Below are positions 1-64,000 of a DNA stretch of 64,000 bases, one piece after another; the first letter of the stretch is position 1, and each line of letters begins with the position of its first letter. The notes beneath the pieces are model-generated. The model did no database searches, was not told the DNA's origin, and saw only the letters and a program-made list of their open reading frames with translations. A program made the position numbers and the translations under genes. This stretch comes from Nesterenkonia halophila (lineage in GTDB: Bacteria > Actinomycetota > Actinomycetes > Actinomycetales > Micrococcaceae), in NCBI RefSeq assembly GCF_009467795.1, contig NZ_WIAX01000001.1:124001-188000 (forward strand), read 5' to 3'.

Positions 1-30
1 GCAGATCATCGAGACCCGAGGGGGACTTCC

Positions 31-2352
31 ATGCAGCACCGACGACCTGCTCGCACCACCCTGCTCGCCGGAGTCTGCACGGCCTCGCTGGCCGTCGCCG
101 GCCTCGGCGGCGGAGCTGCGGCGGCCGCCCCGCCGGGAAGCGCGGCGCAGACCGCCGGCGCCGGCGGCGACGTCCAGCTCGAGGAGCTGGACCGCGGCCT
201 GGTCGCGGTCGCCGTCGAGGACGGAGTGCACCTGAGCTGGCGGCTGCTGGGGGAGGAGTCCTCCGGCAGCGCCGGCCACGGAGTGAAGGGCCCGGCCTTC
301 CACGTGCTGCGCGACGGCGAGAAGATCGCCACCGTCACCGACAGCACCGACTACCGCGACGCCGAGGGCACCGCCGACTCCACCTATACGGTGCGCCCGG
401 TGCGAGGCGGTGGTCCCGAGGGGCAAGCTGAGGTCTGGGCCGAGGGCCACCACGACATCCCGCTGTCCAAGCCGGCCGGCGGCACCACCCCCGTCGGCGA
501 GGAGTACAGCTACACCGCCAACGACGTCAGCGTCGGCGACGTCACCGGCGACGGCTCCTACGAGTACGTGGTCAAGTGGGATCCCACCAACTCCAAGGAC
601 GTCTCCCAGGTCGGCTACACCGGCCCGGCCTATGTGGACACCTACACCGCCGAGGGCGAGCTGCTGAATCGCATCGACCTGGGGCCGAACATCCGCGCCG
701 GCGCGCACTACACCCAGTTCCTGGTGCAGGACTTCGACGATGACGGCACCAGCGAGATCATGCTCAAGACGGCCCCGGGCACCAGCTCCGCGGCCGCCGA
801 GGACGGCGAGCTGGGCGAGTCCTCGCCCATCACGCTGCCGGCCGACGACGTCGCCGCCGGGGTGACCCATGACGACGACCACCGGCTCAGCGCCGAGGAG
901 TACTACGACCACCTGGTGGCGATGTTCCAGGACTGGGACGAGCACCCCGAGGTGGTCGACGGCACCTGGCCGGCCACGCTGGAGGAGGCCTTCGGCATCG
1001 AGCAGCGCCACGAGTACCCGCTGACGCGCAGCGCGGCCGAGGACCTGGCCGACTACTTCATCGACGAATATGCGCCGTCGCGCTCGGAGCGCAACGACCT
1101 GCGCAGCTTCGAGGGCTTCGTCCTGAATGGGCCGGAGTATCTGACCGTCTTCGACGGCGCCACCGGCGCGGAGCTCGACACCGTCGACTACCAGCCGGCC
1201 CGCGGCGACGACGGTCTGATGTGGGGCGACTACGCGATGTCGCGGATCGAGCCGGGCAACCGCGTCGACCGCTTCCTCTCCGGAGTGGCTTACCTCGACG
1301 GGCAGAGTCCCTCGGCGATCTTCGCCCGCGGCTACTACACCCGCGCGGCGGTGGCCGCCTACGACTTCGACGGCGAACAGATCAGCACCCGCTGGCTCGC
1401 CGACTCCGGCCACGTGGAGATGGACAACCCCTTCGACGCCTCGCCGCACGGGAAGCCCGGCCGGAACGCCGCGCACGCCGAGCTGGCCGGGCAGGGCTTC
1501 CACACGCTCTCCACCGCCGACGTCGACGACGACGGCCGCCACGAGATCGTCTACGGCGGCGCCACGCTCGACGACGACGGCTCGCTGCTCTACTCGACCG
1601 CCGCCGAGGGGCATCCGGAGAGCGAGATCGCCGGCGAGACGGCCCCGCTGGGCCACGGCGACGCCCAGCACGTCGGCGACTTCGACCCGAACCGCGACGG
1701 GCTGGAGATCTTCACCGTCCACGAGGGCAGTGAATGGGCGCCCTACGGCTACGTGATGCGCGCCGCCGAGGACGGCGAGGTGCTCTGGGGCGGCTACACC
1801 GGCGTGGACACCGGCCGCGGCATGGTCGGCGACATCGACCCGGACCGTCCCGGCTTCGAGGCCTGGACCTCCGGCTCGGAGGGCCCGGACCCCACGGGAC
1901 TGTTCAGCGTCGACGGCGAGCACCTCGGCGACGCGACGCCCTCGACGAACATGTCCATCCGCTGGAGCCCGGACATGACCACCCAGCTGATCACCGGCGT
2001 CGACACCGGCGACCGGCGGCAGACCCCGGAGATCGTCGACTGGACCGACGGCACCGTGCTCTCCGCCGAGGGCACGCTGACGAACAACGGGACCAAGGGC
2101 AACCCGTCTCTGGTGGCCGATGTGCTCGGCGACTGGCGCGAAGAGATGATCGTGCGCACCGAGGACTCCTCGGCGCTTCGGCTCTACACCAGCACGGAGG
2201 ACTCCGACCGGCGGCTGTACACGCTGATGCACGACCCGCAGTACCGCGCCGGAGTGGCGCGTCAGCAGACCTCCTACAACCAGCCGGCCTACACCAGCTT
2301 CCATCTGGGCTCCGACATCGACTGGAAGCAGGTGCCGCCGGGATCGGAGTGA
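31..2352 (+). CDS. secreted rhamnogalacturonan lyase, polysaccharide lyase family 11 type
   Basis: Predicted extracellular lyase that cleaves the rhamnogalacturonan I backbone of pectin by beta-elimination. The 773 residues start with a Sec-type signal peptide (basic RR region, hydrophobic core, Ala-rich end near residue 35). A short Fn3-like stretch (about 50-130) precedes a long Asp/Gly-rich beta-propeller. Family 11 landmarks are visible: SVGDVTGDG (167-175), KWDPTNSKD (182-190), NIRAGAHYTQF (about 222-232) and many DxDxDG calcium-type loops. Length fits secreted YesW/YesX-like enzymes plus signal peptide. The ATG follows a GAGGGGG ribosome site. Endo versus exo action cannot be told from sequence. 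It is the first gene of the window, so any upstream pectin-use partners are out of view. Confidence 0.9.
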   Translation: MQHRRPARTTLLAGVCTASLAVAGLGGGAAAAAPPGSAAQTAGAGGDVQLEELDRGLVAVAVEDGVHLSWRLLGEESSGSAGHGVKGPAFHVLRDGEKIATVTDSTDYRDAEGTADSTYTVRPVRGGGPEGQAEVWAEGHHDIPLSKPAGGTTPVGEEYSYTANDVSVGDVTGDGSYEYVVKWDPTNSKDVSQVGYTGPAYVDTYTAEGELLNRIDLGPNIRAGAHYTQFLVQDFDDDGTSEIMLKTAPGTSSAAAEDGELGESSPITLPADDVAAGVTHDDDHRLSAEEYYDHLVAMFQDWDEHPEVVDGTWPATLEEAFGIEQRHEYPLTRSAAEDLADYFIDEYAPSRSERNDLRSFEGFVLNGPEYLTVFDGATGAELDTVDYQPARGDDGLMWGDYAMSRIEPGNRVDRFLSGVAYLDGQSPSAIFARGYYTRAAVAAYDFDGEQISTRWLADSGHVEMDNPFDASPHGKPGRNAAHAELAGQGFHTLSTADVDDDGRHEIVYGGATLDDDGSLLYSTAAEGHPESEIAGETAPLGHGDAQHVGDFDPNRDGLEIFTVHEGSEWAPYGYVMRAAEDGEVLWGGYTGVDTGRGMVGDIDPDRPGFEAWTSGSEGPDPTGLFSVDGEHLGDATPSTNMSIRWSPDMTTQLITGVDTGDRRQTPEIVDWTDGTVLSAEGTLTNNGTKGNPSLVADVLGDWREEMIVRTEDSSALRLYTSTEDSDRRLYTLMHDPQYRAGVARQQTSYNQPAYTSFHLGSDIDWKQVPPGSE

Positions 2353-2466
2353 ATGGAGTGATCGGCGTCCTCGGGCGGATCACCGGCTCGCCGGTGGTGC
2401 CGCCTGCGGTCTGGGGCGGATCGGGGGCACAATGAGGTCACCCGCTCGGTGAGGAAGGTGATCCGA

Positions 2467-3255
2467 ATGTCCGGCGACGACGCCGCATCTGCAGCAGCCC
2501 CTGTGTTCGTCCGACTGGGCGGCCATGCGTTCATGGCCGCCGTCGACGGAGTCGCTCCGCTGAACGTCGGGCTGGTCGTCGGCGAGCATCATGCTGTGCT
2601 GGTCGACCCCGGATCCGCCGACGGCGACGTCGAGCCGCTGCTGGCCGCCGTCGCCGCGATCACCGAGGCGCCGCTGACCGTGGTGTGCACCCACGGGCAC
2701 GCCGACCACACCGGCGCAGTGCCCACGCTGGCCGCCCGCGGCGCGGAGATCATCGCCCACCGCGACGCCGGCGTGGCGGAGGCGACCCGCACCGTCGGCG
2801 ACGAGCCGCTGAGTCTGGACCTGGGCGGCGTCGTCGTCCACGTCGAGCATCTCGGCCGCGGGCACACCGCCGCGGACCTGGTGATCGGCGTCGCCGGGGG
2901 AGAGCGCTCCGGAGAGGCCGGGGGCGACGAGGCCCCGGACGTGCTGTTCTGCGGCGACCTGGTGCGCGAGGGCACCGACCCGCGCTTCCGCGACTCCTAT
3001 CCGCAGGACTGGGTGCGCACGCTGGGGCGCATCCGCGCGGCGGCCGGCGAGGGCGCGATCGTCGTGCCGGGCCACGGGCGGCCCGTGGACGCCGAGTTCG
3101 TCGCCGCGATGCGCCGTCGCATGCAGCAGGGCCACCAGCTCTCCCGGGCCGCGATCCGCGAGGCCGTCGGCGACGCGACCAAGGCGATCCCGATCATCCC
3201 CTACGGCCCGGAGGAGTCGCGGGAGCTGATCACCAGGATGCGCTCGGGCCACTGA
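2467..3255 (+). CDS. metallo-beta-lactamase-fold hydrolase
   Basis: A 262-residue single-domain metallo-hydrolase. The metal-binding signature THGHADH lies at residues 75-81, followed by a distal His in HLGRGHTAADL, the bridging Asp in LFCGDLV and the last His in VVPGHGRP, so the dinuclear site appears complete. The start is taken as the ATG 9 nt after GAGGAAGG; a GTG 18 nt further upstream is rejected because it lies at the ribosome site itself. A CACAAT -10-like box precedes it. The family covers glyoxalase II-like and lactonase-like enzymes; the substrate is unknown. It converges with the PAP2 gene, with only 16 bp between the stops. Confidence 0.85.
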   Translation: MSGDDAASAAAPVFVRLGGHAFMAAVDGVAPLNVGLVVGEHHAVLVDPGSADGDVEPLLAAVAAITEAPLTVVCTHGHADHTGAVPTLAARGAEIIAHRDAGVAEATRTVGDEPLSLDLGGVVVHVEHLGRGHTAADLVIGVAGGERSGEAGGDEAPDVLFCGDLVREGTDPRFRDSYPQDWVRTLGRIRAAAGEGAIVVPGHGRPVDAEFVAAMRRRMQQGHQLSRAAIREAVGDATKAIPIIPYGPEESRELITRMRSGH

Positions 3256-3271
3256 CCGGGGCGGGTCGCCC

Positions 3272-4273
3272 TCAGGCCTCGTAGAGGTGCCCGAACTGCG
3301 GGGGCACCTGATATGCCTGCTGCGTCGTGCGCAGCGGCTCGCCGGGATGGCGTCGGCCCGTCTCGGCGTCGAAGAAGCTTATCCCGGCGCCGCAGAGCAG
3401 CATCCCCGGGCCCACCGGCAGCAGTGTGCCCGCCACCCAGTGCCAGCCGCTGGGATCCTCGGCGGCCTGACGGATCGCCTCCCAGCCGCCGGCGAAGAGC
3501 ACGGCGAGCACCGCCGCCGCGGTGAGGATGATCCCCAGGAACCAGGCCAGCCCGGCCCCGGCTCCCACCGGCGTGTGCTGCTCGGTGGTCAGCGTGTTCC
3601 AGGACTCGCCCAGCCGCATCACCAGCCAGCCGCCGAGCAGCCCCCAGATCGCGACCACGAGGTACGCGGCGATGATGTCGGAGGCGAAGTGCCCGGTCAG
3701 GAAGATCGCGGCACCGGAGACGACGGCGAGCAGCCCGGTGAACAGCCCGACGATCGGACGCTGCCGCGGTCCGACCACCAGGAACACGGCGACGGCGGCG
3801 CCGGCGGCGAGCGTGGCGTGGCCCGAGGGGAAGGACGTCACGTCCGGGGCCCACCACCACTCGTGCATGGCGGCGTTCGACATCGGCATCCCCTCGGGCT
3901 CGTGCCGGACGAGCAGCGCCTTCATCGCCTGGGTGGTGATGTTCGCGCCCAGGAAGGTGGCCAGGGCGATCCCCGCGGCGGCGAAGCGGCGGCGCGTCAG
4001 CACGGTGACGACGAAGATCAGCCCGGCGAGCGCCAGCACCGCCAAGGGCACGGAGCTGAGCAGGTCGAAGAACGTGGACTCCTGCATGGGGCCGACGGTG
4101 ATGGCGGAGTAGCGCGATTCCAGCAGAGCCTGCTCCAGCCAGCGCCCGTCCGTCGAGCGCAGGAAGAACTCGTGCACGGCCAGCAGAACCAGGGCGCAGA
4201 CGACGACGCCGGCGGCCCAGAGCCAGGTGCGGCGGGCCGGCGTGCGCGGGCGAGGGGAGTGCGCGTCGGACAT
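3272..4273 (-). CDS. PAP2-family membrane phosphatase
   Basis: A 333-residue integral membrane protein with about six hydrophobic segments. PAP2 (phosphatidic acid phosphatase type 2) signatures are present: a Lys-containing motif 1 (KALLVRHEP, in which the Pro of the usual RP pair is displaced), motif 2 FPSGHAT, and motif 3 with the nucleophilic His in FLTGHFASD. Such enzymes dephosphorylate lipid phosphates such as undecaprenyl diphosphate or phosphatidic acid. The specific substrate is not resolved. The ATG is preceded by GATACT and a 6-nt spacer, a leaderless-type promoter, although a GAGGA also lies just upstream. Confidence 0.85.
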   Translation of the reverse strand: MSDAHSPRPRTPARRTWLWAAGVVVCALVLLAVHEFFLRSTDGRWLEQALLESRYSAITVGPMQESTFFDLLSSVPLAVLALAGLIFVVTVLTRRRFAAAGIALATFLGANITTQAMKALLVRHEPEGMPMSNAAMHEWWWAPDVTSFPSGHATLAAGAAVAVFLVVGPRQRPIVGLFTGLLAVVSGAAIFLTGHFASDIIAAYLVVAIWGLLGGWLVMRLGESWNTLTTEQHTPVGAGAGLAWFLGIILTAAAVLAVLFAGGWEAIRQAAEDPSGWHWVAGTLLPVGPGMLLCGAGISFFDAETGRRHPGEPLRTTQQAYQVPPQFGHLYEA

Positions 4274-4384
4274 GTCCTCAGTATCTCAGCTCCTCACCGC
4301 CGACAGACCGATCGGCGGCGCCTCGCGGGTCGCCGCAGGCAGCACGCGGGTCGGCGCACGCGTCTCGTGTCTTCCCCGCGCACT

Positions 4385-4460
4385 GAGTGGCCATTCCTGA
4401 CGGGATCTCCGCCCGAGAGACCGATCACATCGCGCGAGATGCCGTCAGAGATGGCCACTC
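4385..4460. repeat. 76-bp imperfect palindrome in a divergent promoter region
   Basis: Two 25-nt arms (4385-4409 and 4436-4460) match at 22 of 25 positions when one is reverse-complemented; each begins GAGTGGCCAT at its outer edge. The loop is 26 nt. It lies between the divergent PAP2 and menC genes and is unlike the 60-bp palindrome family elsewhere in the window. Confidence 0.75.
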
Positions 4461-4534
4461 GATGAGACGGGGGCGGGGTGAGCGTGGGCGCCGACGGGCC
4501 GGGCTGCGTCGGCGACGTCCTGACGCAGGACACC

Positions 4535-4540
4535 TAGACT
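4535..4540 (+). promoter_or_regulatory. leaderless -10 box of menC
   Basis: TAGACT ends 6 nt before the menC ATG and no ribosome site is present, so transcription probably starts at the start codon. No clear -35 box is seen. Confidence 0.6.
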
Positions 4541-4546
4541 CGGGGC

Positions 4547-5638
4547 ATGTCCGAGATCCCGCCGCTGCCCGGATCCGCCGCGGACGAGCTGCTCGCCCTG
4601 CCGCCGGTCGAGGAGCTGCTCGCCTCCGCCGTCGCCGTCGCGCTGCCGATGCGCACCCGATTCCGCGGCCAGACCGTGCGCGAGGCGATGCTGCTGCGCG
4701 GCCCGGCCGGCTGGGCCGAGTTCGCCCCCTTCGGCGAGTACGAGCCGCCGGAGACCGCCTCCTGGCTCGCCGCCGCCGTCGAGGCCGGATGGCGCGGGCT
4801 CGGCACCGTCGGGCGGCCCCGGATCCCGATCAATGCGACGGTGCCGGCCGTCGGCCCCGAGCAGGTCGAGGCGGTGCTGCGCGGCTTCGGCGATCTGGAT
4901 CGCATCCCGGCGGTGAAGGTGAAGGTCGCCGAGGCCGGCCAGAGCCTCGACGACGACGTCGCCCGCCTCGCCGAAGTGCGTCGTCTGGTGCCGCGGGCGC
5001 TGCTGCGCGCCGACGCCAACGGGGCCTGGACCCATCAGCAGGCCCTGGCCGGCGCCGAGGCGCTCGCCGACGTCGCCGGAGATCGGCTGGAGTACCTCGA
5101 GCAGCCGGTGGCCGGCATCGAGCCGCTCGCCGCGCTGCGCGAGACGCTGCATCATCGCGGGATCACGGTGCCGATCGCCGCCGACGAGGCCGTGCGCAAG
5201 GCCGAGGACCCGCTGCGGGTCGCCCGGCTCGGCGCCGCCGACCTCATCGTGGTCAAAGTCGCCCCGCTCGGCGGGATCGAGCGCGCGCTGGCGGTGGTCC
5301 GCGCCTCCGGGCTGGATGCGGTGGTCTCCTCCGCGCTGGACACTTCGATCGGGCTCACCGCCGGACTCGCTCTGGCCTCGCGGCTGGAGACGCCGCGGGC
5401 CTGCGGGCTGGGCACCGCCGCGCTGCTGGCCTCCGACGTCGTCGCCGCGCCGCTGGTCCCCGCCGACGGCGGCCTGGACGTGCCGCACGACGTCGACGGC
5501 GCGGCCGGAGCCGCCGGCACAGCCCGAGCCCCGGCCCCGGACGAGCGCCTGCTCGCCGCCCACCGGCTCGACGCCGCCGGCCAGACGCGCTGGCGCCGTC
5601 GGCTGCAGGCCGCGCATGCCGGTCTGGCCGGAGGCTGA
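4547..5638 (+). CDS. menC: o-succinylbenzoate synthase
   Basis: Dehydrates SHCHC to o-succinylbenzoate in menaquinone synthesis. The 363-residue protein has the enolase-superfamily barrel: catalytic lysines in KVKVAE (124-129), metal ligands at D156 in LRADANGAW, E185 in LEYLEQP and D213 in AADEA, and the opposing catalytic Lys in VVKVAPLGG (K237). Length is normal for actinobacterial MenC. The start follows a TAGACT box by 6 nt without a Shine-Dalgarno sequence, consistent with a leaderless mRNA. menD follows 46 bp downstream with its own leaderless promoter. Confidence 0.93.
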   Translation: MSEIPPLPGSAADELLALPPVEELLASAVAVALPMRTRFRGQTVREAMLLRGPAGWAEFAPFGEYEPPETASWLAAAVEAGWRGLGTVGRPRIPINATVPAVGPEQVEAVLRGFGDLDRIPAVKVKVAEAGQSLDDDVARLAEVRRLVPRALLRADANGAWTHQQALAGAEALADVAGDRLEYLEQPVAGIEPLAALRETLHHRGITVPIAADEAVRKAEDPLRVARLGAADLIVVKVAPLGGIERALAVVRASGLDAVVSSALDTSIGLTAGLALASRLETPRACGLGTAALLASDVVAAPLVPADGGLDVPHDVDGAAGAAGTARAPAPDERLLAAHRLDAAGQTRWRRRLQAAHAGLAGG

Positions 5639-5671
5639 GCCGGGGAGCGGAGCGGACGGCGGGTGCGGACA

Positions 5672-5677
5672 TAGGAT
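5672..5677 (+). promoter_or_regulatory. leaderless -10 box of menD
   Basis: TAGGAT lies 7 nt before the menD ATG with no ribosome site in between. Confidence 0.55.
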
Positions 5678-5684
5678 TGGGGCC

Positions 5685-7613
5685 ATGGATTCCTCCCGGC
5701 GGCCCTTCCGTGAATTCGACGACTCCCAGGACGCCGTCTCGCTGCGGCTGGCCCGCCGCGTCGTCCGCGGGCTGAGCCTGAGCATGCGCCAGGTGGTCCT
5801 CGCCCCGGGATCCCGCTCCGCGCCGCTGGCCTACGCGCTCGCCGAGGCCGAGGACCTCGGTGCGCTGCGGGTGCATGTGCGCATCGACGAGCGCTCGGCG
5901 GCCTTCACCGCGCTGGGGATCGCGATGGACTCGGGTGCCCCGGCCGGAGTGGTCACCACCTCCGGCACCGCGGCCGGCGAACTGCTGCCGGCGATGATGG
6001 AGGCCGACCTGGCCGGAGTCCCGCTGGTCGCGATCACCGCCGACCGGCCGGAGGAGCTGCACGGCACCGGCGCCAACCAGACCACCTGGCAGCAGGGCAT
6101 GTTCGCCTCGCGGGTGCGCGACGAGATCCACCTGGAGCAGGCCGAGACCCGGCTGGAGCCCGAGTCCCGCGACGACATGCTCTCCGCCGAGACCCAGGTC
6201 GCGCTGCTGATGCGGCAGGCCGTCGAAGCCCGCGGGGGCGGACCGGGGCCGGTGCATCTGAACATCGGCCTCGCCGACCCGCTGGTGCCGCAGGATCTCG
6301 ACGGCGGATCCGACCCCGCCCAGCAGCGCTGGGCCCGTCGGCCGATCCTCGACGAGTCCCAGCGCCGGCGGATGCATCGCGACGCCGGCCGGCCGCTCGA
6401 GCAGCTGCACAGCCAGGAGCTGCTCGGCCGCCTCGGCGAGGAGGAGCGGCAGGCCGCCCGCGAGCAGATCCGTCGCGGCCTGGCCGCCGCGCAGCAGCTC
6501 GACGCCGGAGTCCCCTCCGTGGTCGTGATGGGCCACGACGCTCCGCCCGAGGCCTTCACCCTCGCCGCCGAGCTCGGCCAGCCGGTGCTCGCCGAGCCGA
6601 CCAGCGGCGCCTTCGACGCACGCACCGCCGCCGTCGACGGTGCGGTGCCCGCCCACCGGATGCTGCTGCCGGCGCCGGAGGGCTCTCCGGCAGGGGAGCT
6701 GGCGCGCCGGATCCGCCGGGTCGTCGTCGCCGGACGGCCGACGCTCTCCCGGCCGGTGCAGCAGCTGCTGCGCCGCGCCGACGTCGAGGTCCTCCAGTAC
6801 GCGCCGGCGCCGCTGCCCTGGAGCGACGAGCGACTGTCCCGCCGGACGGAAGCCGACCTCGACGCGGTGCGCCGGTTCCTCGGCAGCGCGCCGGAGGGCT
6901 GGCGTGACGCCTGGGCGGCCGCGGGCACGACGGCGCTGCGGCGGATGCGCGCGATCCTCGAGACTGAGCCGCGGCTGACCTCGGTGCGGACGGCGGCCGC
7001 CGTCGCCGAGCGGGTGCGGACGTCGCTGCTGCTGGGGTCGTCGTCGGTGATCCGCGACGTCGACCTGGCCGCCGACCTCGGCGGAGTGCTGGGGGAGGGG
7101 CCGGGCGCTGCGGCGATGGACGCCTCCGCCGGGCGCGGGCCGATCCGTGCGCTGCGCGGGCTCTCCGGCATCGACGGCAACGTCTCGGCGGCCTCCGGGA
7201 TCGCGATCGCCCGCGACCGACGGGTCACTGCGCTGGTCGGGGACCTGACCTTCCTGCATGATCTCAATGCGCTGCTCATCCCCTCTGGAGAGCAGGCGCC
7301 CAGCGTGGACGTCGTCGTGGTCAACGACGGCGGCGGAGCGATCTTCGACCAGCTCGAGCACGGCGAGGTCGGCCGCCGGTCCGGACGGGCGGCCCAGGTC
7401 GAACGGCTCTTCGGCACGCCGCAGACCGCCGATCTGCAGGCCCTGGCCGCCGGCCACGGCGTCGAGCACCGGCTGGTGACGAACCTCGGCCAGCTCGACG
7501 CCGCCCTGGCCCACCCTGACGACCGGCTCGGGCTCCGGGTCATCGAAGTCCGCACCGACCGGACCGGACTGCGGGACCTGCACGCGCGGCTTGCCGCCGT
7601 CGTCGACGACTGA
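5685..7613 (+). CDS. menD: 2-succinyl-5-enolpyruvyl-6-hydroxy-3-cyclohexene-1-carboxylate synthase
   Basis: Thiamine-diphosphate enzyme that joins isochorismate and 2-oxoglutarate, the first committed step of menaquinone synthesis. The 642-residue protein shows the MenD N-terminal block (VLAPGSRSAPLA, RIDERSAAFTALG, TTSGTAAGELLPA) and the C-terminal cofactor region GDLTFLHDLNALL followed by VVVNDGGGAIF. The reading frame stays open far upstream inside menC, but the ATG just after TAGGAT gives the family-typical N-terminus. A middle region of about 60 residues rich in Arg and Ala is the least conserved-looking part. Confidence 0.93.
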   Translation: MDSSRRPFREFDDSQDAVSLRLARRVVRGLSLSMRQVVLAPGSRSAPLAYALAEAEDLGALRVHVRIDERSAAFTALGIAMDSGAPAGVVTTSGTAAGELLPAMMEADLAGVPLVAITADRPEELHGTGANQTTWQQGMFASRVRDEIHLEQAETRLEPESRDDMLSAETQVALLMRQAVEARGGGPGPVHLNIGLADPLVPQDLDGGSDPAQQRWARRPILDESQRRRMHRDAGRPLEQLHSQELLGRLGEEERQAAREQIRRGLAAAQQLDAGVPSVVVMGHDAPPEAFTLAAELGQPVLAEPTSGAFDARTAAVDGAVPAHRMLLPAPEGSPAGELARRIRRVVVAGRPTLSRPVQQLLRRADVEVLQYAPAPLPWSDERLSRRTEADLDAVRRFLGSAPEGWRDAWAAAGTTALRRMRAILETEPRLTSVRTAAAVAERVRTSLLLGSSSVIRDVDLAADLGGVLGEGPGAAAMDASAGRGPIRALRGLSGIDGNVSAASGIAIARDRRVTALVGDLTFLHDLNALLIPSGEQAPSVDVVVVNDGGGAIFDQLEHGEVGRRSGRAAQVERLFGTPQTADLQALAAGHGVEHRLVTNLGQLDAALAHPDDRLGLRVIEVRTDRTGLRDLHARLAAVVDD

Positions 7614-7732
7614 GCGTCCTGCGACGCCTCATCCCCGGAGGTCAGGCCGCCGGACCTTGTCCCGTCAGCGCCTGCGGGGACATCCTCGACCCAGGACGTC
7701 CGCACCCGAGACGCACACCGTGGAGGTCAGTC

Positions 7733-9724
7733 ATGCCCCTGTCAGTCCTCGATCACTCCGACGCCGCCCCGCCGCGGACCGTCGCGCAGAAGCTGCTCGC
7801 CGACCACCTGGTCGACGGTCGGATGGAGCCCGGCGCGGAGATCGCCGTGGGCATCGACCAGACGCTGACCCAGGATGCCACCGGCACACTGGTGATGCTC
7901 GAGCTCGAGGCCATCGGCCTGGACCGGGTGCACACCGAGCACTCGGTGCAGTACGTCGACCACAACCTGCTGCAGACCGACGAGAAGAACCCCGAGGATC
8001 ACCTCTTCCTGCAGTCGGCCGCCCGCCGCTACGGGCTGTGGTTCTCCGCGGCCGGCAACGGCGTCTCCCATCCGGTCCACCAGGCGCACTTCGGACGCCC
8101 CGGGGCGACGATGGTCGGCTCGGACTCGCACACCTGCGCCGCCGGGGCGATGGGCATGCTGGCGATCGGCGTCGGCGGCCTGGAGGTCGCCATGGCCATG
8201 GCCGGCGATCCGCTGTACGTGACCATGCCTGAGATCTGGGGCGTGGAGCTCACCGGCGAGCTGCCGGACTGGACTTCGGCGAAGGATGTGATCCTGGAGA
8301 TGCTGCGCCGCCACGGGGTCAAGGGCGGCTCCGGACGCATCATCGAGTACCACGGGGAGGGGCTGCGCTCGCTGACCGCGATGGACCGCCACGTCATCGC
8401 CAACATGGGTGCGGAGCTCGGGGCGACCACCAGCGTCTTCCCCGCCGACGCCGAGGTGCGCCGCTTCCTCGCCGAGCGCGGCCGCGAGGACCAGTTCACC
8501 CCGCTGGTCGCCGACGACGGCGCGACCTACGACGTCACCGAGCACATCGACCTGTCGAGTCTCGAGCCGCTGATCGCCGCGCCGTCGTCGCCCGGCAACG
8601 TCACCCCGGTCCGGGAGGTCGCCGGCGAGGAGGTCCACCAGGTCGTCGTCGGCTCCTCGGCGAACCCGGGACTGCGCGACTTCGCCGTCGTCGCCGAGAT
8701 CCTGCGCGGCCGGCACGTCGACCAGCGCATCTCGCTGGACATCAACCCCACCTCACGGGAGATCCTCGCCGACATGGTCCGCGGCGGCTGGCTGACGGAT
8801 CTGATCTCCTCCGGCGGGCGCATCCATCAGTCCGGCTGTATGGGCTGCATCGGCATGGGGCAGGCCCCGGCGGTGGGGCGCAACAGCCTGCGCACGATGC
8901 CGCGGAACTTCCCCGGACGCTCCGGCACCGACGAGGACTCGGTCTGGCTGTGCTCGCCGGAGACGGCGGCGGCCTCGGCGCTGACCGGCCGCATCACCGA
9001 TCCGCGCATGCTGGCGCAGCACCTGGGGATGTCCTGCCCGGTGCCTCGGATGCCCGCCGACCCGAAGGTCGACCCGGACATGCTCATCGCCCCGCTGCCG
9101 CCTGAGGAGGCCCGTGAGGTCGAGCTGGTCAAGGGCAGCAACATCAGCACGTTGCCCGAGTTCGACCCGCTGCCCGACGCGCTCGACGTCCCGGTGCTGC
9201 TGAAGGTCGGCGACGACATCTCCACCGACGAGATCATGCCCGCCGGCTCCCGCGTGCTGCCGTATCGCAGCAACATCCCCAAGATCAGCGAGTTCGTCTA
9301 CATCCAGGTCGACGACACCTACCCGGATCGCGCCTGGACCGCCGAGGGCGGGCACGCGATCGTCGGCGGGGAGAACTACGGGCAAGGCTCCTCCCGCGAG
9401 CACGCGGTGATCGCCCCGCGGCATCTGGGACTGCGCGTGGTGGTGGCGAAGTCCTTCGCCCGCATCCACTGGCAGAATCTGGCGAACTTCGGCGTCCTGG
9501 CCCTGGAGTGCGACGATGCCGCCTACCGGGCAGTCGCCCAGGGCGGACGGCTGCGGCTGCGCGGCATCCACGAGGCGCTGCGCGCCGGCACCGAGGTGCC
9601 TGCCACAGTGGTCGGCGACGACGGCGAGCACGAGGTCGCGCTGCACCACCGGCTCTCCGCGCGGCAGGTGGAGATGGTCCTCGCCGGCGGGCGGATCGCC
9701 CAGCGCGCCGCCGCGGAGGCTTGA
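7733..9724 (+). CDS. aconitate hydratase
   Basis: Interconverts citrate and isocitrate. The 663 residues contain the aconitase catalytic domain with [4Fe-4S] ligands in SDSHTC and in CMGC, and the swivel domain near the C-terminus (STDEIMPAG, GENYGQGSSREHA). The length and the arrangement match the shorter, mitochondrial-like aconitases found in some bacteria rather than the roughly 900-residue AcnA. A GGAGGT site precedes the ATG by 5 nt. Its position inside a menaquinone block is unexplained; a homologue acting in another hydro-lyase pathway cannot be fully excluded. A strong hairpin follows the stop. Confidence 0.88.
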   Translation: MPLSVLDHSDAAPPRTVAQKLLADHLVDGRMEPGAEIAVGIDQTLTQDATGTLVMLELEAIGLDRVHTEHSVQYVDHNLLQTDEKNPEDHLFLQSAARRYGLWFSAAGNGVSHPVHQAHFGRPGATMVGSDSHTCAAGAMGMLAIGVGGLEVAMAMAGDPLYVTMPEIWGVELTGELPDWTSAKDVILEMLRRHGVKGGSGRIIEYHGEGLRSLTAMDRHVIANMGAELGATTSVFPADAEVRRFLAERGREDQFTPLVADDGATYDVTEHIDLSSLEPLIAAPSSPGNVTPVREVAGEEVHQVVVGSSANPGLRDFAVVAEILRGRHVDQRISLDINPTSREILADMVRGGWLTDLISSGGRIHQSGCMGCIGMGQAPAVGRNSLRTMPRNFPGRSGTDEDSVWLCSPETAAASALTGRITDPRMLAQHLGMSCPVPRMPADPKVDPDMLIAPLPPEEAREVELVKGSNISTLPEFDPLPDALDVPVLLKVGDDISTDEIMPAGSRVLPYRSNIPKISEFVYIQVDDTYPDRAWTAEGGHAIVGGENYGQGSSREHAVIAPRHLGLRVVVAKSFARIHWQNLANFGVLALECDDAAYRAVAQGGRLRLRGIHEALRAGTEVPATVVGDDGEHEVALHHRLSARQVEMVLAGGRIAQRAAAEA

Positions 9725-9743
9725 ACCGGGGTCGGAGACGTGA

Positions 9744-9776
9744 CGGGGCCGGAGCGCTCGCCGCGCTCCGGCCCCG
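9744..9776. terminator. bidirectional hairpin terminator
   Basis: A 14-bp perfect GC stem (GGGGCCGGAGCGC and its complement, plus one outer pair) with a TCGCC loop. It lies between the convergent aconitase and secreted-protein genes. Confidence 0.7.
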
Positions 9777-9824
9777 ATCGGCCCCTGAAGGCGGTGCCCT
9801 TCCAGGGGTGGTGACGAGCTGAGC

Positions 9825-10277
9825 TCAGGCCTCGAGCAGCGCGTCCACCGTGGCGACCAGATCCAGGTCGAGCTCCACGTCGGCGTCCGTCTCGGCCTCG
9901 ATGTTCGCCTCCAGCGAGTCGGTCAGCTCCGCCTCGACGGAGGCGTCGACGTCGCCCTCGGCGGTCAGCGCGGCATAGACGGCGGCCTCGGCCTCCGCCT
10001 CGGCCTCGGCGGCGAGCTCGGCGGCGGCCGAGGCGTCGAGCGCTCCGGCCTCCACGAGGGCCTGCAGCTCGGCCTCCACTGTCGCGCGCACGTCGGCGGC
10101 GGCTTCGGCGGCGACCTCCGCGGCCAGCTCGGCGCTGAGCTCGGTGGAGACCTCCACGGTGGTGTCCGTGGTGGTGTCCAGGACATCGGCGTGCGCACCG
10201 GCCACGCCGAAGCTCGTGGTCAGGGCGACGGCTCCGGCCAGAGCCAGGCCGCGGGAGGTGTTCTTCGAGGGGGTCAT
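9825..10277 (-). CDS. secreted Ala/Glu/Asp-rich protein of unknown function
   Basis: A 150-residue protein not recognised as any known family. It has a clear signal peptide (MTPSKNTSRG, then a hydrophobic stretch ending AGAHA, cleavage near residue 30). The mature part is almost entirely Ala, Glu, Asp, Val, Leu and Thr, has no Cys and very few aromatic residues, and looks like acidic amphipathic helix repeats (ELAAEVAAEAAAD, AELAAEAEAEAEAA). A GGAAGGA site sits 8 nt before the ATG. The upstream region is unusually AT-rich. A structural, adhesive or osmoprotective cell-surface role is possible but unsupported. Confidence 0.7.
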   Translation of the reverse strand: MTPSKNTSRGLALAGAVALTTSFGVAGAHADVLDTTTDTTVEVSTELSAELAAEVAAEAAADVRATVEAELQALVEAGALDASAAAELAAEAEAEAEAAVYAALTAEGDVDASVEAELTDSLEANIEAETDADVELDLDLVATVDALLEA

Positions 10278-10554
10278 GGTTCTCAGTCCTTCCGGTCGAG
10301 TGATCTCTCGGGTGCGCCGCGCCCCAGCGGTGCAGAAGCTTCCGCCACGGTGCGACGAGGTCCAGAGTATGGTCGGTAAAGCAGAAATGGAAGATCGATA
10401 AATTCGGAAATCATCGTTCCATAAATTGCGCTCGGCAGTCCTCGCGCCTGCTGCCGCTGGGACAGAACCTCACGGTGCGGTAGGTTCCACGCGGGGGCGT
10501 CCCCTCGAGGGGCTCCGTCGCACCGCAGCACCCGTCACGACGATCAGGAGCGAC
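10278..10554. promoter_or_regulatory. divergent intergenic region with AT-rich patch
   Basis: Separates the secreted-protein gene and prfC. Bases 10372-10430 are far more AT-rich than the rest of the window. On the minus strand CATACT (10366-10371) could be the -10 of the secreted-protein gene. On the plus strand TAGGTT near 10482 is a candidate -10 for prfC, giving a leader of about 65 nt that contains the palindrome CCCCTCGAGGGG. Confidence 0.45.
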
Positions 10555-12153
10555 ATGCCGGCTGACCAGCACACGGAGCACCGCGCCGACCCGGCCCAGG
10601 AGGCCGCTCGGCGGCGGACCTTCGCGATCATCAGCCACCCCGACGCCGGCAAGTCCACGCTCACCGAGTCGCTGGCCCTGCACTGCGGGGCCGTGCAGGA
10701 GGCCGGTCATGTCCACGGCAAGGGAGACCGCGGCAGCACGGTCTCCGACTGGATGTCCATGGAGCAGGAGCGCGGGATCTCGGTGACCTCGGCGTCGATG
10801 CAGCTGGAGCACCGGGGAACGATCCTCAACCTCCTCGACACTCCGGGCCACGCCGACTTCTCCGAGGACACCTACCGCGTGCTCGCCGCCGTCGACGCCG
10901 CGGTCATGCTGGTCGACGCGGCCAAGGGGCTCGAACCGCAGACGATGAAGCTCTTCGCCGTCTGCCGGCATCGGGGCATCCCGATCATCACCGTGATCAA
11001 CAAATGGGACCGTCCGGGCCGCGAGGCGCTGGAGCTGATGGACGAGATCCGCGAACAGACCGGGCTGGAGCCGACTCCGCTGACCTGGCCGGTCGGCATC
11101 GCCGGGGAGTTCGGCGGGTTCCTGGATCGCCGCAGCGGCGAACTGGTCACCGTCGAGCCCTCCGCCGGCGGCCGGCACCTCGCCCGTGAGCAGATCCACA
11201 CGCCCGACGAGGCCGCTGAGGCCTACGTCGACGGCTGGGAGCAGGCGGTCGAAGAGTCCGAGCTGCTGTCGGCCTCCGGGGCGGACCTGGACCGCGAGAC
11301 CTTCCTGGAGGGGATCACCTCCCCGGTGCTCTTCGCCGCCGCCGTGCGGCACATCGGTGTCCCGCGCATCCTCGACGCCCTGGTCGAGCTGGCCCCGTCG
11401 CCGGCGCCCCGCCCCGACGCCGCCGGCCGAGACCGGGCGCTGGACGAGCCCTTCAGCGCGTTCACCTTCAAAGTGCAGGCCGGCATGGATCCGGCCCACC
11501 GGGACCGGCTGGCCTTCATCCGCGTCTGCTCCGGCGTGTTCCGGCGCGGCATGACGGCGACGACGGCGCGGACCGGCAAGCCCTTCGCGATGAAGTACGC
11601 CCATCTGTCCTTCGGCCGCGACCGGGACCTCACCGATCTGGCGTATCCGGGGGACGTCGTCGGCCTGGTCAACGCCTCGGCGCTGACCATCGGCGACACG
11701 CTCTATGAGGCACCTCCGGTGGAGTTCCCCGGCCTGCCGCGCTTCGCCCCCGAGCACTTCGCCGTGGCCACACCGGCCGACCGCGGCCGGACCAAGCAGT
11801 TCCGCCGCGGGATGGAGCAGCTCGAATCCGAGGGTGTGGTCCAGGTGCTGCGCTCCGAGCGGCGCGGCGAGGAGATCCCGGTGCTGGCGGCCGTCGGCAC
11901 GATGCAGTTCGACGTCGTCGAGCACCGGCTGACCCACGAGTTCCGCTCCGCCCCGCGCTGGGAGACGCTGCCGTACGGCATCGCCCGACGCACCGACGAG
12001 GAGTCCGCCGCGGCGCTGGAGGCCATCGGCGGGGTGGAGGTGCTGCGGCGCGGCGACGGCGAGCTGCTCGCGCTCTTCCGCGACCGCTGGCACGTCCGCG
12101 GCGTGGAGCGCACTCGCGAAGGACTCACTCTGGAGCCGCTGGTCGCCGCCTGA
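10555..12153 (+). CDS. prfC: peptide chain release factor 3
   Basis: GTPase that recycles release factors RF1/RF2 after translation termination. The 532 residues show the G-domain motifs: HPDAGKST (G1, about 28-35), DTPGH (G3) and NKWD (G4; the family usually has NKLD or NKWD). RF3-specific sequences include [13 protein letters not shown] and the C-terminal [17 protein letters not shown]. The start follows CAGGAG by 4 nt. RF3 is patchily distributed in actinobacteria, so its presence is worth noting. It converges with menF (40 bp between stops). Confidence 0.94.
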
Positions 12154-12193
12154 GGGAGGAACGAGGGGCGCGAGGCCTGGCCGGCCCCGGGGT

Positions 12194-13516
12194 TCAGCCC
12201 TCGACTCCGAGCACGCCGAGCATCGGGCGCAGCTTCGACCGGGTCTCGGCCAGCTCGGACTCCGGCTTCGAGCCGGCGACGATCCCGCAGCCGGCGAAGA
12301 GCCGCACGCTGCGGTCGTCCTCGCCCAGCAGTCCGCCGCGCAGCGCGATGCCGACGTCGGCGTTGCCGTGCGCGTCGATCCAGCCGACCGGCCCGGTGAA
12401 CGGGCCGCGGTCCAGCTGCTCCAGCGCGGCGATGAGCTCGGCCGCCGTCGCCGTCGGGGTCCCGCAGATCGCCGCCGTCGGGTGGGCCCGCTCGGCGACG
12501 GTCAGCGCCGGGGGCAGCGTGCCGTCGGCGGTGCGGCTCAGCCGGCCGGTGACGTCGGTGGAGAGATGGTGGACGTTGGGCAGCGCGAGCACCGCCGGCG
12601 GGTTCTGCGCGCTGATCAGCTCGACCACCGGGGCCAGCTGGGCCAGCAGCGACTGCACGGCGATCTCGTGCTCGCTGCGCTGCTTGACGTCGTCGAGCAG
12701 CTGCTCGCGGGCCTCGGCGGCGGAGAGCGAGCCGTCGACGGTGCCGGCCAGCACGCGCGCGGCCAGGTCGCGGCCGCGGACGGTGACCAGCATCTCCGGA
12801 GTGGTCCCCAGCAGATCGCCGGCCAGGTAGGTCCAGCAGTCGGTGTAGTCGCGGATCAGCCCGGCGAGGATCACCCCGCGCGGCATCGGGGCCTCGGCCT
12901 CGACGACGGCGTCGCGGCCGAGCACCAGCTTCTCCAGCCGGCGCTCCTCGATGGCTTCCACGCCCGCGGCGACGGCCTCGAGGTAGTGCTCGGTCGGATG
13001 CGCCCCGGCGCGCAGCCGGGTGGCGGGGAACTCCGGGGAGTCCCGGGCGTCGTCGACCGGAGTCAGCGTCCCGTCCTCGCCCAGGGCCAGCCCGTGCCGG
13101 GCCAGGACGGCGGCCACGGCGTCGTCGGCGTCGACCGTGGTCACCGTGACCCAGGTGTGCCCGGCGACGTCGCCGAGGACCACCTCCGGCAGCGTCAGGT
13201 GGGAGGCGTGCGCGGAGTCCGAGGAGTAGGTCACCGAGGTGAAGACCGTCGGCCCGCAGCCCGGGATCTGCTCGAGTGCGGCCGGTCGCGGCGCCTCCTC
13301 GACGACGGCGCGGCGCTCCTCCCACCAGCGGGAGAGCTCGACGAAGCGCTGCGATCCGGAGGCGGTCGCGCCGTCGGCGACGCCCAGTCCGACGATGCCC
13401 TCGCCGCGGCGGATCCAGCAGCCGGTCGGGGTCAGCCGCGGCAGCAGCTCGGGCAGGCGGACGCCGTCGGGGAAGGTGACCTCCCGGACGACGGAGTGCA
13501 GCGGTGGGGCTTCCAT
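12194..13516 (-). CDS. menF: isochorismate synthase
   Basis: Converts chorismate to isochorismate, the entry to menaquinone synthesis. The 440-residue protein is a chorismate-binding domain enzyme: the catalytic-base Lys in [19 protein letters not shown], the [10 protein letters not shown] block, [17 protein letters not shown] and the terminal [11 protein letters not shown] and [15 protein letters not shown] motifs. A siderophore-type (EntC/DhbC) role is possible, but menC, menD and menG nearby favour menaquinone. TAGACT lies 9 nt upstream of the ATG with no convincing ribosome site. It is divergent from menG. Confidence 0.88.
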
Positions 13517-13642
13517 GGCGGAGAAAGTCTATCGCCGTCTCCGGGCTCGTCGCGCACCGGCTGTGAGACTCGCCTCCTCCCGGCGCTGACCTCCGGCGAC
13601 GCCCTCCGCGCGGGAGCACCTGGATTCTGGGACAATGCTGGC

Positions 13643-14425
13643 GTGACCAGCTCATCGCATTCTGCAGCGCAGGACCCCCGGCCGGACACGCGGCGTGTGC
13701 GCCGCGGGCCCCGGGCCGATCTGGACAAGCGTCCCGAGGACGTCGCCTCGATGTTCGACCAGGTCGCCGAGCGCTATGACCTGACCAACGACGTGCTCTC
13801 GCTCGGGCAGACCCGGCTGTGGCGCCGTCGTCTGGTCCAGGCGCTGGACGTGCGGCCCGGCGAGCGCGTCCTCGACCTCGCCGCCGGCACCGGAAGCTCC
13901 GCGGAGCCCTTCGCCGACGCCGGCGCCGAGACGGTGGCCTGCGACTTCTCCGAAGGCATGCTCGCCGTCGGCCGGCGCCGTCGGCCGGACATCGAGTTCG
14001 TCCACGGCGACGCGACGGCCCTGCCCTTCGCCGACGCCTCCTTCGACGCGGTCACCATCTCCTTCGGGCTGCGCAACGTCGTCGACACCGAGGCCGCGCT
14101 GGCCGAGATGCACCGGGTGACCCGCCCCGGCGGTCGGCTGGCGGTCATGGAGTTCTCCGACCCGAGCTGCGCCGCGTTCCGCACGGTGTACCTCGAGTAC
14201 CTGATGCGCGCGCTGCCGTCGGCGGCCCGGCGGGTTTCCTCGAATCCGGAGGCCTATGTCTACCTGGCCGAGTCCATCCGCGCCTGGCCCGACCAGGACG
14301 AGCTGGCCGCGCTCGTCGCCGAGGCCGGCTGGGAGTCGGTGCGGTACCGGAACCTGACCGGCGGCATCGTCGCCATCCACCATGCGCGCCGGCCGGCCGC
14401 GCCGCACGCGCCCGACGCCCGATAG
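13643..14425 (+). CDS. menG: demethylmenaquinone methyltransferase
   Basis: SAM-dependent C-methyltransferase for the last step of menaquinone synthesis (UbiE/MenG family). The 260 residues carry motif [16 protein letters not shown], the family signature [27 protein letters not shown] and the C-terminal [12 protein letters not shown]. The GTG start lies 6 nt after GACAAT, a leaderless-type arrangement; the frame is open far upstream on the strand opposite menF, but that part is a shadow. The stop codon TAG is also the first half of the -10 box of the next gene. Confidence 0.92.
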
Positions 14426-14436
14426 GCTGGACGGCG

Positions 14437-15474
14437 ATGAACCACTCCGCAGTCGACCCCCTGTCGCTCAGCCTCCCGCCGGGCTTCGAGGCGCTCGCCG
14501 ACGACGAGCGTCTGGCTCCGGCGATCTCCGAGGCGCTGAGCTCCGTGGAGGAGCAGCTGCTCGCCGCGCTCTCCAGCGACGACGAGCTGGCCGACACCTC
14601 CTCGCGCTACCTCGCCGAGGCCGGCGGCAAGCGGATCCGTCCGCTGCTGACCATCCTGACCTCCCTGCTCGGCGACGGGCCCGACGACAGCGTCCGGCGC
14701 GCCGCGGTGGTCATGGAGATGATCCACCTGGCCACGCTCTACCACGACGACGTGATGGACTCGGCCCCGGTGCGCCGCGGCGCACCGGCCGCCCATGAGG
14801 TCTGGGGCAACTCGGTGGCGATCCTCACCGGCGACCTGATCCTCGCCCGCGCCTCGCGGATGATGTCCGAGCTGGACCTGGAGGGCTCCCAGGTCCAGGC
14901 ACGGACCTTCGAGCGGCTGGTCATGGGGCAGCTGCATGAGACCGTCGGCCCGCGCACGGGCGAGGACCCCTACGACCACTATCTGCAGGTCATCGCCGAC
15001 AAGACCGGCTCGCTGGTCGCCGCGGCCGCCCGACTGGGCGGACACTACGGCGGCTGCACCGCCGAGACCGCCGCGCTGCTGGACACCTACGGCGAGGCGG
15101 TCGGCGTGGCCTTCCAGCTCGCCGACGACGTCATCGACCTGACCTCCGACGCCGAGGCCTCCGGCAAGACTCCGGGCACCGACCTGCGCGAAGGCGTGCC
15201 CACGCTGCCGGTGCTGCTGCTGCGCGCCGCCGCGGCCGACGGCGACGCCGCCGCGGCCGAGGCGCTGGCGCTGGTCGACGGCGACCTGACCGACGACGAC
15301 GCGCTGGCCGCCGCCGTCGCCGCCGTCGTCGCCCATCCGGTCACCGACCGGGCCTGGGAGATCGCCCACGAGTGGTCCCGCCGGGCCGCCGAGGCGCTGA
15401 CCGACCTGCCGGAGTCGACGATCAAGTCGGCCCTGCTGGCCTTCGCCGACGCCGTGGTGGACCGCGAGGGCTGA
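14437..15474 (+). CDS. polyprenyl diphosphate synthase (menaquinone side chain)
   Basis: Trans-prenyl chain elongation enzyme likely making the menaquinone isoprenoid tail, given its position after menG. The 345-residue protein has GGKRIRP (63-69), the first Asp-rich motif DDVMD (104-108) with the residues before it (LATLYH) setting chain length, and the second Asp-rich motif in FQLADDVIDL. The second Asp-rich motif reads DDVID, the usual DDxxD. The ATG lies 8 nt after TAGGCT, which overlaps the menG stop. Synteny with mycobacterial menG-grcC1-htpX order supports the role. Confidence 0.9.
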   Translation: MNHSAVDPLSLSLPPGFEALADDERLAPAISEALSSVEEQLLAALSSDDELADTSSRYLAEAGGKRIRPLLTILTSLLGDGPDDSVRRAAVVMEMIHLATLYHDDVMDSAPVRRGAPAAHEVWGNSVAILTGDLILARASRMMSELDLEGSQVQARTFERLVMGQLHETVGPRTGEDPYDHYLQVIADKTGSLVAAAARLGGHYGGCTAETAALLDTYGEAVGVAFQLADDVIDLTSDAEASGKTPGTDLREGVPTLPVLLLRAAAADGDAAAAEALALVDGDLTDDDALAAAVAAVVAHPVTDRAWEIAHEWSRRAAEALTDLPESTIKSALLAFADAVVDREG

Positions 15475-15523
15475 GGCTCTGCCTCTCGCCGGCGGCGCTC
15501 TCCTGATGGGGCTGCGGTCACCC

Positions 15524-15615
15524 GGGCGCGCCGGAGGCGAAGCGTCGCACACCTTCGCTCCGGCTGGCGCCGTCGCCACAAGGAATCCGCGCGCCGCTCC
15601 GTCGGCGGCGCGCCC
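15524..15615. repeat. nested inverted repeat, copy 1
   Basis: Outer inverted ends GGGCGCGCCG (15524-15533 and 15606-15615) enclose a 38-bp core (15551-15588). The core recurs inverted at 15835-15871 with only three substitutions or indels. The core begins ACCTTCGCTCCGGCT. It lies in the 452-bp gene-free stretch between the prenyl synthase and HIT genes; no open frame there looks real. Confidence 0.65.
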
Positions 15616-15682
15616 AGGCAACGGGTCCACCAGAGTGCCGGGGGAGCGCACTCGAACGCCCGTCCCTCCCGCCTATCGCTGA

Positions 15683-15726
15683 GCTGTGAGGTGTCGCTGT
15701 CCCGTGGCCCTGCGACATCTCACAGC
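15683..15726. repeat. 44-bp palindrome
   Basis: Arms GCTGTGAGGTGTCGC (15683-15697) and GCGACATCTCACAGC (15712-15726) pair at 14 of 15 positions around a 14-nt loop. No T-run follows, so it is not a typical terminator. It lies between the two copies of the nested inverted repeat. Confidence 0.65.
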
Positions 15727-15809
15727 CCTGCGACGCATGGACGGGGCAACGGGGTGCGATGGCTGCGGCCCGCCGTCTCCCCGTGGCACTGCCGGCGAAC
15801 TGTCAGCAG

Positions 15810-15896
15810 GCGGCGCGGACGGCACCCGCCTCGCGGATCCCTTGTGGCGACGGCGAAGCCGGAGCGAAGGTGCGAGGCGGGTGCCGGACGCGCCGC
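15810..15896. repeat. nested inverted repeat, copy 2
   Basis: Two 25-nt arms (15810-15834 and 15872-15896) pair at 23 of 25 positions, with a perfect inner run GGCACCCGCCTCGC. They flank a 37-bp core that is the reverse complement of the copy 1 core. The two cores are thus conserved while the palindromic flanks differ. Confidence 0.7.
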
Positions 15897-15926
15897 AGGC
15901 AACCACCAGCGAACCCAGGACCAGAG

Positions 15927-16427
15927 TCAGCGGGAAGCGAGCACCTGCTCCAGCGCCTCGCGCAGCTGCACGGCCTTCTCCGCCCGCACGTCGACGGGGA
16001 CGGGATGGCGCAGCTGGCGGTAGAGCATGTCGTCGCTGTACCGCGGGAAGACGTGCAGGTGGTAGTGCCAGACGTGCTGGTTGCCGGCGGGCTCGTTGTG
16101 CTGGCGGACGGAGGTTCCCTCGGGGTTCCAGGCGAGCTTCATCGCCAGGGCGACGTCGCGCTGCATGGCCCCGATCCGGGCCAGCAGGTGGTCGTCGAGG
16201 TCGTAGAGCGCCTCGCGGTGGGCCACCGGAGTGATCATCGCATGGCCCTCGTGCGGGCCGAAGCCGTCGCAGGCCATGAAGACCAGCAGCTCGTCGTCCT
16301 GGTGGACCAGGTCGCTCAGCTCGCAGCGGTTGTCGCCGGTCTCGACGTCGCCGCGGGCCAGGCCGCAGAAGGGGCAGGCGTAGTCGGGCGGCCGGTGGGA
16401 GGCGTGCAGCGTGGACGGATCGACCAC
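15927..16427 (-). CDS. HIT-family nucleotide-binding hydrolase
   Basis: A 166-residue histidine-triad protein. The triad HYHLHV lies in the segment HVWHYHLHVFPR, and a zinc-type CPFC appears near the N-terminus (YACPFCGLARGD). Such proteins hydrolyse or transfer nucleoside phosphates. The GTG chosen lies 7 nt after AGGAGG; a GTG two codons upstream overlaps the stop of the preceding gene as GTGA but sits only 1 nt from the ribosome site. The two genes are clearly co-transcribed. Confidence 0.85.
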   Translation of the reverse strand: MVDPSTLHASHRPPDYACPFCGLARGDVETGDNRCELSDLVHQDDELLVFMACDGFGPHEGHAMITPVAHREALYDLDDHLLARIGAMQRDVALAMKLAWNPEGTSVRQHNEPAGNQHVWHYHLHVFPRYSDDMLYRQLRHPVPVDVRAEKAVQLREALEQVLASR

Positions 16428-16429
16428 GC

Positions 16430-16858
16430 TCACTCCTCCTCAAAGGAGAAGTCCAGCAGGTCCAGGATGAACTCGCCGACGGTGGCGTCCTCGTCGTGCC
16501 AGGCGCCGGTGGAGTTCGCGCGCCGACGGACCAGCGGATCGGGCACGTCGAGCGCCTCGACGGGCACTCCCCAGGCGAACTGCTCGTCCTCGTCCTCCAG
16601 GAAGAGCAGATGGCCGTCCTCGACGATGAACTCGTCGGGGTCGAAGAAGAAGCAATGGGCCTCCATGAGCTCCTCGCAGCGGCCCACCGCCCGGTAGAAC
16701 TCCTCGAGCGCCAGCGGCAGGGAGGTGCCGGCGGGCAGATCCGCGGCGGCGAGCTGATCGGCCAGCTCCTCGGCGGTGTAGCCCTCCTGCGGGGTCCACC
16801 GATCGTCGAGGTGCTTGGCCACCAGGCCCTTGTACTTCTCCAGGAGCATCTCCGCCAT
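16430..16858 (-). CDS. SMI1/KNR4 (SUKH)-like protein
   Basis: A 142-residue very acidic protein. The pattern LPLALEEFYRAVGRC, then FFFDPDEFIVEDGHLLFL, then FAWGVPVEALDVPDPLV resembles the SUKH superfamily, whose members often serve as immunity proteins in polymorphic toxin systems but also have other roles. No toxin gene lies beside it. The ATG follows TAGACT by 6 nt (identical to the MOSC gene promoter), implying a leaderless mRNA shared with the HIT gene. The family call rests on pattern memory only. Confidence 0.6.
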   Translation of the reverse strand: MAEMLLEKYKGLVAKHLDDRWTPQEGYTAEELADQLAAADLPAGTSLPLALEEFYRAVGRCEELMEAHCFFFDPDEFIVEDGHLLFLEDEDEQFAWGVPVEALDVPDPLVRRRANSTGAWHDEDATVGEFILDLLDFSFEEE

Positions 16859-16864
16859 GGCGCC

Positions 16865-16870
16865 AGTCTA
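16865..16870 (-). promoter_or_regulatory. leaderless -10 box of the SUKH-HIT operon
   Basis: On the minus strand TAGACT, then GGCGCC, then ATG. The same 15 bases precede the MOSC gene at 29963-29977. Confidence 0.6.
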
Positions 16871-17137
16871 GTCGGCGGAGCCCTGACGGCGCGCGGCACC
16901 GTCGGCGCCCGGCGTCTGCGATGCTCGTCTCGGGGCCGCGGAAGGAGCGATCCGCCGTGAGATCCGTCATGTCGGCGCCCGCGGGGAACAGGGTTCCGGG
17001 CGGCGGGCGTTGTGCAATACGGCATACTGTTCTGAGGTAATCGAGCAGGCGACGGCGGCGCGACCCCCGCGACGACGCCGCCCGCGGTCGAGCGCGTCGT
17101 CGTGCCGTCGGCCGCGCATGGAAAGGACGTCCCCGAA

Positions 17138-18562
17138 GTGACAGACCAGACTCCCCAGCGCCCCGTCCGCGTCGCCGTCGTCGGGGCCGGTCCGGCCGGC
17201 GTGTACGCGTCGGACATCCTGGCCAAGTCGCAGAAGAAGAGCGACATTCCGGTCAGCATCGACCTCTTCGACCGGTATCCGGCGCCGTTCGGGCTGATCC
17301 GTTACGGCGTCGCCCCCGACCATCCGCGCATCAAGGGGATCGTCAAGGCGCTGCACAAGGTCATGGACCGCGGCGACATCCGGCTGCTGGGCAACGTGGA
17401 GATCGGCGTCGACCTCATGCTGGAGGACCTGCGCCGGCACTACGACGCCGTGGTCTTCGCCACCGGCGCGATCCGCGACGCCTCGCTGGACATCCCGGGC
17501 ATCGAGCTGGAGGGGTCCTTCGGCGCGGCCGACTTCGTCTCCTGGTACGACGGCCACCCGGACTACCCGCGCGACTGGCCGCTGGAGGCCGAGCAGATCG
17601 CGGTCATCGGCAACGGCAACGTCTCGCTGGACGTCGCCCGCATGCTGGCCAAGCAACCCGAAGACCTGCTGACCACCGAGGTCCCGGAGAACGTCCACCG
17701 GCGGCTCGAGGAGTCCCCGGCCCGCGACGTGCACATCTTCGGCCGCCGCGGCCCCGCGCAGGTGAAGTTCACCCCGCTGGAGCTGCGTGAGCTCTCGCAC
17801 GCGCCGGGCGTGGACATCGTCCTCGACGAGGAGGACTTCGAGTTCGACGAGGCCTCCGACGAGGCGATCAAGTCGAACAATCAGGTCAAGACCATGGTCA
17901 ACACGCTGACCAACTGGCTGGTCGAGCAGGAGGAGCGCACTGAGGAGGCCGAGCGGAAGCTGCATCTGCACTTCCTGCACCAGCCGGTCGAGGTCCTCGA
18001 GGGCACCGATGAGCAGGGGCAGGGCACCGGCCGCGTGGACGGCATCCGCTTCGAGCGCATGGAGCTCGACGGCTCCGGCGGCGTCCGGAGTACCGGACAG
18101 TTCCTCGACTACCCGGTCCAGGCGGTCTACCGCGCCGTCGGCTACTACGGCACCCAGGTGCCGGGCATCCCGTTCGACGCCCGGCGCGGGGTGATCATCA
18201 ACGAGGCCGGCCGCGTGCTCGACGAGGACGGGGAACACCTGCCGGGCACCTACGCCACCGGCTGGATCAAGCGCGGTCCGGTCGGACTCATCGGCCACAC
18301 CAAGGGCGACGCGCTGGAGACCATCGGCTGCCTGCTGGAGGACGTCCACCAGCTGCCCGCCGCCGAGGAGCCCGACGAGGCGGCGGTGCTCGAGCTGCTC
18401 GACTCCCGCGGGGTGGAGTACACGACCTGGGACGGTTGGCTGACGCTCGACGCGCACGAGGTCTCCCTCGGCGAGCAGGCGACGGCGCAGGGTCCGGTGG
18501 AGCGCGAGCGGGTCAAGGTCGTGCCCCGCGAGGAGATGGTCCGCATCTCGCGCCAGAGCTGA
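17138..18562 (+). CDS. NADPH:ferredoxin reductase, adrenodoxin-reductase type
   Basis: FAD enzyme that passes electrons from NADPH to ferredoxins (FprA-like). The 474 residues show the FAD site VAVVGAGPAGVYASDIL near the N-terminus, GVAPDHPRIKG, the NADP site VIGNGNVSLDVARML, the glutathione-reductase-family FGRRGPAQVKFT, and the C-terminal GWIKRGPVGLIGHTK. The GTG start follows GGAAAGGA by about 10 nt; the frame is open 12 codons further but that part runs into the ribosome site. A long perfect hairpin separates it from htpX. Confidence 0.92.
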   Translation: MTDQTPQRPVRVAVVGAGPAGVYASDILAKSQKKSDIPVSIDLFDRYPAPFGLIRYGVAPDHPRIKGIVKALHKVMDRGDIRLLGNVEIGVDLMLEDLRRHYDAVVFATGAIRDASLDIPGIELEGSFGAADFVSWYDGHPDYPRDWPLEAEQIAVIGNGNVSLDVARMLAKQPEDLLTTEVPENVHRRLEESPARDVHIFGRRGPAQVKFTPLELRELSHAPGVDIVLDEEDFEFDEASDEAIKSNNQVKTMVNTLTNWLVEQEERTEEAERKLHLHFLHQPVEVLEGTDEQGQGTGRVDGIRFERMELDGSGGVRSTGQFLDYPVQAVYRAVGYYGTQVPGIPFDARRGVIINEAGRVLDEDGEHLPGTYATGWIKRGPVGLIGHTKGDALETIGCLLEDVHQLPAAEEPDEAAVLELLDSRGVEYTTWDGWLTLDAHEVSLGEQATAQGPVERERVKVVPREEMVRISRQS

Positions 18563-18579
18563 GGCGGTCGCCGCCCCCT

Positions 18580-18639
18580 CCCACGACGAGACGAGCCCGC
18601 CCGGACCCTGAGGTCCGGGCGGGCTCGTCTCGTCGTGGG
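18580..18639. terminator. bidirectional terminator between fprA-like gene and htpX
   Basis: A perfect 27-bp stem (18581-18607 with 18612-18638), extended by one more pair, with loop CTGA. It serves both convergent genes. Confidence 0.85.
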
Positions 18640-18647
18640 GCGGGGTC

Positions 18648-19541
18648 TCAGCCCTGCGGCGGGCCGGAGGTCATCTGCTCCAGGCGCGAGATGCGTTCGT
18701 CCATCGGCGGGTGCGTGGAGAAGAGCTGCTTGGCCTTCGGGCCGAACGGATTGGCGATCATCATATGCGCATGGGCATCGTGCTTGGGGTCCTCGCGCAG
18801 CGGCTCGGCGTTGATGCCGCCGTGCAGCTTGCGCAGCGCCGAGGCCAGGGCCAGGGGGTCGCCGCTGAGCTCGGCGCCGTCGGCGTCGGCGTCGTACTCC
18901 CGGGTGCGGCTGATCGCCATCTGGATGAGGCTGGCTGCGATCGGCATCAGGATCACCGCGGCGATCGCCCCGATCAGCGCCAGCGGATTGCCGCCCTGGT
19001 TGTTGCCGCCGCGGCCGAAGCCGCCGCCGAAGAGCATGAAGAACTGGCTGATCGTGGTCAGGAAGCCGGCGACGGCGGCCGCGACTGAGGAGATCAGGAT
19101 GTCGCGGTTGTAGACGTGCATCAGCTCGTGTCCGGTGACCCCGCGCAGCTCCCGGGGGCTGAGCAGGTTCAGGATGCCCTCGGTGAAGCAGACGACGCCG
19201 TTCTCCGGATTGCGCCCGGTGGCGAAGGCGTTGGGCGTCGGCTGCGGGGCGATGAAGATCCGCGGGGCCGGCTGCTGGGCGCGTTCGGCGAGCTCCTCGA
19301 CCATCTCGTACAGCGCCGGCGCCTGCTCGCGGCTGACCGGATAGGCCTTCATCGCCCGCAGGGCGAGCTTGTCGGAGTTCCAGTAGGAGTACGCCACCGA
19401 GCCGACGCCGATGAGGCCGAAGATGAACAGGAAGCTGGGGCTGCTGGTGAAGTAGGCGAGCAGCGCTCCGATGAGCAGCAGCAGGGCGAAGAGGAAGGCC
19501 AGCAGGCCTGCCGTGCGGAGCCGTCCGTGGTGCTGATGCAT
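18648..19541 (-). CDS. htpX: HtpX-like M48 membrane zinc metalloprotease
   Basis: Membrane protein quality-control protease. The 297 residues have two N-terminal membrane segments (about 9-30 and 34-52), the zinc motif HELMH at 138-142, two more hydrophobic segments after it, and the third-ligand Glu region TREYDADADG. The C-terminus carries STHPPMDERISRLE, typical for HtpX. The ATG after AGGAGA is chosen; 49 upstream codons in frame lack family similarity. Position near yajQ echoes the mycobacterial order. Confidence 0.93.
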   Translation of the reverse strand: MHQHHGRLRTAGLLAFLFALLLLIGALLAYFTSSPSFLFIFGLIGVGSVAYSYWNSDKLALRAMKAYPVSREQAPALYEMVEELAERAQQPAPRIFIAPQPTPNAFATGRNPENGVVCFTEGILNLLSPRELRGVTGHELMHVYNRDILISSVAAAVAGFLTTISQFFMLFGGGFGRGGNNQGGNPLALIGAIAAVILMPIAASLIQMAISRTREYDADADGAELSGDPLALASALRKLHGGINAEPLREDPKHDAHAHMMIANPFGPKAKQLFSTHPPMDERISRLEQMTSGPPQG

Positions 19542-19925
19542 GCGCTCTCCTGTCCGATGACGTGCGGGGAGGGGCGCCGTCGTCGGGATCACCCCGTCGT
19601 CGTCCATGCTATCCGTCCGGGGCGCTCGTCCGCTCTCGGCGCGGGCCTCGACGGGAACATCCGTCAGCACCATGCTCAAGGACGACACTGGTTGATCATG
19701 CGGCGAGCAGGGCGCGTGTGAGTGATTCCACAGCGGCTGTCATGCGTGGGTGGAGGGCAGTTCACTCGGAGTTCACCTCCGCGTGTGACGCTCATGGGGC
19801 AAGGGATGCGCAGTGTTGTCCGTCGTGTCACCCACATCACCGAGTGTTCACCGGTGGATGAGCGGGCGGCGGAAGCTGCGTCCGGCAGAGGCCCGGAGGG
19901 TCTCGGCTCACGCTGAGGAGAATCG
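19542..19925. promoter_or_regulatory. divergent intergenic region with PHO-box-like repeats
   Basis: Gene-free 384 bp between htpX and the Na/Pi cotransporter. It holds tandem 11-nt direct repeats GTTCACTCGGA (19760-19770) and GTTCACCTCCG (19771-19781), plus a third unit GTTCACCGGTG (19846-19856). These match the PHO box pattern bound by PhoP in Streptomyces. The downstream phosphate transporter makes phosphate control plausible. On the minus strand TAGCAT near 19607 is a candidate htpX -10. Confidence 0.7.
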
Positions 19926-21161
19926 ATGTCCGCACCGGCCGCCGCGGCACCGGAGAAGGTCACCACCGGAGCTCACGAAGCTCCTGTCGCCCGTCCCATC
20001 ACCCCCTTCGAGCGCCTCGGCCTCTCCGGCCGGGCGCTCAGCATCGCCAACTGGCTCGGCGTCGTCGCCGCGGTCTACGTGCTGATCACCGCGGTCCACG
20101 TGATCGGCGACGGCTTCGGCATCGCCACCGGCGGGCACGCCGAGACGCTCTTCGACTTCGCCACCAATCCGCTGGTCGCCCTGATGGTCGGCGTCGCCGC
20201 CACAGTCCTGACGCAGTCCTCCTCGACGACGACCTCGGTCACCGTCGGGCTGGTCGCTGGCGGGCTGCCGCTGTCCATCGCGATCCCGGTCATCCTCGGC
20301 GCGAACCTGGGCACCACGCTGACCAACACGCTGGTCAGCCTCGGCATGGTCCGGGATCAGGCAGCTTTCCGCCGCGGCTTCGCCGCCGCGACGGTCCACG
20401 ACTTCTTCAACCTCCTCGCGGTGGCGATCTTCCTGCCGCTGGAGATGGCCTTCGGACTGCTGGAGCAGCTCGCCACTGCGCTGGCTGACCCGCTCTCCGG
20501 CACCGACGGCGGGCCGCTGGCGGCCATCTTCGGCGGCCTCGGCTCCGTCATCAAGGGGGCGACCACGCCGCTGGCCGAGGGCATCACCGCCTCGTTGGGC
20601 TGGCTGCCCCCGCTCTGGCAGGGCCTGGTGATGATCGGCGTCGCCGTCGCGCTCATCCTGCTGGTCATCAACCTCATCGGCCGACTGCTGAAGGTGCTGA
20701 TGGTCGGCAAGGCCCGCGCCGTGCTCCACGCGGCGATGGGCCGCGGGCCGCTGGCCGGCATCGGCTCCGGCGCGCTGATGACTGTCATGGTCCAGTCCTC
20801 GTCGACGTCGACGGCCCTGATGGTTCCGCTGGCCGGCTCCGGGACGCTGAGCCTGCGCCAGATCTACCCCTTCACCCTCGGGGCGAACATCGGCACGACG
20901 GTCACCGCGCTGATCTCGGCCTTCGCCTTCGACGGGCCGGAGGCGAGGGTGGCGCTGATCGCCGCGCTGGCCCACCTGCTGTTCAACGTGCTGGCCACTG
21001 CGCTGATCTTCGGCATCCCGGGGTTGCGCGATCTGCCGCTGCGCGCGGCGAGCCGCCTGGCCGACGTCGCCGCGGAGAAGAAGCTCTACGCCGCCGGCTG
21101 GGTGGTGGGCATCTTCCTGGTGCTGCCGCTGGGTCTGATCGCGGTGACGGCGATCGTCTGA
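19926..21161 (+). CDS. Na+/phosphate cotransporter (NptA/PNaS type)
   Basis: Imports inorganic phosphate using the sodium gradient. The 411-residue membrane protein has the duplicated hallmark QSSSTTTS (first repeat) and QSSSTSTA (second repeat), each followed by a GANLGTT or GANIGTT motif. About eight to nine membrane segments are visible, with a charged N-terminal tail of about 35 residues. GAGGAG precedes the ATG. Sodium coupling suits a salt-tolerant organism. PHO-box-like repeats lie 145-165 bp upstream. Confidence 0.92.
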   Translation: MSAPAAAAPEKVTTGAHEAPVARPITPFERLGLSGRALSIANWLGVVAAVYVLITAVHVIGDGFGIATGGHAETLFDFATNPLVALMVGVAATVLTQSSSTTTSVTVGLVAGGLPLSIAIPVILGANLGTTLTNTLVSLGMVRDQAAFRRGFAAATVHDFFNLLAVAIFLPLEMAFGLLEQLATALADPLSGTDGGPLAAIFGGLGSVIKGATTPLAEGITASLGWLPPLWQGLVMIGVAVALILLVINLIGRLLKVLMVGKARAVLHAAMGRGPLAGIGSGALMTVMVQSSSTSTALMVPLAGSGTLSLRQIYPFTLGANIGTTVTALISAFAFDGPEARVALIAALAHLLFNVLATALIFGIPGLRDLPLRAASRLADVAAEKKLYAAGWVVGIFLVLPLGLIAVTAIV

Positions 21162-21195
21162 CCGGCACGACGTCGGCGAGGCGCCGGCACGGGGC

Positions 21196-21252
21196 CGACA
21201 CGACAGCGGCGCCCCCGCTCCACTGCGGAGCGGGGGCGCCGCTGTCGTGTCG
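21196..21252. terminator. bidirectional terminator
   Basis: A perfect 26-bp stem (21196-21221 with 21227-21252) with a 5-nt ACTGC loop, between the convergent Na/Pi cotransporter and yajQ genes. Confidence 0.85.
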
Positions 21253-21291
21253 CCGCCCGGAGGTCGGCCCGGTCGCAGACTCGGCCGCGGG

Positions 21292-21780
21292 TCAGCGCAT
21301 GTTGATGAACTGCAGGGCGGCGTCGTCGAAGTCCTTCAGCAGGGTGATGACATCCTGCAGGTCGTCGCGGGACTTGGAGGTCACGCGCAGCTCGTCGCCC
21401 TGGATGGTGGCCTTGACCGATTTCGGGCCCTCGTCGCGGATGATCTTGGTGATCTTCTTCGCGGTGGGCTGGTCGATGCCCTCCTTGATGGCGCCCTCGA
21501 TCCGGTACTCCTTGCCGGAGGCGTAGGGCTCGCCGGCGTCGAAGGACTTCAGCGAGATGCCGCGCTTGATCAGCTTGGAGTCGAAGACGTCCTTGGCCGC
21601 CTTCGCCCGCTCCTCGGCCTCGGCGCGGATGAGGATCTTCTCGCCGGAGTAGTCGATCCCCGCGCCGGTCCCGCGGAAGTCGTAGCGCTGCGAGATCTCC
21701 TTCTGCGCCTGGTGGAGCGCGTTGGAGACCTCCTGCTTGTCCACCTGGGAGACGATGTCGAAGCTGGATTCCTTGGCCAT
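21292..21780 (-). CDS. yajQ: YajQ-family nucleotide-binding protein
   Basis: A 162-residue UPF0234/YajQ protein with [18 protein letters not shown] at the start, [16 protein letters not shown], and the C-terminal [13 protein letters not shown]. Some members bind cyclic di-GMP; the role here is unknown. The ATG lies 6 nt after AGGAGG. A TAGACT box on the minus strand (21822-21827) is the likely -10, giving a leader of about 35 nt. Confidence 0.93.
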
Positions 21781-21868
21781 GAGCGTCCTCCTGCTCGAGA
21801 CGGTGTCGTGAGTCGTCGTCGAGTCTATCGGCCGCCGTCATATCGGCCCGGGGTCCACCGGGCCGCCC

Positions 21869-22126
21869 TACAATGCTCAGTGAAGACATGAACATTTCGT
21901 TGGCCGGCGCGGCTCCGCGGCGTCCGACGACGGCCATGTCAACCACGCAGCGTGCATGCGAAGCCTCGCGCCCCGCCTCGGGGCACCGCTGCGGACCTGC
22001 TCTGCACCGGCCAGGCGCCCCGAGCCCGCGACGGGCCGCGGGCGGCGCCGCGCCGGCGGGTCCGCACCGGGGAGTCCGCGGCTCGCCGGAGCGGGCCCTC
22101 CGACCGACCCAGGAAGGAGAGGCCGC
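21869..22126 (+). promoter_or_regulatory. promoter and about 245-nt leader of the MetE-like gene
   Basis: TACAAT (21869-21874) is a good -10 box and would start a transcript near 21881. The leader is very GC-rich with several possible hairpins, for example GCCCCG-CCT-CGGGGC near 21985. I could not fit SAM, SAH or cobalamin riboswitch consensus sequences. An in-frame ATG at 21888 opens a 116-codon frame that overlaps the MetE-like gene and is not convincing. The rest of the 346-bp gap (from 21781) holds the yajQ promoter. Confidence 0.4.
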
Positions 22127-23395
22127 ATGCCTCACGCCAGCACCCACACCAGCACTCCCGTCGGCACTCTGCAGGACCCGGCGCGACAGATCCTCGTCTC
22201 CCACGCCGGCTCGCTGCCGCGCACCGAGGAGCTGATCGCCGCCAACGCCGCCCGCGAGTTCGCCGCAGACGGACTGACGCTGCAGCGCACCCCGGAGTTC
22301 GACCGCCAGCTCTCCGCGGCGGTCGTCGACCTCGTCGTCCGGCAGAAGGCCGCCGGGGTGACCGTTCCCGGCGACGGCGAGTACGGCAAGGCGATGTCCT
22401 CGGCAGTGGACTACGGGGCCTGGTGGTCCTACATCTTCCAGCGCGTCTCCGGCCTGGAGGTCACCGGAGAGGACATCTTCAGCCAGCCGCATGTGGAGTC
22501 AGCCCCCGGCGACGTGCGGCTGACCAGCTTCCCGAACCGTCGCGACTGGACGGCCTTCCACGACGCCTACAGCGATCCGGAGGGCGGCATCGGCACCGGC
22601 TCGCATGCGACGCCGTTCCCGGCCACCACCGGCCCGCTGGCCTACACCGGCCACGAGGCGATCGCCTCCGACGTCGCGAACCTGCGCCGCGCCCTCGACG
22701 CGACCGGTCTGGAGACCGGCTTCATGACCTCGCTCTCGCCGGGCTCGGCCGCCCGCATCGCCGACCGCCACTACAGCGACGAGAAGGAGCATCTCTTCGC
22801 CTGGGCCGAGGTCATGCGCGAGGAGTACCGGGCCATCACCGACGCCGGGCTCATCGTGCAGATCGACGACCCCTCCATCGCGGAGAACTGGGACCAGATC
22901 TCGCCGGAGCCCAGCGTGGAGGACTACAGGGCCTTCACCCAGCTGCGCATCGACGCGCTGAACCACGCCCTCCGCGGACTGCCGCAGGAGCAGATCCGCT
23001 TCCACCTGTGCTGGGGCTCCTGGCACGGTCCGCACACCACCGACATCGAGTTCCGGCACATCGTCGACCTCATGCTGCAGATCGATGCGACGTACTACTC
23101 CTTCGAGGCGGCCAACGTCCGCCACGAGCACGAGTACACCGTCTGGGACGACGTCGAGCTGCCGGCGGGCAAGGTGATCGTGCCGGGCGTCGTCTCGCAT
23201 GCGACGAACGTGGTCGAGCATCCGGAGCTCGTCGCCCAGCGGATCGAGCGCTTCGCCGAGCGGGTGGGCCGGGAGAACGTCATCGCCTCGACGGACTGCG
23301 GCCTGGGCGGGCGCCTCCACCCGCAGATCGCCGAGGCCAAGCTGCGCAGCCTCGCCGAGGGCGCGGAGATCGCCACGCGGCGGCTCTTCGGCTGA
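22127..23395 (+). CDS. MetE C-terminal-domain-like methyltransferase
   Basis: A 422-residue single-domain relative of cobalamin-independent methionine synthase. It has the barrel pattern with LVSHAGSLPRTEEL, DGEYGK, LCWGSWHGPH, YYSFEAANVRHEHE and the terminal ASTDCGLGGRLHP, supplying the zinc-ligand-type residues His, Glu and Cys. Members of this group act on small thiols or alkyl substrates; many are annotated as epoxyalkane:coenzyme M transferase-like, and methionine synthesis itself is not established. AGGAAGGAG precedes the ATG. It converges with a MocR-type regulator that may control it. Confidence 0.75.
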   Translation: MPHASTHTSTPVGTLQDPARQILVSHAGSLPRTEELIAANAAREFAADGLTLQRTPEFDRQLSAAVVDLVVRQKAAGVTVPGDGEYGKAMSSAVDYGAWWSYIFQRVSGLEVTGEDIFSQPHVESAPGDVRLTSFPNRRDWTAFHDAYSDPEGGIGTGSHATPFPATTGPLAYTGHEAIASDVANLRRALDATGLETGFMTSLSPGSAARIADRHYSDEKEHLFAWAEVMREEYRAITDAGLIVQIDDPSIAENWDQISPEPSVEDYRAFTQLRIDALNHALRGLPQEQIRFHLCWGSWHGPHTTDIEFRHIVDLMLQIDATYYSFEAANVRHEHEYTVWDDVELPAGKVIVPGVVSHATNVVEHPELVAQRIERFAERVGRENVIASTDCGLGGRLHPQIAEAKLRSLAEGAEIATRRLFG

Positions 23396-23431
23396 GCACG
23401 GCCCGGCGGGCGGCCGGGCCCCGGCGCCGGC

Positions 23432-24856
23432 TCAGACGAAGGTGGCGTCCTCCAGCGAGCCGTGGGTCGCTCCGGCGACGGTGGCGGCCAGCTCGTCGAG
23501 CCGCGCCGGGTCCTCGGGCAGCTGCGCCGTCGACAGCCGCAGCAGCCCGGTCGGCCGCGGGGCGACCACGCAGGAGCTTCCGACGTCGACGACGATCCCG
23601 CGGGCCCCGAGCGCCAGGGCCGCGGACTGCTCGTCGTCGACCTCGACCCAGACCGCCCAGCTTCCCGGCCCGGAGCGGGCGGTCAGCCCGGCGGCGGCGA
23701 AGCGCTCCACGGCGAGCTCGCGACGGGCGGCGTAGTGCTTCCGCGCCGAGACGAGCCGGTGTGCGACCACCGGGTCGCGCAGCTGGTGGGCCAGCGCATG
23801 CTGCAGGATGCGGCTGGTGGATGCCACTCCGCCCGAGCGGCGCGCGATGCACCGGCGGATCAGCTGCGCGTCGCCGGCGAGCACGGAGCTGCGCAGGTCC
23901 ATGCCGAAGGCGCGCTCGAAGCCGATCACCCGCAGCGTCCGGTGCGGGAAGAGGGCCTCCAGCGACGGCACGGCCTCGCCGTCCTCGGCCAGCGGGCCCA
24001 GCGGGTCGTCCTCGATGATCGTGACCTCGCCGGCAGCGGCCAGCAGCGGCTCCAGCGCCATGGCACGCTCGGCGGTGAGTCGGTGGCGGTCGGAGAACGC
24101 CCCGGAGGGGGAGAGGACGACGGCGACCGCGCCCTGCTCCAGCGCCGCGGACAGCGCCTCCGGCCGCGGACCCTGCTCGTCGACGGCGACGCCGACCGGG
24201 GCGAGGCCCAGGCCGCGCAGCACGCCGAGATAGCCCGGCGAGGCCGGTTCCTCGACGGCAATCACGGGCTCGGCGCCCGCGGCGGTGCGCAGCCCGACGC
24301 CGGCCTCGGCGGCGTGCTCGGCGCTGGCGGCCCCGGCGGCGACGTCGACGGCGGCCCGGGTGGCCAGCCACAGGGCCTCGGTGCCGGAGCTGACCGCGGC
24401 ATAGCTCCGCGGCTGGTCGGGCAGACGCTCCGCCAGCTGCTCGGCCAGCTGCTCGACGACGTGCTCGCGGCTCCAGGCGTGGATGCCCGGCTGGTGGACC
24501 GCCTGGGCCAGCGCATCCTCCAGCGGCGGGACGAGCCGCGGATCCGGGCTGTGGCGCAGCAGGTCCACGGCGTGCCATCCGGGGAAGTTCTCCGCCGTCG
24601 GGCCATGGCCCTCGATGACGCGCGTGCCGCCGCGCCGGCGGGTCTCGACGAGCCCGCCCTCGCGCAGCAGCGCCCAGGCCTGGGCGATGGTGCCGACGCT
24701 GACGCCGACCTCGGTGGCGACGTCGCGGACCGTCGGCAGGCGCGTGCCGGCCTCCAGCGTGCCGTCGACGATGAGCTCGCGCACCTGTTCGGCGATCCCC
24801 GCCGGGCTGTGCTCGGTCAGCGAACGGGCGAGGGAGGCGGCGTCGACGTCGGCCAC
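23432..24856 (-). CDS. MocR-type regulator (GntR HTH fused to aminotransferase-like domain)
   Basis: A 474-residue fusion. The N-terminal GntR winged helix (about 10-75: IAEQVRELIVDGTLEAG, LPTVRDVATEVGVSVGT) is followed by a class I/II aminotransferase fold. At the usual PLP-lysine site, where actinobacterial MocR proteins read SFSKSHGPDLR, this protein reads GFERAFGMDLR, so the Lys is an Arg. PLP Schiff-base formation is therefore doubtful. The GTG follows AGGAG; TAGGCT (near 24900, minus strand) is a plausible -10. It converges with the MetE-like gene (36 bp between stops). Confidence 0.85.
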   Translation of the reverse strand: MADVDAASLARSLTEHSPAGIAEQVRELIVDGTLEAGTRLPTVRDVATEVGVSVGTIAQAWALLREGGLVETRRRGGTRVIEGHGPTAENFPGWHAVDLLRHSPDPRLVPPLEDALAQAVHQPGIHAWSREHVVEQLAEQLAERLPDQPRSYAAVSSGTEALWLATRAAVDVAAGAASAEHAAEAGVGLRTAAGAEPVIAVEEPASPGYLGVLRGLGLAPVGVAVDEQGPRPEALSAALEQGAVAVVLSPSGAFSDRHRLTAERAMALEPLLAAAGEVTIIEDDPLGPLAEDGEAVPSLEALFPHRTLRVIGFERAFGMDLRSSVLAGDAQLIRRCIARRSGGVASTSRILQHALAHQLRDPVVAHRLVSARKHYAARRELAVERFAAAGLTARSGPGSWAVWVEVDDEQSAALALGARGIVVDVGSSCVVAPRPTGLLRLSTAQLPEDPARLDELAATVAGATHGSLEDATFV

Positions 24857-25027
24857 GGGAGCTCCTGGAGATGGCGGGGGCGCGGAGGGCTGCGCGTCCA
24901 GCCTACTGCGCGCTGCTGCGCGGGCGCAGGCGCGACCGAGCCCGGTGCTGAGCCCGGTGCCTGACCGGGTGCCGAGCCCGCCCGCGGCGGAGCTCGGGCG
25001 GGTGAGCAGACGCACACCCGGCGCCGA

Positions 25028-25058
25028 TTGGCAGGAGTCCCGGATCGTCGGCTAAAGT
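25028..25058 (+). promoter_or_regulatory. tRNA-Tyr promoter
   Basis: -35-like TTGGCA (25028-25033) and -10-like TAAAGT (25053-25058), 19 bp apart, about 40 bp upstream of the tRNA. Confidence 0.5.
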
Positions 25059-25099
25059 GGTGGGGTGCTCGGCCGGGCAGGCCCGATCGAGGACAGCAG

Positions 25100-25181
25100 G
25101 GCAGATTACCCGAGCGGCCAAAGGGGGCTGACTGTAAATCAGCTGGCATTGCCTTCGTGGGTTCGAATCCCTCATCTGCCA
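25100..25181 (+). tRNA. tRNA-Tyr (GTA)
   Basis: An 82-nt class II tRNA with a long variable arm. Acceptor strands GGCAGAT and ATCTGCC pair fully, the T-loop GTTCGAATC is intact, and the anticodon GTA is at 25134-25136. The 3' CCA is not encoded (ACCC follows). Confidence 0.95.
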
Positions 25182-25190
25182 CCCCTGAGA

Positions 25191-25224
25191 CGAAGGGCCC
25201 GGACCGGATGGTCCGGGCCCTTCG
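25191..25224 (+). terminator. terminator of tRNA-Tyr
   Basis: A perfect 15-bp stem (CGAAGGGCCCGGACC and its complement) with loop GGAT, starting 10 bp after the tRNA. Confidence 0.75.
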
Positions 25225-25367
25225 TCGTGCATGCGGCGGCCTCGTCGCCGGGCCTCCTCGCGAGCTTCTCGCAGGGCCCGTCGCGGGCTTCATCCAGCCG
25301 GTCCCCACCCTGATTCCAGGGAGCTTTCGCCGGTCGCTTAAGCGCCCACAGCGCCGTCGTGGTCGCG

Positions 25368-25373
25368 TAAGGT
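25368..25373 (+). promoter_or_regulatory. leaderless -10 box of thioredoxin gene
   Basis: TAAGGT lies 7 nt before the ATG; no ribosome site intervenes. Confidence 0.5.
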
Positions 25374-25380
25374 GGCCGCC

Positions 25381-25833
25381 ATGGCTACCACCGAACTGAC
25401 CACGGCAGGCTTCCAGCAGTCGCTGGAGGACAACGAGATCCTGCTGATCGATTTCTGGGCCGACTGGTGCGGTCCGTGCAAGCAGTTCGCCCCCGTCTAC
25501 GAGGAAGTCTCCGAGCAGCACCCGGACGTGACCTTCGGCAAGGTCGACACCGAGGCCGAGCAGGAGCTCGCGGCGGCGGCGAACATCACCTCCATCCCGA
25601 CGTTGATGGCGTTCCGCGAGAAGGTCCTGGTGTTCTCCCAGGCCGGCGCGCTGAACGCCGAGCAGCTCAACGAGGTCATCACGGCGGTCAAGGGCCTGGA
25701 CATGGAGGAGGTCCATCGCCAGATCGCCGAGGACGAGGCCGAGGCCGCGCAGAACTCCGAGGAGTCTGACGAGGAGTCCGGCGAGGCTGCGGAGGGCTCC
25801 GAGGGCTCCGGCGAGGACTCCGTCCGGAGCTGA
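25381..25833 (+). CDS. thioredoxin with acidic C-terminal tail
   Basis: Thiol-disulfide reductant. The 150-residue protein has the redox motif WCGPC (C30, C33) and the cis-Pro region ITSIPTLMAF. The thioredoxin fold ends near residue 112; the remaining roughly 35 residues form a Glu/Ser/Gly-rich acidic tail not found in ordinary 105-110-residue thioredoxins. The ATG after TAAGGT is preferred over an in-frame GTG three codons upstream, which would lie inside the promoter. Confidence 0.92.
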   Translation: MATTELTTAGFQQSLEDNEILLIDFWADWCGPCKQFAPVYEEVSEQHPDVTFGKVDTEAEQELAAAANITSIPTLMAFREKVLVFSQAGALNAEQLNEVITAVKGLDMEEVHRQIAEDEAEAAQNSEESDEESGEAAEGSEGSGEDSVRS

Positions 25834-25853
25834 GCCTCCCCGCCCCGACGCAT

Positions 25854-25920
25854 CGAGCGGGGGATCCATGGCTGCTGTCGGCGCCGATCCGGCGCACAGC
25901 CGCAGTGGATCCCCCGCTCG
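25854..25920. terminator. bidirectional terminator with large loop
   Basis: A perfect 15-bp stem (CGAGCGGGGGATCCA at 25854-25868 with 25906-25920) encloses an inner stem GGCTG/CAGCC. It separates the convergent thioredoxin and DNA glycosylase genes. Confidence 0.75.
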
Positions 25921-25938
25921 ACGTGTGTGGGGCGGAGG

Positions 25939-27021
25939 TCAGCGGCGGCGGTGATCCTCCGGGGCGAGCATCGGCCCGCGCCGCTGGTGCTGGAAGCCGC
26001 TGAGTCCGATCAGCCGCACCACGCGCTGCCGGTGCCCGCGCCAGGGCTCGAGCAGCGCGAGCATCCCGGCGTCGTCGGCGCGTCGCCCGCTCAGCGCCTC
26101 GCCGACGCGATGGGCCAGGTGATAGTCGCCGACGGCGACCAGGTCCGCCGCGCCGTGACTGCGCTGCAGCGTCTCCGCCGCCGTCCACGCGCCGATCCCG
26201 CGGATCGCCGTCAGCCGATCGGCCAGCTCGGCGGCCGCGTCGACGTCGGCGGGCCCGACGGCGCCCAGTCGCCGCAGCGCGCTCGCCCGCTCGGCCACCC
26301 GCTGGACCGTCGCCGCCAGCGGCGGCTGCACCCCCAACCGGTGCCAAGTCCAGGAGGGGATGCCGCGCAGCTGCGTCGGCGTTGGAGGCAGCAGCATCCC
26401 CCGGGGCGCCGGGCCCGGCGGGTGCTCGCCGACGGCGCGCAGCAGCTCGCGCCAGGAGCGACGGGCTTCATCATGGGTGACCTTCTGCTCCAGCACCACG
26501 GTGACCAGCTGCTCGACCATCCGGCCGGTCGCCGGAAGCCGAACGCCCGGATGCCGACGACGCACCCGCGCAAGCGCCGCCGACTGCTCGTCGCCGCGGG
26601 CGTCGAGCAGCCTCTCGCACGCGGTCCAGTCGTCGGCGGCGCCCAGCAGCGTCGCCGCCTCCGCGACGGCCGTCCCGGCGGCCGCGCCGTCGTCGTCCGG
26701 CGCGGCGGTCCAGGCCCGGACCCGCACGTGAGAGGCGTCGAGCTGGTCGAGGCGCAGCAGGACCGGGACCGGCTCCTCGTCGGCGGGGGCCGGGGCGCCG
26801 TCCGGCCGCCGGAGATCCTGTCGGAACGCCAGCCAGGCGCCGGCTCCGGGGGTGCCGGACGGCCCGCCAACGGCGCCGCCGCCGAGCGGCCCGCCGTCGA
26901 TCTGCAGCGCCGGATCGGCCCGGCCGCGCTGCAGCACGCCCAGGGTCCGGGGCAGGTCGAGGACGCCGCCGACGTCGACGATGCGCTCGGCCCGGGGAAC
27001 GTGAGCGGGGGAGTGGTCCAC
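25939..27021 (-). CDS. DNA-3-methyladenine glycosylase II-like protein
   Basis: Predicted base-excision repair enzyme removing alkylated purines. The 360-residue protein shows a HhH-GPD domain in its C-terminal half: hairpin LTAIRGIGAWTAAE and catalytic Asp in AVGDYHLAHRVGEAL. The N-terminal half is AlkA-like but has no Cys-based Ada motifs. A GTG start at residue 21 of the longest frame is chosen because it has TGGGAT 6 nt upstream and no better ribosome site is seen; this start is uncertain. It is divergent from cbs. Confidence 0.8.
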   Translation of the reverse strand: MDHSPAHVPRAERIVDVGGVLDLPRTLGVLQRGRADPALQIDGGPLGGGAVGGPSGTPGAGAWLAFRQDLRRPDGAPAPADEEPVPVLLRLDQLDASHVRVRAWTAAPDDDGAAAGTAVAEAATLLGAADDWTACERLLDARGDEQSAALARVRRRHPGVRLPATGRMVEQLVTVVLEQKVTHDEARRSWRELLRAVGEHPPGPAPRGMLLPPTPTQLRGIPSWTWHRLGVQPPLAATVQRVAERASALRRLGAVGPADVDAAAELADRLTAIRGIGAWTAAETLQRSHGAADLVAVGDYHLAHRVGEALSGRRADDAGMLALLEPWRGHRQRVVRLIGLSGFQHQRRGPMLAPEDHRRR

Positions 27022-27147
27022 CCGTCCATCCCACCACAGCCGGCGCGGTCCGACGGGTGCCGCAGGGGATCCTCGTCGCACGGCTGCTCTGTTTCTCCGT
27101 GAGTCCGCCGCGGGCGATCAGCCCGCGGCCCCGGAAGGCCCCGACGG

Positions 27148-27153
27148 TAGCCT
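27148..27153 (+). promoter_or_regulatory. leaderless -10 box of cbs
   Basis: TAGCCT is followed by GGGAGC and then ATG. The spacer is 6 nt and too close for a normal ribosome site. Confidence 0.5.
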
Positions 27154-27159
27154 GGGAGC

Positions 27160-28686
27160 ATGAAATATGCCCAGTCCGTAGTCGACCTGATCGGCGGCAC
27201 CCCGCTGGTGAAGCTGAACCGGGTGACGGAAGGAATCTCCGCGACCGTCCTGGTCAAGCTGGAGTATCTGAACCCCGGCGCCTCCATCAAGGACCGCATC
27301 GCGTTGAAGATGATCGAGGAGGCCGAGGCCGACGGCCGGCTGCGGCCCGGCGGCGTCGTCGTCGAGCCGACCTCCGGAAACACCGGCGTGGGCCTGGCGC
27401 TGGTCGCCCAGCAGAAGGGCTACCGCAGCGTCTTCGTCACCGTGCCGAAGGTAGCCCAGGAGAAGCGCGACGTGCTGCGCGCCTACGGCGCCGACGTCGT
27501 CGTCGGCCCCAGCGGCGTCTCCGCGGAGTCCGAGCTGTCCTACTACGGAATCTCCGACCAGCTCGCCGCCGAGATCGCCGGCGGCTTCAAGCCCGACCAG
27601 TTCTCCAACCCGGCCGCGCCGCACTCCCACTACGAGACCACCGGCCCGGAGATCTGGGAGGACACCGACGGGACGGTCACCCACCTGGTCGTCGGCGCCG
27701 GCACCGGCGGGACCGTCACCGGCACCGGCCGCTACCTCAAGGAGGTCTCCGCCGACCGCGCGTCCGGACCTGTGCGGGTGGTCGTCGCCGACCCTGACGG
27801 TTCGGTCTACTCCGGCGGCGAGGGGCGCCCGTACTTCGTCGAGGGCGTCGGCGAGGACATCTGGGTGAAGAACTACGACCCGTCGGTGCCCGACGAGGAG
27901 CACGCGATCACCGACGCTGAATCCTTCGCCATGGCCCGCCGGCTGGCCACTGAGGAGGGGCTTCTGGTTGGCGGATCCTCCGGCACCGCCGTCGCCGCGG
28001 CGTTGAAGGTCGCCGAGGGCCTGGGCGAGGACGACGTCGTCGTCGCCGTGCTGCCCGACTCCGGCCGCGGCTACCTGGGCAAGATCTTCAACGACCAGTG
28101 GATGATCGACCACGGCTTCGGCGAGGTCGTCTCCACCTCCACCGGCTCCGAGCTGGCGGTGACCAGCGCGGAGGAGATCTCCGAGGCCGTGCGCGACGGC
28201 CGCCTCGGCGGCGTCGCCGATCCGGCCCCGGGCACCGGGGCGCGCGATCCGCGCACGACGACGGCGGCCGACCTGCTGACCGCCAAGCGCGACGCCGTCT
28301 CCGAGGCGCTGCCCGAGGTCATCGCCATCCCTCGCTCGACGACGCTGCGCGAGGCGATCTCGGTGATGACCCGCTACGGCGTCGACATCGTGCCGGTCAT
28401 CGACGAGCCGGGCCGCGTCGCGCGCATCGGCGAGGTCTACGGGACCGTCGACGTCGAGCGGCTCTCCGACGCGCTGATCCTCGGCCAGGTCGACCCGCGG
28501 GCCCCGGTGTCCGAGCATCTCTCCGACGAGCTGCCGCTGGTCGGCATCACCGAGACGGTGCCGCAGATCCTCGAGAAGCTGCGCACCGCCCCCACGCTGT
28601 TGGTGGCCCAGGACGGCGACATCGTCGGCGTGCTGACCCGAAATGATCTGCTGGTCCGGATGACCGGACTCGACGAGGAGGCCTGA
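27160..28686 (+). CDS. cbs: cystathionine beta-synthase
   Basis: Condenses serine and homocysteine to cystathionine (reverse transsulfuration). The 508 residues comprise a PLP domain (1 to about 330; Schiff-base K44 in NPGASIKDR, phosphate-binding loop region SGNTG, GAGTGGTVTG and GGSSGTA) and a C-terminal pair of CBS domains (about 365-505), as in the full-length enzyme and unlike O-acetylserine sulfhydrylase. The cystathionine gamma-synthase gene begins 2 bp after the stop, so they form an operon. Confidence 0.93.
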   Translation: MKYAQSVVDLIGGTPLVKLNRVTEGISATVLVKLEYLNPGASIKDRIALKMIEEAEADGRLRPGGVVVEPTSGNTGVGLALVAQQKGYRSVFVTVPKVAQEKRDVLRAYGADVVVGPSGVSAESELSYYGISDQLAAEIAGGFKPDQFSNPAAPHSHYETTGPEIWEDTDGTVTHLVVGAGTGGTVTGTGRYLKEVSADRASGPVRVVVADPDGSVYSGGEGRPYFVEGVGEDIWVKNYDPSVPDEEHAITDAESFAMARRLATEEGLLVGGSSGTAVAAALKVAEGLGEDDVVVAVLPDSGRGYLGKIFNDQWMIDHGFGEVVSTSTGSELAVTSAEEISEAVRDGRLGGVADPAPGTGARDPRTTTAADLLTAKRDAVSEALPEVIAIPRSTTLREAISVMTRYGVDIVPVIDEPGRVARIGEVYGTVDVERLSDALILGQVDPRAPVSEHLSDELPLVGITETVPQILEKLRTAPTLLVAQDGDIVGVLTRNDLLVRMTGLDEEA

Positions 28687-28688
28687 GC

Positions 28689-29870
28689 ATGACCCATCAC
28701 CACGCCGAGAGCCCGCTGGGCTTCTCCACCGCCGCCGTCCACGTCGGCCAGGACTTCGACCCCACCACCGGGGCCGTGGTCCCGCCGATCCACCTCTCCT
28801 CGACCTATGCCCAGGACGGCATCGGCGGGCTGCGCGGCGGCTACGAGTACGGCCGGGCGGCGAACCCGACCCGCAGCTCGCTGCAGACCCAGCTCGCCGC
28901 CGCCGAGGGCGGAGGCCACGCCTTCTCCTTCGCCTCCGGGCTGGCGGCCGAGGACGCGCTGATCCGCGCGGTGATGCGCCCCGGCCAGCGGATCGTGATG
29001 GGCGACGACGCCTACGGCGGCAGCTACCGGCTCATCGACCGCGTCCACGGGAACTGGGGCATCGCGAACACCCCGCTGGATCTGGCCGACGCCGACGCCG
29101 TCGCCGCGGCCCTGGACGCCGAGGACGCCACCGTGCTGTGGGTCGAGACTCCGTCGAACCCGCTGATGGCGATCACCGACATCGCCGCGCTGGCCGAGAT
29201 CGCGCACAGACGCTCGGCGCTGCTCGTGGTCGACAACACCTTCGCCACGCCCTATCTGCAGCAGCCGCTGAGCCTCGGCGCCGACGCGGTGGTCCACTCG
29301 ACGACCAAGTACATCGGCGGGCACTCCGACGTCGTCGGCGGCGCGGTGGTGCTGGGATCCGACGCCGCCGCCGACGACCTCGCCGAGCAGGTCGGCTTCC
29401 AGCAGTTCGCCGTCGGCGCGGTCTCCGGGCCGCTGGACGCCTATCTCACCACGCGCGGGCTGAAGACTCTCGGGGTGCGGATGGACCGGCACTGCAGCAA
29501 CGCCCAGGCGATCGCCGAGCACCTGGTCGACCACCCCGCCGTCGAGCGGGTGCTCTACCCGGGGCTTCCGGACCACCCCGGCCACGACCTGGCGAAGACC
29601 CAGATGCGCGGCTTCGGCGGCATGGTCTCAGTGCAGCTGCGCGGCGGCGAGCCGGCGGCGCGCAAGGTCGCCGAGGGCACCCGGCTGTTCCAGCTGGCCG
29701 AATCGCTGGGCGGCATCGAGTCGCTGATGAACCACCCGCACCACATGACCCACGCTTCGGTGCAGGGCACCGAGCTGGCGGTGCCGGAGAACCTGCTGCG
29801 TCTCTCAGTGGGCATCGAGGACGTCGCCGACCTCATCGAGGACCTCGACGCGGCGCTCGCCGGCCTCTGA
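28689..29870 (+). CDS. metB: cystathionine gamma-synthase or gamma-lyase
   Basis: PLP enzyme of the Cys/Met metabolism family, 393 residues. Key features: EYGRAANPTR, the PLP-lysine K207 in HSTTKYIGGHSD, and the C-terminal SLGGIESLMNHPHHMTH. Actinobacterial enzymes of this type run either the forward (MetB) or reverse (gamma-lyase) reaction. Operon linkage to cbs argues for reverse transsulfuration, so the symbol follows homologues and does not prove direction. Ribosome site GAGGAGGC overlaps the end of cbs. Confidence 0.9.
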   Translation: MTHHHAESPLGFSTAAVHVGQDFDPTTGAVVPPIHLSSTYAQDGIGGLRGGYEYGRAANPTRSSLQTQLAAAEGGGHAFSFASGLAAEDALIRAVMRPGQRIVMGDDAYGGSYRLIDRVHGNWGIANTPLDLADADAVAAALDAEDATVLWVETPSNPLMAITDIAALAEIAHRRSALLVVDNTFATPYLQQPLSLGADAVVHSTTKYIGGHSDVVGGAVVLGSDAAADDLAEQVGFQQFAVGAVSGPLDAYLTTRGLKTLGVRMDRHCSNAQAIAEHLVDHPAVERVLYPGLPDHPGHDLAKTQMRGFGGMVSVQLRGGEPAARKVAEGTRLFQLAESLGGIESLMNHPHHMTHASVQGTELAVPENLLRLSVGIEDVADLIEDLDAALAGL

Positions 29871-29885
29871 GCGCCGTCGGCCGGG

Positions 29886-29945
29886 GATGACTCCGTGGCT
29901 CGTGTGGGAATGAGCGACCATTCCCACAGTTTCCACGGCGTCATC
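29886..29945. repeat. 60-bp palindromic repeat, copy A
   Basis: Ends GATGAC at the left and GTCATC at the right; the 27-nt arms pair at 22 of 27 positions around a short centre. It shares GATGACTCCGTGG with copies B (61619) and C (62447). It starts 15 bp after the metB stop and ends 30 bp before the MOSC start. Confidence 0.85.
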
Positions 29946-29962
29946 GCCTCCGAGGGGGCGCC

Positions 29963-29968
29963 TAGACT
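29963..29968 (+). promoter_or_regulatory. leaderless -10 box of the MOSC gene
   Basis: TAGACT followed by GGCGCC and ATG; no ribosome site. Confidence 0.6.
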
Positions 29969-29974
29969 GGCGCC

Positions 29975-30601
29975 ATGAGTGACGCCTCGCCCATCTGTCT
30001 GCTCGCCGCCGCCGACCGGCTCGGCCTGACCGGCACAGTGGAGGCCGTCTGCGTGGTCGACCAGCTCGTCCGCGACGCCGCCGGGACGGTCGGGGTCACC
30101 GCCATCGACAAGCGGCCCACCGAGGAACCGGTCATGGTCCGGACCTTCGGGCTGCACGGCGACGTCCAGGCCGACCGCAGGAACCACGGGGGCGAGGAGA
30201 AGGCGGTCTACGCCTATGCCGACGACGCCGCCGCCTGGTGGGCCGATCAGCTCGGCCGGGACCTCCCGGCCGGGGCCTTCGGCGAGAACCTGCGGCTCGC
30301 CGGCCTCGACGTCGACGGCGCCTACCCGGGGGAGCGATGGCGGATCGGCGAGCAGCTCGTCCTCGAGGCCACCCGCCCGCGGATCCCCTGCGCGACCTTC
30401 GGCCGCTGGATGGACGAGCCCGGCTGGGTGAAGCGGTTCCTGCAGGCCGGCCGCCCCGGCACCTACTTCCGCGTGGTCACCCCCGGCGAGATCCGCGCCG
30501 GCGACCCGGTGGAGGTCATCTCCGTCGCCGAGGCCCCGGAGGCCACCATCCGCGAGATCGCGACGGCGAAGGGCCCGGCGACCGCGCGGCCGGGGGACTG
30601 A
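29975..30601 (+). CDS. MOSC-domain protein (YiiM-like)
   Basis: A 208-residue sulfur-carrier-type protein. The MOSC domain covers most of the protein: GLHGDVQADRRNHGG, AFGENL, GERWRIGEQLVLEATRPR and the conserved Cys in RIPCATFGRW. YiiM-type proteins help detoxify N-hydroxylated bases using a molybdenum cofactor, but this function is inferred from the family. It converges with the response-regulator gene; the stops are 7 bp apart. Confidence 0.88.
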   Translation: MSDASPICLLAAADRLGLTGTVEAVCVVDQLVRDAAGTVGVTAIDKRPTEEPVMVRTFGLHGDVQADRRNHGGEEKAVYAYADDAAAWWADQLGRDLPAGAFGENLRLAGLDVDGAYPGERWRIGEQLVLEATRPRIPCATFGRWMDEPGWVKRFLQAGRPGTYFRVVTPGEIRAGDPVEVISVAEAPEATIREIATAKGPATARPGD

Positions 30602-30607
30602 GCCGCC

Positions 30608-31264
30608 TCAGCTCAGCTCCGCTCGATGGATCGCCAGGGCGATCTTCACCCGATTGTCGGCCTCCAGCTTCTGCATGATCCGCCCGATGTGCGTCGTGAC
30701 CGTCGGCAGGCTGACGACCTGCGCCTCGGCGATCTGCTGATTCGTCATCCCCTCGGCGACGGCTCGGGCGATCTCCAGCTCCCGCTCGGTCAGTGCGGCG
30801 AGGCGGCCGCGAGCTTCCTCGCTCCGGGAGCCCTCGCGCGGGGCGGTGGCCCGCGAGATCACCTGCCGGGCGACTGACGGAGAGAGCACCGGGGCGCCCT
30901 CGGCGGCCTGCCGCACGGAGCGGACGAGCTCGGCCGGCGGAGTGTCCTTCAGCAGGAATCCGGCGACGCCGCGCTCCAGGGCCCGCAGCACGGTCTCGTC
31001 GGCGTCGAAGGTGGTCAGCACCAGCACAGTACGGTCGGGGTCGTCGGCCAGCAGCTGCTCGGCGCAGGCGAAGCCGTCCATGCCCGGCATGCGCAGGTCG
31101 AGCAGCACGACATCGGGGTCGAGCGCGGCGGCGAGCTCGACGGCCCGGTGCCCGTCGGCGGCCTCGCCGGCGATGTGCAGCCCCTCGGCGCCGTCGAGCA
31201 GCAGGTGCAGACCGGCACGGATGAGCTCCTCGTCGTCGACGACCAGCACACTCAGCTCGGCCAT
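30608..31264 (-). CDS. NarL/LuxR-type response regulator
   Basis: A 218-residue two-component regulator. The receiver domain (about 1-120) has the acidic pair in VVDDEEL, the phospho-acceptor Asp in DVVLLDLRMPG and the conserved Lys in FLLKDTPP. The C-terminal LuxR helix-turn-helix reads LTEREL, AEGMTNQQIAEAQVVSLPTV. The ATG overlaps the last codons of the upstream kinase gene, so the two are translationally coupled. Since that kinase is frame-shifted, the regulator may be orphaned. Confidence 0.9.
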   Translation of the reverse strand: MAELSVLVVDDEELIRAGLHLLLDGAEGLHIAGEAADGHRAVELAAALDPDVVLLDLRMPGMDGFACAEQLLADDPDRTVLVLTTFDADETVLRALERGVAGFLLKDTPPAELVRSVRQAAEGAPVLSPSVARQVISRATAPREGSRSEEARGRLAALTERELEIARAVAEGMTNQQIAEAQVVSLPTVTTHIGRIMQKLEADNRVKIALAIHRAELS

Positions 31265-32258
31265 GGCACCCACGCCCTCACGAGGAACTCGTCCTCTCCG
31301 GCCTCGGTGACGAGCTGCCCGCCCGCCAGCTCGGAGCGCTCGCGGGCGCCGACATGCCTGAGTCCTCCGCCGGCGCCGACCGGAGCTTCCTCCGGCGCTC
31401 TGCGGATCCGCGGGTTGGCGACGGTCAGCGCCAGCCGGTCGCCGGGGCCGCCGTCAAGGGTGACCTCCACGGCGGCTCCCGGGGCATGGCGCAGCGCATT
31501 GGTCAGCGCCTCCTGCACGATGCGGTGGACGTGGCGGCTCGACGCGGGCGGCAGCTCGGCCAGCGGCGCCGGGGTCCGCACAGTGGTGGGGGAGCCGGCG
31601 TCGTCGGCGTCCTGGGCGAGGCGCCGGATGCGCGCCTCCAGATCGAGCCCCGGGTCGTGATCCTCCGGGAGATGTCCGGACGCGTCGTCGCGCAGCACCT
31701 GCAGCGTGCGGCGGACCTCGCCCATCGCCTGGTGGGCGCTGGAGCGGATCACTCCGGCCTCATGCCGTACCTGCTCGGCGGCGAGCCCCTCGCGGTACTC
31801 CAGCGCCCCGGCATGGAGGGCGATGAGCGAGAGCCGGTGGCCGACTTCGTCGTGGATCTCCCGCGAGATCCGGATGCGTTCCTCCGTGCGGGCCTGCTCG
31901 GCGGCGAGGCGACAGTGGCGGCGAGCAGGAGCGCCACCAGCCGCAGGCTGCGGCGCGTGCTCAGCGAAGCGACGGCGAGCAGCCACGGGGCCACGTCGAA
32001 GACGGAGAAGCCCGCCGTCGCACAGAGGAGCAGGGCGATGGTCACCGGGGCCCGGTCCCGCAGGCCGACCAGGACCATCGAGGTGAGGCCGAGGAGGACG
32101 TCGAGCAGGAGCAGCAGCGGCGAGATGCCGGGGTCGATCGTGATGACGTCCACCCAGACGACGACGCCGGAGGCCAGGCCGATCAGCGCCGTCAGGGGCA
32201 GCTGCCAGAGGTGGCGTCGGCGTCGTCCACGAGCTGTCACGGCGTCCGGCCTATCCAC
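31252..32258 (-). pseudogene. two-component sensor histidine kinase, frameshifted
   Basis: An intact gene would encode a roughly 335-residue HisKA_3-type kinase. The N-terminal frame (from a GTG near 32258) codes for four or so membrane segments up to LRLVALLLAATVA. The second frame carries the H-box region RISREIHDEVGHRLSLI, dimerisation helices and the ATPase domain (VHRIVQEALTNALRHAPG, GGLRHVGAR). The shift lies near 31905-31920, where CTCGCCGCC occurs twice 17 bp apart; loss of one C in a short C run would explain it. A sequencing error is possible. The catalytic parts are otherwise undamaged, so the lesion is recent. Confidence 0.75.
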
Positions 32259-32416
32259 CGGCCCGGCGCCCCGCGTCGACCGGAAGGATGACGCTGATCT
32301 GGTCCTCTCGACGGCGGGCCGGCTGCTCAGCGGCCGATGTGGGCGCCGGCGGGCCGGCGAAGGATGGAACCAGGCCTTCTTCGACGACCACTGATGTCAC
32401 GACCCCGCCGCACTCC

Positions 32417-33218
32417 ATGCCGTGCCCCGACGAGGCGTCGGCGCCGCCGGCCCACCACCGACTGGCCCGCAGCTGGCCGCAGTACCGCTGGTGGAAGCCG
32501 CTGCTGGGCCTGGTGCTCAGTGCGGTGATCTATGCCGTCGGCGGCTTAGTCCTCATGATCGCCGTACTGCTGTCGCCGCTGATCCGGGACTCCGACGCGG
32601 AGTTTCCTGCGACGCTGGACGTCTACGATCCCTGGGGATTCACGCTGATCTTCGGAACCATCGCGCTGATGCTCCCGGCGCTGCTGCTGGGCTTCCGGCT
32701 GGCGGGATGTCGGCCGGTCGGGCTGCTGTCCTCAGTGGCCGGGCGGCTGCGCTGGACGATGATGGCGCGCTGCCTGGTGCCGGCCGTCGTCGTCACCGCC
32801 GGGATGGCGGCCGTCTCCGCCTGGGCGCAGCTCGGCGAGGGGGCGGCAGATGGGGCTGCAGGTCCCGTGGCCGATGCTGCTGCTGGCCTTCGTGCTCGGC
32901 CATGACTACGACCTGCCCGGGCAGCTGGCGATCGCCGTGTTCGCGCTCGGGACAGCCTGGATCACCTGGCGCACCGGAGGGCTCGAGGCGGCGATCGCGC
33001 TGCATGTGGTCAACAACCTCGCCGCGTCTCTCGTCGGGTTCGGCGGGATCGGCGACCTGGCGGCGACGGAGGTCGGCTGGCCGGTGGCACTGGCCGATGC
33101 CGCGGCGGTCGCGGCCTTCGTGCTCTGGGTCGAGCATCGGATCGTGCGGGCGAGGCCCGTCTCTCCCGCATCACGGGCCGGGTCTCTTGACTCTCCCGGT
33201 CGGCCGGGCGGACGCTGA
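32417..33218 (+). pseudogene. CPBP-family membrane protease, internally deleted
   Basis: Two adjacent frames together resemble an Abi/CAAX-protease (CPBP) protein. The first (from ATG 32417 to about 32840) has three membrane segments and RWTMMARCLVPAVVV. The second (about 32850-33218) has the family C-terminus AWITWRTGGLEAAIALHVVNN. The middle of the family, which bears the catalytic EExxxR and the segment around it, is absent, and the frame changes at about 32835-32860. The product cannot be an active protease. It lies next to the broken kinase. Confidence 0.7.
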
Positions 33219-33246
33219 CGGTGGACCGGGCAGCGGGGTGAGGCAT

Positions 33247-34314
33247 ATGTGGACGGTGGACGACCCGACGGCCGAGGCGGCGGAGGAGCGTCTCGTCGGG
33301 ATCCTCAACGACGGGTGCCTGGGGCTGATGCTGGCCCTCGGCCACCGCACCGGGCTCCTCTCCGTCCTGGCGCAGGCGTCGACGCCGCCGACGGCTGTCG
33401 AGCTCGCCGCCTCCGCCGGTCTCCAGGAGCGCTATGTGCGCGAGTGGCTCGGGGCGATGACCGTCGGGCGTCTCGTCGCCCACGACCCGCAGACCGGACG
33501 CTATCGGCTGCCGGCGGCGCATGCGGACCTGCTCACCGACGCCGGCGAGGCGAACGTAGCGGCCTTCGCCCAGTACCTGGCTGTCCTCGCCGGCGTCGAG
33601 GACGAGCTCGTCGGCTGCTTCCGCACGGGCGGTGGGGTCCCGTACTCCTCTTATCCGCGGTTCCAGGAGGTCATGGAGGCCGACTCCGCACAGACGGTGG
33701 TCGCCGCCCTGCTCGACGACGTCCTGCCCATGGTCCCAGGCCTCGCCGGCCGGCTGACCGCCGGCATCGACGTGCTCGACGTCGGGTGCGGCCGGGGGAG
33801 GGCGCTGGCAGTGCTGGCCCGGGAGTTCCCGCGCTCGCGGTTCCACGGGCTCGACCTCTCCCAGGAGGCGATCGACCACCTGCGCGCCGAGCATGCCGAC
33901 CTGCCGTCGCTGGAGGGGCGCGTCGGCGACGCCGCCGTCCTCCCGGCGCCGTGGGGCGCCCAGTCCTTCGACCTGGTGACGACCTTCGACGCGATCCACG
34001 ACCAGGTCGATCCCCTCGCCGTGGTGCGCGGCATCCGGGAGGTGCTGCGGCCCGACGGCGTCTACCTGGCCCAGGACATCAATACTTCGGGCACTCATGC
34101 CGGCGACCTCGACCACCCGCTGGGACCGTTCATCTATACGATCTCCACGATGCACTGCCTGACGGTCTCGCTGGCCCGGGGCGGGACCGGCCTCGGAGCC
34201 GCGTGGGGGCGGCCGGCCGCGGAGGCGCTGCTCGCCGAGAGCGGCTTCAGCTCGGTGTCCACGCACCTGCTGCCGCATGACGCGCAGAACGCCTGGTACG
34301 TGGCCTGGCCGTGA
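33247..34314 (+). CDS. class I SAM-dependent methyltransferase with winged-helix N-terminus
   Basis: A 355-residue protein with an N-terminal winged-helix dimerisation part (about 20-95: LGHRTGLLSVLA, TAVELAASAGLQERYVREWLGAM) and a methyltransferase domain (about 175-300: IDVLDVGCGRGRALAVLA, FHGLDLSQEA, FDLVTTFDAIHD). This layout matches Rv2258c-like proteins of unknown substrate. GTGAGG precedes the ATG. An ORF open far upstream in this frame belongs to the degenerate CPBP region. Confidence 0.82.
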   Translation: MWTVDDPTAEAAEERLVGILNDGCLGLMLALGHRTGLLSVLAQASTPPTAVELAASAGLQERYVREWLGAMTVGRLVAHDPQTGRYRLPAAHADLLTDAGEANVAAFAQYLAVLAGVEDELVGCFRTGGGVPYSSYPRFQEVMEADSAQTVVAALLDDVLPMVPGLAGRLTAGIDVLDVGCGRGRALAVLAREFPRSRFHGLDLSQEAIDHLRAEHADLPSLEGRVGDAAVLPAPWGAQSFDLVTTFDAIHDQVDPLAVVRGIREVLRPDGVYLAQDINTSGTHAGDLDHPLGPFIYTISTMHCLTVSLARGGTGLGAAWGRPAAEALLAESGFSSVSTHLLPHDAQNAWYVAWP

Positions 34315-34353
34315 CCTTCGTCTCTCGACTCGGCATTCGGCGTCGCGATGCCG

Positions 34354-34638
34354 TAGACTCATAGGGCATTCTCCGGAAGGCCCCGTCTTCTCCTGCTTGC
34401 TCCAGGCGAGCGTCGAAGCATTCGACGCCTGTGATGCCTGTCGAGGTTCATGTGTGTTTCACGGGTCGACTCCGGAGCCGACCAGCGGTCGCAGAGTCCC
34501 CGTCATCCCAGCTCTCATCAGAGCATGTGCACCCTGCCCTGCCCTTGACGCATGTCGAGCAGAGGTGGTCGACGCATGTGTGCAGAAGAGCTGTGCTGTC
34601 GAGGACCGGCCGTGCCGATCCGAGAAGGAGCACCGCCC
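34354..34638 (+). promoter_or_regulatory. promoter and about 270-nt leader of the DEAD-box helicase gene
   Basis: TAGACT (34354-34359) would start a transcript near 34366, leaving an unusually long untranslated leader. It contains an 8-bp hairpin GCGTCGAA-GCA-TTCGACGC (34410-34428) and repeated GTCGA/CGAC and GCATGTG words. Long structured leaders are known for cold-shock DEAD-box helicase genes such as deaD/csdA, so post-transcriptional control is plausible. No gene is visible in 34315-34638. Confidence 0.5.
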
Positions 34639-36615
34639 ATGAGCACCCCCACCATCACCCCGGACGCCGACGAGCGTCAGGAGACCGTCGAGCAGCCCGC
34701 CACGGCTGCGACGGAGGAGCAGACCCCGCAGGCTGAGCCGACTGCTGAGCAGACGACTGAGCAGGCGACCGACCAGACTGCTGAGCAGACGGAGGAGCCC
34801 GTGCAGTCCGAGACCGCTGAGACGTCCGCGGCGCCCGAGGCCGCCGAGCCCGCCTTCCGCACCCTCGGCCTGGACCATCGTGTGATGGCCGTCGTCGACC
34901 GGATGGGTTTCACGACCCCCACGGCGATCCAGGCCCGGACCGTCCCGCTGATGAACCAGGGCCGCGACGTCATCGGTCTGGCCCAGACCGGCACCGGCAA
35001 GACGGCGGCCTTCGCGCTGCCGACGCTGAGCAGCCTGGCCGCCGAGCACGACGCCGGCCAGCTGACCCGGACCCCCAAGGCGCTGGTGCTCGCCCCGACG
35101 CGTGAGCTGGCGCTGCAGGTGGCCGACGCGTTCTCCACCTACGCGGCCGACGTCGACGGCGTCACCGTGCTGCCGATCTACGGCGGCGCCCCCTACGGCC
35201 CGCAGCTGGACGGTCTGCGCCGTGGTGCGCAGGTCGTCGTCGGCACCCCGGGGCGCGTCATCGACCACATGCAGCGCGGCTCGCTGGATCTCTCGGGCAT
35301 CGAGCACCTCGTCCTCGACGAGGCCGACGAGATGCTGCGCATGGGCTTCGCCGAGGAGGTCGACCAGATCCTGGCGAAGACTCCGTCCGCGAAGCAGGTC
35401 GCGCTGTTCTCGGCCACCATGCCGAAGGCCATCCGCCGGATCTCCGCCGACTACCTGAACGACCCGGTGGAGGTCTCGGTCAAGGAGGCGACGTCGACGT
35501 CGTCGACGATCAGCCAGCGCTACGTCCAGGTCAAGCATCACGCCAAGGGTGACGCCCTGGTGCGGATCATGGAGACCGAGACGCAGGACGGAGCGATCGT
35601 GTTCGTCCGCACTCGTGCGGCCACCGAGGAGGTCGCCGAGAAGCTGACCGCCCGCGGCTTCCGCGCCGCCGCCATCAACGGCGACGTCCCGCAGAAGCTG
35701 CGCGAGAAGACGGTGGAGAATCTGCGCGCCGGCCGGGTCGACGTGCTGGTGGCCACCGACGTCGCCGCCCGCGGGCTCGACGTCGAGCGGATCAGCCACG
35801 TCTACAACTACGACATCCCCATGGACACCGAGTCCTATGTGCACCGGATCGGCCGCACCGGCCGCGCCGGGCGCTCCGGGGAGGCTGTGCTGTTCGTGAC
35901 CCCGCGCGAGCGGCGGATGCTGCGCTCGATCGAGAAGGCCACGCGCCAGAAGGTCGAGCAGATGGCGATGCCGACCATCGCCGACGTCAACGCCGCCCGG
36001 TCGCGGCGCTTCGCCGAGCGGATCACCGCCGCCCGGCAGGACGGCCAGATCGACCAGTACCGCGAGGTCGTCAGCTCCTACATCGCCGATAACGATGTTT
36101 CCGGGGAGGATGTCGCCGCCGCGCTGGTGGCGATGCTCCACGAGGGGCGTCCGCTGTTCGACCGGGACTCCGGCCACGACGACCTGGTCCGCGAAGCGTC
36201 CCGCGAGGCCTCGGAGAAGCCCGAGCGCGGCGGTCGTGACCGTGGCCCGAAGGGGCCGGCCCGCGAGGCCGGCCCCGGCAAGGCGATGTACCGCATCGCT
36301 GTGGGCCGCCGGAACGGGGTGAACCCCGGTCACATCGTCGGGGCCATCGCCAACGAGGCCGACCTGCCGGCCAAGGACATCGGCGGCATCGACATCCGCA
36401 ACACCCACGCGCTGGTCGAGCTGCCCGAGCAGCTGTCCTCCGCGCAGTGGGATGCGCTGGCGAAGACGCGGATCGGCGGCGAGCTGATCGAGCTGAAGAA
36501 GGACGCCGGCGGCGCGTCCGGCGGCCGCGGGGGCGGCGCACCGCGCGGCGGCGGGCGTCGTGACGCCAAGTCCGGCGGCTTCGGCTCCACGAAGCGCAAG
36601 CCGCGCTCGAGCTGA
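34639..36615 (+). CDS. DEAD-box ATP-dependent RNA helicase (DeaD/CsdA type)
   Basis: RNA helicase likely acting in cold adaptation, ribosome assembly or RNA decay. The 658 residues begin with about 75 low-complexity Thr/Glu/Gln/Ala residues (TAEQTTEQATDQTAEQ). The core follows: Q motif TPTAIQARTVP, Walker A AQTGTGKT, APTRELA, DEAD in VLDEADEML, SAT, and HRIGRTGRAGRSG. A DbpA-type RNA-binding domain lies near 550-620 (MYRIAVGRRNGVNPGHIVGAI), followed by a Gly/Arg/Lys-rich tail. GAAGGAG precedes the ATG by 8 nt; 29 upstream in-frame codons lie in the leader. Confidence 0.94.
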   Translation: MSTPTITPDADERQETVEQPATAATEEQTPQAEPTAEQTTEQATDQTAEQTEEPVQSETAETSAAPEAAEPAFRTLGLDHRVMAVVDRMGFTTPTAIQARTVPLMNQGRDVIGLAQTGTGKTAAFALPTLSSLAAEHDAGQLTRTPKALVLAPTRELALQVADAFSTYAADVDGVTVLPIYGGAPYGPQLDGLRRGAQVVVGTPGRVIDHMQRGSLDLSGIEHLVLDEADEMLRMGFAEEVDQILAKTPSAKQVALFSATMPKAIRRISADYLNDPVEVSVKEATSTSSTISQRYVQVKHHAKGDALVRIMETETQDGAIVFVRTRAATEEVAEKLTARGFRAAAINGDVPQKLREKTVENLRAGRVDVLVATDVAARGLDVERISHVYNYDIPMDTESYVHRIGRTGRAGRSGEAVLFVTPRERRMLRSIEKATRQKVEQMAMPTIADVNAARSRRFAERITAARQDGQIDQYREVVSSYIADNDVSGEDVAAALVAMLHEGRPLFDRDSGHDDLVREASREASEKPERGGRDRGPKGPAREAGPGKAMYRIAVGRRNGVNPGHIVGAIANEADLPAKDIGGIDIRNTHALVELPEQLSSAQWDALAKTRIGGELIELKKDAGGASGGRGGGAPRGGGRRDAKSGGFGSTKRKPRSS

Positions 36616-36620
36616 GCCTG

Positions 36621-36672
36621 CACGACGACGGCGCGGTCCCGGCCACACGGTCGGGGCCGCGCCGTCGTCGTG
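36621..36672 (+). terminator. terminator of the helicase gene
   Basis: A perfect 16-bp stem (CACGACGACGGCGCGG at 36621-36636 with 36657-36672) with further inner pairing. Confidence 0.8.
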
Positions 36673-36777
36673 TCGGCAGTCTCAGGCCGCCGGTCGCCTG
36701 ACCGGCCGCGCGGCTGGTCATCGAGCCCCGGACGCGAGGGTGGATCGAAGAGGTGAGTCAGGTCACATCCTCTCGAT

Positions 36778-36806
36778 TTCACTCGCCATGAGGGTGCTGG
36801 TAGACT
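36778..36806 (+). promoter_or_regulatory. tRNA-Thr promoter
   Basis: -35-like TTCACT (36778-36783) and -10 TAGACT (36801-36806) with 17-bp spacing, 11 bp upstream of the tRNA. Confidence 0.6.
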
Positions 36807-36817
36807 TTCATGCCGTT

Positions 36818-36889
36818 GCCCCAATAGCTCAGCGGTAGAGCGCCATCTTGGTAAGGTGGAGGTCGCGGGATCGATTCCCGCTTGGGGCT
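36818..36889 (+). tRNA. tRNA-Thr (GGT)
   Basis: A 72-nt cloverleaf: acceptor strands GCCCCAA and TTGGGGC pair fully, D-loop AGCGGTAGAG, T-loop ATCGATTC. The anticodon GGT is at 36850-36852. CCA is not encoded. A weak hairpin (GCCCGCGC and GCGCGGGC) follows before tRNA-Met. Confidence 0.96.
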
Positions 36890-36974
36890 CGGAGTGAGAG
36901 CCCGCGCAGCGCAGAGCGTCTCATCCTCCCGAGGATGGGGCGCCACTGCACGGCGCGGGCGCTTCTCATTCTGT

Positions 36975-37048
36975 GGCGGTGTAGCTCAGTTGGTTAGAGC
37001 GCACGACTCATAATCGTGAGGTCGCGGGATCGAGCCCCGCCACCGCTA
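36975..37048 (+). tRNA. tRNA-Met (CAT), elongator type
   Basis: A 74-nt cloverleaf with acceptor strands GGCGGTG and CACCGCT (first pair G-U), T-arm GCGGG/CCCGC and anticodon CAT at 37009-37011. The paired first acceptor position and lack of three G-C pairs in the anticodon stem argue against an initiator tRNA. Confidence 0.95.
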
Positions 37049-37059
37049 CGGGCCCGGAG

Positions 37060-37090
37060 CCCCGGAACCACTCGGTGGTTCCGGGGTTTT
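37060..37090 (+). terminator. terminator of tRNA-Met
   Basis: A 12-bp stem CCCCGGAACCAC with its complement, loop TCG, followed by TTTT: a classical intrinsic terminator. Confidence 0.88.
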
Positions 37091-37126
37091 CTCATGTCCG
37101 GAGCCCGGAGCGAAGGGGGAGTCGCC

Positions 37127-37705
37127 GTGAGCGCCACGATCCGTCGTCTGTCCGTCGACGACGTCGAGGAGGTCACGGCGCTGCTCCGGGAGAACCGCGA
37201 GTTCCTGGCCCCGTGGGAGCCTGCCCGGGAGGACGAGTACTTCCAGCCCGCGACGCAGCTCGAGATCGCGAGGCAGAGCCTCGACGACCACGCACAGGGC
37301 AGGACGTTCCCGGCGGTGATCCTCGACGACGACGCGATCGTCGGGCGGCTGACGCTCAGCGGAATCACCCGAGGGGCCTTCCAATCGGCCGCCATGGGGT
37401 ATTGGGTGAGCGAACGGGCGAACGGGCGCGGGATCGCGACCCGGGCGGTGTCCGCGGCGATCGCCGTCGCCTTCGGCGAGCTGGGGCTGCATCGCCTCCA
37501 GGCGGAGACCGTGTTCGCGAACGCCGCCTCACAGCGCGTGCTCGCGAAGAACGGATTCCGGCCGTACGGAGTGGCGCCGGACTATCTCCGGATCGACGGG
37601 CGCTGGCAGGATCACATCCTCTTCCAGCTGCTGGCGGACGACGACGGTGCCGCACGCGCCGATCCGTCTGCGAGCAGAAGAGGACCCCCGGGCCGGGCGG
37701 CGTGA
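37127..37705 (+). CDS. GNAT N-acetyltransferase, RimJ/RimL type
   Basis: A 192-residue acetyltransferase. It has the typical RimJ/RimL order: TALLRENREFLAPWEP, GYWVSERANGRGIATRAV (acetyl-CoA loop), LGLHRLQAETVFANAASQRVLAKNGF. Substrates in the family are protein N-termini or antibiotics. The GTG start lies 6 nt after GAAGGGGGA; upstream in-frame codons overlap tRNA-Met and its terminator. The C-terminal 20 residues are Arg/Pro-rich and non-conserved in appearance. Confidence 0.85.
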   Translation: MSATIRRLSVDDVEEVTALLRENREFLAPWEPAREDEYFQPATQLEIARQSLDDHAQGRTFPAVILDDDAIVGRLTLSGITRGAFQSAAMGYWVSERANGRGIATRAVSAAIAVAFGELGLHRLQAETVFANAASQRVLAKNGFRPYGVAPDYLRIDGRWQDHILFQLLADDDGAARADPSASRRGPPGRAA

Positions 37706-37858
37706 GGGGGACGCATCAGAAAGCCCGACCCGAGGGTCCTCGGATCACTCGCACCTCGATGAGGTGTCTCCGACACTACGGACCACCTCTGGTGTTGGGC
37801 CTGACGTCGGCTGGACATCTGCTGTGGATCTCGGTTCCTCTGGTCGGAACGGGCTCGG

Positions 37859-37906
37859 ACGGGGTCCCTGAGAGGGACTCCCCGTCACATGCAGCTCGCC
37901 TATCGT
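37859..37906 (+). promoter_or_regulatory. operator-like inverted repeat and -10 box of the MmyB-like regulator gene
   Basis: ACGGGGTCCCT (37859-37869) and AGGGACTCCCCGT (37873-37885) form an imperfect inverted repeat covering the expected -35 region. TATCGT (37901-37906) lies 7 nt before the ATG. The reverse complement of the right half occurs exactly at 40260-40272. Autoregulation is the simplest reading. Confidence 0.55.
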
Positions 37907-37913
37907 GGGCGGC

Positions 37914-38879
37914 ATGGACGATCGAGCGCAGGTGCGCGAATTCCTCATGTCGCGGCGAGCCCGGGTCACTCCGGACCAGGTGGGGCTGCCGCCGGGCACG
38001 AATCGTCGCGTCGACGGACTGCGGCGCAGCGAGGTCGCGACGCTGGCCGGAGTCAGCGTGGAGTACTACACGCGGCTGGAGCGCGGCGCGATCGACGGAG
38101 CCTCTCCGGAGGTGCTGGACAGCATCGCTCGAGCCCTGCTGCTCGGAGACGCGGAACGCGCCCACCTGTTCGACCTCGCCCAGGCCGCCAGTCCCGTCGC
38201 CCGTCCGCCGCGTCGGCGCAGCGCCCGCCGCTGGACTCCGCACCGGGGCCTGCAATGGGCCCTGGACGCGGTCACGGCGGGACCGGCCTTCGTCCGCAAC
38301 GGACGGATGGACCTGTTGGCGGCGAATCCGCTCGCCCAGGCCTTCTACCAACAGGTCTACGACATGCCGGGACGCCCGCCGAACATCGCGCGCTACATCT
38401 TCCTGGACCAGCGGGCCCTCGACTTCCATCCCGAGTGGGACGCCGTCGCCGACGTCACCGTGGCCATCCTGCGCACCGAGGCCGGACGGGACCCGCGCAA
38501 CAAGGAGCTGCATGATCTGATCGGGGAGCTGTCCACGCGCAGCGAGGAGTTCCGCCGGCGCTGGGGCGCGCATGACGTCCGCCATCACGGCAGCGGGGCC
38601 AAACGATTCCGCCACCCGGTCGTCGGCGAGATGACGCTGGCCTACGAAGGACTCGAGATGGCCGCGGAGCCGGGGCTGACCCTGACCATCTACGCGGCCG
38701 AGCCCGCCACGCCCTCCGCGGAGCGCATGCAGCTGCTCGCCTCCTGGGCGGCCAGCGAGCAGGGTGACGACGAACAGGCCGGGCAGTCCGCCGCTCCGGA
38801 ATCGGGCGGGACGCCGCGGCGGGACCAGCGAGGCGGCGACCGCGGCGACGACGCCCCGACGCCGCGGTCACGTCCCTGA
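37914..38879 (+). CDS. XRE-family regulator with MmyB-like ligand-binding domain
   Basis: A 321-residue one-component regulator. The N-terminal helix-turn-helix (about 30-65: GLRRSEVATLAGVSVEYYTRLERGAIDGAS) is followed by the MmyB-like domain (about 105-265: AFVRNGRMDLLAANPLAQA, FLDQRALDFHPEWD, RHHGSGAKRFRHPVVGEMTLAYEGLEM). The tail after residue 275 is low complexity. Such regulators often sit beside oxidoreductase and efflux genes that they control. The ATG is leaderless. The last 12 bp overlap the convergent MFS gene. Confidence 0.9.
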   Translation: MDDRAQVREFLMSRRARVTPDQVGLPPGTNRRVDGLRRSEVATLAGVSVEYYTRLERGAIDGASPEVLDSIARALLLGDAERAHLFDLAQAASPVARPPRRRSARRWTPHRGLQWALDAVTAGPAFVRNGRMDLLAANPLAQAFYQQVYDMPGRPPNIARYIFLDQRALDFHPEWDAVADVTVAILRTEAGRDPRNKELHDLIGELSTRSEEFRRRWGAHDVRHHGSGAKRFRHPVVGEMTLAYEGLEMAAEPGLTLTIYAAEPATPSAERMQLLASWAASEQGDDEQAGQSAAPESGGTPRRDQRGGDRGDDAPTPRSRP

Positions 38880-40139
38880 GGCGGCGCTCCGGCGGTCGGC
38901 TCCGCGGTCGGCTCGGTCGCGGACCAGCAGCAGCCCCAGCGGCAGGAAGTACAGGGCGGCGATGCCGGCGCCGACGACCACCGGGCCGACCGATCCGAGA
39001 GAAGACTCCAGGGAGAAGCCGGCGATCCACGAGCCGAGAGCAGTGCCCACGTTGAACGCCGAAGTCGCCATCGCCGAGGCCAGCGTCGGGGCCCGGTCGG
39101 CGTAGTGGACCGCCTTGCTGATCAGGATCGGGTTCGTCGACATCCCGAACAGCCCCAGCAGCGCGACCAGCAGCACGGTGACCGCCGGCAGGCTGGCGAA
39201 GGCCGCGAGCGCGAGGAGCACCAGCAGCGTCATCGTCGCGGCGGTGAACAGCACCGGCCAGGGGCGCCGGGCTCCGAGGCGGCCGCCCGCCCAGGAGCCG
39301 ACCAGCGCGCCGGCCCCATAGGCCACCAGGACCAGGGGCACGACCGAGGACGGCAGCCCTGCCGCGTCGGTGAGCAGCGGAGCGATGAAGCTGTAGGCCG
39401 CCAGCGAGGAGCCGCAGACGACTGCCGCACCGGCGAGCACCAGCCAGACGCGCACGTCGCGCAGGCTCACCAGCTCGGCCCGCACCGAGGGTCTCGTCGA
39501 CGAGGCCTCGGCGGCGACGTGGCGTCGGATGAGCACTGCGGCCAGCACTGCGACGACGGCGAGTCCCCAGAAGGGCCCGCGCCACCCGATCACCTGACCG
39601 GCGAAGGCCCCGAGCGGGACGCCGAGGACGTTGGCGAGCATGCCGCCGCCCAGGATGATCCCCAGTGCGCGGGAGGACCGCGCCGGCCCGGCGGCGCGGG
39701 CGCCGACGACGGCGGCCACCGCCCAGAAGGCTCCGGTGGCCAGGGCGGTGACGAACCGGGCGCCGAGCAGCAGCGGGAGGCTCGGGCCGACGGCGACGAC
39801 GAGATGCCCGAGGGCGAAGACCAGCAGCGCCAAGGTGAGCGTGTGCCGCCGCTGCAGCCGGAGGGTCAGGACCGCCATCAGCGGGGTGCCGACGATCATC
39901 CCGAGGGCGAAGACGGTGATCATCAGACCCGCGTCGGCCACCGGGACGCCGAGGTCCCGGGCGATCTCCGGCAGCAGCCCGGCGACGAGGAACTCGGTGG
40001 TGCCCATCAGGAAGACTCCGGCGGCGAGCAGGTACGTCACCCGCGGCAGCCGCGACGGCGCGGCCTCGGTCTCCTCGGCGCCGGTCTCGGCAGTCTCCGG
40101 TGCGGTCTCGCGGAGGTTCTCGCGTGCGGTCCTCGACAT
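38868..40139 (-). CDS. MFS transporter, DHA1-type drug/sugar efflux
   Basis: A 423-residue exporter with twelve membrane segments. Family motifs include FLMGTTEFLVAGLLPEIARDLGV at the first segment (characteristic of CmlA/AraJ-like transporters; the whole stretch spans residues 43-65) and ARFVTALATGAFWAV. A Glu/Ala-rich tail of about 30 residues precedes segment 1. GAGGAGAA lies 10 nt before the ATG. It is divergent from the SDR gene, and the region between them carries the same sequence as the regulator promoter. Confidence 0.88.
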   Translation of the reverse strand: MSRTARENLRETAPETAETGAEETEAAPSRLPRVTYLLAAGVFLMGTTEFLVAGLLPEIARDLGVPVADAGLMITVFALGMIVGTPLMAVLTLRLQRRHTLTLALLVFALGHLVVAVGPSLPLLLGARFVTALATGAFWAVAAVVGARAAGPARSSRALGIILGGGMLANVLGVPLGAFAGQVIGWRGPFWGLAVVAVLAAVLIRRHVAAEASSTRPSVRAELVSLRDVRVWLVLAGAAVVCGSSLAAYSFIAPLLTDAAGLPSSVVPLVLVAYGAGALVGSWAGGRLGARRPWPVLFTAATMTLLVLLALAAFASLPAVTVLLVALLGLFGMSTNPILISKAVHYADRAPTLASAMATSAFNVGTALGSWIAGFSLESSLGSVGPVVVGAGIAALYFLPLGLLLVRDRADRGADRRSAASGT

Positions 40140-40259
40140 GGACGACGATTCTCCTCGCTGGGGTCGGGAGGGGACAGGGCGGCGCGACGGGGCCGGAGCC
40201 GGCGAGATCTGCCGGCACGGCCGCCGCCGCAGGATTCATGCGACCACGGCGTCGGGCCG

Positions 40260-40325
40260 ACGGGGAGTCCCTGCCCGTGGGGGTACCGACAGGGACTCCT
40301 CCGGCGGGAGCGGTCGCTCTACGGT
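40260..40325 (+). promoter_or_regulatory. operator-like half-sites and -10 box upstream of the SDR gene
   Basis: ACGGGGAGTCCCT (40260-40272) and AGGGACTCC (40291-40299) are inverted halves 18 bp apart. TACGGT (40320-40325) is the likely -10. AGGGACTCC starts 29 bp upstream of this -10 and 28 bp upstream of the -10 in the regulator promoter, so geometry and sequence both match. Confidence 0.55.
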
Positions 40326-40330
40326 GGATC

Positions 40331-40405
40331 ATGCCGGCGGGGCGGACGTCCTCGGACGCGCTCGCCGCAGCACCTGCCGATCACTGGTGGAAGGAGCCAG
40401 GATGA
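40331..40405 (+). CDS. possible 24-codon leader ORF coupled to the SDR gene
   Basis: The ATG lies 5 nt after TACGGT, so it could be translated leaderless. The frame encodes 24 residues ending DHWWKEPG, and its TGA overlaps the SDR start codon (ATGA). The SDR ribosome site AAGGAG lies within it. It may couple translation or be chance. Confidence 0.3.
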   Translation: MPAGRTSSDALAAAPADHWWKEPG

Positions 40406-41061
40406 CCACGATCGCCATCGTCGGAGCCGGACCGGGCCTGGGCGCCGCCGTCGCCCGCCGCTTCGGCGCAGAGGGCTTCGCCGTCGCCCTCGTCTCCCGC
40501 ACGCAGGAGAACGTCGACCGGCTCGCCCGCGACCTCCAGGACGCGGGGATCCGGGCTCGCGGCTACACGGCCGACGTCCGCGACCGCGACGCCCTCGCGG
40601 GGGCGCTCGAGGCGGCTGAGGCCGACCTCGGACCGGTGGAGGTCTTGCAGTACAGCCCGATCCCGCGCCGCGAGTTCCTCAAGCCCGTCCTCGAGACGTC
40701 TCCCGGAGATCTGGCCGAGGCCGCCGAGTTCTCCATCCTCGGCCTCGTCGTCGTCGTGCAGCAGGTCCTGCCTTCGATGACCGGGCGGGGCCGGGGCACC
40801 ATCCTGCTGGTCAACGGCGGCAGCGCCGCGACGCCCAACCCTGCGGTGGCCGGCACCTCCGTCGCCTTCGCCGGTGAGAGCGCCTACGGCGAGATGCTGC
40901 ACACCACCCTCGCGGTCGACGGCGTCCACGTCGCCCAGCTCGTGGTCCCCGGTGCCATCGGCGGCGGCGACCCGCAGTTCGCGCCCGAGGCGCTCGCCGC
41001 CCGGATCTGGCGCATGCATGTCGAGCCCGGCGGATTCCGCCGCGTGGTCGGAGATGACTGA
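40402..41061 (+). CDS. short-chain dehydrogenase/reductase-like protein
   Basis: A 219-residue Rossmann protein. The N-terminal nucleotide site reads IAIVGAGPGLGAAVARRF and ILLVNGGSAATPNPA gives the usual beta-strand 5 with Ser. Where classical SDRs have YxxxK, this protein reads SAYGEMLHTTL: Tyr is present but the Lys is missing, so ordinary dehydrogenase chemistry is doubtful. It is shorter than the usual 240-260 residues. AAGGAG lies 5 nt before the ATG. A truncated SDR-cupin gene follows. Confidence 0.82.
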   Translation: MTTIAIVGAGPGLGAAVARRFGAEGFAVALVSRTQENVDRLARDLQDAGIRARGYTADVRDRDALAGALEAAEADLGPVEVLQYSPIPRREFLKPVLETSPGDLAEAAEFSILGLVVVVQQVLPSMTGRGRGTILLVNGGSAATPNPAVAGTSVAFAGESAYGEMLHTTLAVDGVHVAQLVVPGAIGGGDPQFAPEALAARIWRMHVEPGGFRRVVGDD

Positions 41062-41133
41062 CCCGGTCAGACAGGCCGGGGCGGGCCGCCATGAGCGGAA
41101 CGCCGGACGCAAGACCACAGCATGAGGAGAGAG

Positions 41134-41600
41134 ATGACCCATCCCCTCTACGACTTCACCGGCAGGACCGCCCTCGTCACCGGCGGCGGTGCCGGCATGG
41201 GCGAGGCCGCCGTCCGCACCTTCGCCGAGGCAGGCGCGAACGTCGCGATCCTCGACCGCGACGCCGTCGCCGCCGCGCCGGCCCCTTCGCGCGTACAGGC
41301 CAGTCTCGTCCACTTCATGCCCGGCTCGCGCACCCATTGGCACAGCCACCCGCTGAGCCAGACGGTCTTCGTCACCGAGGGCGTCGGCCTCTGCCAGCGC
41401 CGCGGCGGACCCGTCGAGGTCATCCGCCCCGGGGCCGCGTCCTCTTCGAAGCCTATGAGGAGCACTGGCACGGCGCGGCCCCCGACCGGCTGATGGTCCA
41501 TCTGGCCATCAACGAGGGCGACGCGGACCACGCCGTCGTCCACTGGGGCGAGGCGGTCACCGACGAGGAGCACCGGGCCGCCCCGCGCGACGCCGGCTGA
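41134..41600 (+). pseudogene. SDR-cupin chimera with a frameshift
   Basis: The first about 47 codons encode an SDR N-terminus (RTALVTGGGAGMGEAAV). At about 41275 the frame passes directly into a cupin: MPGSRTHWHSHPLSQTVFVTEG, with the metal-binding His pair. Near 41435-41445 the frame breaks; the cupin continues in another frame as RVLFEAYEEHWHGAAPDRL to the stop at 41600. The cupin resembles the mandelonitrile-lyase-like group that accompanies SDR and alcohol dehydrogenase genes. A deletion fused two neighbouring genes and a later indel broke the product. A GAGGAGAGAG ribosome site remains. Confidence 0.7.
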
Positions 41601-41697
41601 GCCTCGCCGCGCGAGAGGGCCCCGCCCTCGACAGTACTGCCATCACCGTCATCACCGGCCGCCCCCGGCCGGGAACCCACTGAGAGGAGCTGCGCCC

Positions 41698-42720
41698 ATG
41701 CGCGGAGTCATCATGCACAGCCCCGGGGACGTGCGCGTCGAGGAGCGCGAGGACCCCCGGATCATCGAGCCCACCGACGCGATCGTCACCCTGCGCGCGA
41801 CCTGCATCTGCGGCTCCGACCTCTGGCCCTATCGCGGCGTCGAAGAGGCCGACCACCTGCCGATGGGCCACGAGTACGTCGGCGTCGTCGAGGAGGTCGG
41901 CTCCGCGGTGACCACTGTGGCGCCGGGAGACTTCGTCGTCGGATCCTTCATCATCTCCGACAACACCTGCGAGATCTGCCGCGACGGCTTCCCCTCGAAG
42001 TGCGTCCACGCCCAGATGGTCGCCGGAACCATCGGCACGCAGGCGGAGAAGGCCCGGATCCCGCATGCCGACGGCACGCTGGTCGCCACGCCGGGCGAGC
42101 CGGATCCCGAGCTGATCCCGGCGCTGCTCGCCGCCTCCGACGTGCTGGGCACCGGCTGGTTCGCCGCGGAGGCGGCCCAGGCCGGGCCGGGGCGGACCGT
42201 CGCGGTCGTCGGCGACGGCGCCGTGGGCCTCATGGCGATCCTCGCGGCGCGCGAGCTCGGCGCCGAGCGCATCATCGCGATGTCGCGGCATCCCGAGCGG
42301 CAGAAGCTCGCCCGCCACTACGGCGCCACCGACATCGTCGAGGAGCGCGGCGACGCCGGCGTGGAACGGATCCGCGAGCTCACCGACGGACTCGGAGCCC
42401 ACGGCGTCGTCGAGGCGGTCGGCACCCAGGAGTCGTTCATGCAGGCCGTCGGCGTCACGCGCGGCGGCGGGCACCTCGGGTATGTGGGGGTGAACTTCGA
42501 CGTCCACATCCCGGGCATCCAGCTGTTCTTCGCCGGGATCCATACGCTCGGCGGCCCGGCCCCGGTGCGCCGATTCCTGCCGGACCTCATCGATCGGATC
42601 TGGCGCGGCGAGATCGACCCGGGGAAGGTCTTCGACCTGACCCTGCCCCTGGAGGAGGCCCCCGACGGCTACCGGGCCATGGACGAGCGGCGGGCCACCA
42701 AGGTGCTGCTGACGCTGTGA
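41698..42720 (+). CDS. zinc-dependent alcohol dehydrogenase (MDR family)
   Basis: A 340-residue medium-chain dehydrogenase. Catalytic zinc ligands appear in CICGSDLWPYRG and GHEY; a structural-zinc region reads CEICRDGFPSKC. The NAD(P) site is VAVVGDGAVGLMAILAA. The substrate is unknown. The ATG is preceded by GAGAGGAG. It ends the run of oxidoreductase genes that starts with the SDR, and may belong to the same pathway. Confidence 0.9.
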   Translation: MRGVIMHSPGDVRVEEREDPRIIEPTDAIVTLRATCICGSDLWPYRGVEEADHLPMGHEYVGVVEEVGSAVTTVAPGDFVVGSFIISDNTCEICRDGFPSKCVHAQMVAGTIGTQAEKARIPHADGTLVATPGEPDPELIPALLAASDVLGTGWFAAEAAQAGPGRTVAVVGDGAVGLMAILAARELGAERIIAMSRHPERQKLARHYGATDIVEERGDAGVERIRELTDGLGAHGVVEAVGTQESFMQAVGVTRGGGHLGYVGVNFDVHIPGIQLFFAGIHTLGGPAPVRRFLPDLIDRIWRGEIDPGKVFDLTLPLEEAPDGYRAMDERRATKVLLTL

Positions 42721-42861
42721 AGCCGCCGGGGACGGAGCCGGTCGTCCGTCCGCCGACATGCGCCGCGGACGACCGGCTCGGCGGGATAGTCTGCCGATCA
42801 GGAGTCCGCCCTGCGTCGAGATGGCGGGCCCTCGTCCGCTGACCGACCCTGAGGAGGGACG

Positions 42862-43326
42862 ATGACGTCCACTGCTGATCTCTACGACGAGCACGGAGAG
42901 GACCTGCAGTCGCTGGCGCTGCCGCTGCGCGACTACGGCGGCGCGGCGGCCTTCGCCGGGCCGATCCGCACGGTGAAGTGCTACGAGGACAACGCCCTGC
43001 TCAAACAGATCCTCTCCGAACCGGGCGAGGGCGCGGTCCTCGTCGTCGACGCCGCCGGCTCTCTCGACCGCGCGGTGCTGGGCGACATGATCGCGGGGAT
43101 GGCCGCCGAGAACGGCTGGTCCGGCGTGGTCGTCCACGGCGCGGTCCGCGACGTCGCCGTGCTGCGGACTGTGGATCTCGGGATCAAGGCCCTGGGGTCG
43201 AATCCGCGCAAGTCCACCAAGACCGCCCAGGGCGTCGTCGACGACGTCGTCGACTTCGGGGGCGTGACCTTCCGACCCGGACGACGGCTCGTCGCCGACG
43301 AGGACGGCGTCCTCGTCGAACGCTGA
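42862..43326 (+). CDS. RraA-like protein / HMG aldolase family
   Basis: A 154-residue member of the RraA fold, which includes RNase E inhibitors and 4-hydroxy-4-methyl-2-oxoglutarate aldolases. The aldolase residues are retained in the segment GAVRDVAVLR (Arg and Asp), along with GDMIAGMAAENGWSGVVVHG. In actinobacteria the aldolase reading is at least as likely as the RNase one. GAGGAGG precedes the ATG; TAGTCT (42787-42792) is a candidate -10. Confidence 0.87.
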   Translation: MTSTADLYDEHGEDLQSLALPLRDYGGAAAFAGPIRTVKCYEDNALLKQILSEPGEGAVLVVDAAGSLDRAVLGDMIAGMAAENGWSGVVVHGAVRDVAVLRTVDLGIKALGSNPRKSTKTAQGVVDDVVDFGGVTFRPGRRLVADEDGVLVER

Positions 43327-43418
43327 GCCGGCCGCCGGCGTTCACACCGCCGTGACCTCTCAGGTCTAGGCTGGAGGGCAGCACCGTCCCCGGCATCCGG
43401 CGAGAGAGGACCCACCCG

Positions 43419-44183
43419 ATGAGCCGAGCAGCGCTGGCCGCGATCTCCCACGGCACCTCGGACCCGGCCGGCCAGGCCGTCGTCGCCCGCCTGGCCGCCG
43501 ACGTCGCCGCCGAGGCCGCCCGCCGCGGCCACTCCGAGTTGGTCCGCCTCGGCCACGTCGACGTGCAGGATCCCGACGTCGCCGCCACGCTCGCCGCGCT
43601 GCCCGAGGGGACCCCCGCCGTCGTCGTGCCGGTGCTGCTCTCCGCCGGCTACCACGTCAACGTCGACCTCGCCCGGGAGACCGCCGACGTCGGCCGCGAG
43701 GTCACGATCAGCGGCGCCCTGGGGCCCGACGACCGGCTCGTCGAGCTGCTGGTCGAGCGGCTGGAGGCCGTCGGCGCCGATCCGCGGGCCGACACGATCC
43801 TCCTCGGCGCCGCCGGCTCCTCCGACCCCGCCGCCGTCGACGACTGCCGCGACATGGGCCGCCGGCTCGCCGCGCGGCTGGACGCCGACGTCGAGGTCGC
43901 CTTCCTCTCGGCCGCCGAGCCGCGGGTGCGCGACGCCGTCGCCGCCGCCCGCCGGGAGCGGCCGCAGCGCCGCGTCGTCGTCGCCAGCTACCTGCTCGCG
44001 CCGGGCTACTTCCAGGACCTGCTCGTCTCCGCCGGCGCCGATGTCACCGCCGCGCCGCTGCTTCCCGCGCCCGAAGGCCGGGGCGGAGCTCCGGACTCGC
44101 CGCGGCAGCTGATCGAGGTCATGCTCGACCGGTTCGCCGCGGGCGAGCGGGCGCTCACCGCCCGCGCCGCCGACGGCGTCTGA
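43419..44183 (+). CDS. sirohydrochlorin chelatase (CbiX/SirB-like)
   Basis: A 254-residue type II chelatase with two similar halves. The metal-binding His lies in the N-terminal segment LAAISHGTSDP and a second in LSAGYHVNVDL; the second half has SYLLAPGYFQD. It inserts Co or Fe into sirohydrochlorin for cobalamin or siroheme; the metal cannot be decided here and no other gene of either pathway lies nearby. GAGAGAGGA precedes the ATG and TAGGCT (43367-43372) is a likely -10. Confidence 0.85.
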   Translation: MSRAALAAISHGTSDPAGQAVVARLAADVAAEAARRGHSELVRLGHVDVQDPDVAATLAALPEGTPAVVVPVLLSAGYHVNVDLARETADVGREVTISGALGPDDRLVELLVERLEAVGADPRADTILLGAAGSSDPAAVDDCRDMGRRLAARLDADVEVAFLSAAEPRVRDAVAAARRERPQRRVVVASYLLAPGYFQDLLVSAGADVTAAPLLPAPEGRGGAPDSPRQLIEVMLDRFAAGERALTARAADGV

Positions 44184-44287
44184 GCGGCGTCCGAGCGGCA
44201 CGCGCGCGGCGGCCTGCGGTACCGTGGACTCCGGTCGCGCCGCCGCCGGCGCCCGGCCGTCCGCACCGACGACATCCAGGAGCGTCC

Positions 44288-44581
44288 ATGAGCAGCCCCT
44301 CGCGCCCGCCGGGCTCCGCCCCGGACCCCTGGGCCGGCGGGTCCACCGCCTACCGGGCGACGCTGGTGGCCGGGATGCTGCTGCTCGCCGCCGGCGTGGT
44401 CGCCGCGATCCTGACGGCCTCCGGCGCGGCGGACGCCGTCGCCCCGGCAGCGGTGCTGCTGGGGCTGGGCATCCTGCTGCACCTGATCAGCATCGGCGTG
44501 CGGATGCGCGACGTCCGCGTCGCGCTCGCCGCCGAGCGCACCTCATCGTCGACGCAGAACGCGAAGGACACCGACACGTGA
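44288..44581 (+). CDS. small membrane protein of unknown function
   Basis: A 97-residue protein not recognised. It has a Pro/Ser-rich N-terminus (about 20 residues), two hydrophobic segments (about 25-45 and 52-70) and a charged tail. CCAGGAG lies 5 nt before the ATG. Its TGA overlaps the GTG of the hadA-like gene by 4 bp, so it is the first gene of that operon. Confidence 0.75.
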   Translation: MSSPSRPPGSAPDPWAGGSTAYRATLVAGMLLLAAGVVAAILTASGAADAVAPAAVLLGLGILLHLISIGVRMRDVRVALAAERTSSSTQNAKDTDT

Positions 44582-45039
44582 GCATCAATCCCGCCCTCGA
44601 GGGTCGCGAGTATCCGCCCGCCGAGCCCTTCCAGGTCAGCCGCGAGGCGGTCCGCGAGTTCGCGACCGCCGTGCAGGCCTCCCACCCCGCCCACCACGAC
44701 GTCGACGCCGCCCGCGCGCTGGGCCGCGGCGACCTCGTCGCCCCGCCGACCTTCGCGGTGATCGTCGCCCAGCGCGCCGAGGCCGCCGTCGTCGCCGACG
44801 ACGAGGTCGGCATCGATTTCTCCCGAGTCGTGCACGCCGACGAGCGCTTCACCCACCACAGCCCCATCCTGGCCGGCGACACGCTGCACGCGACCGTCCG
44901 GCTGGAGCGCATCCGCGTGATGGGCGCCGGTGCGATGGTCACCACTGTCGTCGAGGTCGCCGCCGAGGACGGGACCGCGCGCAGCACGGTGACCTCCTCG
45001 CTGCTGGTCCGCGCCGACGACGCTGAGGAGGACGCATGA
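44578..45039 (+). CDS. HadA-like dehydratase subunit (FAS1-like dehydratase domain)
   Basis: A 153-residue hotdog-fold protein resembling the HadA/HadC subunits of (3R)-hydroxyacyl-ACP dehydratase: REAVREFATAVQASHPAHHD, VAPPTFAVIVAQ, and the strand HADERFTHHSPILAGDTL. It lacks the catalytic DxxxxH of the HadB subunit, as expected for this type. The GTG overlaps the upstream stop and the TGA overlaps the HadB-like ATG. Micrococcaceae lack mycolic acids, so a role in ordinary fatty-acid metabolism is likely. Confidence 0.85.
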   Translation: MSINPALEGREYPPAEPFQVSREAVREFATAVQASHPAHHDVDAARALGRGDLVAPPTFAVIVAQRAEAAVVADDEVGIDFSRVVHADERFTHHSPILAGDTLHATVRLERIRVMGAGAMVTTVVEVAAEDGTARSTVTSSLLVRADDAEEDA

Positions 45040-45500
45040 GCACCCCGCAGACCCCCGCACAGACCCCCGACATCGCCGCCGTGGAGAAGGGCCAGGAGAT
45101 CGGCCGCCGCACGGTCGCGCTCTCCCGGACGGATCTGATCCGCTACGCCGCAGCCTCCGGCGACCATAATCCGATCCACTGGAACGAGCGCTTCGCCCGC
45201 GAGGTCGGCCTCGACGGCGTCATCGCCCACGGCATGCTCACCATGGGTGCGGCGGTGGACCTGGTCACCGAGTGGGTCGGCGACCCCGGCCGGGTCGTCG
45301 ACTATCAGGCCCGCTTCACCAAGCCGGTGCCGGTGCCCGACGTCGCCTCCGGCGCCCCGGACGCGCCGACGGCGGAACTGCGCATCGTCGGCACCGTCGG
45401 GACGGTCGACGCCGAGGCGGCCACCGTCCGCGTGGACCTGGCCGTCACCCTCGACGAGGCCAAGGTCCTGGCGAAGTCCCAGGTCATCGTCCAGCTCTGA
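45036..45500 (+). CDS. HadB-like MaoC dehydratase
   Basis: A 154-residue MaoC hotdog dehydratase with the catalytic motif SGDHNPIHWN (Asp and His four residues apart) and GLDGVIAHGMLTMG. It should pair with the preceding subunit to dehydrate 3-hydroxyacyl thioesters. Residues 1-15 are Thr/Pro-rich. The operon seems to end here: a 169-bp gap with its own -10 box precedes the next gene. Confidence 0.9.
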   Translation: MSTPQTPAQTPDIAAVEKGQEIGRRTVALSRTDLIRYAAASGDHNPIHWNERFAREVGLDGVIAHGMLTMGAAVDLVTEWVGDPGRVVDYQARFTKPVPVPDVASGAPDAPTAELRIVGTVGTVDAEAATVRVDLAVTLDEAKVLAKSQVIVQL

Positions 45501-45622
45501 GCCGTCGTCGGCCTCCGACGGTCGACCTGCAGACTGTCCGCGGGTGCGTTCCCGGGGCCGGATCCACGGTCGACGCCGCCGCGACACCCCGCTCGCCGGG
45601 CAGGGTGTGGCGGCCGCCGCCG

Positions 45623-45628
45623 TATAAT
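45623..45628 (+). promoter_or_regulatory. consensus -10 box of the amino-acid transporter operon
   Basis: A perfect TATAAT, rare in such GC-rich DNA. It lies 42 bp upstream of the binding-protein ATG. No convincing -35 was found, which hints at activator dependence. Confidence 0.55.
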
Positions 45629-45669
45629 CGCCTGCACACGGATCACCGTCCATCGTCAGAGGAAGCATC

Positions 45670-46635
45670 ATGCCCAGCACCACGATCGAGACCTTCCGGG
45701 AGCCCCGCTTCCGCATCCCGCGCCGTGCCGCCGCCCTCGGCACGCTGACCGTCGCCGCGCTGGCGCTCTCGGCCTGCGGCGACGACGGCTCCTCGGAGTC
45801 CGGCGGCTCCGGCGGGGACACCGCGGCGAGCACCGACATCCAGACCGAGCTGGACATCAGCATCGACGACGTCGAGCTCGCCTCCGAGGGGACGCTCTCG
45901 GTCTGCTCCGACGTGCCGTACCCGCCCTTCGAGTACCACGACGACGCGGGGAACGTGGTCGGCTTCGACATGGATATCGCCCAGGGCCTCGCCGACGCCT
46001 TCGGCGCGGAGCTGGAGGTCGTGCAGACCGGCTTCGAGGGCATCCAGTCCGGCGTCGCGCTCAACGCCGACAGCTGCGACCTGGCGATCTCAGGGATGAG
46101 CATCACCGAGGAGCGGGCCGGCAACATGCTCTTCTCCGAGCCCTACCTGAACGACAACCTGGGCCTGCTGGCCGCCGAGGAGAGCGGCGTCGAATCCGCC
46201 GACGACCTCGACGACTCGATCACCGTGGGCGTCCAGGCCGACACCACCGGCGCGACCTACGCGACCGACCAGGGGTACTCCACTCGCGAGTACCCGGACT
46301 CCGGGCTGCTGATCCAGGGGCTGGAGTCCGGCCAGGTCGAGGCGGCGATGGGCAATATCTCCATCCTCGGCTACCAGGCCGGTGAGGACGCCAGCGTGAC
46401 CTTCGTCGAGGAGATCGACACCGGCGAGCAGCTGGGCATCGCCGCCCAGGAGGGCAACCAGCAGCTCATCGACGCCGTGGACGAGGTGCTGGCCGAGATG
46501 GAGTCCTCCGGCTACATGGACGAGGTGAAGACCAAGTGGTTCGAGAGCGGCGAGACGCCCGAGGAGGGCTCCGAGGAGTCCGCCGGGGAGTCGGAGGAGT
46601 CGACGGAGGACTCCTCGACCGAGGATGACGGCTGA
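45670..46635 (+). CDS. polar amino-acid ABC transporter substrate-binding lipoprotein
   Basis: A 321-residue lipoprotein with signal peptide and lipobox LSAC (C36). The family-3 solute-binding domain (about 68-290) shows CSDVPYPPFEYHDDAGNVVGFDMDI (spanning 79-103 approximately), SITEERAGNMLFSEPY and GLESGQVEAAMGN. After the fold, the last 30 or so residues are almost only Glu, Ser and Asp, an unusual acidic extension. AGAGGAAG precedes the ATG. The amino acid transported is unknown. Confidence 0.9.
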   Translation: MPSTTIETFREPRFRIPRRAAALGTLTVAALALSACGDDGSSESGGSGGDTAASTDIQTELDISIDDVELASEGTLSVCSDVPYPPFEYHDDAGNVVGFDMDIAQGLADAFGAELEVVQTGFEGIQSGVALNADSCDLAISGMSITEERAGNMLFSEPYLNDNLGLLAAEESGVESADDLDDSITVGVQADTTGATYATDQGYSTREYPDSGLLIQGLESGQVEAAMGNISILGYQAGEDASVTFVEEIDTGEQLGIAAQEGNQQLIDAVDEVLAEMESSGYMDEVKTKWFESGETPEEGSEESAGESEESTEDSSTEDDG

Positions 46636-46640
46636 ACCGC

Positions 46641-47429
46641 ATGGCGATGACCACCCGTGAGCGCGCCCGGCTGAGCCTGGGGATCCAGGCCGGCCTGTTC
46701 GTCGTCGCCGTCGCCGTGCTCGCCGTCGTCATGGACTGGCAGGCGATCGCCACCAGCTTCTTCGACGTCGAGCGGATCGGCCCGATGTTCCCGGACATCC
46801 TCCTCGTCGGGCTGAAGAACACCCTGGCCTACACCGCAGTGGGCTTCCTGCTCGGCCTGCTCGGCGGGCTGGTGCTGGCGCTGATGAAGCTCTCCAGCTT
46901 CCCCGTCTACCGGTGGCTGGCCACCGGCTACATCGAGTTCTTCCGTGGCATCCCGGCGATCCTGGTCTTCCTGGCGCTGGGCTTCGGCGTCTCCATCGCC
47001 TTCGGCTGGAACCTCGACTCGCTGCAGATCGCCGGCGTCTCGCTGGGGCTGGTCGGCGCGGCCTACATCGCGGAGACGCTGCGCGCCGGACTGCAGGCGG
47101 TGCCCAAGGGCCAGATCGAGGCCGCCCGCGCGCTGGGCATGCCGGCCTGGCGGGCGATGGTCTCGATCCAGATCCCGCAGGCGGTGCGGATCGTGATGCC
47201 CCCGCTGACCAACGAGGCGATCCTGCTGACCAAGGACTCCTCGCTGATCTTCGTGGTCGGACTGACCGCCGGCGCGGCGGAGCTGACCAAGTTCGGCCGC
47301 GACGGCATCAACATCTACCAGGCGGGACTGACCCCGCTGGTCGCCGCCGGCGTCTGCTATCTGCTGATCACCGTGCCGCTGTCCATCCTCGCCCGCCGCA
47401 TGGAGCGGCGGACGTCGACGAAGAAGTAG
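46641..47429 (+). CDS. polar amino-acid ABC transporter permease
   Basis: A 262-residue HisM/GlnP-type permease with about five to six membrane segments. Family features: [34 protein letters not shown], and the EAA loop [14 protein letters not shown]. It starts 5 bp after the binding-protein stop; no clear ribosome site is nearer than GAGGA 15 nt upstream, so translation is probably coupled. A second in-frame ATG is two codons in. Confidence 0.9.
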
Positions 47430-47439
47430 GAGGCCCGGC

Positions 47440-48258
47440 ATGGCCGAGTCCACCCCCGCACCCGATGCCGCACCTGGCGCCGCCGTCGTCGGCGAGCAGG
47501 CGCCGGCCGGCGTCGCGATCTCCGCGCTGCACAAGGCCTACGGCAGCAACGAGGTGCTCAAGGGCATCTCGATGACCGTCGAGCCCGGCGAGGTGGTCTG
47601 CCTGGTCGGCGCCTCCGGCTCCGGCAAGTCGACGCTGCTGCGCTGCGTGAACCGCCTGGAGGAGCCCAACGCCGGCACGATCACCGTCGCCGACCACGTC
47701 GCCTCGGATCCCGATGTCGACCTCGACGCGATGCGTCGCGAGATCGGCATGGTCTTCCAGCAGTTCAACCTCTTCCCCCATCTGAGCGTGCTGGAGAACT
47801 GCACGATCACCCCGCGCCGGGTGCTCAAGCAGTCCCAGGCCGACGCCGACGGCGAGGCGATGGCCCAGCTGCGGCGCGTCGGCCTCGAGGAGCTCGCGGA
47901 CCGTCGCCCCGACCAGCTCTCCGGCGGCCAGCAGCAGCGCGTGGCGATCGCCCGGGCGCTGACCATGCGCCCGCGGCTGATGCTCTTCGACGAGCCGACC
48001 TCGGCGCTGGATCCGGAGACCGTCGGCGATGTGCTGGCGATCATGCGCCAGCTGGCCGAGGCCGGGATGACGATGATCGTGGTCACCCATGAGATGACCT
48101 TCGCCCGCGAGGTCGCCGACCGGGTGGTCTTCATGGACCAGGGCCATGTGGTCGAGGCCGGTCCGGCCGCGCAGGTCATCGGGAATCCGCAGCAGCCGCG
48201 CACCCAGGACTTCCTGCGCCGGGTGCTCGACCCGACCCATGTCGACCTCGACGACTGA
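47440..48258 (+). CDS. polar amino-acid ABC transporter ATP-binding protein
   Basis: A 272-residue GlnQ-type ATPase. Walker [13 protein letters not shown]-loop [12 protein letters not shown], signature [15 protein letters not shown], Walker [13 protein letters not shown] and the switch His in VTHEM are all intact. A 25-residue Ala/Pro-rich extension precedes the domain. GGAGG precedes the ATG. murB begins 24 bp after its stop. Confidence 0.93.
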
Positions 48259-48269
48259 GCCGCGCCGGG

Positions 48270-48275
48270 TAGGGT
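48270..48275 (+). promoter_or_regulatory. leaderless -10 box of murB
   Basis: TAGGGT ends 7 nt before the GTG start; no ribosome site. Confidence 0.5.
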
Positions 48276-48282
48276 GAGCCGC

Positions 48283-49461
48283 GTGAACTCTCTGCAGACC
48301 TCCTCCGCACCGTCCGTCGCCGTCTCCGACGGGCCCCGTCATCTGGCCGAGCACACCACCGCCCGGGTCGGCGGCCCGGCCGGGGACTGGATCGTCGCCG
48401 AGACCGAGGACCAGGCGCTGGAGGTGCTCGCCGCGCATCCGCTGCCCGACGACGAGACCCGCGCCGCCGGCGAGGACAGCCTGCTGGTGCTCGGCGGGGG
48501 ATCGAACCTGCTGGTCGCCGACGGCGGCTTCGGCGGCACGGTGCTGCAGCTCGCCTTCGAGGGCATCGCCGAGGAGACCGAGGAGGCGAGCAGCGACGAC
48601 GCCGGCTCGCGCCTCGTCCGGATCGCCGCCGGCCACCGCTGGGACGACGTCGTCGCCTGGACCGTCCGGCACCGGCTGGCCGGTCTGGAGGCGCTCTCCG
48701 GGATCCCCGGCGCGGCCGGGGCGACGCCGGTGCAGAACGTCGGGGCCTACGGCGCGGAGATCGCCCAGACGCTGGTGGACCTGCGCGCCTGGGACCGGGC
48801 GGCCGGCGAGCTCGTCACCCTCGACGCGGAGGCGTTGGCATTCGGCTACCGGGAGTCGGTGCTCAAGCGCACCACGCTGCACGGATCGCCGCGCTACGTG
48901 GTGCTCTCGCTGCGTCTGCGGCTCGCCCATGACGGCGAGGACACTCTCTCGGCGCCGATCCGCTATGCCGAGCTGGCTCGCACGCTGGGGCTGGACCCCG
49001 TGCTGGAGGAGGAGCGGCGGCGCGCGCCGCTGGACCAGGTGCGCGAGCAGGTGCTGGCGCTGCGTGCGGGCAAGGGCATGGTGCTCGACGCCGACGACCA
49101 CGACACCTGGTCCACCGGGTCCTTCTTCACCAACCCGATCGTGCCGGCGGACATGGCCGCCGGCCTGCCGGAGGAGGCTCCGCGCTTCCCCCTGGACGAC
49201 TGGCGGGTCAAGCTCTCGGCCGCCTGGCTGATCGACCACTCCGGCTGCGGCCGCGGCTTCGGGGCCGAGCTGACCGACGGTCGAGCCTCGCTGTCGACGA
49301 AGCACACGCTGGCGATCACCAACCGCGGGCCGGCCGGCACCGGCGACCTGCTCGCCGTCGCCGGCGCCGTCCGCGAGAAGGTCCACGCGCGCTTCGGCCT
49401 CGACCTGCATCCTGAACCGGTGATCATCGGTGCCGAGGTGGCCGCTCCCGGCTCGCGCTGA
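48283..49461 (+). CDS. murB: UDP-N-acetylmuramate dehydrogenase
   Basis: FAD enzyme that reduces UDP-GlcNAc-enolpyruvate in peptidoglycan synthesis. The 392 residues show LAEHTTARVGGPAGDWIVAE, the FAD loop LVLGGGSNLLVADGG, SGIPGAAGATPVQNVGAYG, GYRESVLK, and the catalytic acid region SGCGRGFGAELTDGRASLSTKHTLAI (last about 75 residues). It is the type I form. The GTG after TAGGGT is preferred to one three codons upstream that lies inside the promoter. A symporter block follows convergently. Confidence 0.93.
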   Translation: MNSLQTSSAPSVAVSDGPRHLAEHTTARVGGPAGDWIVAETEDQALEVLAAHPLPDDETRAAGEDSLLVLGGGSNLLVADGGFGGTVLQLAFEGIAEETEEASSDDAGSRLVRIAAGHRWDDVVAWTVRHRLAGLEALSGIPGAAGATPVQNVGAYGAEIAQTLVDLRAWDRAAGELVTLDAEALAFGYRESVLKRTTLHGSPRYVVLSLRLRLAHDGEDTLSAPIRYAELARTLGLDPVLEEERRRAPLDQVREQVLALRAGKGMVLDADDHDTWSTGSFFTNPIVPADMAAGLPEEAPRFPLDDWRVKLSAAWLIDHSGCGRGFGAELTDGRASLSTKHTLAITNRGPAGTGDLLAVAGAVREKVHARFGLDLHPEPVIIGAEVAAPGSR

Positions 49462-49495
49462 GCGACTCGGGCCGGCGACGCCGCCTGCGGCAGAG

Positions 49496-49541
49496 GACGA
49501 GCCCTGCAGATCCGTCGGGTGATGGATCAGCAGGGCTCGTC
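49496..49541. terminator. bidirectional terminator
   Basis: A 12-bp stem GACGAGCCCTGC with its complement plus an inner GATCC/GGATC stem. It lies between convergent murB and the symporter small-subunit gene. Confidence 0.75.
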
Positions 49542-49562
49542 TGTCGTCGCACGGGCCGGGCG

Positions 49563-49691
49563 TCAGATCATCGGACGACCCTCGTCGCGGGCGCGGCGCG
49601 CGTCGCGGGCGAAGCCGCCGGCGATGACCACCAGCACGCCCAGCACGAGGGCGGGCCACATCAGGACGTAGACGCTGAGCAGCAGGTCCAT
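49563..49691 (-). CDS. 42-residue membrane peptide, putative symporter small subunit
   Basis: A single-span peptide: MDLLLSVYVLMWPALVLGVL, continuing hydrophobic to about residue 27, then a basic/acidic tail with RDARRARDEG. It begins 2 bp after the symporter stop with its own GAAGGAG ribosome site. Small single-span partners encoded right after SSS or NSS transporters are a recurring arrangement, so this is probably an accessory subunit. Too short for usual gene callers. Confidence 0.75.
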   Translation of the reverse strand: MDLLLSVYVLMWPALVLGVLVVIAGGFARDARRARDEGRPMI

Positions 49692-49693
49692 GA

Positions 49694-51403
49694 TCACTCC
49701 TTCGGTCCGGTGGGGGCGGTCTCGGCGGGGCGCGAGCCGGCGTCGTCAGTCGTCTCGGCGCTGTCGAAGTTGCCGACGCGGGCATGGATGGTGCTGAAAT
49801 CGAACTCCTGTCCGCTGCGCATCGACATCAGCACGCAGACCAGCGTGCTGACCGAGTAGGCGACCAGGGACCCCGAGAGCACCGTGTAGTCGTGGAGCGT
49901 GCCCAGAGCCCAGGGGGAGGCGCCGACGACGGCCAGCACGGCGGCGACGCAGCCGACGCGGAGGCCGAAGAATCCGAAGGCCATCAGCCCGATGATCACA
50001 CCGATCCCCAGCACGCCGAGCACGTCGACGGCCACGCCCAGCAGGGCCCCGAGGGCCCCGTCGACGGGCAGCCACTCGAAGCGCACCGGAAGGAAGACCG
50101 CCAGGGCGGCGAGCACGGCGGTGACGAAGGCCCGATTGGTGACCCGGTCCCAGTAGAAGCTGGAGATCACCGGGAAGACGAGGGCGCCCCAGAGCGCGCC
50201 GACGAAGACGAGCATGTCCAGGATGTCCAGCCGGAAGCTCGCGATGAGCACGCCGGCGGTCGTCGCCAGGATCATCGTCACCCGGCCGACCAGGAGCATG
50301 CGCTTCGGGTCGACCGTGCCGCGGCGAGCGACGTTCTGGCCGTAGACGTCGGCCATCATGATCGAGGACAGTGCCGAGAGGTCGGAGTCGGCGGTCGAGG
50401 AGAGCGCGCCGACGATGACCACCAGGAAGAGCCCCAGCGCCACGGTCGGCAGATGCTCGGCGGCCATCTGCGGGACGATGTTGTTGGCGTCGCCCTCATA
50501 GGGCGTGAGGCCGAGGTACAGCGCCAGCACGCCGAGCATGCCGATGCCGATGACCATGGCCCCGTAGCCGATCGTGGCGGTCACGAAGGTGCGCTTGATG
50601 AGGTCCTCGCGCACGGCGAAGAGGCGCTGGGCGATGGTCTGGTTGCCGATGGCGTAGGCGAGCACCGCCGCGATGTAGGGTGCGCCCTGGCTGAGGAAGG
50701 CCTCCGAGGAGAAGAAGTTCGACTGCTCGGCGGACAGGTTCTCCGCGCCCGTCTGGAAGCTGGAGGGGAAGTCGGCGGCGAAGAAGATGATCGGGATGAT
50801 CACGCCGATCAGGGCGAACATCGCCACCAGCTGCATGAAGTCGGTCAGTGACGAGGCGCGGAATCCCGACCACAGGGTGTAGATCAGCACGCCCCCTGCG
50901 ACGAAGAGCACGCCCTGGGCGAAGGTGAAGGGGGAGAACAGCGAGATGATCGCCCCGCCGGCGACGAAGTTCGTCGTCAGGCTGATGATGCTGCCGATCA
51001 CATTGGAGCTCGCCAGCAGCAGCTGGCTGGAGCTGCCGTGGCGTGCCCGCATGATCTCGGCCAGCGTGTGGGCATTCGGGGCGATGCTGCGGATGCGCCG
51101 TCCGAACGGGTAGATGAACAGGATCATCAGGGCGCCCCAGAGTCCGTAATGGATCGGCCCGGAGATCCCGTAGGTGTATCCGGACGTGGCGGAGGCGTAG
51201 AGCGAGGAGGCCCAGATCCAGGTGGAGGTCATGCTGGCCGCCGCGATGCCGAAGCCGACGTTGTTGCCGGCCGTCATGTACGCGTCGGCGTTCTCCTTCT
51301 TCCGGCGGATCTTCAGGGCCATGTAGAGCGTGGCCCCATAGAACGCGGCGAGGATCACCAGCACGGTGGTCGAGCTGAGGAATGACGTTCCCGGTTCCCC
51401 CAT
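49694..51403 (-). CDS. sodium:solute symporter (SSS family)
   Basis: A 569-residue transporter with about thirteen to fourteen membrane segments. The SSS sodium-site pattern appears in the region GALSSTADSDLSALSSIMMAD, and the N-terminal half has GFGIAAASMTSTWIWASSLY, SGPIHYGLWGALMIL and NAHTLAEIMRARHG. It most resembles urea or polyamine-type SSS members, but the substrate is not certain. AGGAAGGA lies before the ATG. The 42-residue peptide follows. Two CRP-type sites lie 335-370 bp upstream. Confidence 0.85.
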   Translation of the reverse strand: MGEPGTSFLSSTTVLVILAAFYGATLYMALKIRRKKENADAYMTAGNNVGFGIAAASMTSTWIWASSLYASATSGYTYGISGPIHYGLWGALMILFIYPFGRRIRSIAPNAHTLAEIMRARHGSSSQLLLASSNVIGSIISLTTNFVAGGAIISLFSPFTFAQGVLFVAGGVLIYTLWSGFRASSLTDFMQLVAMFALIGVIIPIIFFAADFPSSFQTGAENLSAEQSNFFSSEAFLSQGAPYIAAVLAYAIGNQTIAQRLFAVREDLIKRTFVTATIGYGAMVIGIGMLGVLALYLGLTPYEGDANNIVPQMAAEHLPTVALGLFLVVIVGALSSTADSDLSALSSIMMADVYGQNVARRGTVDPKRMLLVGRVTMILATTAGVLIASFRLDILDMLVFVGALWGALVFPVISSFYWDRVTNRAFVTAVLAALAVFLPVRFEWLPVDGALGALLGVAVDVLGVLGIGVIIGLMAFGFFGLRVGCVAAVLAVVGASPWALGTLHDYTVLSGSLVAYSVSTLVCVLMSMRSGQEFDFSTIHARVGNFDSAETTDDAGSRPAETAPTGPKE

Positions 51404-51877
51404 AGGGTCCTTCCTGTCGGCGGCAGAGGGTCGGCGGACAGCGCGCGGACCTCCCTCGCGGACGAAGGACGGCGTGCGGCGCGGCTGCGCGCATACCGGA
51501 TCAGGCTACAGAGGTGCCGGAGGGGCGATTCTGCGGGGCCCCGCCGTCGCGGGCTCCGGGTCGATGCCTCGCAGGGCGCGGCGGCGGCGGTCGGCGACCG
51601 GACGCGCACGGGACGCTGCTTCGGCCTGACGAGCGCGGTCGGGCGTGCGGCGCGCGACGTCGACGAGGGCTTCCGAGCCGGTGTGGAGAGGGCGTCCAGC
51701 CGGTCGTCAGTCGGCACCGGGAAACTCCGGAGTAAGTGATGATGATCACCTCGCCCTGTGAGGAGGATCACTGTCTCACCGTCGCGCCCGCCGCGCACGA
51801 CGAGGCCCCGACGTCGATTCTGCGACGTCGGGGCCTCGTCGGAGGGCCGGCGGACCGGCCTGGATGCGGCGGTCGGC
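51404..51877. promoter_or_regulatory. gene-free region with paired CRP/FNR-type sites
   Basis: No convincing gene is visible in these 474 bp between the symporter and asd. Two GTGA-N6-TCAC sites occur at 51736-51749 and 51758-51771, exactly 22 bp apart (two helical turns). They resemble sites for CRP/GlxR-like proteins. The only gene that could be their target in view is the symporter, over 330 bp away. The asd terminator occupies 51798-51841. Confidence 0.55.
51798..51841 (-). terminator. terminator of asd
   Basis: A perfect 19-bp stem (51798-51816 with 51823-51841) and a 6-nt loop, 37 bp after the asd stop. Confidence 0.8.
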
Positions 51878-53077
51878 TCAGAGCTTGCCGACGGCGATGA
51901 GCAGCATGCGGCGCAGCGGCTCGGCCGCGCCCCAGAGCAGCTGGTCGCCGACGGTGAAGGCGGAGATGTACTCGCCTCCCATGGCCATCGGGCGGATGCG
52001 GCCCACCGGGATCGTGAGGTCGCCGGTGGCGGCCACCGGGGTCAGCTCCCGCATGGTGGCGTCCTTCTCGTTCGGGACGACCTTCGCCCAGTCGGTGCCG
52101 GAGGCGATGATCGCCTCGATCTCGGAGACCGGCAGCTCCTCGCGGAGCTTCAGCGTCAGCGCCTGCGAGTGCGAGCGCAGCGCGCCGACGCGCACGCACA
52201 GCGAGTCGAAGGGGATCGCCTCGCCGCGCCGCTCGACGCCGGGGGCCAGGTCGTCGCCGCGGCCGAGGACCTTGTTGGTCTCGACGCCGGCCTTCCACTC
52301 CTCCTTGGAGACGCCGTTCCCAAGGTCGCCGTCGATCCAGGGGATCAGCGAGCCGGCCAGCGGGACGCCGAACTGGGAGGCGTCGAGACCCTCGCGCTGG
52401 GTCTCGAGGACCTTGCGGTCGATGTCCAGGATGGCCGAGGCCGGGTCGGCCAGCTCCGTGGAGACGGCGCCGTGGATGTCGCCGAACTGGGACACCAGCT
52501 CGCGCATATGCTTCGCGCCGCCGCCGGAGGCCGCCTGGTAGGTCATCGCAGTGCCCCACTCGACCAGACCCTCGGTGAAGAGGCCGCCGAGGCCCATCAG
52601 CATGCAGGAGACGGTGCAGTTGCCGCCGATGAACTCCTTCACCCCGGCTTCGAGGCCGGCGTCGATGACGTCGCGGTTGATCGGGTCCAGCGCGATGATC
52701 GAGCTGTCGGCCATGCGCAGCGTCGACGCCGCGTCGATCCAGATGCCGTCCCAGCCGGCTTCGCGGAGCTTCGGGTAGACCGCCTTGGTGTAGTCGCCGC
52801 CCTGGGCGGTGACGATGATCGGCAGCTTCTTCAGCGTCTCGATGTCATGGGCGTCCTGCAGCGTGGGCTCGGACGGGGAGACGCCGTCGAAGGAGGGGGC
52901 CTCGCCGCCGGCGTTGGAGGTGGAGAAGAACACCGGATCGAGGTGCTCGAAGTCCCCCTCGTCGAGCATGCGACGGACCAGCACGGAGCCGACCATGCCG
53001 CGCCAGCCGACGAGACCGATCGACGGGGTCTCGGCGGTGGAGAGGGCGGAGACTGCGGGCGATGTCATAGAAGCCAT
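51878..53077 (-). CDS. asd: aspartate-semialdehyde dehydrogenase
   Basis: Makes aspartate semialdehyde for lysine, methionine and threonine. The 399 residues show [17 protein letters not shown] at the NADP site, the catalytic Cys C154 in [13 protein letters not shown], and [16 protein letters not shown] in inverse-read order of the family (YQAASGGG). Length and sequence match the longer enterobacterial-type Asd rather than the roughly 350-residue form frequent in actinobacteria, which may point to an old replacement. The ATG has TATCCT 7 nt upstream and no ribosome site. Confidence 0.9.
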
Positions 53078-53084
53078 ATGTCCC

Positions 53085-53090
53085 AGGATA
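53085..53090 (-). promoter_or_regulatory. leaderless -10 box of asd
   Basis: On the minus strand TATCCT, GGGACAT, then ATG; no Shine-Dalgarno sequence. Confidence 0.6.
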
Positions 53091-53194
53091 ACGAACTGCC
53101 GTGCGCCGGGGCATGCCGCACGTCACGGAGGCCGCCGTCGCCCCCGGGCGCCGGGCGGCGTCCAGCGGGGATCAGCCGCCGTCAGAGCAGGGAA

Positions 53195-53836
53195 TCAGCG
53201 GCGGCGCACATGCGTCTCGAAGCGGTGCCGCAGACCGTTCTCCGCGACGTGCCAGCCGTCGTCGGCCGGATCCGAGGACTCCAGCCGCCAGTCCTCCTCC
53301 GGCAGCCGCGGCGCCCGGGTGTCGCCGTCGACGTCGAGGTCGATGACGGTGACCACGGCCGCGTCGGCCAGGCCGCGCTCGACCGCCTCGGCGTAGATCG
53401 CCCCGCCGCCGAGGATCCAGATCCGCTCCGGGGCGCCGGAGGAGTCGCGGACGGCGGAAGCCGCCGAGCGGGCGTCCGACGCCGACGACGGGGCCGCGGC
53501 GACCTGCAGTCCGGTCGCCAGCGAGTCGGCCGTCTCGGCGCCGGCTCCCTCGATCTCCGCCGCGCGGGAGGCGTCGCCGGTGACGACGATGTTCCGCCGG
53601 CCGGGCAGCGGGCGGGCGGCCTCGGGCAGCGACTCCCAGGTGCGCCGGCCCATCACCACCGGGCAGCCGCGGGTCATCGCCCGGAAATGGGCGAAGTCCT
53701 CGGGCAGATGCCAGGGCATGTCGCCGTCGTCGCCGATGACTCGGTCCCGGGCCTGGGCCCAGATCATCCCGACCCACGGGTGCTCGCGCTCAGTGTGCGT
53801 CGGCACGGCCTCCGGCTGTTCGCTCCTCGGGCTCAT
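53195..53836 (-). CDS. folA: dihydrofolate reductase
   Basis: Reduces dihydrofolate to tetrahydrofolate. The 213-residue protein has [23 protein letters not shown] (about 26-48; Asp proton donor at LPED), [20 protein letters not shown] and the NADPH loop [12 protein letters not shown] roughly 25-residue Ala/Ser-rich insertion before that loop and a 20-residue N-terminal extension make it longer than the usual 160 residues. The ATG overlaps the thyA stop by 4 bp (ATGA). Confidence 0.92.
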
Positions 53837-54642
53837 ACCGCCACCAGGGCCTTGATGGCCGGATGGTGCTGGTAGTCGACCACCTCGAAGTCCTCGTAGG
53901 CGTAGTCGAAGATCGACTCCGGGGTGCGGGCGAACTCCAGCCGCGGGGAGGGCAGCGGGTCGCGGCTGAGCTGCTCGGTCACCTGCTCGAGGTGGTTGTC
54001 GTAGATGTGGCAGTCGCCGCCGGTCCAGATGAACTCACCGGGCTCCAGGCCGACCTGCTGGGCGACCATCCGGGTGAGCAGCGCGTAGGAGGCGATGTTG
54101 AACGGGACTCCGAGGAACAGATCGGCGCTGCGCTGGTAGAGCTGGCAGGAGAGCCGCCCGTCGGCGACGTGGAACTGGAACATCACGTGGCAGGGCGGCA
54201 GCGCCATGTCCTCGACGTCGGCCGGGTTCCAGGCGGTGACCAGGTGGCGGCGCGAGTCGGGGTTCGTGCGCAGCGACTCGACGACCTGGGCGATTTGGTC
54301 GATCTGGCCGCCGTCGGGCGTGGGCCAGCTGCGCCACTGCACGCCGTAGACCGGGCCGAGCTCGCCGTCGGCGTCGGCCCACTCGTTCCAGATGCGCACG
54401 CCGTGCTCCTGGAGCCAGCGCACGTTGGAGTCGCCGCGGAGGAACCACAGCAGCTCGTGCGCGACGGACTTGAAGTGCACCCGCTTGGTGGTGATCAGCG
54501 GGAACGACTCGCTCAGGTCGAAGCGCAGCTGGCGGCCGAAGACGCTGCGCGTGCCGGTGCCGGTGCGGTCGGACTTGGCGGTGCCGTGTTCCAGCACCTC
54601 GGCCAGCAGGTCCTCGTACGGGGTGGGGATCGTCTCGCTCAC
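53833..54642 (-). CDS. thyA: thymidylate synthase
   Basis: Methylates dUMP using methylene-tetrahydrofolate, yielding dihydrofolate that FolA, encoded next, recycles. The 269-residue protein is nearly textbook: [25 protein letters not shown], active-site C151 in [12 protein letters not shown], and [18 protein letters not shown]. The GTG has TACGCT 6 nt upstream and no ribosome site (leaderless). Confidence 0.96.
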
Positions 54643-54648
54643 GACACC

Positions 54649-54654
54649 AGCGTA
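54649..54654 (-). promoter_or_regulatory. leaderless -10 box of thyA-folA
   Basis: On the minus strand TACGCT, GGTGTC, then GTG. Confidence 0.55.
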
Positions 54655-54742
54655 CCGGTCCGGAAGCCGCAGGCGACGCGGGCGCCGGCGGGGACGACGG
54701 CGACGCCGGCCGCAACGAGTCTGCGCGCTCGCGCCCCGCGGC

Positions 54743-55078
54743 TCAGCTCACCGGCGCCTGGAAGCGTCGGTACTCGGGATGCCGATGCAGGTAGTCGTCG
54801 ATGTAGCTGCACTCGGAGAGGAAGCGGGCGTCCTGCGCGGCCAGGTGGTCCAGCAGCAGCGTGACCAGGCTGCGGGCGTAGCCCTTCCGGCCGTGGGCAG
54901 GGCTGATGATCGTGTGCTGCAGCCGGGTGACCTGCTGGCCGCCGATCGTCTCTTCGGCGAAGCCGACGAATCCGATGAAGGTGTCGACGCCGTCGAGCGT
55001 GTCCCAGAGCTCGGCCCGGCCGCGGTCGGCGTCGAGATGCATCCGCGCCGTCGGGTGGACGTTCTTCTTCTGCTCCAT
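54743..55078 (-). CDS. small GNAT-fold acetyltransferase (YjdJ/Gtn-like)
   Basis: A 111-residue protein of the short GNAT type: strand pair FIGFVGFAE, then [26 protein letters not shown] with the acetyl-CoA loop, and a C-terminal [19 protein letters not shown], which is typical of this subfamily. Substrate unknown. TAGTCT lies 7 nt before the ATG (55086-55091), leaderless type. Confidence 0.82.
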
Positions 55079-55085
55079 GACCAGG

Positions 55086-55091
55086 AGACTA
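55086..55091 (-). promoter_or_regulatory. leaderless -10 box of the small GNAT gene
   Basis: On the minus strand TAGTCT, CCTGGTC, then ATG. Confidence 0.55.
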
Positions 55092-55154
55092 CCGTCACAG
55101 TCGGCGGCTGTCAGCGGTCGACGTCGCAGGTCCGCGCGTCGCGGAGGCCGCGGC

Positions 55155-56321
55155 TCAGTCGTCGAACGGGTCGTGGACCTCGACCGCGACGATCGTGCCC
55201 GAACGGTCCACCGCCTGCTGGGCGACGAGCACCGCGCCCGGGCGCAGATACGGGTCCTCGGCGGGCAGCGCCTCGAGCAGCTCGGGGTCGCGGATCCAGT
55301 CCCGCAGCTCCTCGAGCACCGTCGGCAGCACGGGCCGGTGGGTGCACATCAGCAGCGGCTGCAGCGCCTCCAGCGACTTGCGGGTGCGGTTCCGCGGCTT
55401 CTGCGGCTTCTCCAGCGCCCGCTTCTCGGTGAGCGAGTCGCGGTACTTCAGCCGGTGGCGGTGGCGCTTCACGTAGGGGGCGACGGTCTCCACACAGCGC
55501 TTCCACGGGCTGGACTCCAGCATCCGGGGCCGCCAGGCGGTCAGCAGCCGCTCGACGGCCTTGGCCTGGCGCTTGCCGGTGGCCGCCAGCGGACGCTTGC
55601 CCTCGGCTTTGGACCAGGAGGCGCGCGGCTTGGCCTTGGCGTGGCGCAGCACGATGAACGGGGAAGTGCGCAGCCGCATCTCCTCGTGGAGCCGCTCCAG
55701 CTCGTCCAGCGGCTGGCGGTCGGTGTCGTTGCTCAGCATCTCGCGGGCCTGCGGGACGGCGACCCAGCGGACCTCGTCGGTCTCCTCGGCGTCGGGCTTG
55801 GGCTTGCCCTCGGTGACCTGGGCCGCCCAGTACCAGACCTCCTTGGACTTCATCCTGCCGCTCTTGCCGACCATGTAGCGGGTGATCGGCAGCGGCATGC
55901 CCAGGCGCACCTTCAGCCCGATCTCCTCATGGACCTCGCGCACTGCGCACTCCGGCAGCGTCTCGCCGGGGTCGAGCTTGCCCTTGGGGAAGGACCAGTC
56001 GTCGTAGCGCGGCCGGTGGATCAGCAGCACTTCCAGCGCGCCGCGGTTCAGCCGCCAGCACAGGGCGCCGGCGGCGAGCACCGCGGCGTCGTGGCCGTCG
56101 TCGGCGCAGGTCGTGGTGCGCCGGCGCGGCACGCGGGTCATCAGCTCTGCCGGCTCTGCTGACTCTGTCGCCGCTGTCGGCTCGGCCGGCGTCGCCCCGG
56201 TGCCGTTCGTCGAGGGGGCGGCGACGGCGGCGTCCGGCACGGAGCGCGCCGAGGCGCCCGCGCGCGCGTCGTCGGCGATGTCGGGAACGGCGTCGTCGAG
56301 GCTGCGGTCTGTGGTGTTCAC
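55155..56321 (-). CDS. MutT1-like protein: Nudix hydrolase fused to a histidine phosphatase
   Basis: A 388-residue two-domain protein resembling mycobacterial MutT1, which clears oxidised nucleotides and Ap4A. The N-terminal 75 residues are Ala/Thr-rich. The Nudix domain (about 80-210) has the complete box GETLPECAVREVHEEIGL. The histidine-phosphatase domain (about 220-380) has VLRHAKA, ESSPWKRCVETV and a late His in MCTHRPVL. The GTG start is uncertain, as no good ribosome site or -10 is seen. Confidence 0.87.
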   Translation of the reverse strand: MNTTDRSLDDAVPDIADDARAGASARSVPDAAVAAPSTNGTGATPAEPTAATESAEPAELMTRVPRRRTTTCADDGHDAAVLAAGALCWRLNRGALEVLLIHRPRYDDWSFPKGKLDPGETLPECAVREVHEEIGLKVRLGMPLPITRYMVGKSGRMKSKEVWYWAAQVTEGKPKPDAEETDEVRWVAVPQAREMLSNDTDRQPLDELERLHEEMRLRTSPFIVLRHAKAKPRASWSKAEGKRPLAATGKRQAKAVERLLTAWRPRMLESSPWKRCVETVAPYVKRHRHRLKYRDSLTEKRALEKPQKPRNRTRKSLEALQPLLMCTHRPVLPTVLEELRDWIRDPELLEALPAEDPYLRPGAVLVAQQAVDRSGTIVAVEVHDPFDD

Positions 56322-56402
56322 GTCGGTGATGATCCTCGGGAGCTGCTCGGCGGTGCGGCGTTCAGGCGGGGTCTGCGGGGTCCCTGGGAGACCCGGCGAG
56401 GG

Positions 56403-57530
56403 TCAGGAGGAGACGTCGCCGTCGGCGTCGCCGGCGGGGGCGTACATGGTGTCGACGTCCCAGCGGGCGAAGCCCAGCGCGGTGTAGAGCTGCACCGCCG
56501 GGGTGTTGTCGGCGTCGGTGTAGAGCATGATCGCCCCCAGCCCGCGCGAGCGCAGATGCTCGATGCCGGCCAGCGTCAGCACGCGGCCCAGCCCGCGGCC
56601 GCGGGCCTCGGGGGCCACGCCGACGACGTAGACCTCGCCGACGGGCTCGTGGCGGCCCTCGGAGGGATCGGCGGGGTGGACTTTGGTCCAGTGGAAGCCC
56701 AGCAGCCGCCCGTCCTCCTCGGCGAGCAGGAAGCCGGCGGGATCGAACCAGTCCTCGGCCATCCGGGCCTCGAGGTCCTCGCGGGTCAGCCGCCCCTGCT
56801 CGGGGTGGTCGGCGAAGGCCGCCGCATTGACGCGGAGCCAGACCTCCTCATCGCGGCCGGGCTCGAAGGCGCGGATCTGCACGCCCGCCGGAGCGTCCGG
56901 CACGGTGATCTCCTGCGGGGCGGTCAGCCGCATCCGCCACAGTTCGCGCACCGGGCGCCAGGCGAAGCGGGAGGCCAGCCGCACGGCGGCCTCGTGCTCG
57001 CCGTGCGCCCAGGCTCGGCGCGTCCGTCCGGCGGCCGGGGCGAGGGCGTCGGCGGCTAGGGTGTCGGCCAGCCGGCCGCCGACGCCGTGCTGGCGGCAAT
57101 TCGGCCGGACCACCATCTCCAGCACATCGGGGGTCTCCGCGTCGCCGCGGACGACGACGCCGGCGCCGGCGAGCAGCGGCCCCGCGCTCGCGTCCTCGGC
57201 CCCTTCATCTGCCGCCTCGTCAGCGGGCTCCCCGGTGGTCTCGGGTCCGCCCTCGCCGGCCGGCCAGGCCCAGGCGACGGCGAGGCGCAGCGGGGATCCG
57301 TCCGCGCCGGCCGCGCCGGCCTTCTCCAGCTCGATCAGCGTCTGCTCCGAGAAGGGCGGATTGCCGTCGGCCTCCTCGGCGGTGCGCGCCAGCTCCTCCA
57401 GCGCGCGGACCAGGTCGGGACCCGGGGCGGCGGAGCGGGGCTCCACTGTGATCTCGGCCGGGGCCCCCGGGGCGCTCCCTGCGGGGGATCCCGTCGGGGC
57501 GGGGGTGCTCGTCGTGTCCTCGGAGCTCAT
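56403..57530 (-). CDS. mshD: mycothiol synthase
   Basis: Acetylates Cys-GlcN-Ins, the last step of mycothiol synthesis. The 375 residues hold two GNAT domains: a degenerate N-terminal one (about 95-195, RPNCRQHGVGGRLAD) and an active C-terminal one (about 220-365: VYVVGVAPEARGRGLGRVL, LYTDADNTPAVQLYTALGF). An acidic, Ala/Pro-rich insertion lies near 115-140. The ATG at residue 23 of the longest frame is chosen because TACAGT lies 6 nt upstream. It neighbours glnR as in mycobacteria. Confidence 0.92.
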   Translation of the reverse strand: MSSEDTTSTPAPTGSPAGSAPGAPAEITVEPRSAAPGPDLVRALEELARTAEEADGNPPFSEQTLIELEKAGAAGADGSPLRLAVAWAWPAGEGGPETTGEPADEAADEGAEDASAGPLLAGAGVVVRGDAETPDVLEMVVRPNCRQHGVGGRLADTLAADALAPAAGRTRRAWAHGEHEAAVRLASRFAWRPVRELWRMRLTAPQEITVPDAPAGVQIRAFEPGRDEEVWLRVNAAAFADHPEQGRLTREDLEARMAEDWFDPAGFLLAEEDGRLLGFHWTKVHPADPSEGRHEPVGEVYVVGVAPEARGRGLGRVLTLAGIEHLRSRGLGAIMLYTDADNTPAVQLYTALGFARWDVDTMYAPAGDADGDVSS

Positions 57531-57536
57531 GGCTCT

Positions 57537-57542
57537 ACTGTA
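57537..57542 (-). promoter_or_regulatory. leaderless -10 box of mshD
   Basis: On the minus strand TACAGT, AGAGCC, then ATG; decides the start over the longer frame. Confidence 0.55.
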
Positions 57543-57668
57543 TCGGAGCGGAACCACCCGCGGGGCCCGCCTCCGGCGTGGTCGAGCTCGGGGCATCCCC
57601 GGGGCGGGGCGGCGTCGGAGCAGAGGCGGGAGCAGGAGGTGGGGGCAGGCGCCGGACCAGGCGTCAGG

Positions 57669-58379
57669 TCAGGCGCGCGGCTCGTCCTCGCTCGCGGCGT
57701 CCTCGCCGTCCTCCGGCTCCTGGTCGGCGCGGGAGACCACCAGGCGGTAGCCGACGTTGCGGACGGTGCCGATCAGCGACTCGTGGTCGGGTCCCAGCTT
57801 CGCGCGCAGCCGACGGATGTGGACGTCGACGGTGCGGGTGCCGCCGAAGTAGTCGTAGCCCCAGACCTCGTGCAGCAGGCGGTCCCGGGTGAAGACGTGG
57901 CCGGGATGCAGCGCCAGATGCTTGAGCAGCTCGAACTCCTTGTAGGTGAGATTGAGCAGCCGGCCGTCGATGGTGGCCATATAGGTGGTCTCGTCGATGG
58001 TGATCCCGCCGGCGCGGATCTCGTCGGCGTGGCCCTCCTCGGCGGCCTCGACGGCGCCCATCCGGATGCGCGCGTCGATCTCCCCGGGGCCGGCCTCGGC
58101 GAGCACGAAGTCGTCGACCTGCCAGCTCTCGTTCAGCGCGGGGAGCCCCGATTCGGCGACGACGGCGACCACCGGGGCGGCCGTCGACTGCCGCACCAGC
58201 TGGCAGAGCGAGCGGGCGTGGGCGAGCTCGGTGCGTGCGTCGACCAGAGTGATGTCCGCGCGGGGAGCGCGCACGATGCTCGAGGCCTCGGCGGGGAATA
58301 CCCGGACCCGGTGGGTGAGCAGCTCCAGCGACGGCAGGGCGTCCTCGGGGGTGTCGGTGAGCAGCAGCACCTGGGCCAT
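57669..58379 (-). CDS. glnR: GlnR-type nitrogen regulator, atypical OmpR-family response regulator
   Basis: A 236-residue regulator. The receiver-like part (1-110) lacks the usual acidic pair but keeps D47 in ADITLVDART, as in GlnR proteins that act without phosphorylation. The OmpR winged helix (about 125-220) matches Streptomyces GlnR closely: YKEFELLKHLALHPGHVFTR, EVWGYDYFGGTRTVDVH and HESLIGTVRNVGYRL. It would activate or repress ammonium and glutamine genes. An acidic tail of about 18 residues ends the protein. GGGGAG precedes the ATG. Confidence 0.92.
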   Translation of the reverse strand: MAQVLLLTDTPEDALPSLELLTHRVRVFPAEASSIVRAPRADITLVDARTELAHARSLCQLVRQSTAAPVVAVVAESGLPALNESWQVDDFVLAEAGPGEIDARIRMGAVEAAEEGHADEIRAGGITIDETTYMATIDGRLLNLTYKEFELLKHLALHPGHVFTRDRLLHEVWGYDYFGGTRTVDVHIRRLRAKLGPDHESLIGTVRNVGYRLVVSRADQEPEDGEDAASEDEPRA

Positions 58380-58534
58380 CCGTGGTCTCCCCTGTCCTCG
58401 CGTCGTCTCCTCGGCCGGAGGGCGGCGACATCACGGGCCGGCGGGCCTGGCGCCGTCGTGCCGCACGGATCGAGTATAGCCGCGCCGCCGCCGGACCGAG
58501 CCGCGTCGCGTCGGCTCTGGCAGGATGGTCTGCT

Positions 58535-59374
58535 GTGAAACACCTCCCCGTGGCCCTCTCCGGCCTGCTCTCCGCGGCGGCGCTGCTGGCCTCCTCCTTC
58601 GCCGGCGCGTCGGTGCTCGCGGCGGTGGTCTGCCTGATGTGCCTCGTCGTCTCGCTGGGCTGGCCGCAGCTGATGGGCGTGGCCGCGCGCCGCTCGCTCG
58701 TGGCGGTCATCCTGGGCGCCGGCGTCGTCGCCGCGCTCGGCGCGGCCGTCGTCTCGGCGGTCGAGTCGCTGTTCTTCTGGTCCTCGGTGGCGCTGGCCTT
58801 CGGAGTGATGGCCATCTTCGTCATCCAGGTCGTCCGCGGCACCGGACGTCCCCACCGGATCGAGTCGACGATCGGCGCTTCCTCCGGCGTGGTGGTGACG
58901 ACGACGGCGGCCGGCTGGGTGGCCGGGCTGCGGTATCCCGCCGAGCTGGTCGGCGTCGGCGGCGACCGCGCCGGACTGGTGCTCATCCGCAGCCCGCTGC
59001 CCTACGAGGACTGGGGCGTGCTCGGCGTCACCGGCGCCTCCGGCGAGCTGACCGTCGTCGGCCTGGCCGCGCTGGCGCTCTGCGTCGCGGTGCTGCTGGC
59101 CTGCCTGCCGCTGCGCGATCTCCTCGCAGTGCCGCTGATCATCCTGGGCACGGCGGCCGCCGCTCTCGGAGTCGGCCTGGCCTGGGGCGAACTGACCGCG
59201 CTCTTCTCCGTGGTGCTCGGACTGGCGGCCGGACTGCTGGTCTCGGCGATGCGGCGGCTGCTGCTGCACCGCGGCGCGCCCGCCGGGCGGATGGCCGCGT
59301 TCGCCGTCGGCACCGCCCCGGTGGCGGTGATGGGCGCGCTGGTCTTCTTCGCCGAGCGCCTGCTGCTGGTCTGA
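58535..59374 (+). CDS. integral membrane protein of unknown function
   Basis: A 279-residue protein with about eight hydrophobic segments and only short loops. One larger loop near 108-150 contains RGTGRPHRIESTIGAS and GLRYPAEL. No family motif is recognised, though hydrophobic proteins of this sort commonly lie next to glnR in actinobacteria. The GTG is preceded by CAGGAT 8 nt upstream and no ribosome site. It is divergent from glnR. Confidence 0.75.
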   Translation: MKHLPVALSGLLSAAALLASSFAGASVLAAVVCLMCLVVSLGWPQLMGVAARRSLVAVILGAGVVAALGAAVVSAVESLFFWSSVALAFGVMAIFVIQVVRGTGRPHRIESTIGASSGVVVTTTAAGWVAGLRYPAELVGVGGDRAGLVLIRSPLPYEDWGVLGVTGASGELTVVGLAALALCVAVLLACLPLRDLLAVPLIILGTAAAALGVGLAWGELTALFSVVLGLAAGLLVSAMRRLLLHRGAPAGRMAAFAVGTAPVAVMGALVFFAERLLLV

Positions 59375-59405
59375 CGCACGTCTGACGACGGCGCAGCCGA
59401 CCCGG

Positions 59406-59411
59406 TAGACT
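59406..59411 (+). promoter_or_regulatory. leaderless -10 box of the 44-residue peptide gene
   Basis: TAGACT, CGCGGAC, then ATG; no ribosome site. Confidence 0.6.
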
Positions 59412-59418
59412 CGCGGAC

Positions 59419-59553
59419 ATGGACATCGCACTGCAGAACGTCTCGCTGCTGGGACTGGAGATCTTCTTCATCGGCCTGCTCGTGCTGGTGGCTCTGGTCA
59501 TCGCCGGCATCTCGCTGACCGTGATCACCCGCCTGTACAAGGGACAGCGCTGA
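59419..59553 (+). CDS. 44-residue single-span membrane peptide
   Basis: Encodes MDIALQNVSLLGLEIFF, a long hydrophobic run to about residue 37 and a basic end RLYKGQR. One membrane helix with a positively charged C-terminus is predicted. The gene is well placed: TAGACT 7 nt before the ATG, and the next gene starts 3 bp after its stop. The function is unknown. Confidence 0.7.
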   Translation: MDIALQNVSLLGLEIFFIGLLVLVALVIAGISLTVITRLYKGQR

Positions 59554-59556
59554 CCC

Positions 59557-60183
59557 GTGGCACCGATGGAGCTCCCCACCGACATCACCCCTGAGCTGGC
59601 GCCGCTGTACTGGCTGCTCGGCCGCTGGGAGGGGCAGGGGCGCCTCGGCGCCGGCGAGGAGTCGGACCCGATCTTCACCCAGCGGGTCACCTTCCGCGAC
59701 TCCGGGCTGGAGTTCGTCGAGTACCGCGCGCAGAGCTGGCTCTCCGACGCGGACGGCACGCGACTGCGCCCGCTGAGCGTGGAGACCGGCTTCTGGTCGC
59801 TGCATCGCCCGCGCGCCGACGCCGACGTCGGCCCCGGACTGGACCCCGCCGACGTGGTCCCGGCCTATAAGACCGCCTCCGACGTCGAGGAGCTGGCCGT
59901 CGACGACGGCACCTATCCGATCACGGCGACGATCGCGCATCCGGGAAGCCTCACCGAGCTGTACACCGGGCGCATCAAGGGCCCGCAGCTGCAGCTGGCC
60001 ACCGACGGCGTGATGCGCGGCGAGCATGCGGCGGAATACAGCGGGGCCACCCGCATGTTCGGGCTGGTGAACGGCCAGCTCTTCTGGCGCTGGGATCTGC
60101 AGACCGTCGACGGCGAGACCGTCCCGCACGCCTCGGCGGTGCTGGACCGCATCGCCTCCGCCTCGGAGGTCGACGGCGTCTGA
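59557..60183 (+). CDS. FABP-like / nitrobindin family protein
   Basis: A 208-residue beta-barrel protein. The family signature GRWEGQG is near residue 22, and a C-terminal His in PHASAVLDR matches the heme ligand of nitrobindins, which bind ferric heme and nitric oxide or isomerise peroxynitrite. The GTG start follows AAGGGA at the end of the preceding peptide gene; an ATG three codons in is an alternative. The order near glnR and mshD resembles the mycobacterial region with Rv0813c. Confidence 0.87.
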   Translation: MAPMELPTDITPELAPLYWLLGRWEGQGRLGAGEESDPIFTQRVTFRDSGLEFVEYRAQSWLSDADGTRLRPLSVETGFWSLHRPRADADVGPGLDPADVVPAYKTASDVEELAVDDGTYPITATIAHPGSLTELYTGRIKGPQLQLATDGVMRGEHAAEYSGATRMFGLVNGQLFWRWDLQTVDGETVPHASAVLDRIASASEVDGV

Positions 60184-60265
60184 TCCCGACGCCGCGCGTC
60201 GGCGTCCCGTCAGGATGCCCGGCGCCGGATCCGCTGGCGACGAGCCCACGACGTCAGGAGCGCTG

Positions 60266-61570
60266 GTGACCGACACCGAGACCCCGCCGACCGACCCCGC
60301 CGGGGAGCATGCCGAGGAGCACGTCGGCGACCGGCCCGGCCAGGAGCGCTCGCCGCTGCTGGACCGCCGCGGCGCCGTCGCCGCCGAGGCCGAGGACGCC
60401 GCCGTCGCGGCCCACTACGGCGACCCGGTGCGCGAGCAGCGTCGGCTGGAGGCCGGTCAGGCCGTCGTCGACCTCTCCCACCGCTCGGTGGTGACCGTCT
60501 CCGGCCCGGACCGGCTGTCCTGGCTGACCACGCTCTCCTCGCAGCAGGTCTCCTCGCTGGCCCCCGGCGAGTCCACCGAGCTGCTGCTGCTCGACCTCTC
60601 CGGACGCATCGAGCACGACGCCGCCGTCGTCGACGACGGCGCCACGACCTGGCTGATCACCGAGAACACCCACGGCGGCGTGCTCGCCGCGTGGCTGGAG
60701 TCGATGAAGTTCATGCTCCAGGTCGAGATCGTCGACCGCACCGGCGACTGTGCGGTGCTCGGCTCCGTGGCCGCGCCGCCCGAGGAGCTGCCCGGCGAGG
60801 TCGTCCGCTGGCAGGACCCGTGGCCGCGGCTGGGGCCCGGAGCGGCCAGCTACGCCGCTGTCGAGGAGGCCGAGCACCCCGGGGCGGGCTGGTCCTGGCA
60901 TCTGACGGTCGTCGCCCTCGAGCAGCTCGCCGCCGGCGTCGAGGCCCTGGAGACCGGAGCCGCCTGGAGCCTGGCCGGCGTCCACGCCGCCGAGGCGCTG
61001 CGCGTGGCCGCCTGGCGTCCGCGGCTGGCCCGCGAGGTCGATGAGAAGGCCATCCCGCACGAGCTGGACCTCATCCGCACGGCGGTGCATCTGGCCAAGG
61101 GCTGCTACCGCGGCCAGGAGACCGTCGCCCGCGTGCACAACCTGGGCCATCCGCCGCGCCGGCTGGTCTTCCTGCAGCTCGACGGCAGCGAGCACACGCT
61201 GCCGGCGGTCGGCTCGGACGTGCTCGCCCCGCGCGGGGCGACGGATCCGGAGACGCTCGCCGGAGAACGGTCGGTGGGCCGGGTGACCTCCACGGCGCGG
61301 CACCACGAGATGGGGCCGATCGCGCTGGCGCTGGTCAAGCGCCGGGTCGACCCCGAGGCGCAGCTGGTCGTCCGCGATCCGAACCGCTCGTCCGCGGCGG
61401 AGCAGGGCGACGAGGCGTCGGATCGCGTCGAGACGGCCGAGGGCGCGGAGGCCGGGGAGGATCCTGCGCCGAGCTTCTACGCTGCCGCCCAGGAGATGAT
61501 CGTGAAGCCCGACGCCGGCCAGGTGGTGGGCCGCCCGACGGGCGACTTCGTGCGCCCGCCGCGCCGCTGA
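60266..61570 (+). CDS. ygfZ: folate-binding YgfZ/GcvT-like protein
   Basis: A 434-residue protein of the YgfZ family, which uses folate to support iron-sulfur cluster enzymes. The diagnostic motif KGCYRGQE is present, followed by VARVHNLGHPPRRLV. The N-terminal 40 residues and a segment near 375-405 are acidic low complexity. CAGGAG lies 5 nt before the GTG. It may function with the aconitase and other Fe-S proteins of this window. Confidence 0.9.
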   Translation: MTDTETPPTDPAGEHAEEHVGDRPGQERSPLLDRRGAVAAEAEDAAVAAHYGDPVREQRRLEAGQAVVDLSHRSVVTVSGPDRLSWLTTLSSQQVSSLAPGESTELLLLDLSGRIEHDAAVVDDGATTWLITENTHGGVLAAWLESMKFMLQVEIVDRTGDCAVLGSVAAPPEELPGEVVRWQDPWPRLGPGAASYAAVEEAEHPGAGWSWHLTVVALEQLAAGVEALETGAAWSLAGVHAAEALRVAAWRPRLAREVDEKAIPHELDLIRTAVHLAKGCYRGQETVARVHNLGHPPRRLVFLQLDGSEHTLPAVGSDVLAPRGATDPETLAGERSVGRVTSTARHHEMGPIALALVKRRVDPEAQLVVRDPNRSSAAEQGDEASDRVETAEGAEAGEDPAPSFYAAAQEMIVKPDAGQVVGRPTGDFVRPPRR

Positions 61571-61618
61571 GCAGGCCCCGCCCCCAGCCCCCGCCGCCGG
61601 CGACTATGTCCCGGCTGC

Positions 61619-61678
61619 GATGACTCCGTGGGATGGGTGGGAATGCGCGCGCATTCCCACCCATCCCACGGAGTCATC
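61619..61678. repeat. 60-bp palindromic repeat, copy B (perfect)
   Basis: A perfect palindrome: bases 61619-61648 are the exact reverse complement of 61649-61678. It begins GATGACTCCGTGG and has GCGCGC at the centre. It lies between the convergent ygfZ and GNAT genes. Confidence 0.95.
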
Positions 61679-61697
61679 CTGTCGGTGGGCGCGGCTG

Positions 61698-62417
61698 TCA
61701 GGTCAGCGTGACCGTGGTGCGGGCGCCGATGTCGACGAAGCCCAGCGCGTGGGCCAGCCGACGGGAGGCCGGGGCCTCCACTGCGGCCCGCCATTGCGGG
61801 ACCAGTCCGTCGACGAAGGCCTCCTCCACGGCGACGGCGCCGACGTGGGCGGCCAGCCCCCGGCCGCGATGCGCCGGGGCGGTGAGCACCCCCAGCTCGC
61901 CGAGCAGCATCTGCTGCACGCGGCGTCCGGCAGCGGTCAGCGGGGTCCCGTCGGACTCGTCGACCAGCGTCGCGGCCCACTCGGCCGCGGGCAGCCCGGA
62001 GGCGGCGACGTCGTCGGCCGGGGAGTCCTCCAGGAGCGCGTGCACCGGCTCCGGCTCGAAGGAGATCGCGCCGGAGGCCACCGGCGAGGGCGGCACCTCG
62101 GGCGGCTCCTCGCTGCACAGCAGGAAGGTCTCGCCGGCGATGCGCGCGCCGGGGTGCTCGGCGGCGGCCAGCGCCAGCAGGCGGGTCTCGTCGGCCAGCT
62201 GCTCGTCGGGCACGGAGCGGGCGCGGTCGAGCAGCGGTTCCGGTCCGGAGAGCACGGCCCGGTCGAAGAGCCGCGTGAAGGAGAGGGACGCGGCGTCGTC
62301 GTCGACGACCTCGAGGCGCAGCCCCGGGTCGCCGCGCTCGAGGTCGAAGTCGTCGAGCTGCAGGGTGCGCGCCCAGGCCAGGCGGATGATCTGGCGGGTG
62401 TGCTCGGTCAGCGGCAT
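61698..62417 (-). CDS. GNAT-family N-acetyltransferase
   Basis: A 239-residue protein whose C-terminal half is a GNAT domain: MLLGELGVLTAPAHRGRGLAAHVGAVA (acetyl-CoA loop RGRGLA) and ASRRLAHALGFVDIG. The N-terminal half is variable and acidic. The ATG at residue 10 of the longest frame is chosen; GGAGGT lies just before it and TAGGGT lies 7 nt upstream, so either initiation mode is possible. Substrate unknown. Confidence 0.78.
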   Translation of the reverse strand: MPLTEHTRQIIRLAWARTLQLDDFDLERGDPGLRLEVVDDDAASLSFTRLFDRAVLSGPEPLLDRARSVPDEQLADETRLLALAAAEHPGARIAGETFLLCSEEPPEVPPSPVASGAISFEPEPVHALLEDSPADDVAASGLPAAEWAATLVDESDGTPLTAAGRRVQQMLLGELGVLTAPAHRGRGLAAHVGAVAVEEAFVDGLVPQWRAAVEAPASRRLAHALGFVDIGARTTVTLT

Positions 62418-62446
62418 GACCTCCACCCTACGCGTCCGACGCACAG

Positions 62447-62506
62447 GATGACTCCGTGGAAAGTGTGGGAACGCGCGCGCATTCCCGCACGACCCACGGA
62501 GTCATC
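62447..62506. repeat. 60-bp palindromic repeat, copy C
   Basis: Arms 62447-62476 and 62477-62506 pair at 25 of 30 positions. The outer 13 bp are identical to copy B. The changes cluster at arm positions 14-16, 20 and 26. It lies 18 bp past the pfkA stop on the minus strand. Confidence 0.9.
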
Positions 62507-62524
62507 GCAGCGGGGGATCGGGCC

Positions 62525-63556
62525 TCAGCGGCCGAAGAGGATCTGAGCCTCCTCGTAGCGCTCGGCCGGGACCTCCTTGAGCCCGTCCAGGGCCTCGGCG
62601 AGGTCGACCTTGACGATCTCGGTGCCGCGCAGCGATGCCATGTGACCCCAGGCCTCCTCGTGCACCAGATCCAGCGCGCGCATGCCGAAGCGCGTCGCCA
62701 GCACCCGGTCGTAGCCGGTGGGGTTGCCGCCGCGCTGGATGTGGCCCAGCGTCGTGCTGCGGGTCTCGATGCCGGTGCGCTCCTCGATGCCTCCGGCCAG
62801 CCACTGGCCGATGCCGCCCAGCCGGGGCCGGCCGTCGGCCTCGCGGCCCTTGTCGGCGACCGCCTCCTCGGTGCCCTCCGGGATGAAGCCCTCGGCCACG
62901 ACGACGAGCGGCGAGCGGCCGCGGGAGTGGACCTGCTCGACCCACTCGGTGACCTGCTCCATGCCGACGCTCTGCTCCGGGATGAGGATGGCGTGGGCGC
63001 CGGCGGCCATCCCCGAGTGCAGGGCGATCCAGCCGACGTGGCGGCCCATGACCTCGGCGACCATGCAGCGGTGGTGGGACTCGCCGGTGGTGCGCAGCCG
63101 GTCCATCGCATCGGTGGCGATGGAGATCGCGGTGTCGAAGCCGAAGGTGTAGTCGGTGGCCTTGAGATCGTTGTCGATGGTCTTCGGCACCCCGACCACC
63201 GGCAGGCCGTCGGCGGCGAGCCGGCGGGCCCCGGCGAGCGTGCCCTCGCCGCCGATGGCGATGACCGCGTCGATGGCGTGCTCGCGCATGGTCGCGGCGA
63301 TGTTCTCCGCGCCGCCCTGCGGGTGCCTGTACGGGTGCGTGCGCGAGGTGCCGAGGATCGTGCCGCCGTCGCGGGAGAGGCCGCGGACGTCCTGGCGCTC
63401 CAGCGCCATGTAGTCGCCCTCGATGAGTCCGCGCCAGCCGCCGCGGAACCCGACGAACTCGTCGCCGAAGCTCTTGATGCCGTGCAGCACGGCGGACCGG
63501 ATGACGGCATTGAGTCCGGGGCAGTCGCCCCCGGAGGTGAGCAGGCCGATGCGCAT
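62525..63556 (-). CDS. pfkA: 6-phosphofructokinase
   Basis: Phosphorylates fructose 6-phosphate in glycolysis. The 343-residue protein has LLTSGGDCPGLNA at the start, the phosphodonor region GGEGTLAGA and the catalytic segment PKTIDNDLKATD. A Gly after GGE together with Lys in PKTIDND matches the actinobacterial ATP-dependent group. The second ATG is chosen: it gives the family N-terminus MRIGLL and correct spacing to GGAAGGA, which directly abuts the first ATG. Confidence 0.93.
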   Translation of the reverse strand: MRIGLLTSGGDCPGLNAVIRSAVLHGIKSFGDEFVGFRGGWRGLIEGDYMALERQDVRGLSRDGGTILGTSRTHPYRHPQGGAENIAATMREHAIDAVIAIGGEGTLAGARRLAADGLPVVGVPKTIDNDLKATDYTFGFDTAISIATDAMDRLRTTGESHHRCMVAEVMGRHVGWIALHSGMAAGAHAILIPEQSVGMEQVTEWVEQVHSRGRSPLVVVAEGFIPEGTEEAVADKGREADGRPRLGGIGQWLAGGIEERTGIETRSTTLGHIQRGGNPTGYDRVLATRFGMRALDLVHEEAWGHMASLRGTEIVKVDLAEALDGLKEVPAERYEEAQILFGR

Positions 63557-63714
63557 GATGCAGCTCATCCTTCCTGTGTGTCGCGGGATGGGGAGCCTGA
63601 CGCCGTCGGCAGGTGCGGATCCAGTCTAGGCGGTGCTGCTCACAGTTCTCACCGTTCTCGCCGTCGGACGCGCATCCGGCGAGGTCTCCGGGCGCCCGGC
63701 GGGCCGACGGCGGC

Positions 63715-64000
63715 TCAGGCCGCGCCGAGCAGCTCGCGGATGCGCTCCAGCCCGCGGGCGAGGTCCTCGTCGCCGAGCGCGTAGGACAGTCGCAGGAAGC
63801 CTCCGGGCCCGAAGGCCTCGCCCGGGACGACGGCGACCTTGGCCTGCTCGAGGATGACCTCGGCCAGCTCCGCGGAGGTCTGCGGCGTGCTGCCGCCGAT
63901 CTCGCGGCCCAGCGCCCCGCGGACGTCCACGTAGGCGTAGAAGGCGCCCTGCGGAGTGGGACAGGAGAATCCGGCGATCGCGTTCAGCCCGTCGACCATC
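63715..64000 (-). CDS. class I/II aminotransferase, C-terminal part (runs off the window)
   Basis: The last 95 or so residues of a PLP-dependent aminotransferase: [33 protein letters not shown] and the substrate-carboxylate Arg in FLRLSYAL. This resembles aspartate aminotransferases of the AspC type. The PLP lysine and start lie beyond the window. Confidence 0.88.

Follow-up and report, generated by a model that had tools for sequence, protein, structure and literature searches.

Fixed-length palindromic elements at gene ends in Nesterenkonia halophila and its sister species: a REPIN-like family of probable 3'-end hairpins in genomes without a detected RAYT gene

RESULTS

Three 60-bp palindromes lie just past gene ends in the 64-kb window

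The window analyzed here, a 64-kb stretch of Nesterenkonia halophila DNA, contains three palindromic elements whose positions and neighboring genes are collected in Table 1. An earlier note on this DNA had described three exact 60-bp palindromes, and direct reading bore out both their positions and their ends, each copy being 60 bp, starting with GATGACTCCGTGG and ending with GTCATC. When up to three mismatches were allowed, the core GTGGGAATG-N6-CATTCCCAC matched the window at exactly these three copies, and the same pattern gave a mean of 0.01 matches in 100 shuffled windows. The arms of the two imperfect copies, 1 and 3, are 80% and 83% complementary. The GCGCGC center reported for two copies was seen in the two right-hand ones (2 and 3), and the arm differences, previously placed at positions 14 to 20, were found chiefly at positions 14 to 18 and at position 20.

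Table 1. Palindromic elements and adjacent genes in the window
Feature	Coordinates	Strand	Basis and remarks
Copy 1, 60-bp palindromic element, imperfect	29886..29945	.	Sequence reading, covariance model and length scan
Copy 2, 60-bp palindromic element, perfect palindrome, between convergent genes	61619..61678	.	Read directly; covariance model
Copy 3, 60-bp palindromic element, imperfect, after phosphofructokinase gene and before GNAT gene	62447..62506	.	Read directly; covariance model
Cys/Met metabolism PLP-dependent enzyme gene	28689..29870	+	Pfam PF01053; ends 15 nt before copy 1
MOSC-domain gene	29975..30601	+	Pfam PF03473; start 29 nt after copy 1
Folate-binding (GCV_T-like) gene	60215..61570	+	Pfam PF01571; ends 48 nt before copy 2
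GNAT acetyltransferase gene, lying between copies 2 and 3	61698..62444	-	Pfam PF12746; start at 62444, or at 62426 by the home-made gene caller
Phosphofructokinase gene	62525..63568	-	Pfam PF00365; gene end 18 nt from copy 3

A stop codon precedes each copy by 15 to 48 nt, in keeping with the claim that all three lie just after a gene end. Copy 2 also lies 19 nt past the stop codon of the convergent GNAT gene, and copy 3 is also directly upstream of that gene. A scan of the window with Rfam gave nothing at the gathering score on the palindromes, the only hits being three tRNAs elsewhere in the window.

The 60-bp family is confined to two genomes of the genus

A covariance model built on 16 copies was searched, with gaps allowed and up to 150 candidates scored per genome, against genomes that included N. 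halophila (G000; 2.19 Mb in 29 contigs, 65.5% complete) and Nesterenkonia sp. F (G042; 93% complete). In N. halophila the model found 32 places at an E value below 1e-4, of which copy 2 had the top score in the genome, plus one weak 51-bp place (E value of 0.33); in sp. F it found 63 places. Half-motif matches numbered 32 + 32 and 63 + 63, respectively, with 0 for the reversed control. The length was exactly 60 bp in 93 of the 95 copies, comprising all 63 in sp. F and 30 in N. halophila, where the two remaining copies were 62 bp; the length scan covered 59 to 62 bp only, and the gapped model search was concordant with it except for the weak 51-bp place. The copies are locally clustered, with another copy within 3 kb for 15 of 32 in N. 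halophila (2.6 expected under uniform placement) and for 26 of 63 in sp. F (8.0 expected). These data support the proposal of a dispersed REP-like family, since both the 32 copies of N. halophila, whose genome is 65% complete, and the 63 of sp. F exceed the ten or so that the note had set as a threshold, and they agree with the REP/REPIN pattern of dispersed intergenic palindromes in tens of copies or more.

Many copies were present in only 2 of the 30 genus genomes, and the family was absent from the other 28 by the covariance-model search. Three of these 28 had one weak place each (E values of 7e-5 to 3e-4); the place in G023 is a 70-bp relative, and those in G021 and G022 were, on reading, ordinary GC hairpins. 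A scan for GATGACTCCGTGG-N5-GTGGGAA across one genome per species returned 22 stretches, all from Nesterenkonia sp. F. The looser pattern GATGACTC-N30..60-GAGTCATC matched in 5 of 396 genomes of the order, and the matches outside the genus (G168, G287, and G406, one or two each) were taken as unrelated. The match in G406 is a near-perfect 54-bp palindrome. The absence from 28 congeners indicates that these are not terminators conserved since ancient times.

The stem consists of conserved boxes and a co-varying spacer

Alignment of 93 copies showed conserved boxes at positions 1 to 13 and 19 to 25, variable positions at 14 to 18, and a loop at positions 26 to 35, with ends of GATGAC and GTCATC. 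Each arm thus carries two conserved boxes, GATGACTCCGTGG and GTGGGAA, 5 bp apart, and the loop is variable in sequence and fixed in length. Invariant columns numbered 27 of 60 among the 16 model copies and 10 of 60 among the 93. In a 28-pair structure, 88.5% of the cells were paired in the 93 copies compared to 83.7% in shuffles, and the cells changed on both sides numbered 171, compared to 86.9 (standard deviation of 6.6) in shuffles, with none of 500 shuffles as high. The family stems therefore show complementary co-variation, which could have arisen through template-switch repair instead of selection. The pair 26/35 was mostly unpaired (53 of 93), giving a stem of about 25 bp, and the predicted RNA folding energies of the 95 copies ranged from -18 to -61 kcal/mol with a median of -44.4. 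Inverted boxes at a fixed spacing, with compensatory changes between them, are the arrangement found in REPINs.

Other species of the genus carry unrelated palindromes of their own fixed lengths

The pattern GATGACTC-N30..60-GAGTCATC identified 70-bp relatives, two in G023 and one in G040. On reading, parts of further genus genomes contained different long palindromes. In G040, the half-site TCGAGTCCCCGATC had 41 matches with at most 1 mismatch, compared to 0 to 9 in the other 29 genomes, and all 23 copies in the stretches fetched were 74 bp (lengths of 68 to 81 bp scanned). In G003, the half-site TTGAGATGGTGNGTTTC had 30 matches with at most 2 mismatches, compared to 0 to 4 elsewhere, and 14 of 15 copies were 72 bp, the other being 73 bp. 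The same design in unrelated sequences suggests that the class is wider than the 60-bp family and points to a set of species-specific, fixed-length palindromes within the genus, recurring as small dispersed DNA elements. The G003 family co-varies (13 cells versus 5.9 in shuffles, with none of 500 as high). In the G040 family, co-variation did not exceed that given by column composition (18 cells versus 18.1, a value reached in 461 of 500 shuffles), a result that speaks against one rule for all families.

Copies are concentrated at gene ends and tend to take the place of other hairpins

A home-made gene caller was used for the window junctions, for the hairpin regions described below, and for the gene context of a set of 82 copies, from which one spurious low-scoring match had been dropped; 3 copies inside predicted genes were excluded to leave 79, and 13 further copies, namely the two of 62 bp and eleven from sp. 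F fetched later, fell outside the set. The 79 intergenic copies occupied 39 convergent, 29 co-directional, and 11 divergent junctions, compared to 12, 37, and 11, respectively, for the 60 junctions of the window, a convergent excess with a binomial p of 5e-9. The divergent share was not depleted relative to the window junction counts (p of 0.38) and was depleted relative to junctions of 75 nt or more (p of 0.002). The median distance was 25 nt to a stop codon (107 gene ends) and 98 nt to a start (51 starts). The other two families had similar contexts, with 10 convergent, 11 co-directional, and 2 divergent junctions in G040 and 8, 6, and 1, respectively, in G003.

A stable hairpin just after stop codons is a feature of intrinsic terminators, and the copies share it. 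Of the 45 convergent regions with a copy, 4 had another hairpin, compared to 12 of 33 without a copy (Fisher p of 0.004); for tandem regions the figures were 0 of 31 with and 25 of 165 without (Fisher p of 0.017). The regions were drawn from stretches picked because they hold copies. A U-tract after the hairpins was not found, the 8 bases directly outside being 11.6% T. The outer flanks were G-rich on the outward strand, at 0.47 to 0.54 G depending on the context (0.61 in the G040 family and 0.54 in the G003 family), compared to 0.41 C and 0.35 G directly after stop codons without elements. The other long hairpins of N. halophila in the window likewise lack U-runs.

At tandem junctions, the mismatches in the transcript sense comprised 26 G.U and 21 A.C, and this absence of a G.U excess gives no support to strand-specific selection on RNA. 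The copies at divergent junctions paired at least as well as the others (94.2% compared to 88.4 to 91.2%); as no terminator is called for between divergent genes, these copies (11 of 79) count against a role at 3' ends.

The strand-symmetric mismatches and the divergent-junction copies would also suit a duplex-DNA site, in line with the suggestion of a protein-bound site in the earlier note. The candidate ligand would be a dimeric or oligomeric protein, such as a nucleoid, gyrase/topoisomerase, or structural-maintenance factor at work where genes converge, and the 60 bp would reflect helical phasing of the boxes. The near-invariant length and the conservation of the boxes beyond the needs of pairing are consistent with such a site. 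However, the 5-bp spacer, though variable in sequence, co-varies between its sides, which a duplex site would not need, and within the genus both sequence and length are entirely different from one species to the next (60, 72, and 74 bp). We therefore regard a protein site as possible, if improbable.

Most copies occupy sites shared by the two species, where the interior has turned over

A sp. F copy was found at the matching place for 29 of the 32 N. halophila copies, 25 of them in one-to-one pairs and the other four sharing two sp. F sites, suggesting that the family spread before the two species split. Window copies 1, 2, and 3 differ from their counterparts (C29:4119, C97:4362, and C97:5191) at 13, 9, and 9 of 60 positions, respectively, and third codon positions of neighboring genes differ by 15.2% between the two genomes. 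An outgroup view was available for copy 3. The GNAT gene follows the phosphofructokinase gene in 15 of the 28 other species, and no copy of the family was seen in the 150 nt inspected there. Across 29 congener phosphofructokinase loci (two being from G039, with G016 omitted), a GNAT gene was nearby in 17, including both family genomes. The two genes are 25 to 26 nt apart in G003 and G023 and about 75 nt apart in G008, and a palindrome of this kind was not seen in the sequence inspected; in N. halophila and sp. F the gap is occupied by the element.

For 21 one-to-one pairs, the spacer arms showed no excess likeness (4.48 differences of 10, compared to 4.66 for random pairs; p of 0.28), the loops were somewhat alike (4.29 versus 5.36 differences; p of 0.00025), and the boxes had 4.0 differences of 40 versus 4.56 (p of 0.04). 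Loop inversion was considered as a possible cause of loop change. When the loop was allowed in either orientation, the orthology signal was stronger (3.52 versus 4.72; p of 5e-5); in the inverted orientation alone it was not significant (p of 0.107), with 9 pairs closer in the direct orientation, 6 closer inverted, and 6 tied. Over the 625 stem pairs of 25 matched pairs, in which two sp. F copies were counted twice, 47 had switched to a different Watson-Crick pair, 92 had changed on one side, and 11 were changed on both sides and unpaired. The intergenic sequence beside the elements had an aligned identity of 0.83 compared to 0.79 for unrelated segments and was poorly measurable. Length, boxes, and pairing are thus held while the interior of the element turns over, and either selection on structure or arm-to-arm template-switch repair would suffice to explain this.

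Of the 63 elements of sp. F, 21 carry the arm AAGGT, compared to 2 of 30 in N. halophila (p of 0.005), and at the 21 shared sites it occurred in sp. F only at 6 and in N. halophila only at 1. Whole-element gene conversion was not supported, as the sp. F elements with this arm differ in their loops. This bears on the idea that the copies are ordinary bidirectional hairpin terminators made alike by gene conversion or convergence, with no mobile ancestor. Their position, their hairpin strength, their substitution for other hairpins, and the lack of U-runs in the other long hairpins of the window are all compatible with that idea; a fixed length in three unrelated families, conserved boxes, and diverse loops of fixed length would be unexpected of independent terminators, and we consider it very improbable. 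The earlier view that these are "not independent terminators" thus stands for their origin, the copies being related by descent, and probably does not stand for their role, since they occupy terminator positions, tend to replace other hairpins, and are likely to act as terminators.

No mobilizing enzyme or parent element was found

The earlier note had described the elements as possibly mobilized and suggested looking for a RAYT-type transposase. PF01797, the family of Y1 transposases that includes the RAYTs, was absent from N. halophila (65% complete), sp. F (93% complete), G003, G040, and G023, with control genomes positive, and was found in 1 of the 30 genus genomes (G006). A GTAG or CGTC tetranucleotide was not found at the element ends of the aligned copies, and on these two absences membership in the RAYT-driven REPs was rejected. 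Flanking direct repeats of 2 to 10 bp were not in excess among the 95 copies (for 2 bp, 23 compared to 18.0; p of 0.076), and the assembled parts of the two genomes yielded no larger element that shares these terminal repeats. In N. halophila, 62 of 64 half-motifs pair into elements, and in sp. F the 63 + 63 half-motifs correspond in number to its 63 elements, only some of these matches being listed individually. The elements were therefore rejected as the ends of a longer transposon, there being no unpaired half-sites in N. halophila beyond two chance-like ones (C13:12884 and C19:25066). A BLAST search against phage and plasmid collections gave no match, and a phage or plasmid origin was also rejected; 15 viral contigs had one half-motif each and none had both, which was taken as chance. 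Mobilization is thus not borne out by a Y1/RAYT gene, a target duplication, or a longer element, and 29 of the 32 copies are at shared sites.

These results weigh on whether the copies are selfish elements of the REPIN or MITE kind, spreading now or formerly through a trans-acting enzyme, for which the 3' location would reflect tolerance and any terminator effect would be incidental. The fixed length, variable loop, and compensatory spacer changes resemble those described for Pseudomonas REPINs (PMC3116915), and a bias toward the 3' ends of convergent and co-directional genes is shared with REPs (PMC3733652). The local clustering, the well-paired copies between divergent genes, and the species-specific family sequence also fit. 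On the other hand, PF01797 is missing from all but one of the 30 genus genomes, every genome with a palindrome family described here being among those that lack it, there is no target duplication or clear recent insertion, remnants show loss more clearly than gain, and the copies replace other hairpins. We consider a selfish element rather unlikely.

Pairs of copies enclose genes that differ between the two species

The presence or absence of copies differs between the two genomes at a few sites. N. halophila retains short remnants at its sites that are empty relative to sp. F C10:6535 and C48:670, and such remnants suggest that several of the absences are losses; for sp. F C63:4643, a remnant was not visible in N. 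halophila. The copies at C11:51200 and C11:60755, the most similar of 435 N. halophila copy pairs (2 of 60 differences), enclose a 9.5-kb sugar-acid gene cluster encoding a DctM transporter, a mandelate-racemase-type enzyme, and KDPG aldolase, and sp. F has one copy at this place. Similarly, a 1.5-kb segment lies between the copies at C11:93458 and C11:94987, a place with a single copy in sp. F, and sp. F C77:3657 and C77:4829 enclose one gene missing from N. halophila, which retains one degraded half-element. These patterns come from two genomes, in which gain and loss of the enclosed segments are indistinguishable, and suggest that copies may serve as recombination junctions for the gain or loss of enclosed genes.

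DISCUSSION

REP-type palindromes are best known from Proteobacteria, where they are tied to RAYT transposases. The elements described here form a family of fixed length, defined position, and restricted lineage that has persisted at shared sites. As the best reading, to which we give a probability of roughly 0.52, they are palindromic elements that arose by copying and have been kept as 3'-end hairpins working in both directions. A short, non-coding 60-bp palindromic element would have multiplied in the common ancestor of N. halophila and sp. F, so that the copies would derive from copying of one ancestral element rather than arising independently. They would now be kept chiefly at gene ends, where RNA of either strand is predicted to fold into a strong hairpin, the most probable role of which is to terminate transcription, or to cap the 3' ends of mRNAs, coming from either side. 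The retained copies are therefore predicted to act as bidirectional 3'-end hairpins.

In how they work, these elements come closest to the REPIN/REP group. REPINs (PMC3116915) likewise have two inverted boxes at a fixed spacing with a compensating variable middle, and are intergenic, lineage-specific, and present in tens of copies. Unlike REPINs, the 60-bp family has no Y1/RAYT gene or GTAG tag and forms a single continuous stem, its copies are long resident at shared sites, and half of the element forms no REP hairpin by itself, as judged by eye. REPs are defined in PMC3733652 by a GTAG or CGTC tetranucleotide at one end. The CGTC-tagged REPs it describes are also palindromic, mostly at convergent or co-directional junctions near stop codons, with no linked transposase; the family differs in its GATGAC/GTCATC ends and its much longer stem (about 25 bp). 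The hosts named there are Proteobacteria, Chlorobi, Bacteroidetes, Spirochaetes, and Thermotogae; the main text of that paper nowhere uses the word Actinobacteria. Bacterial MITEs such as ERIC/RU-1 and NEMIS are small palindromic intergenic elements of near-constant length that are presumed to be non-autonomous, whereas the 60-bp family has no target duplication or larger element with the same ends. Bidirectional intrinsic terminators share the strong symmetric hairpin directly past the stop codons of convergent genes; in contrast to them, the family lacks a U-tract and has sequence boxes, a fixed length, and some copies at divergent junctions. Because the RAYT and tag features fail, we set these elements apart as RAYT-less, actinobacterial, fixed-length palindromic elements that are probably bidirectional 3'-end hairpins. 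These families were not found described in open-licence papers, where a query combining palindromic, intergenic, and Nesterenkonia gave only an unrelated paper; the main text of PMC12306157 does not mention Nesterenkonia.

We tentatively propose, at less than even odds, a RAYT-less REPIN-like class with a palindrome "dialect" in each lineage (60, 70, 72, and 74 bp so far). Such dialects would multiply, settle at gene ends as bidirectional terminators, and serve as junctions for the gain or loss of genes and small islands.

A high-GC actinobacterial genus has thus repeatedly evolved fixed-length dispersed palindromes with conserved boxes in genomes without a detected RAYT gene. These families raise the question of what agent spreads them, and they offer a natural series for studying how repeats may become terminators. 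The palindrome junctions suggest gene gain and loss, and for annotation the hairpins would mark the ends of transcription units in genomes where U-tract terminators are scarce.

Related and distinct palindromes

The GATGACTCTG ends of the window's 60-bp family were also common to 70-bp palindromes in two other Nesterenkonia genomes, G023 (n = 2) and G040 (n = 1). A family distinct from that of the window was found in a third, G003, where 15 copies (GTTGAG[A/C]TGGTGNGTTTCCGCC...) were present and 14 of these were exactly 72 bp; in a pattern scan of 30 genus genomes, no other genome was above background for this family. G040 carried a further distinct family (CATCGAGTCCCCGATC...), with 23 copies within the fetched stretches, all of 74 bp. 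Outside the genus, G406, from another family of the order, had a single match, a 54-bp near-perfect palindrome with GATGACTCGG ends (C1:1591776-1591829, L251).

The window contained five more long GC-rich hairpins, unrelated in sequence and lacking a U-run, which are probably ordinary terminators.

Positions of palindromes and hairpins (C, contig; L, fetched stretch)
Feature	Genome	Position
72-bp palindrome, example	G003	L312:1419-1490
72-bp palindrome, example	G003	L345:1536-1607
74-bp palindrome, example	G040	L295:1487-1560
74-bp palindrome, example	G040	L301:1510-1583
70-bp palindrome	G023	C19:21101
70-bp palindrome	G023	C19:25462
70-bp palindrome	G040	C5:42602
GC-rich hairpin	window	18574-18645
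GC-rich hairpin	window	21196-21252
GC-rich hairpin	window	25189-25226
GC-rich hairpin	window	36621-36672
GC-rich hairpin	window	51798-51841

The phosphofructokinase match in G016, another Nesterenkonia genome, was broken into three pieces (C1:2558895-2559918), suggesting frameshifts in that assembly.

Gene cluster between two copies

In the window's own genome (C11, L226:277-9725), two almost identical palindromes of the 60-bp family flank a 9.5-kb cluster comprising TRAP transporter parts, a mandelate-racemase-type enzyme, and sugar kinase-like and KDPG aldolase genes; at this site, the sister species Nesterenkonia sp. F has one palindrome only.
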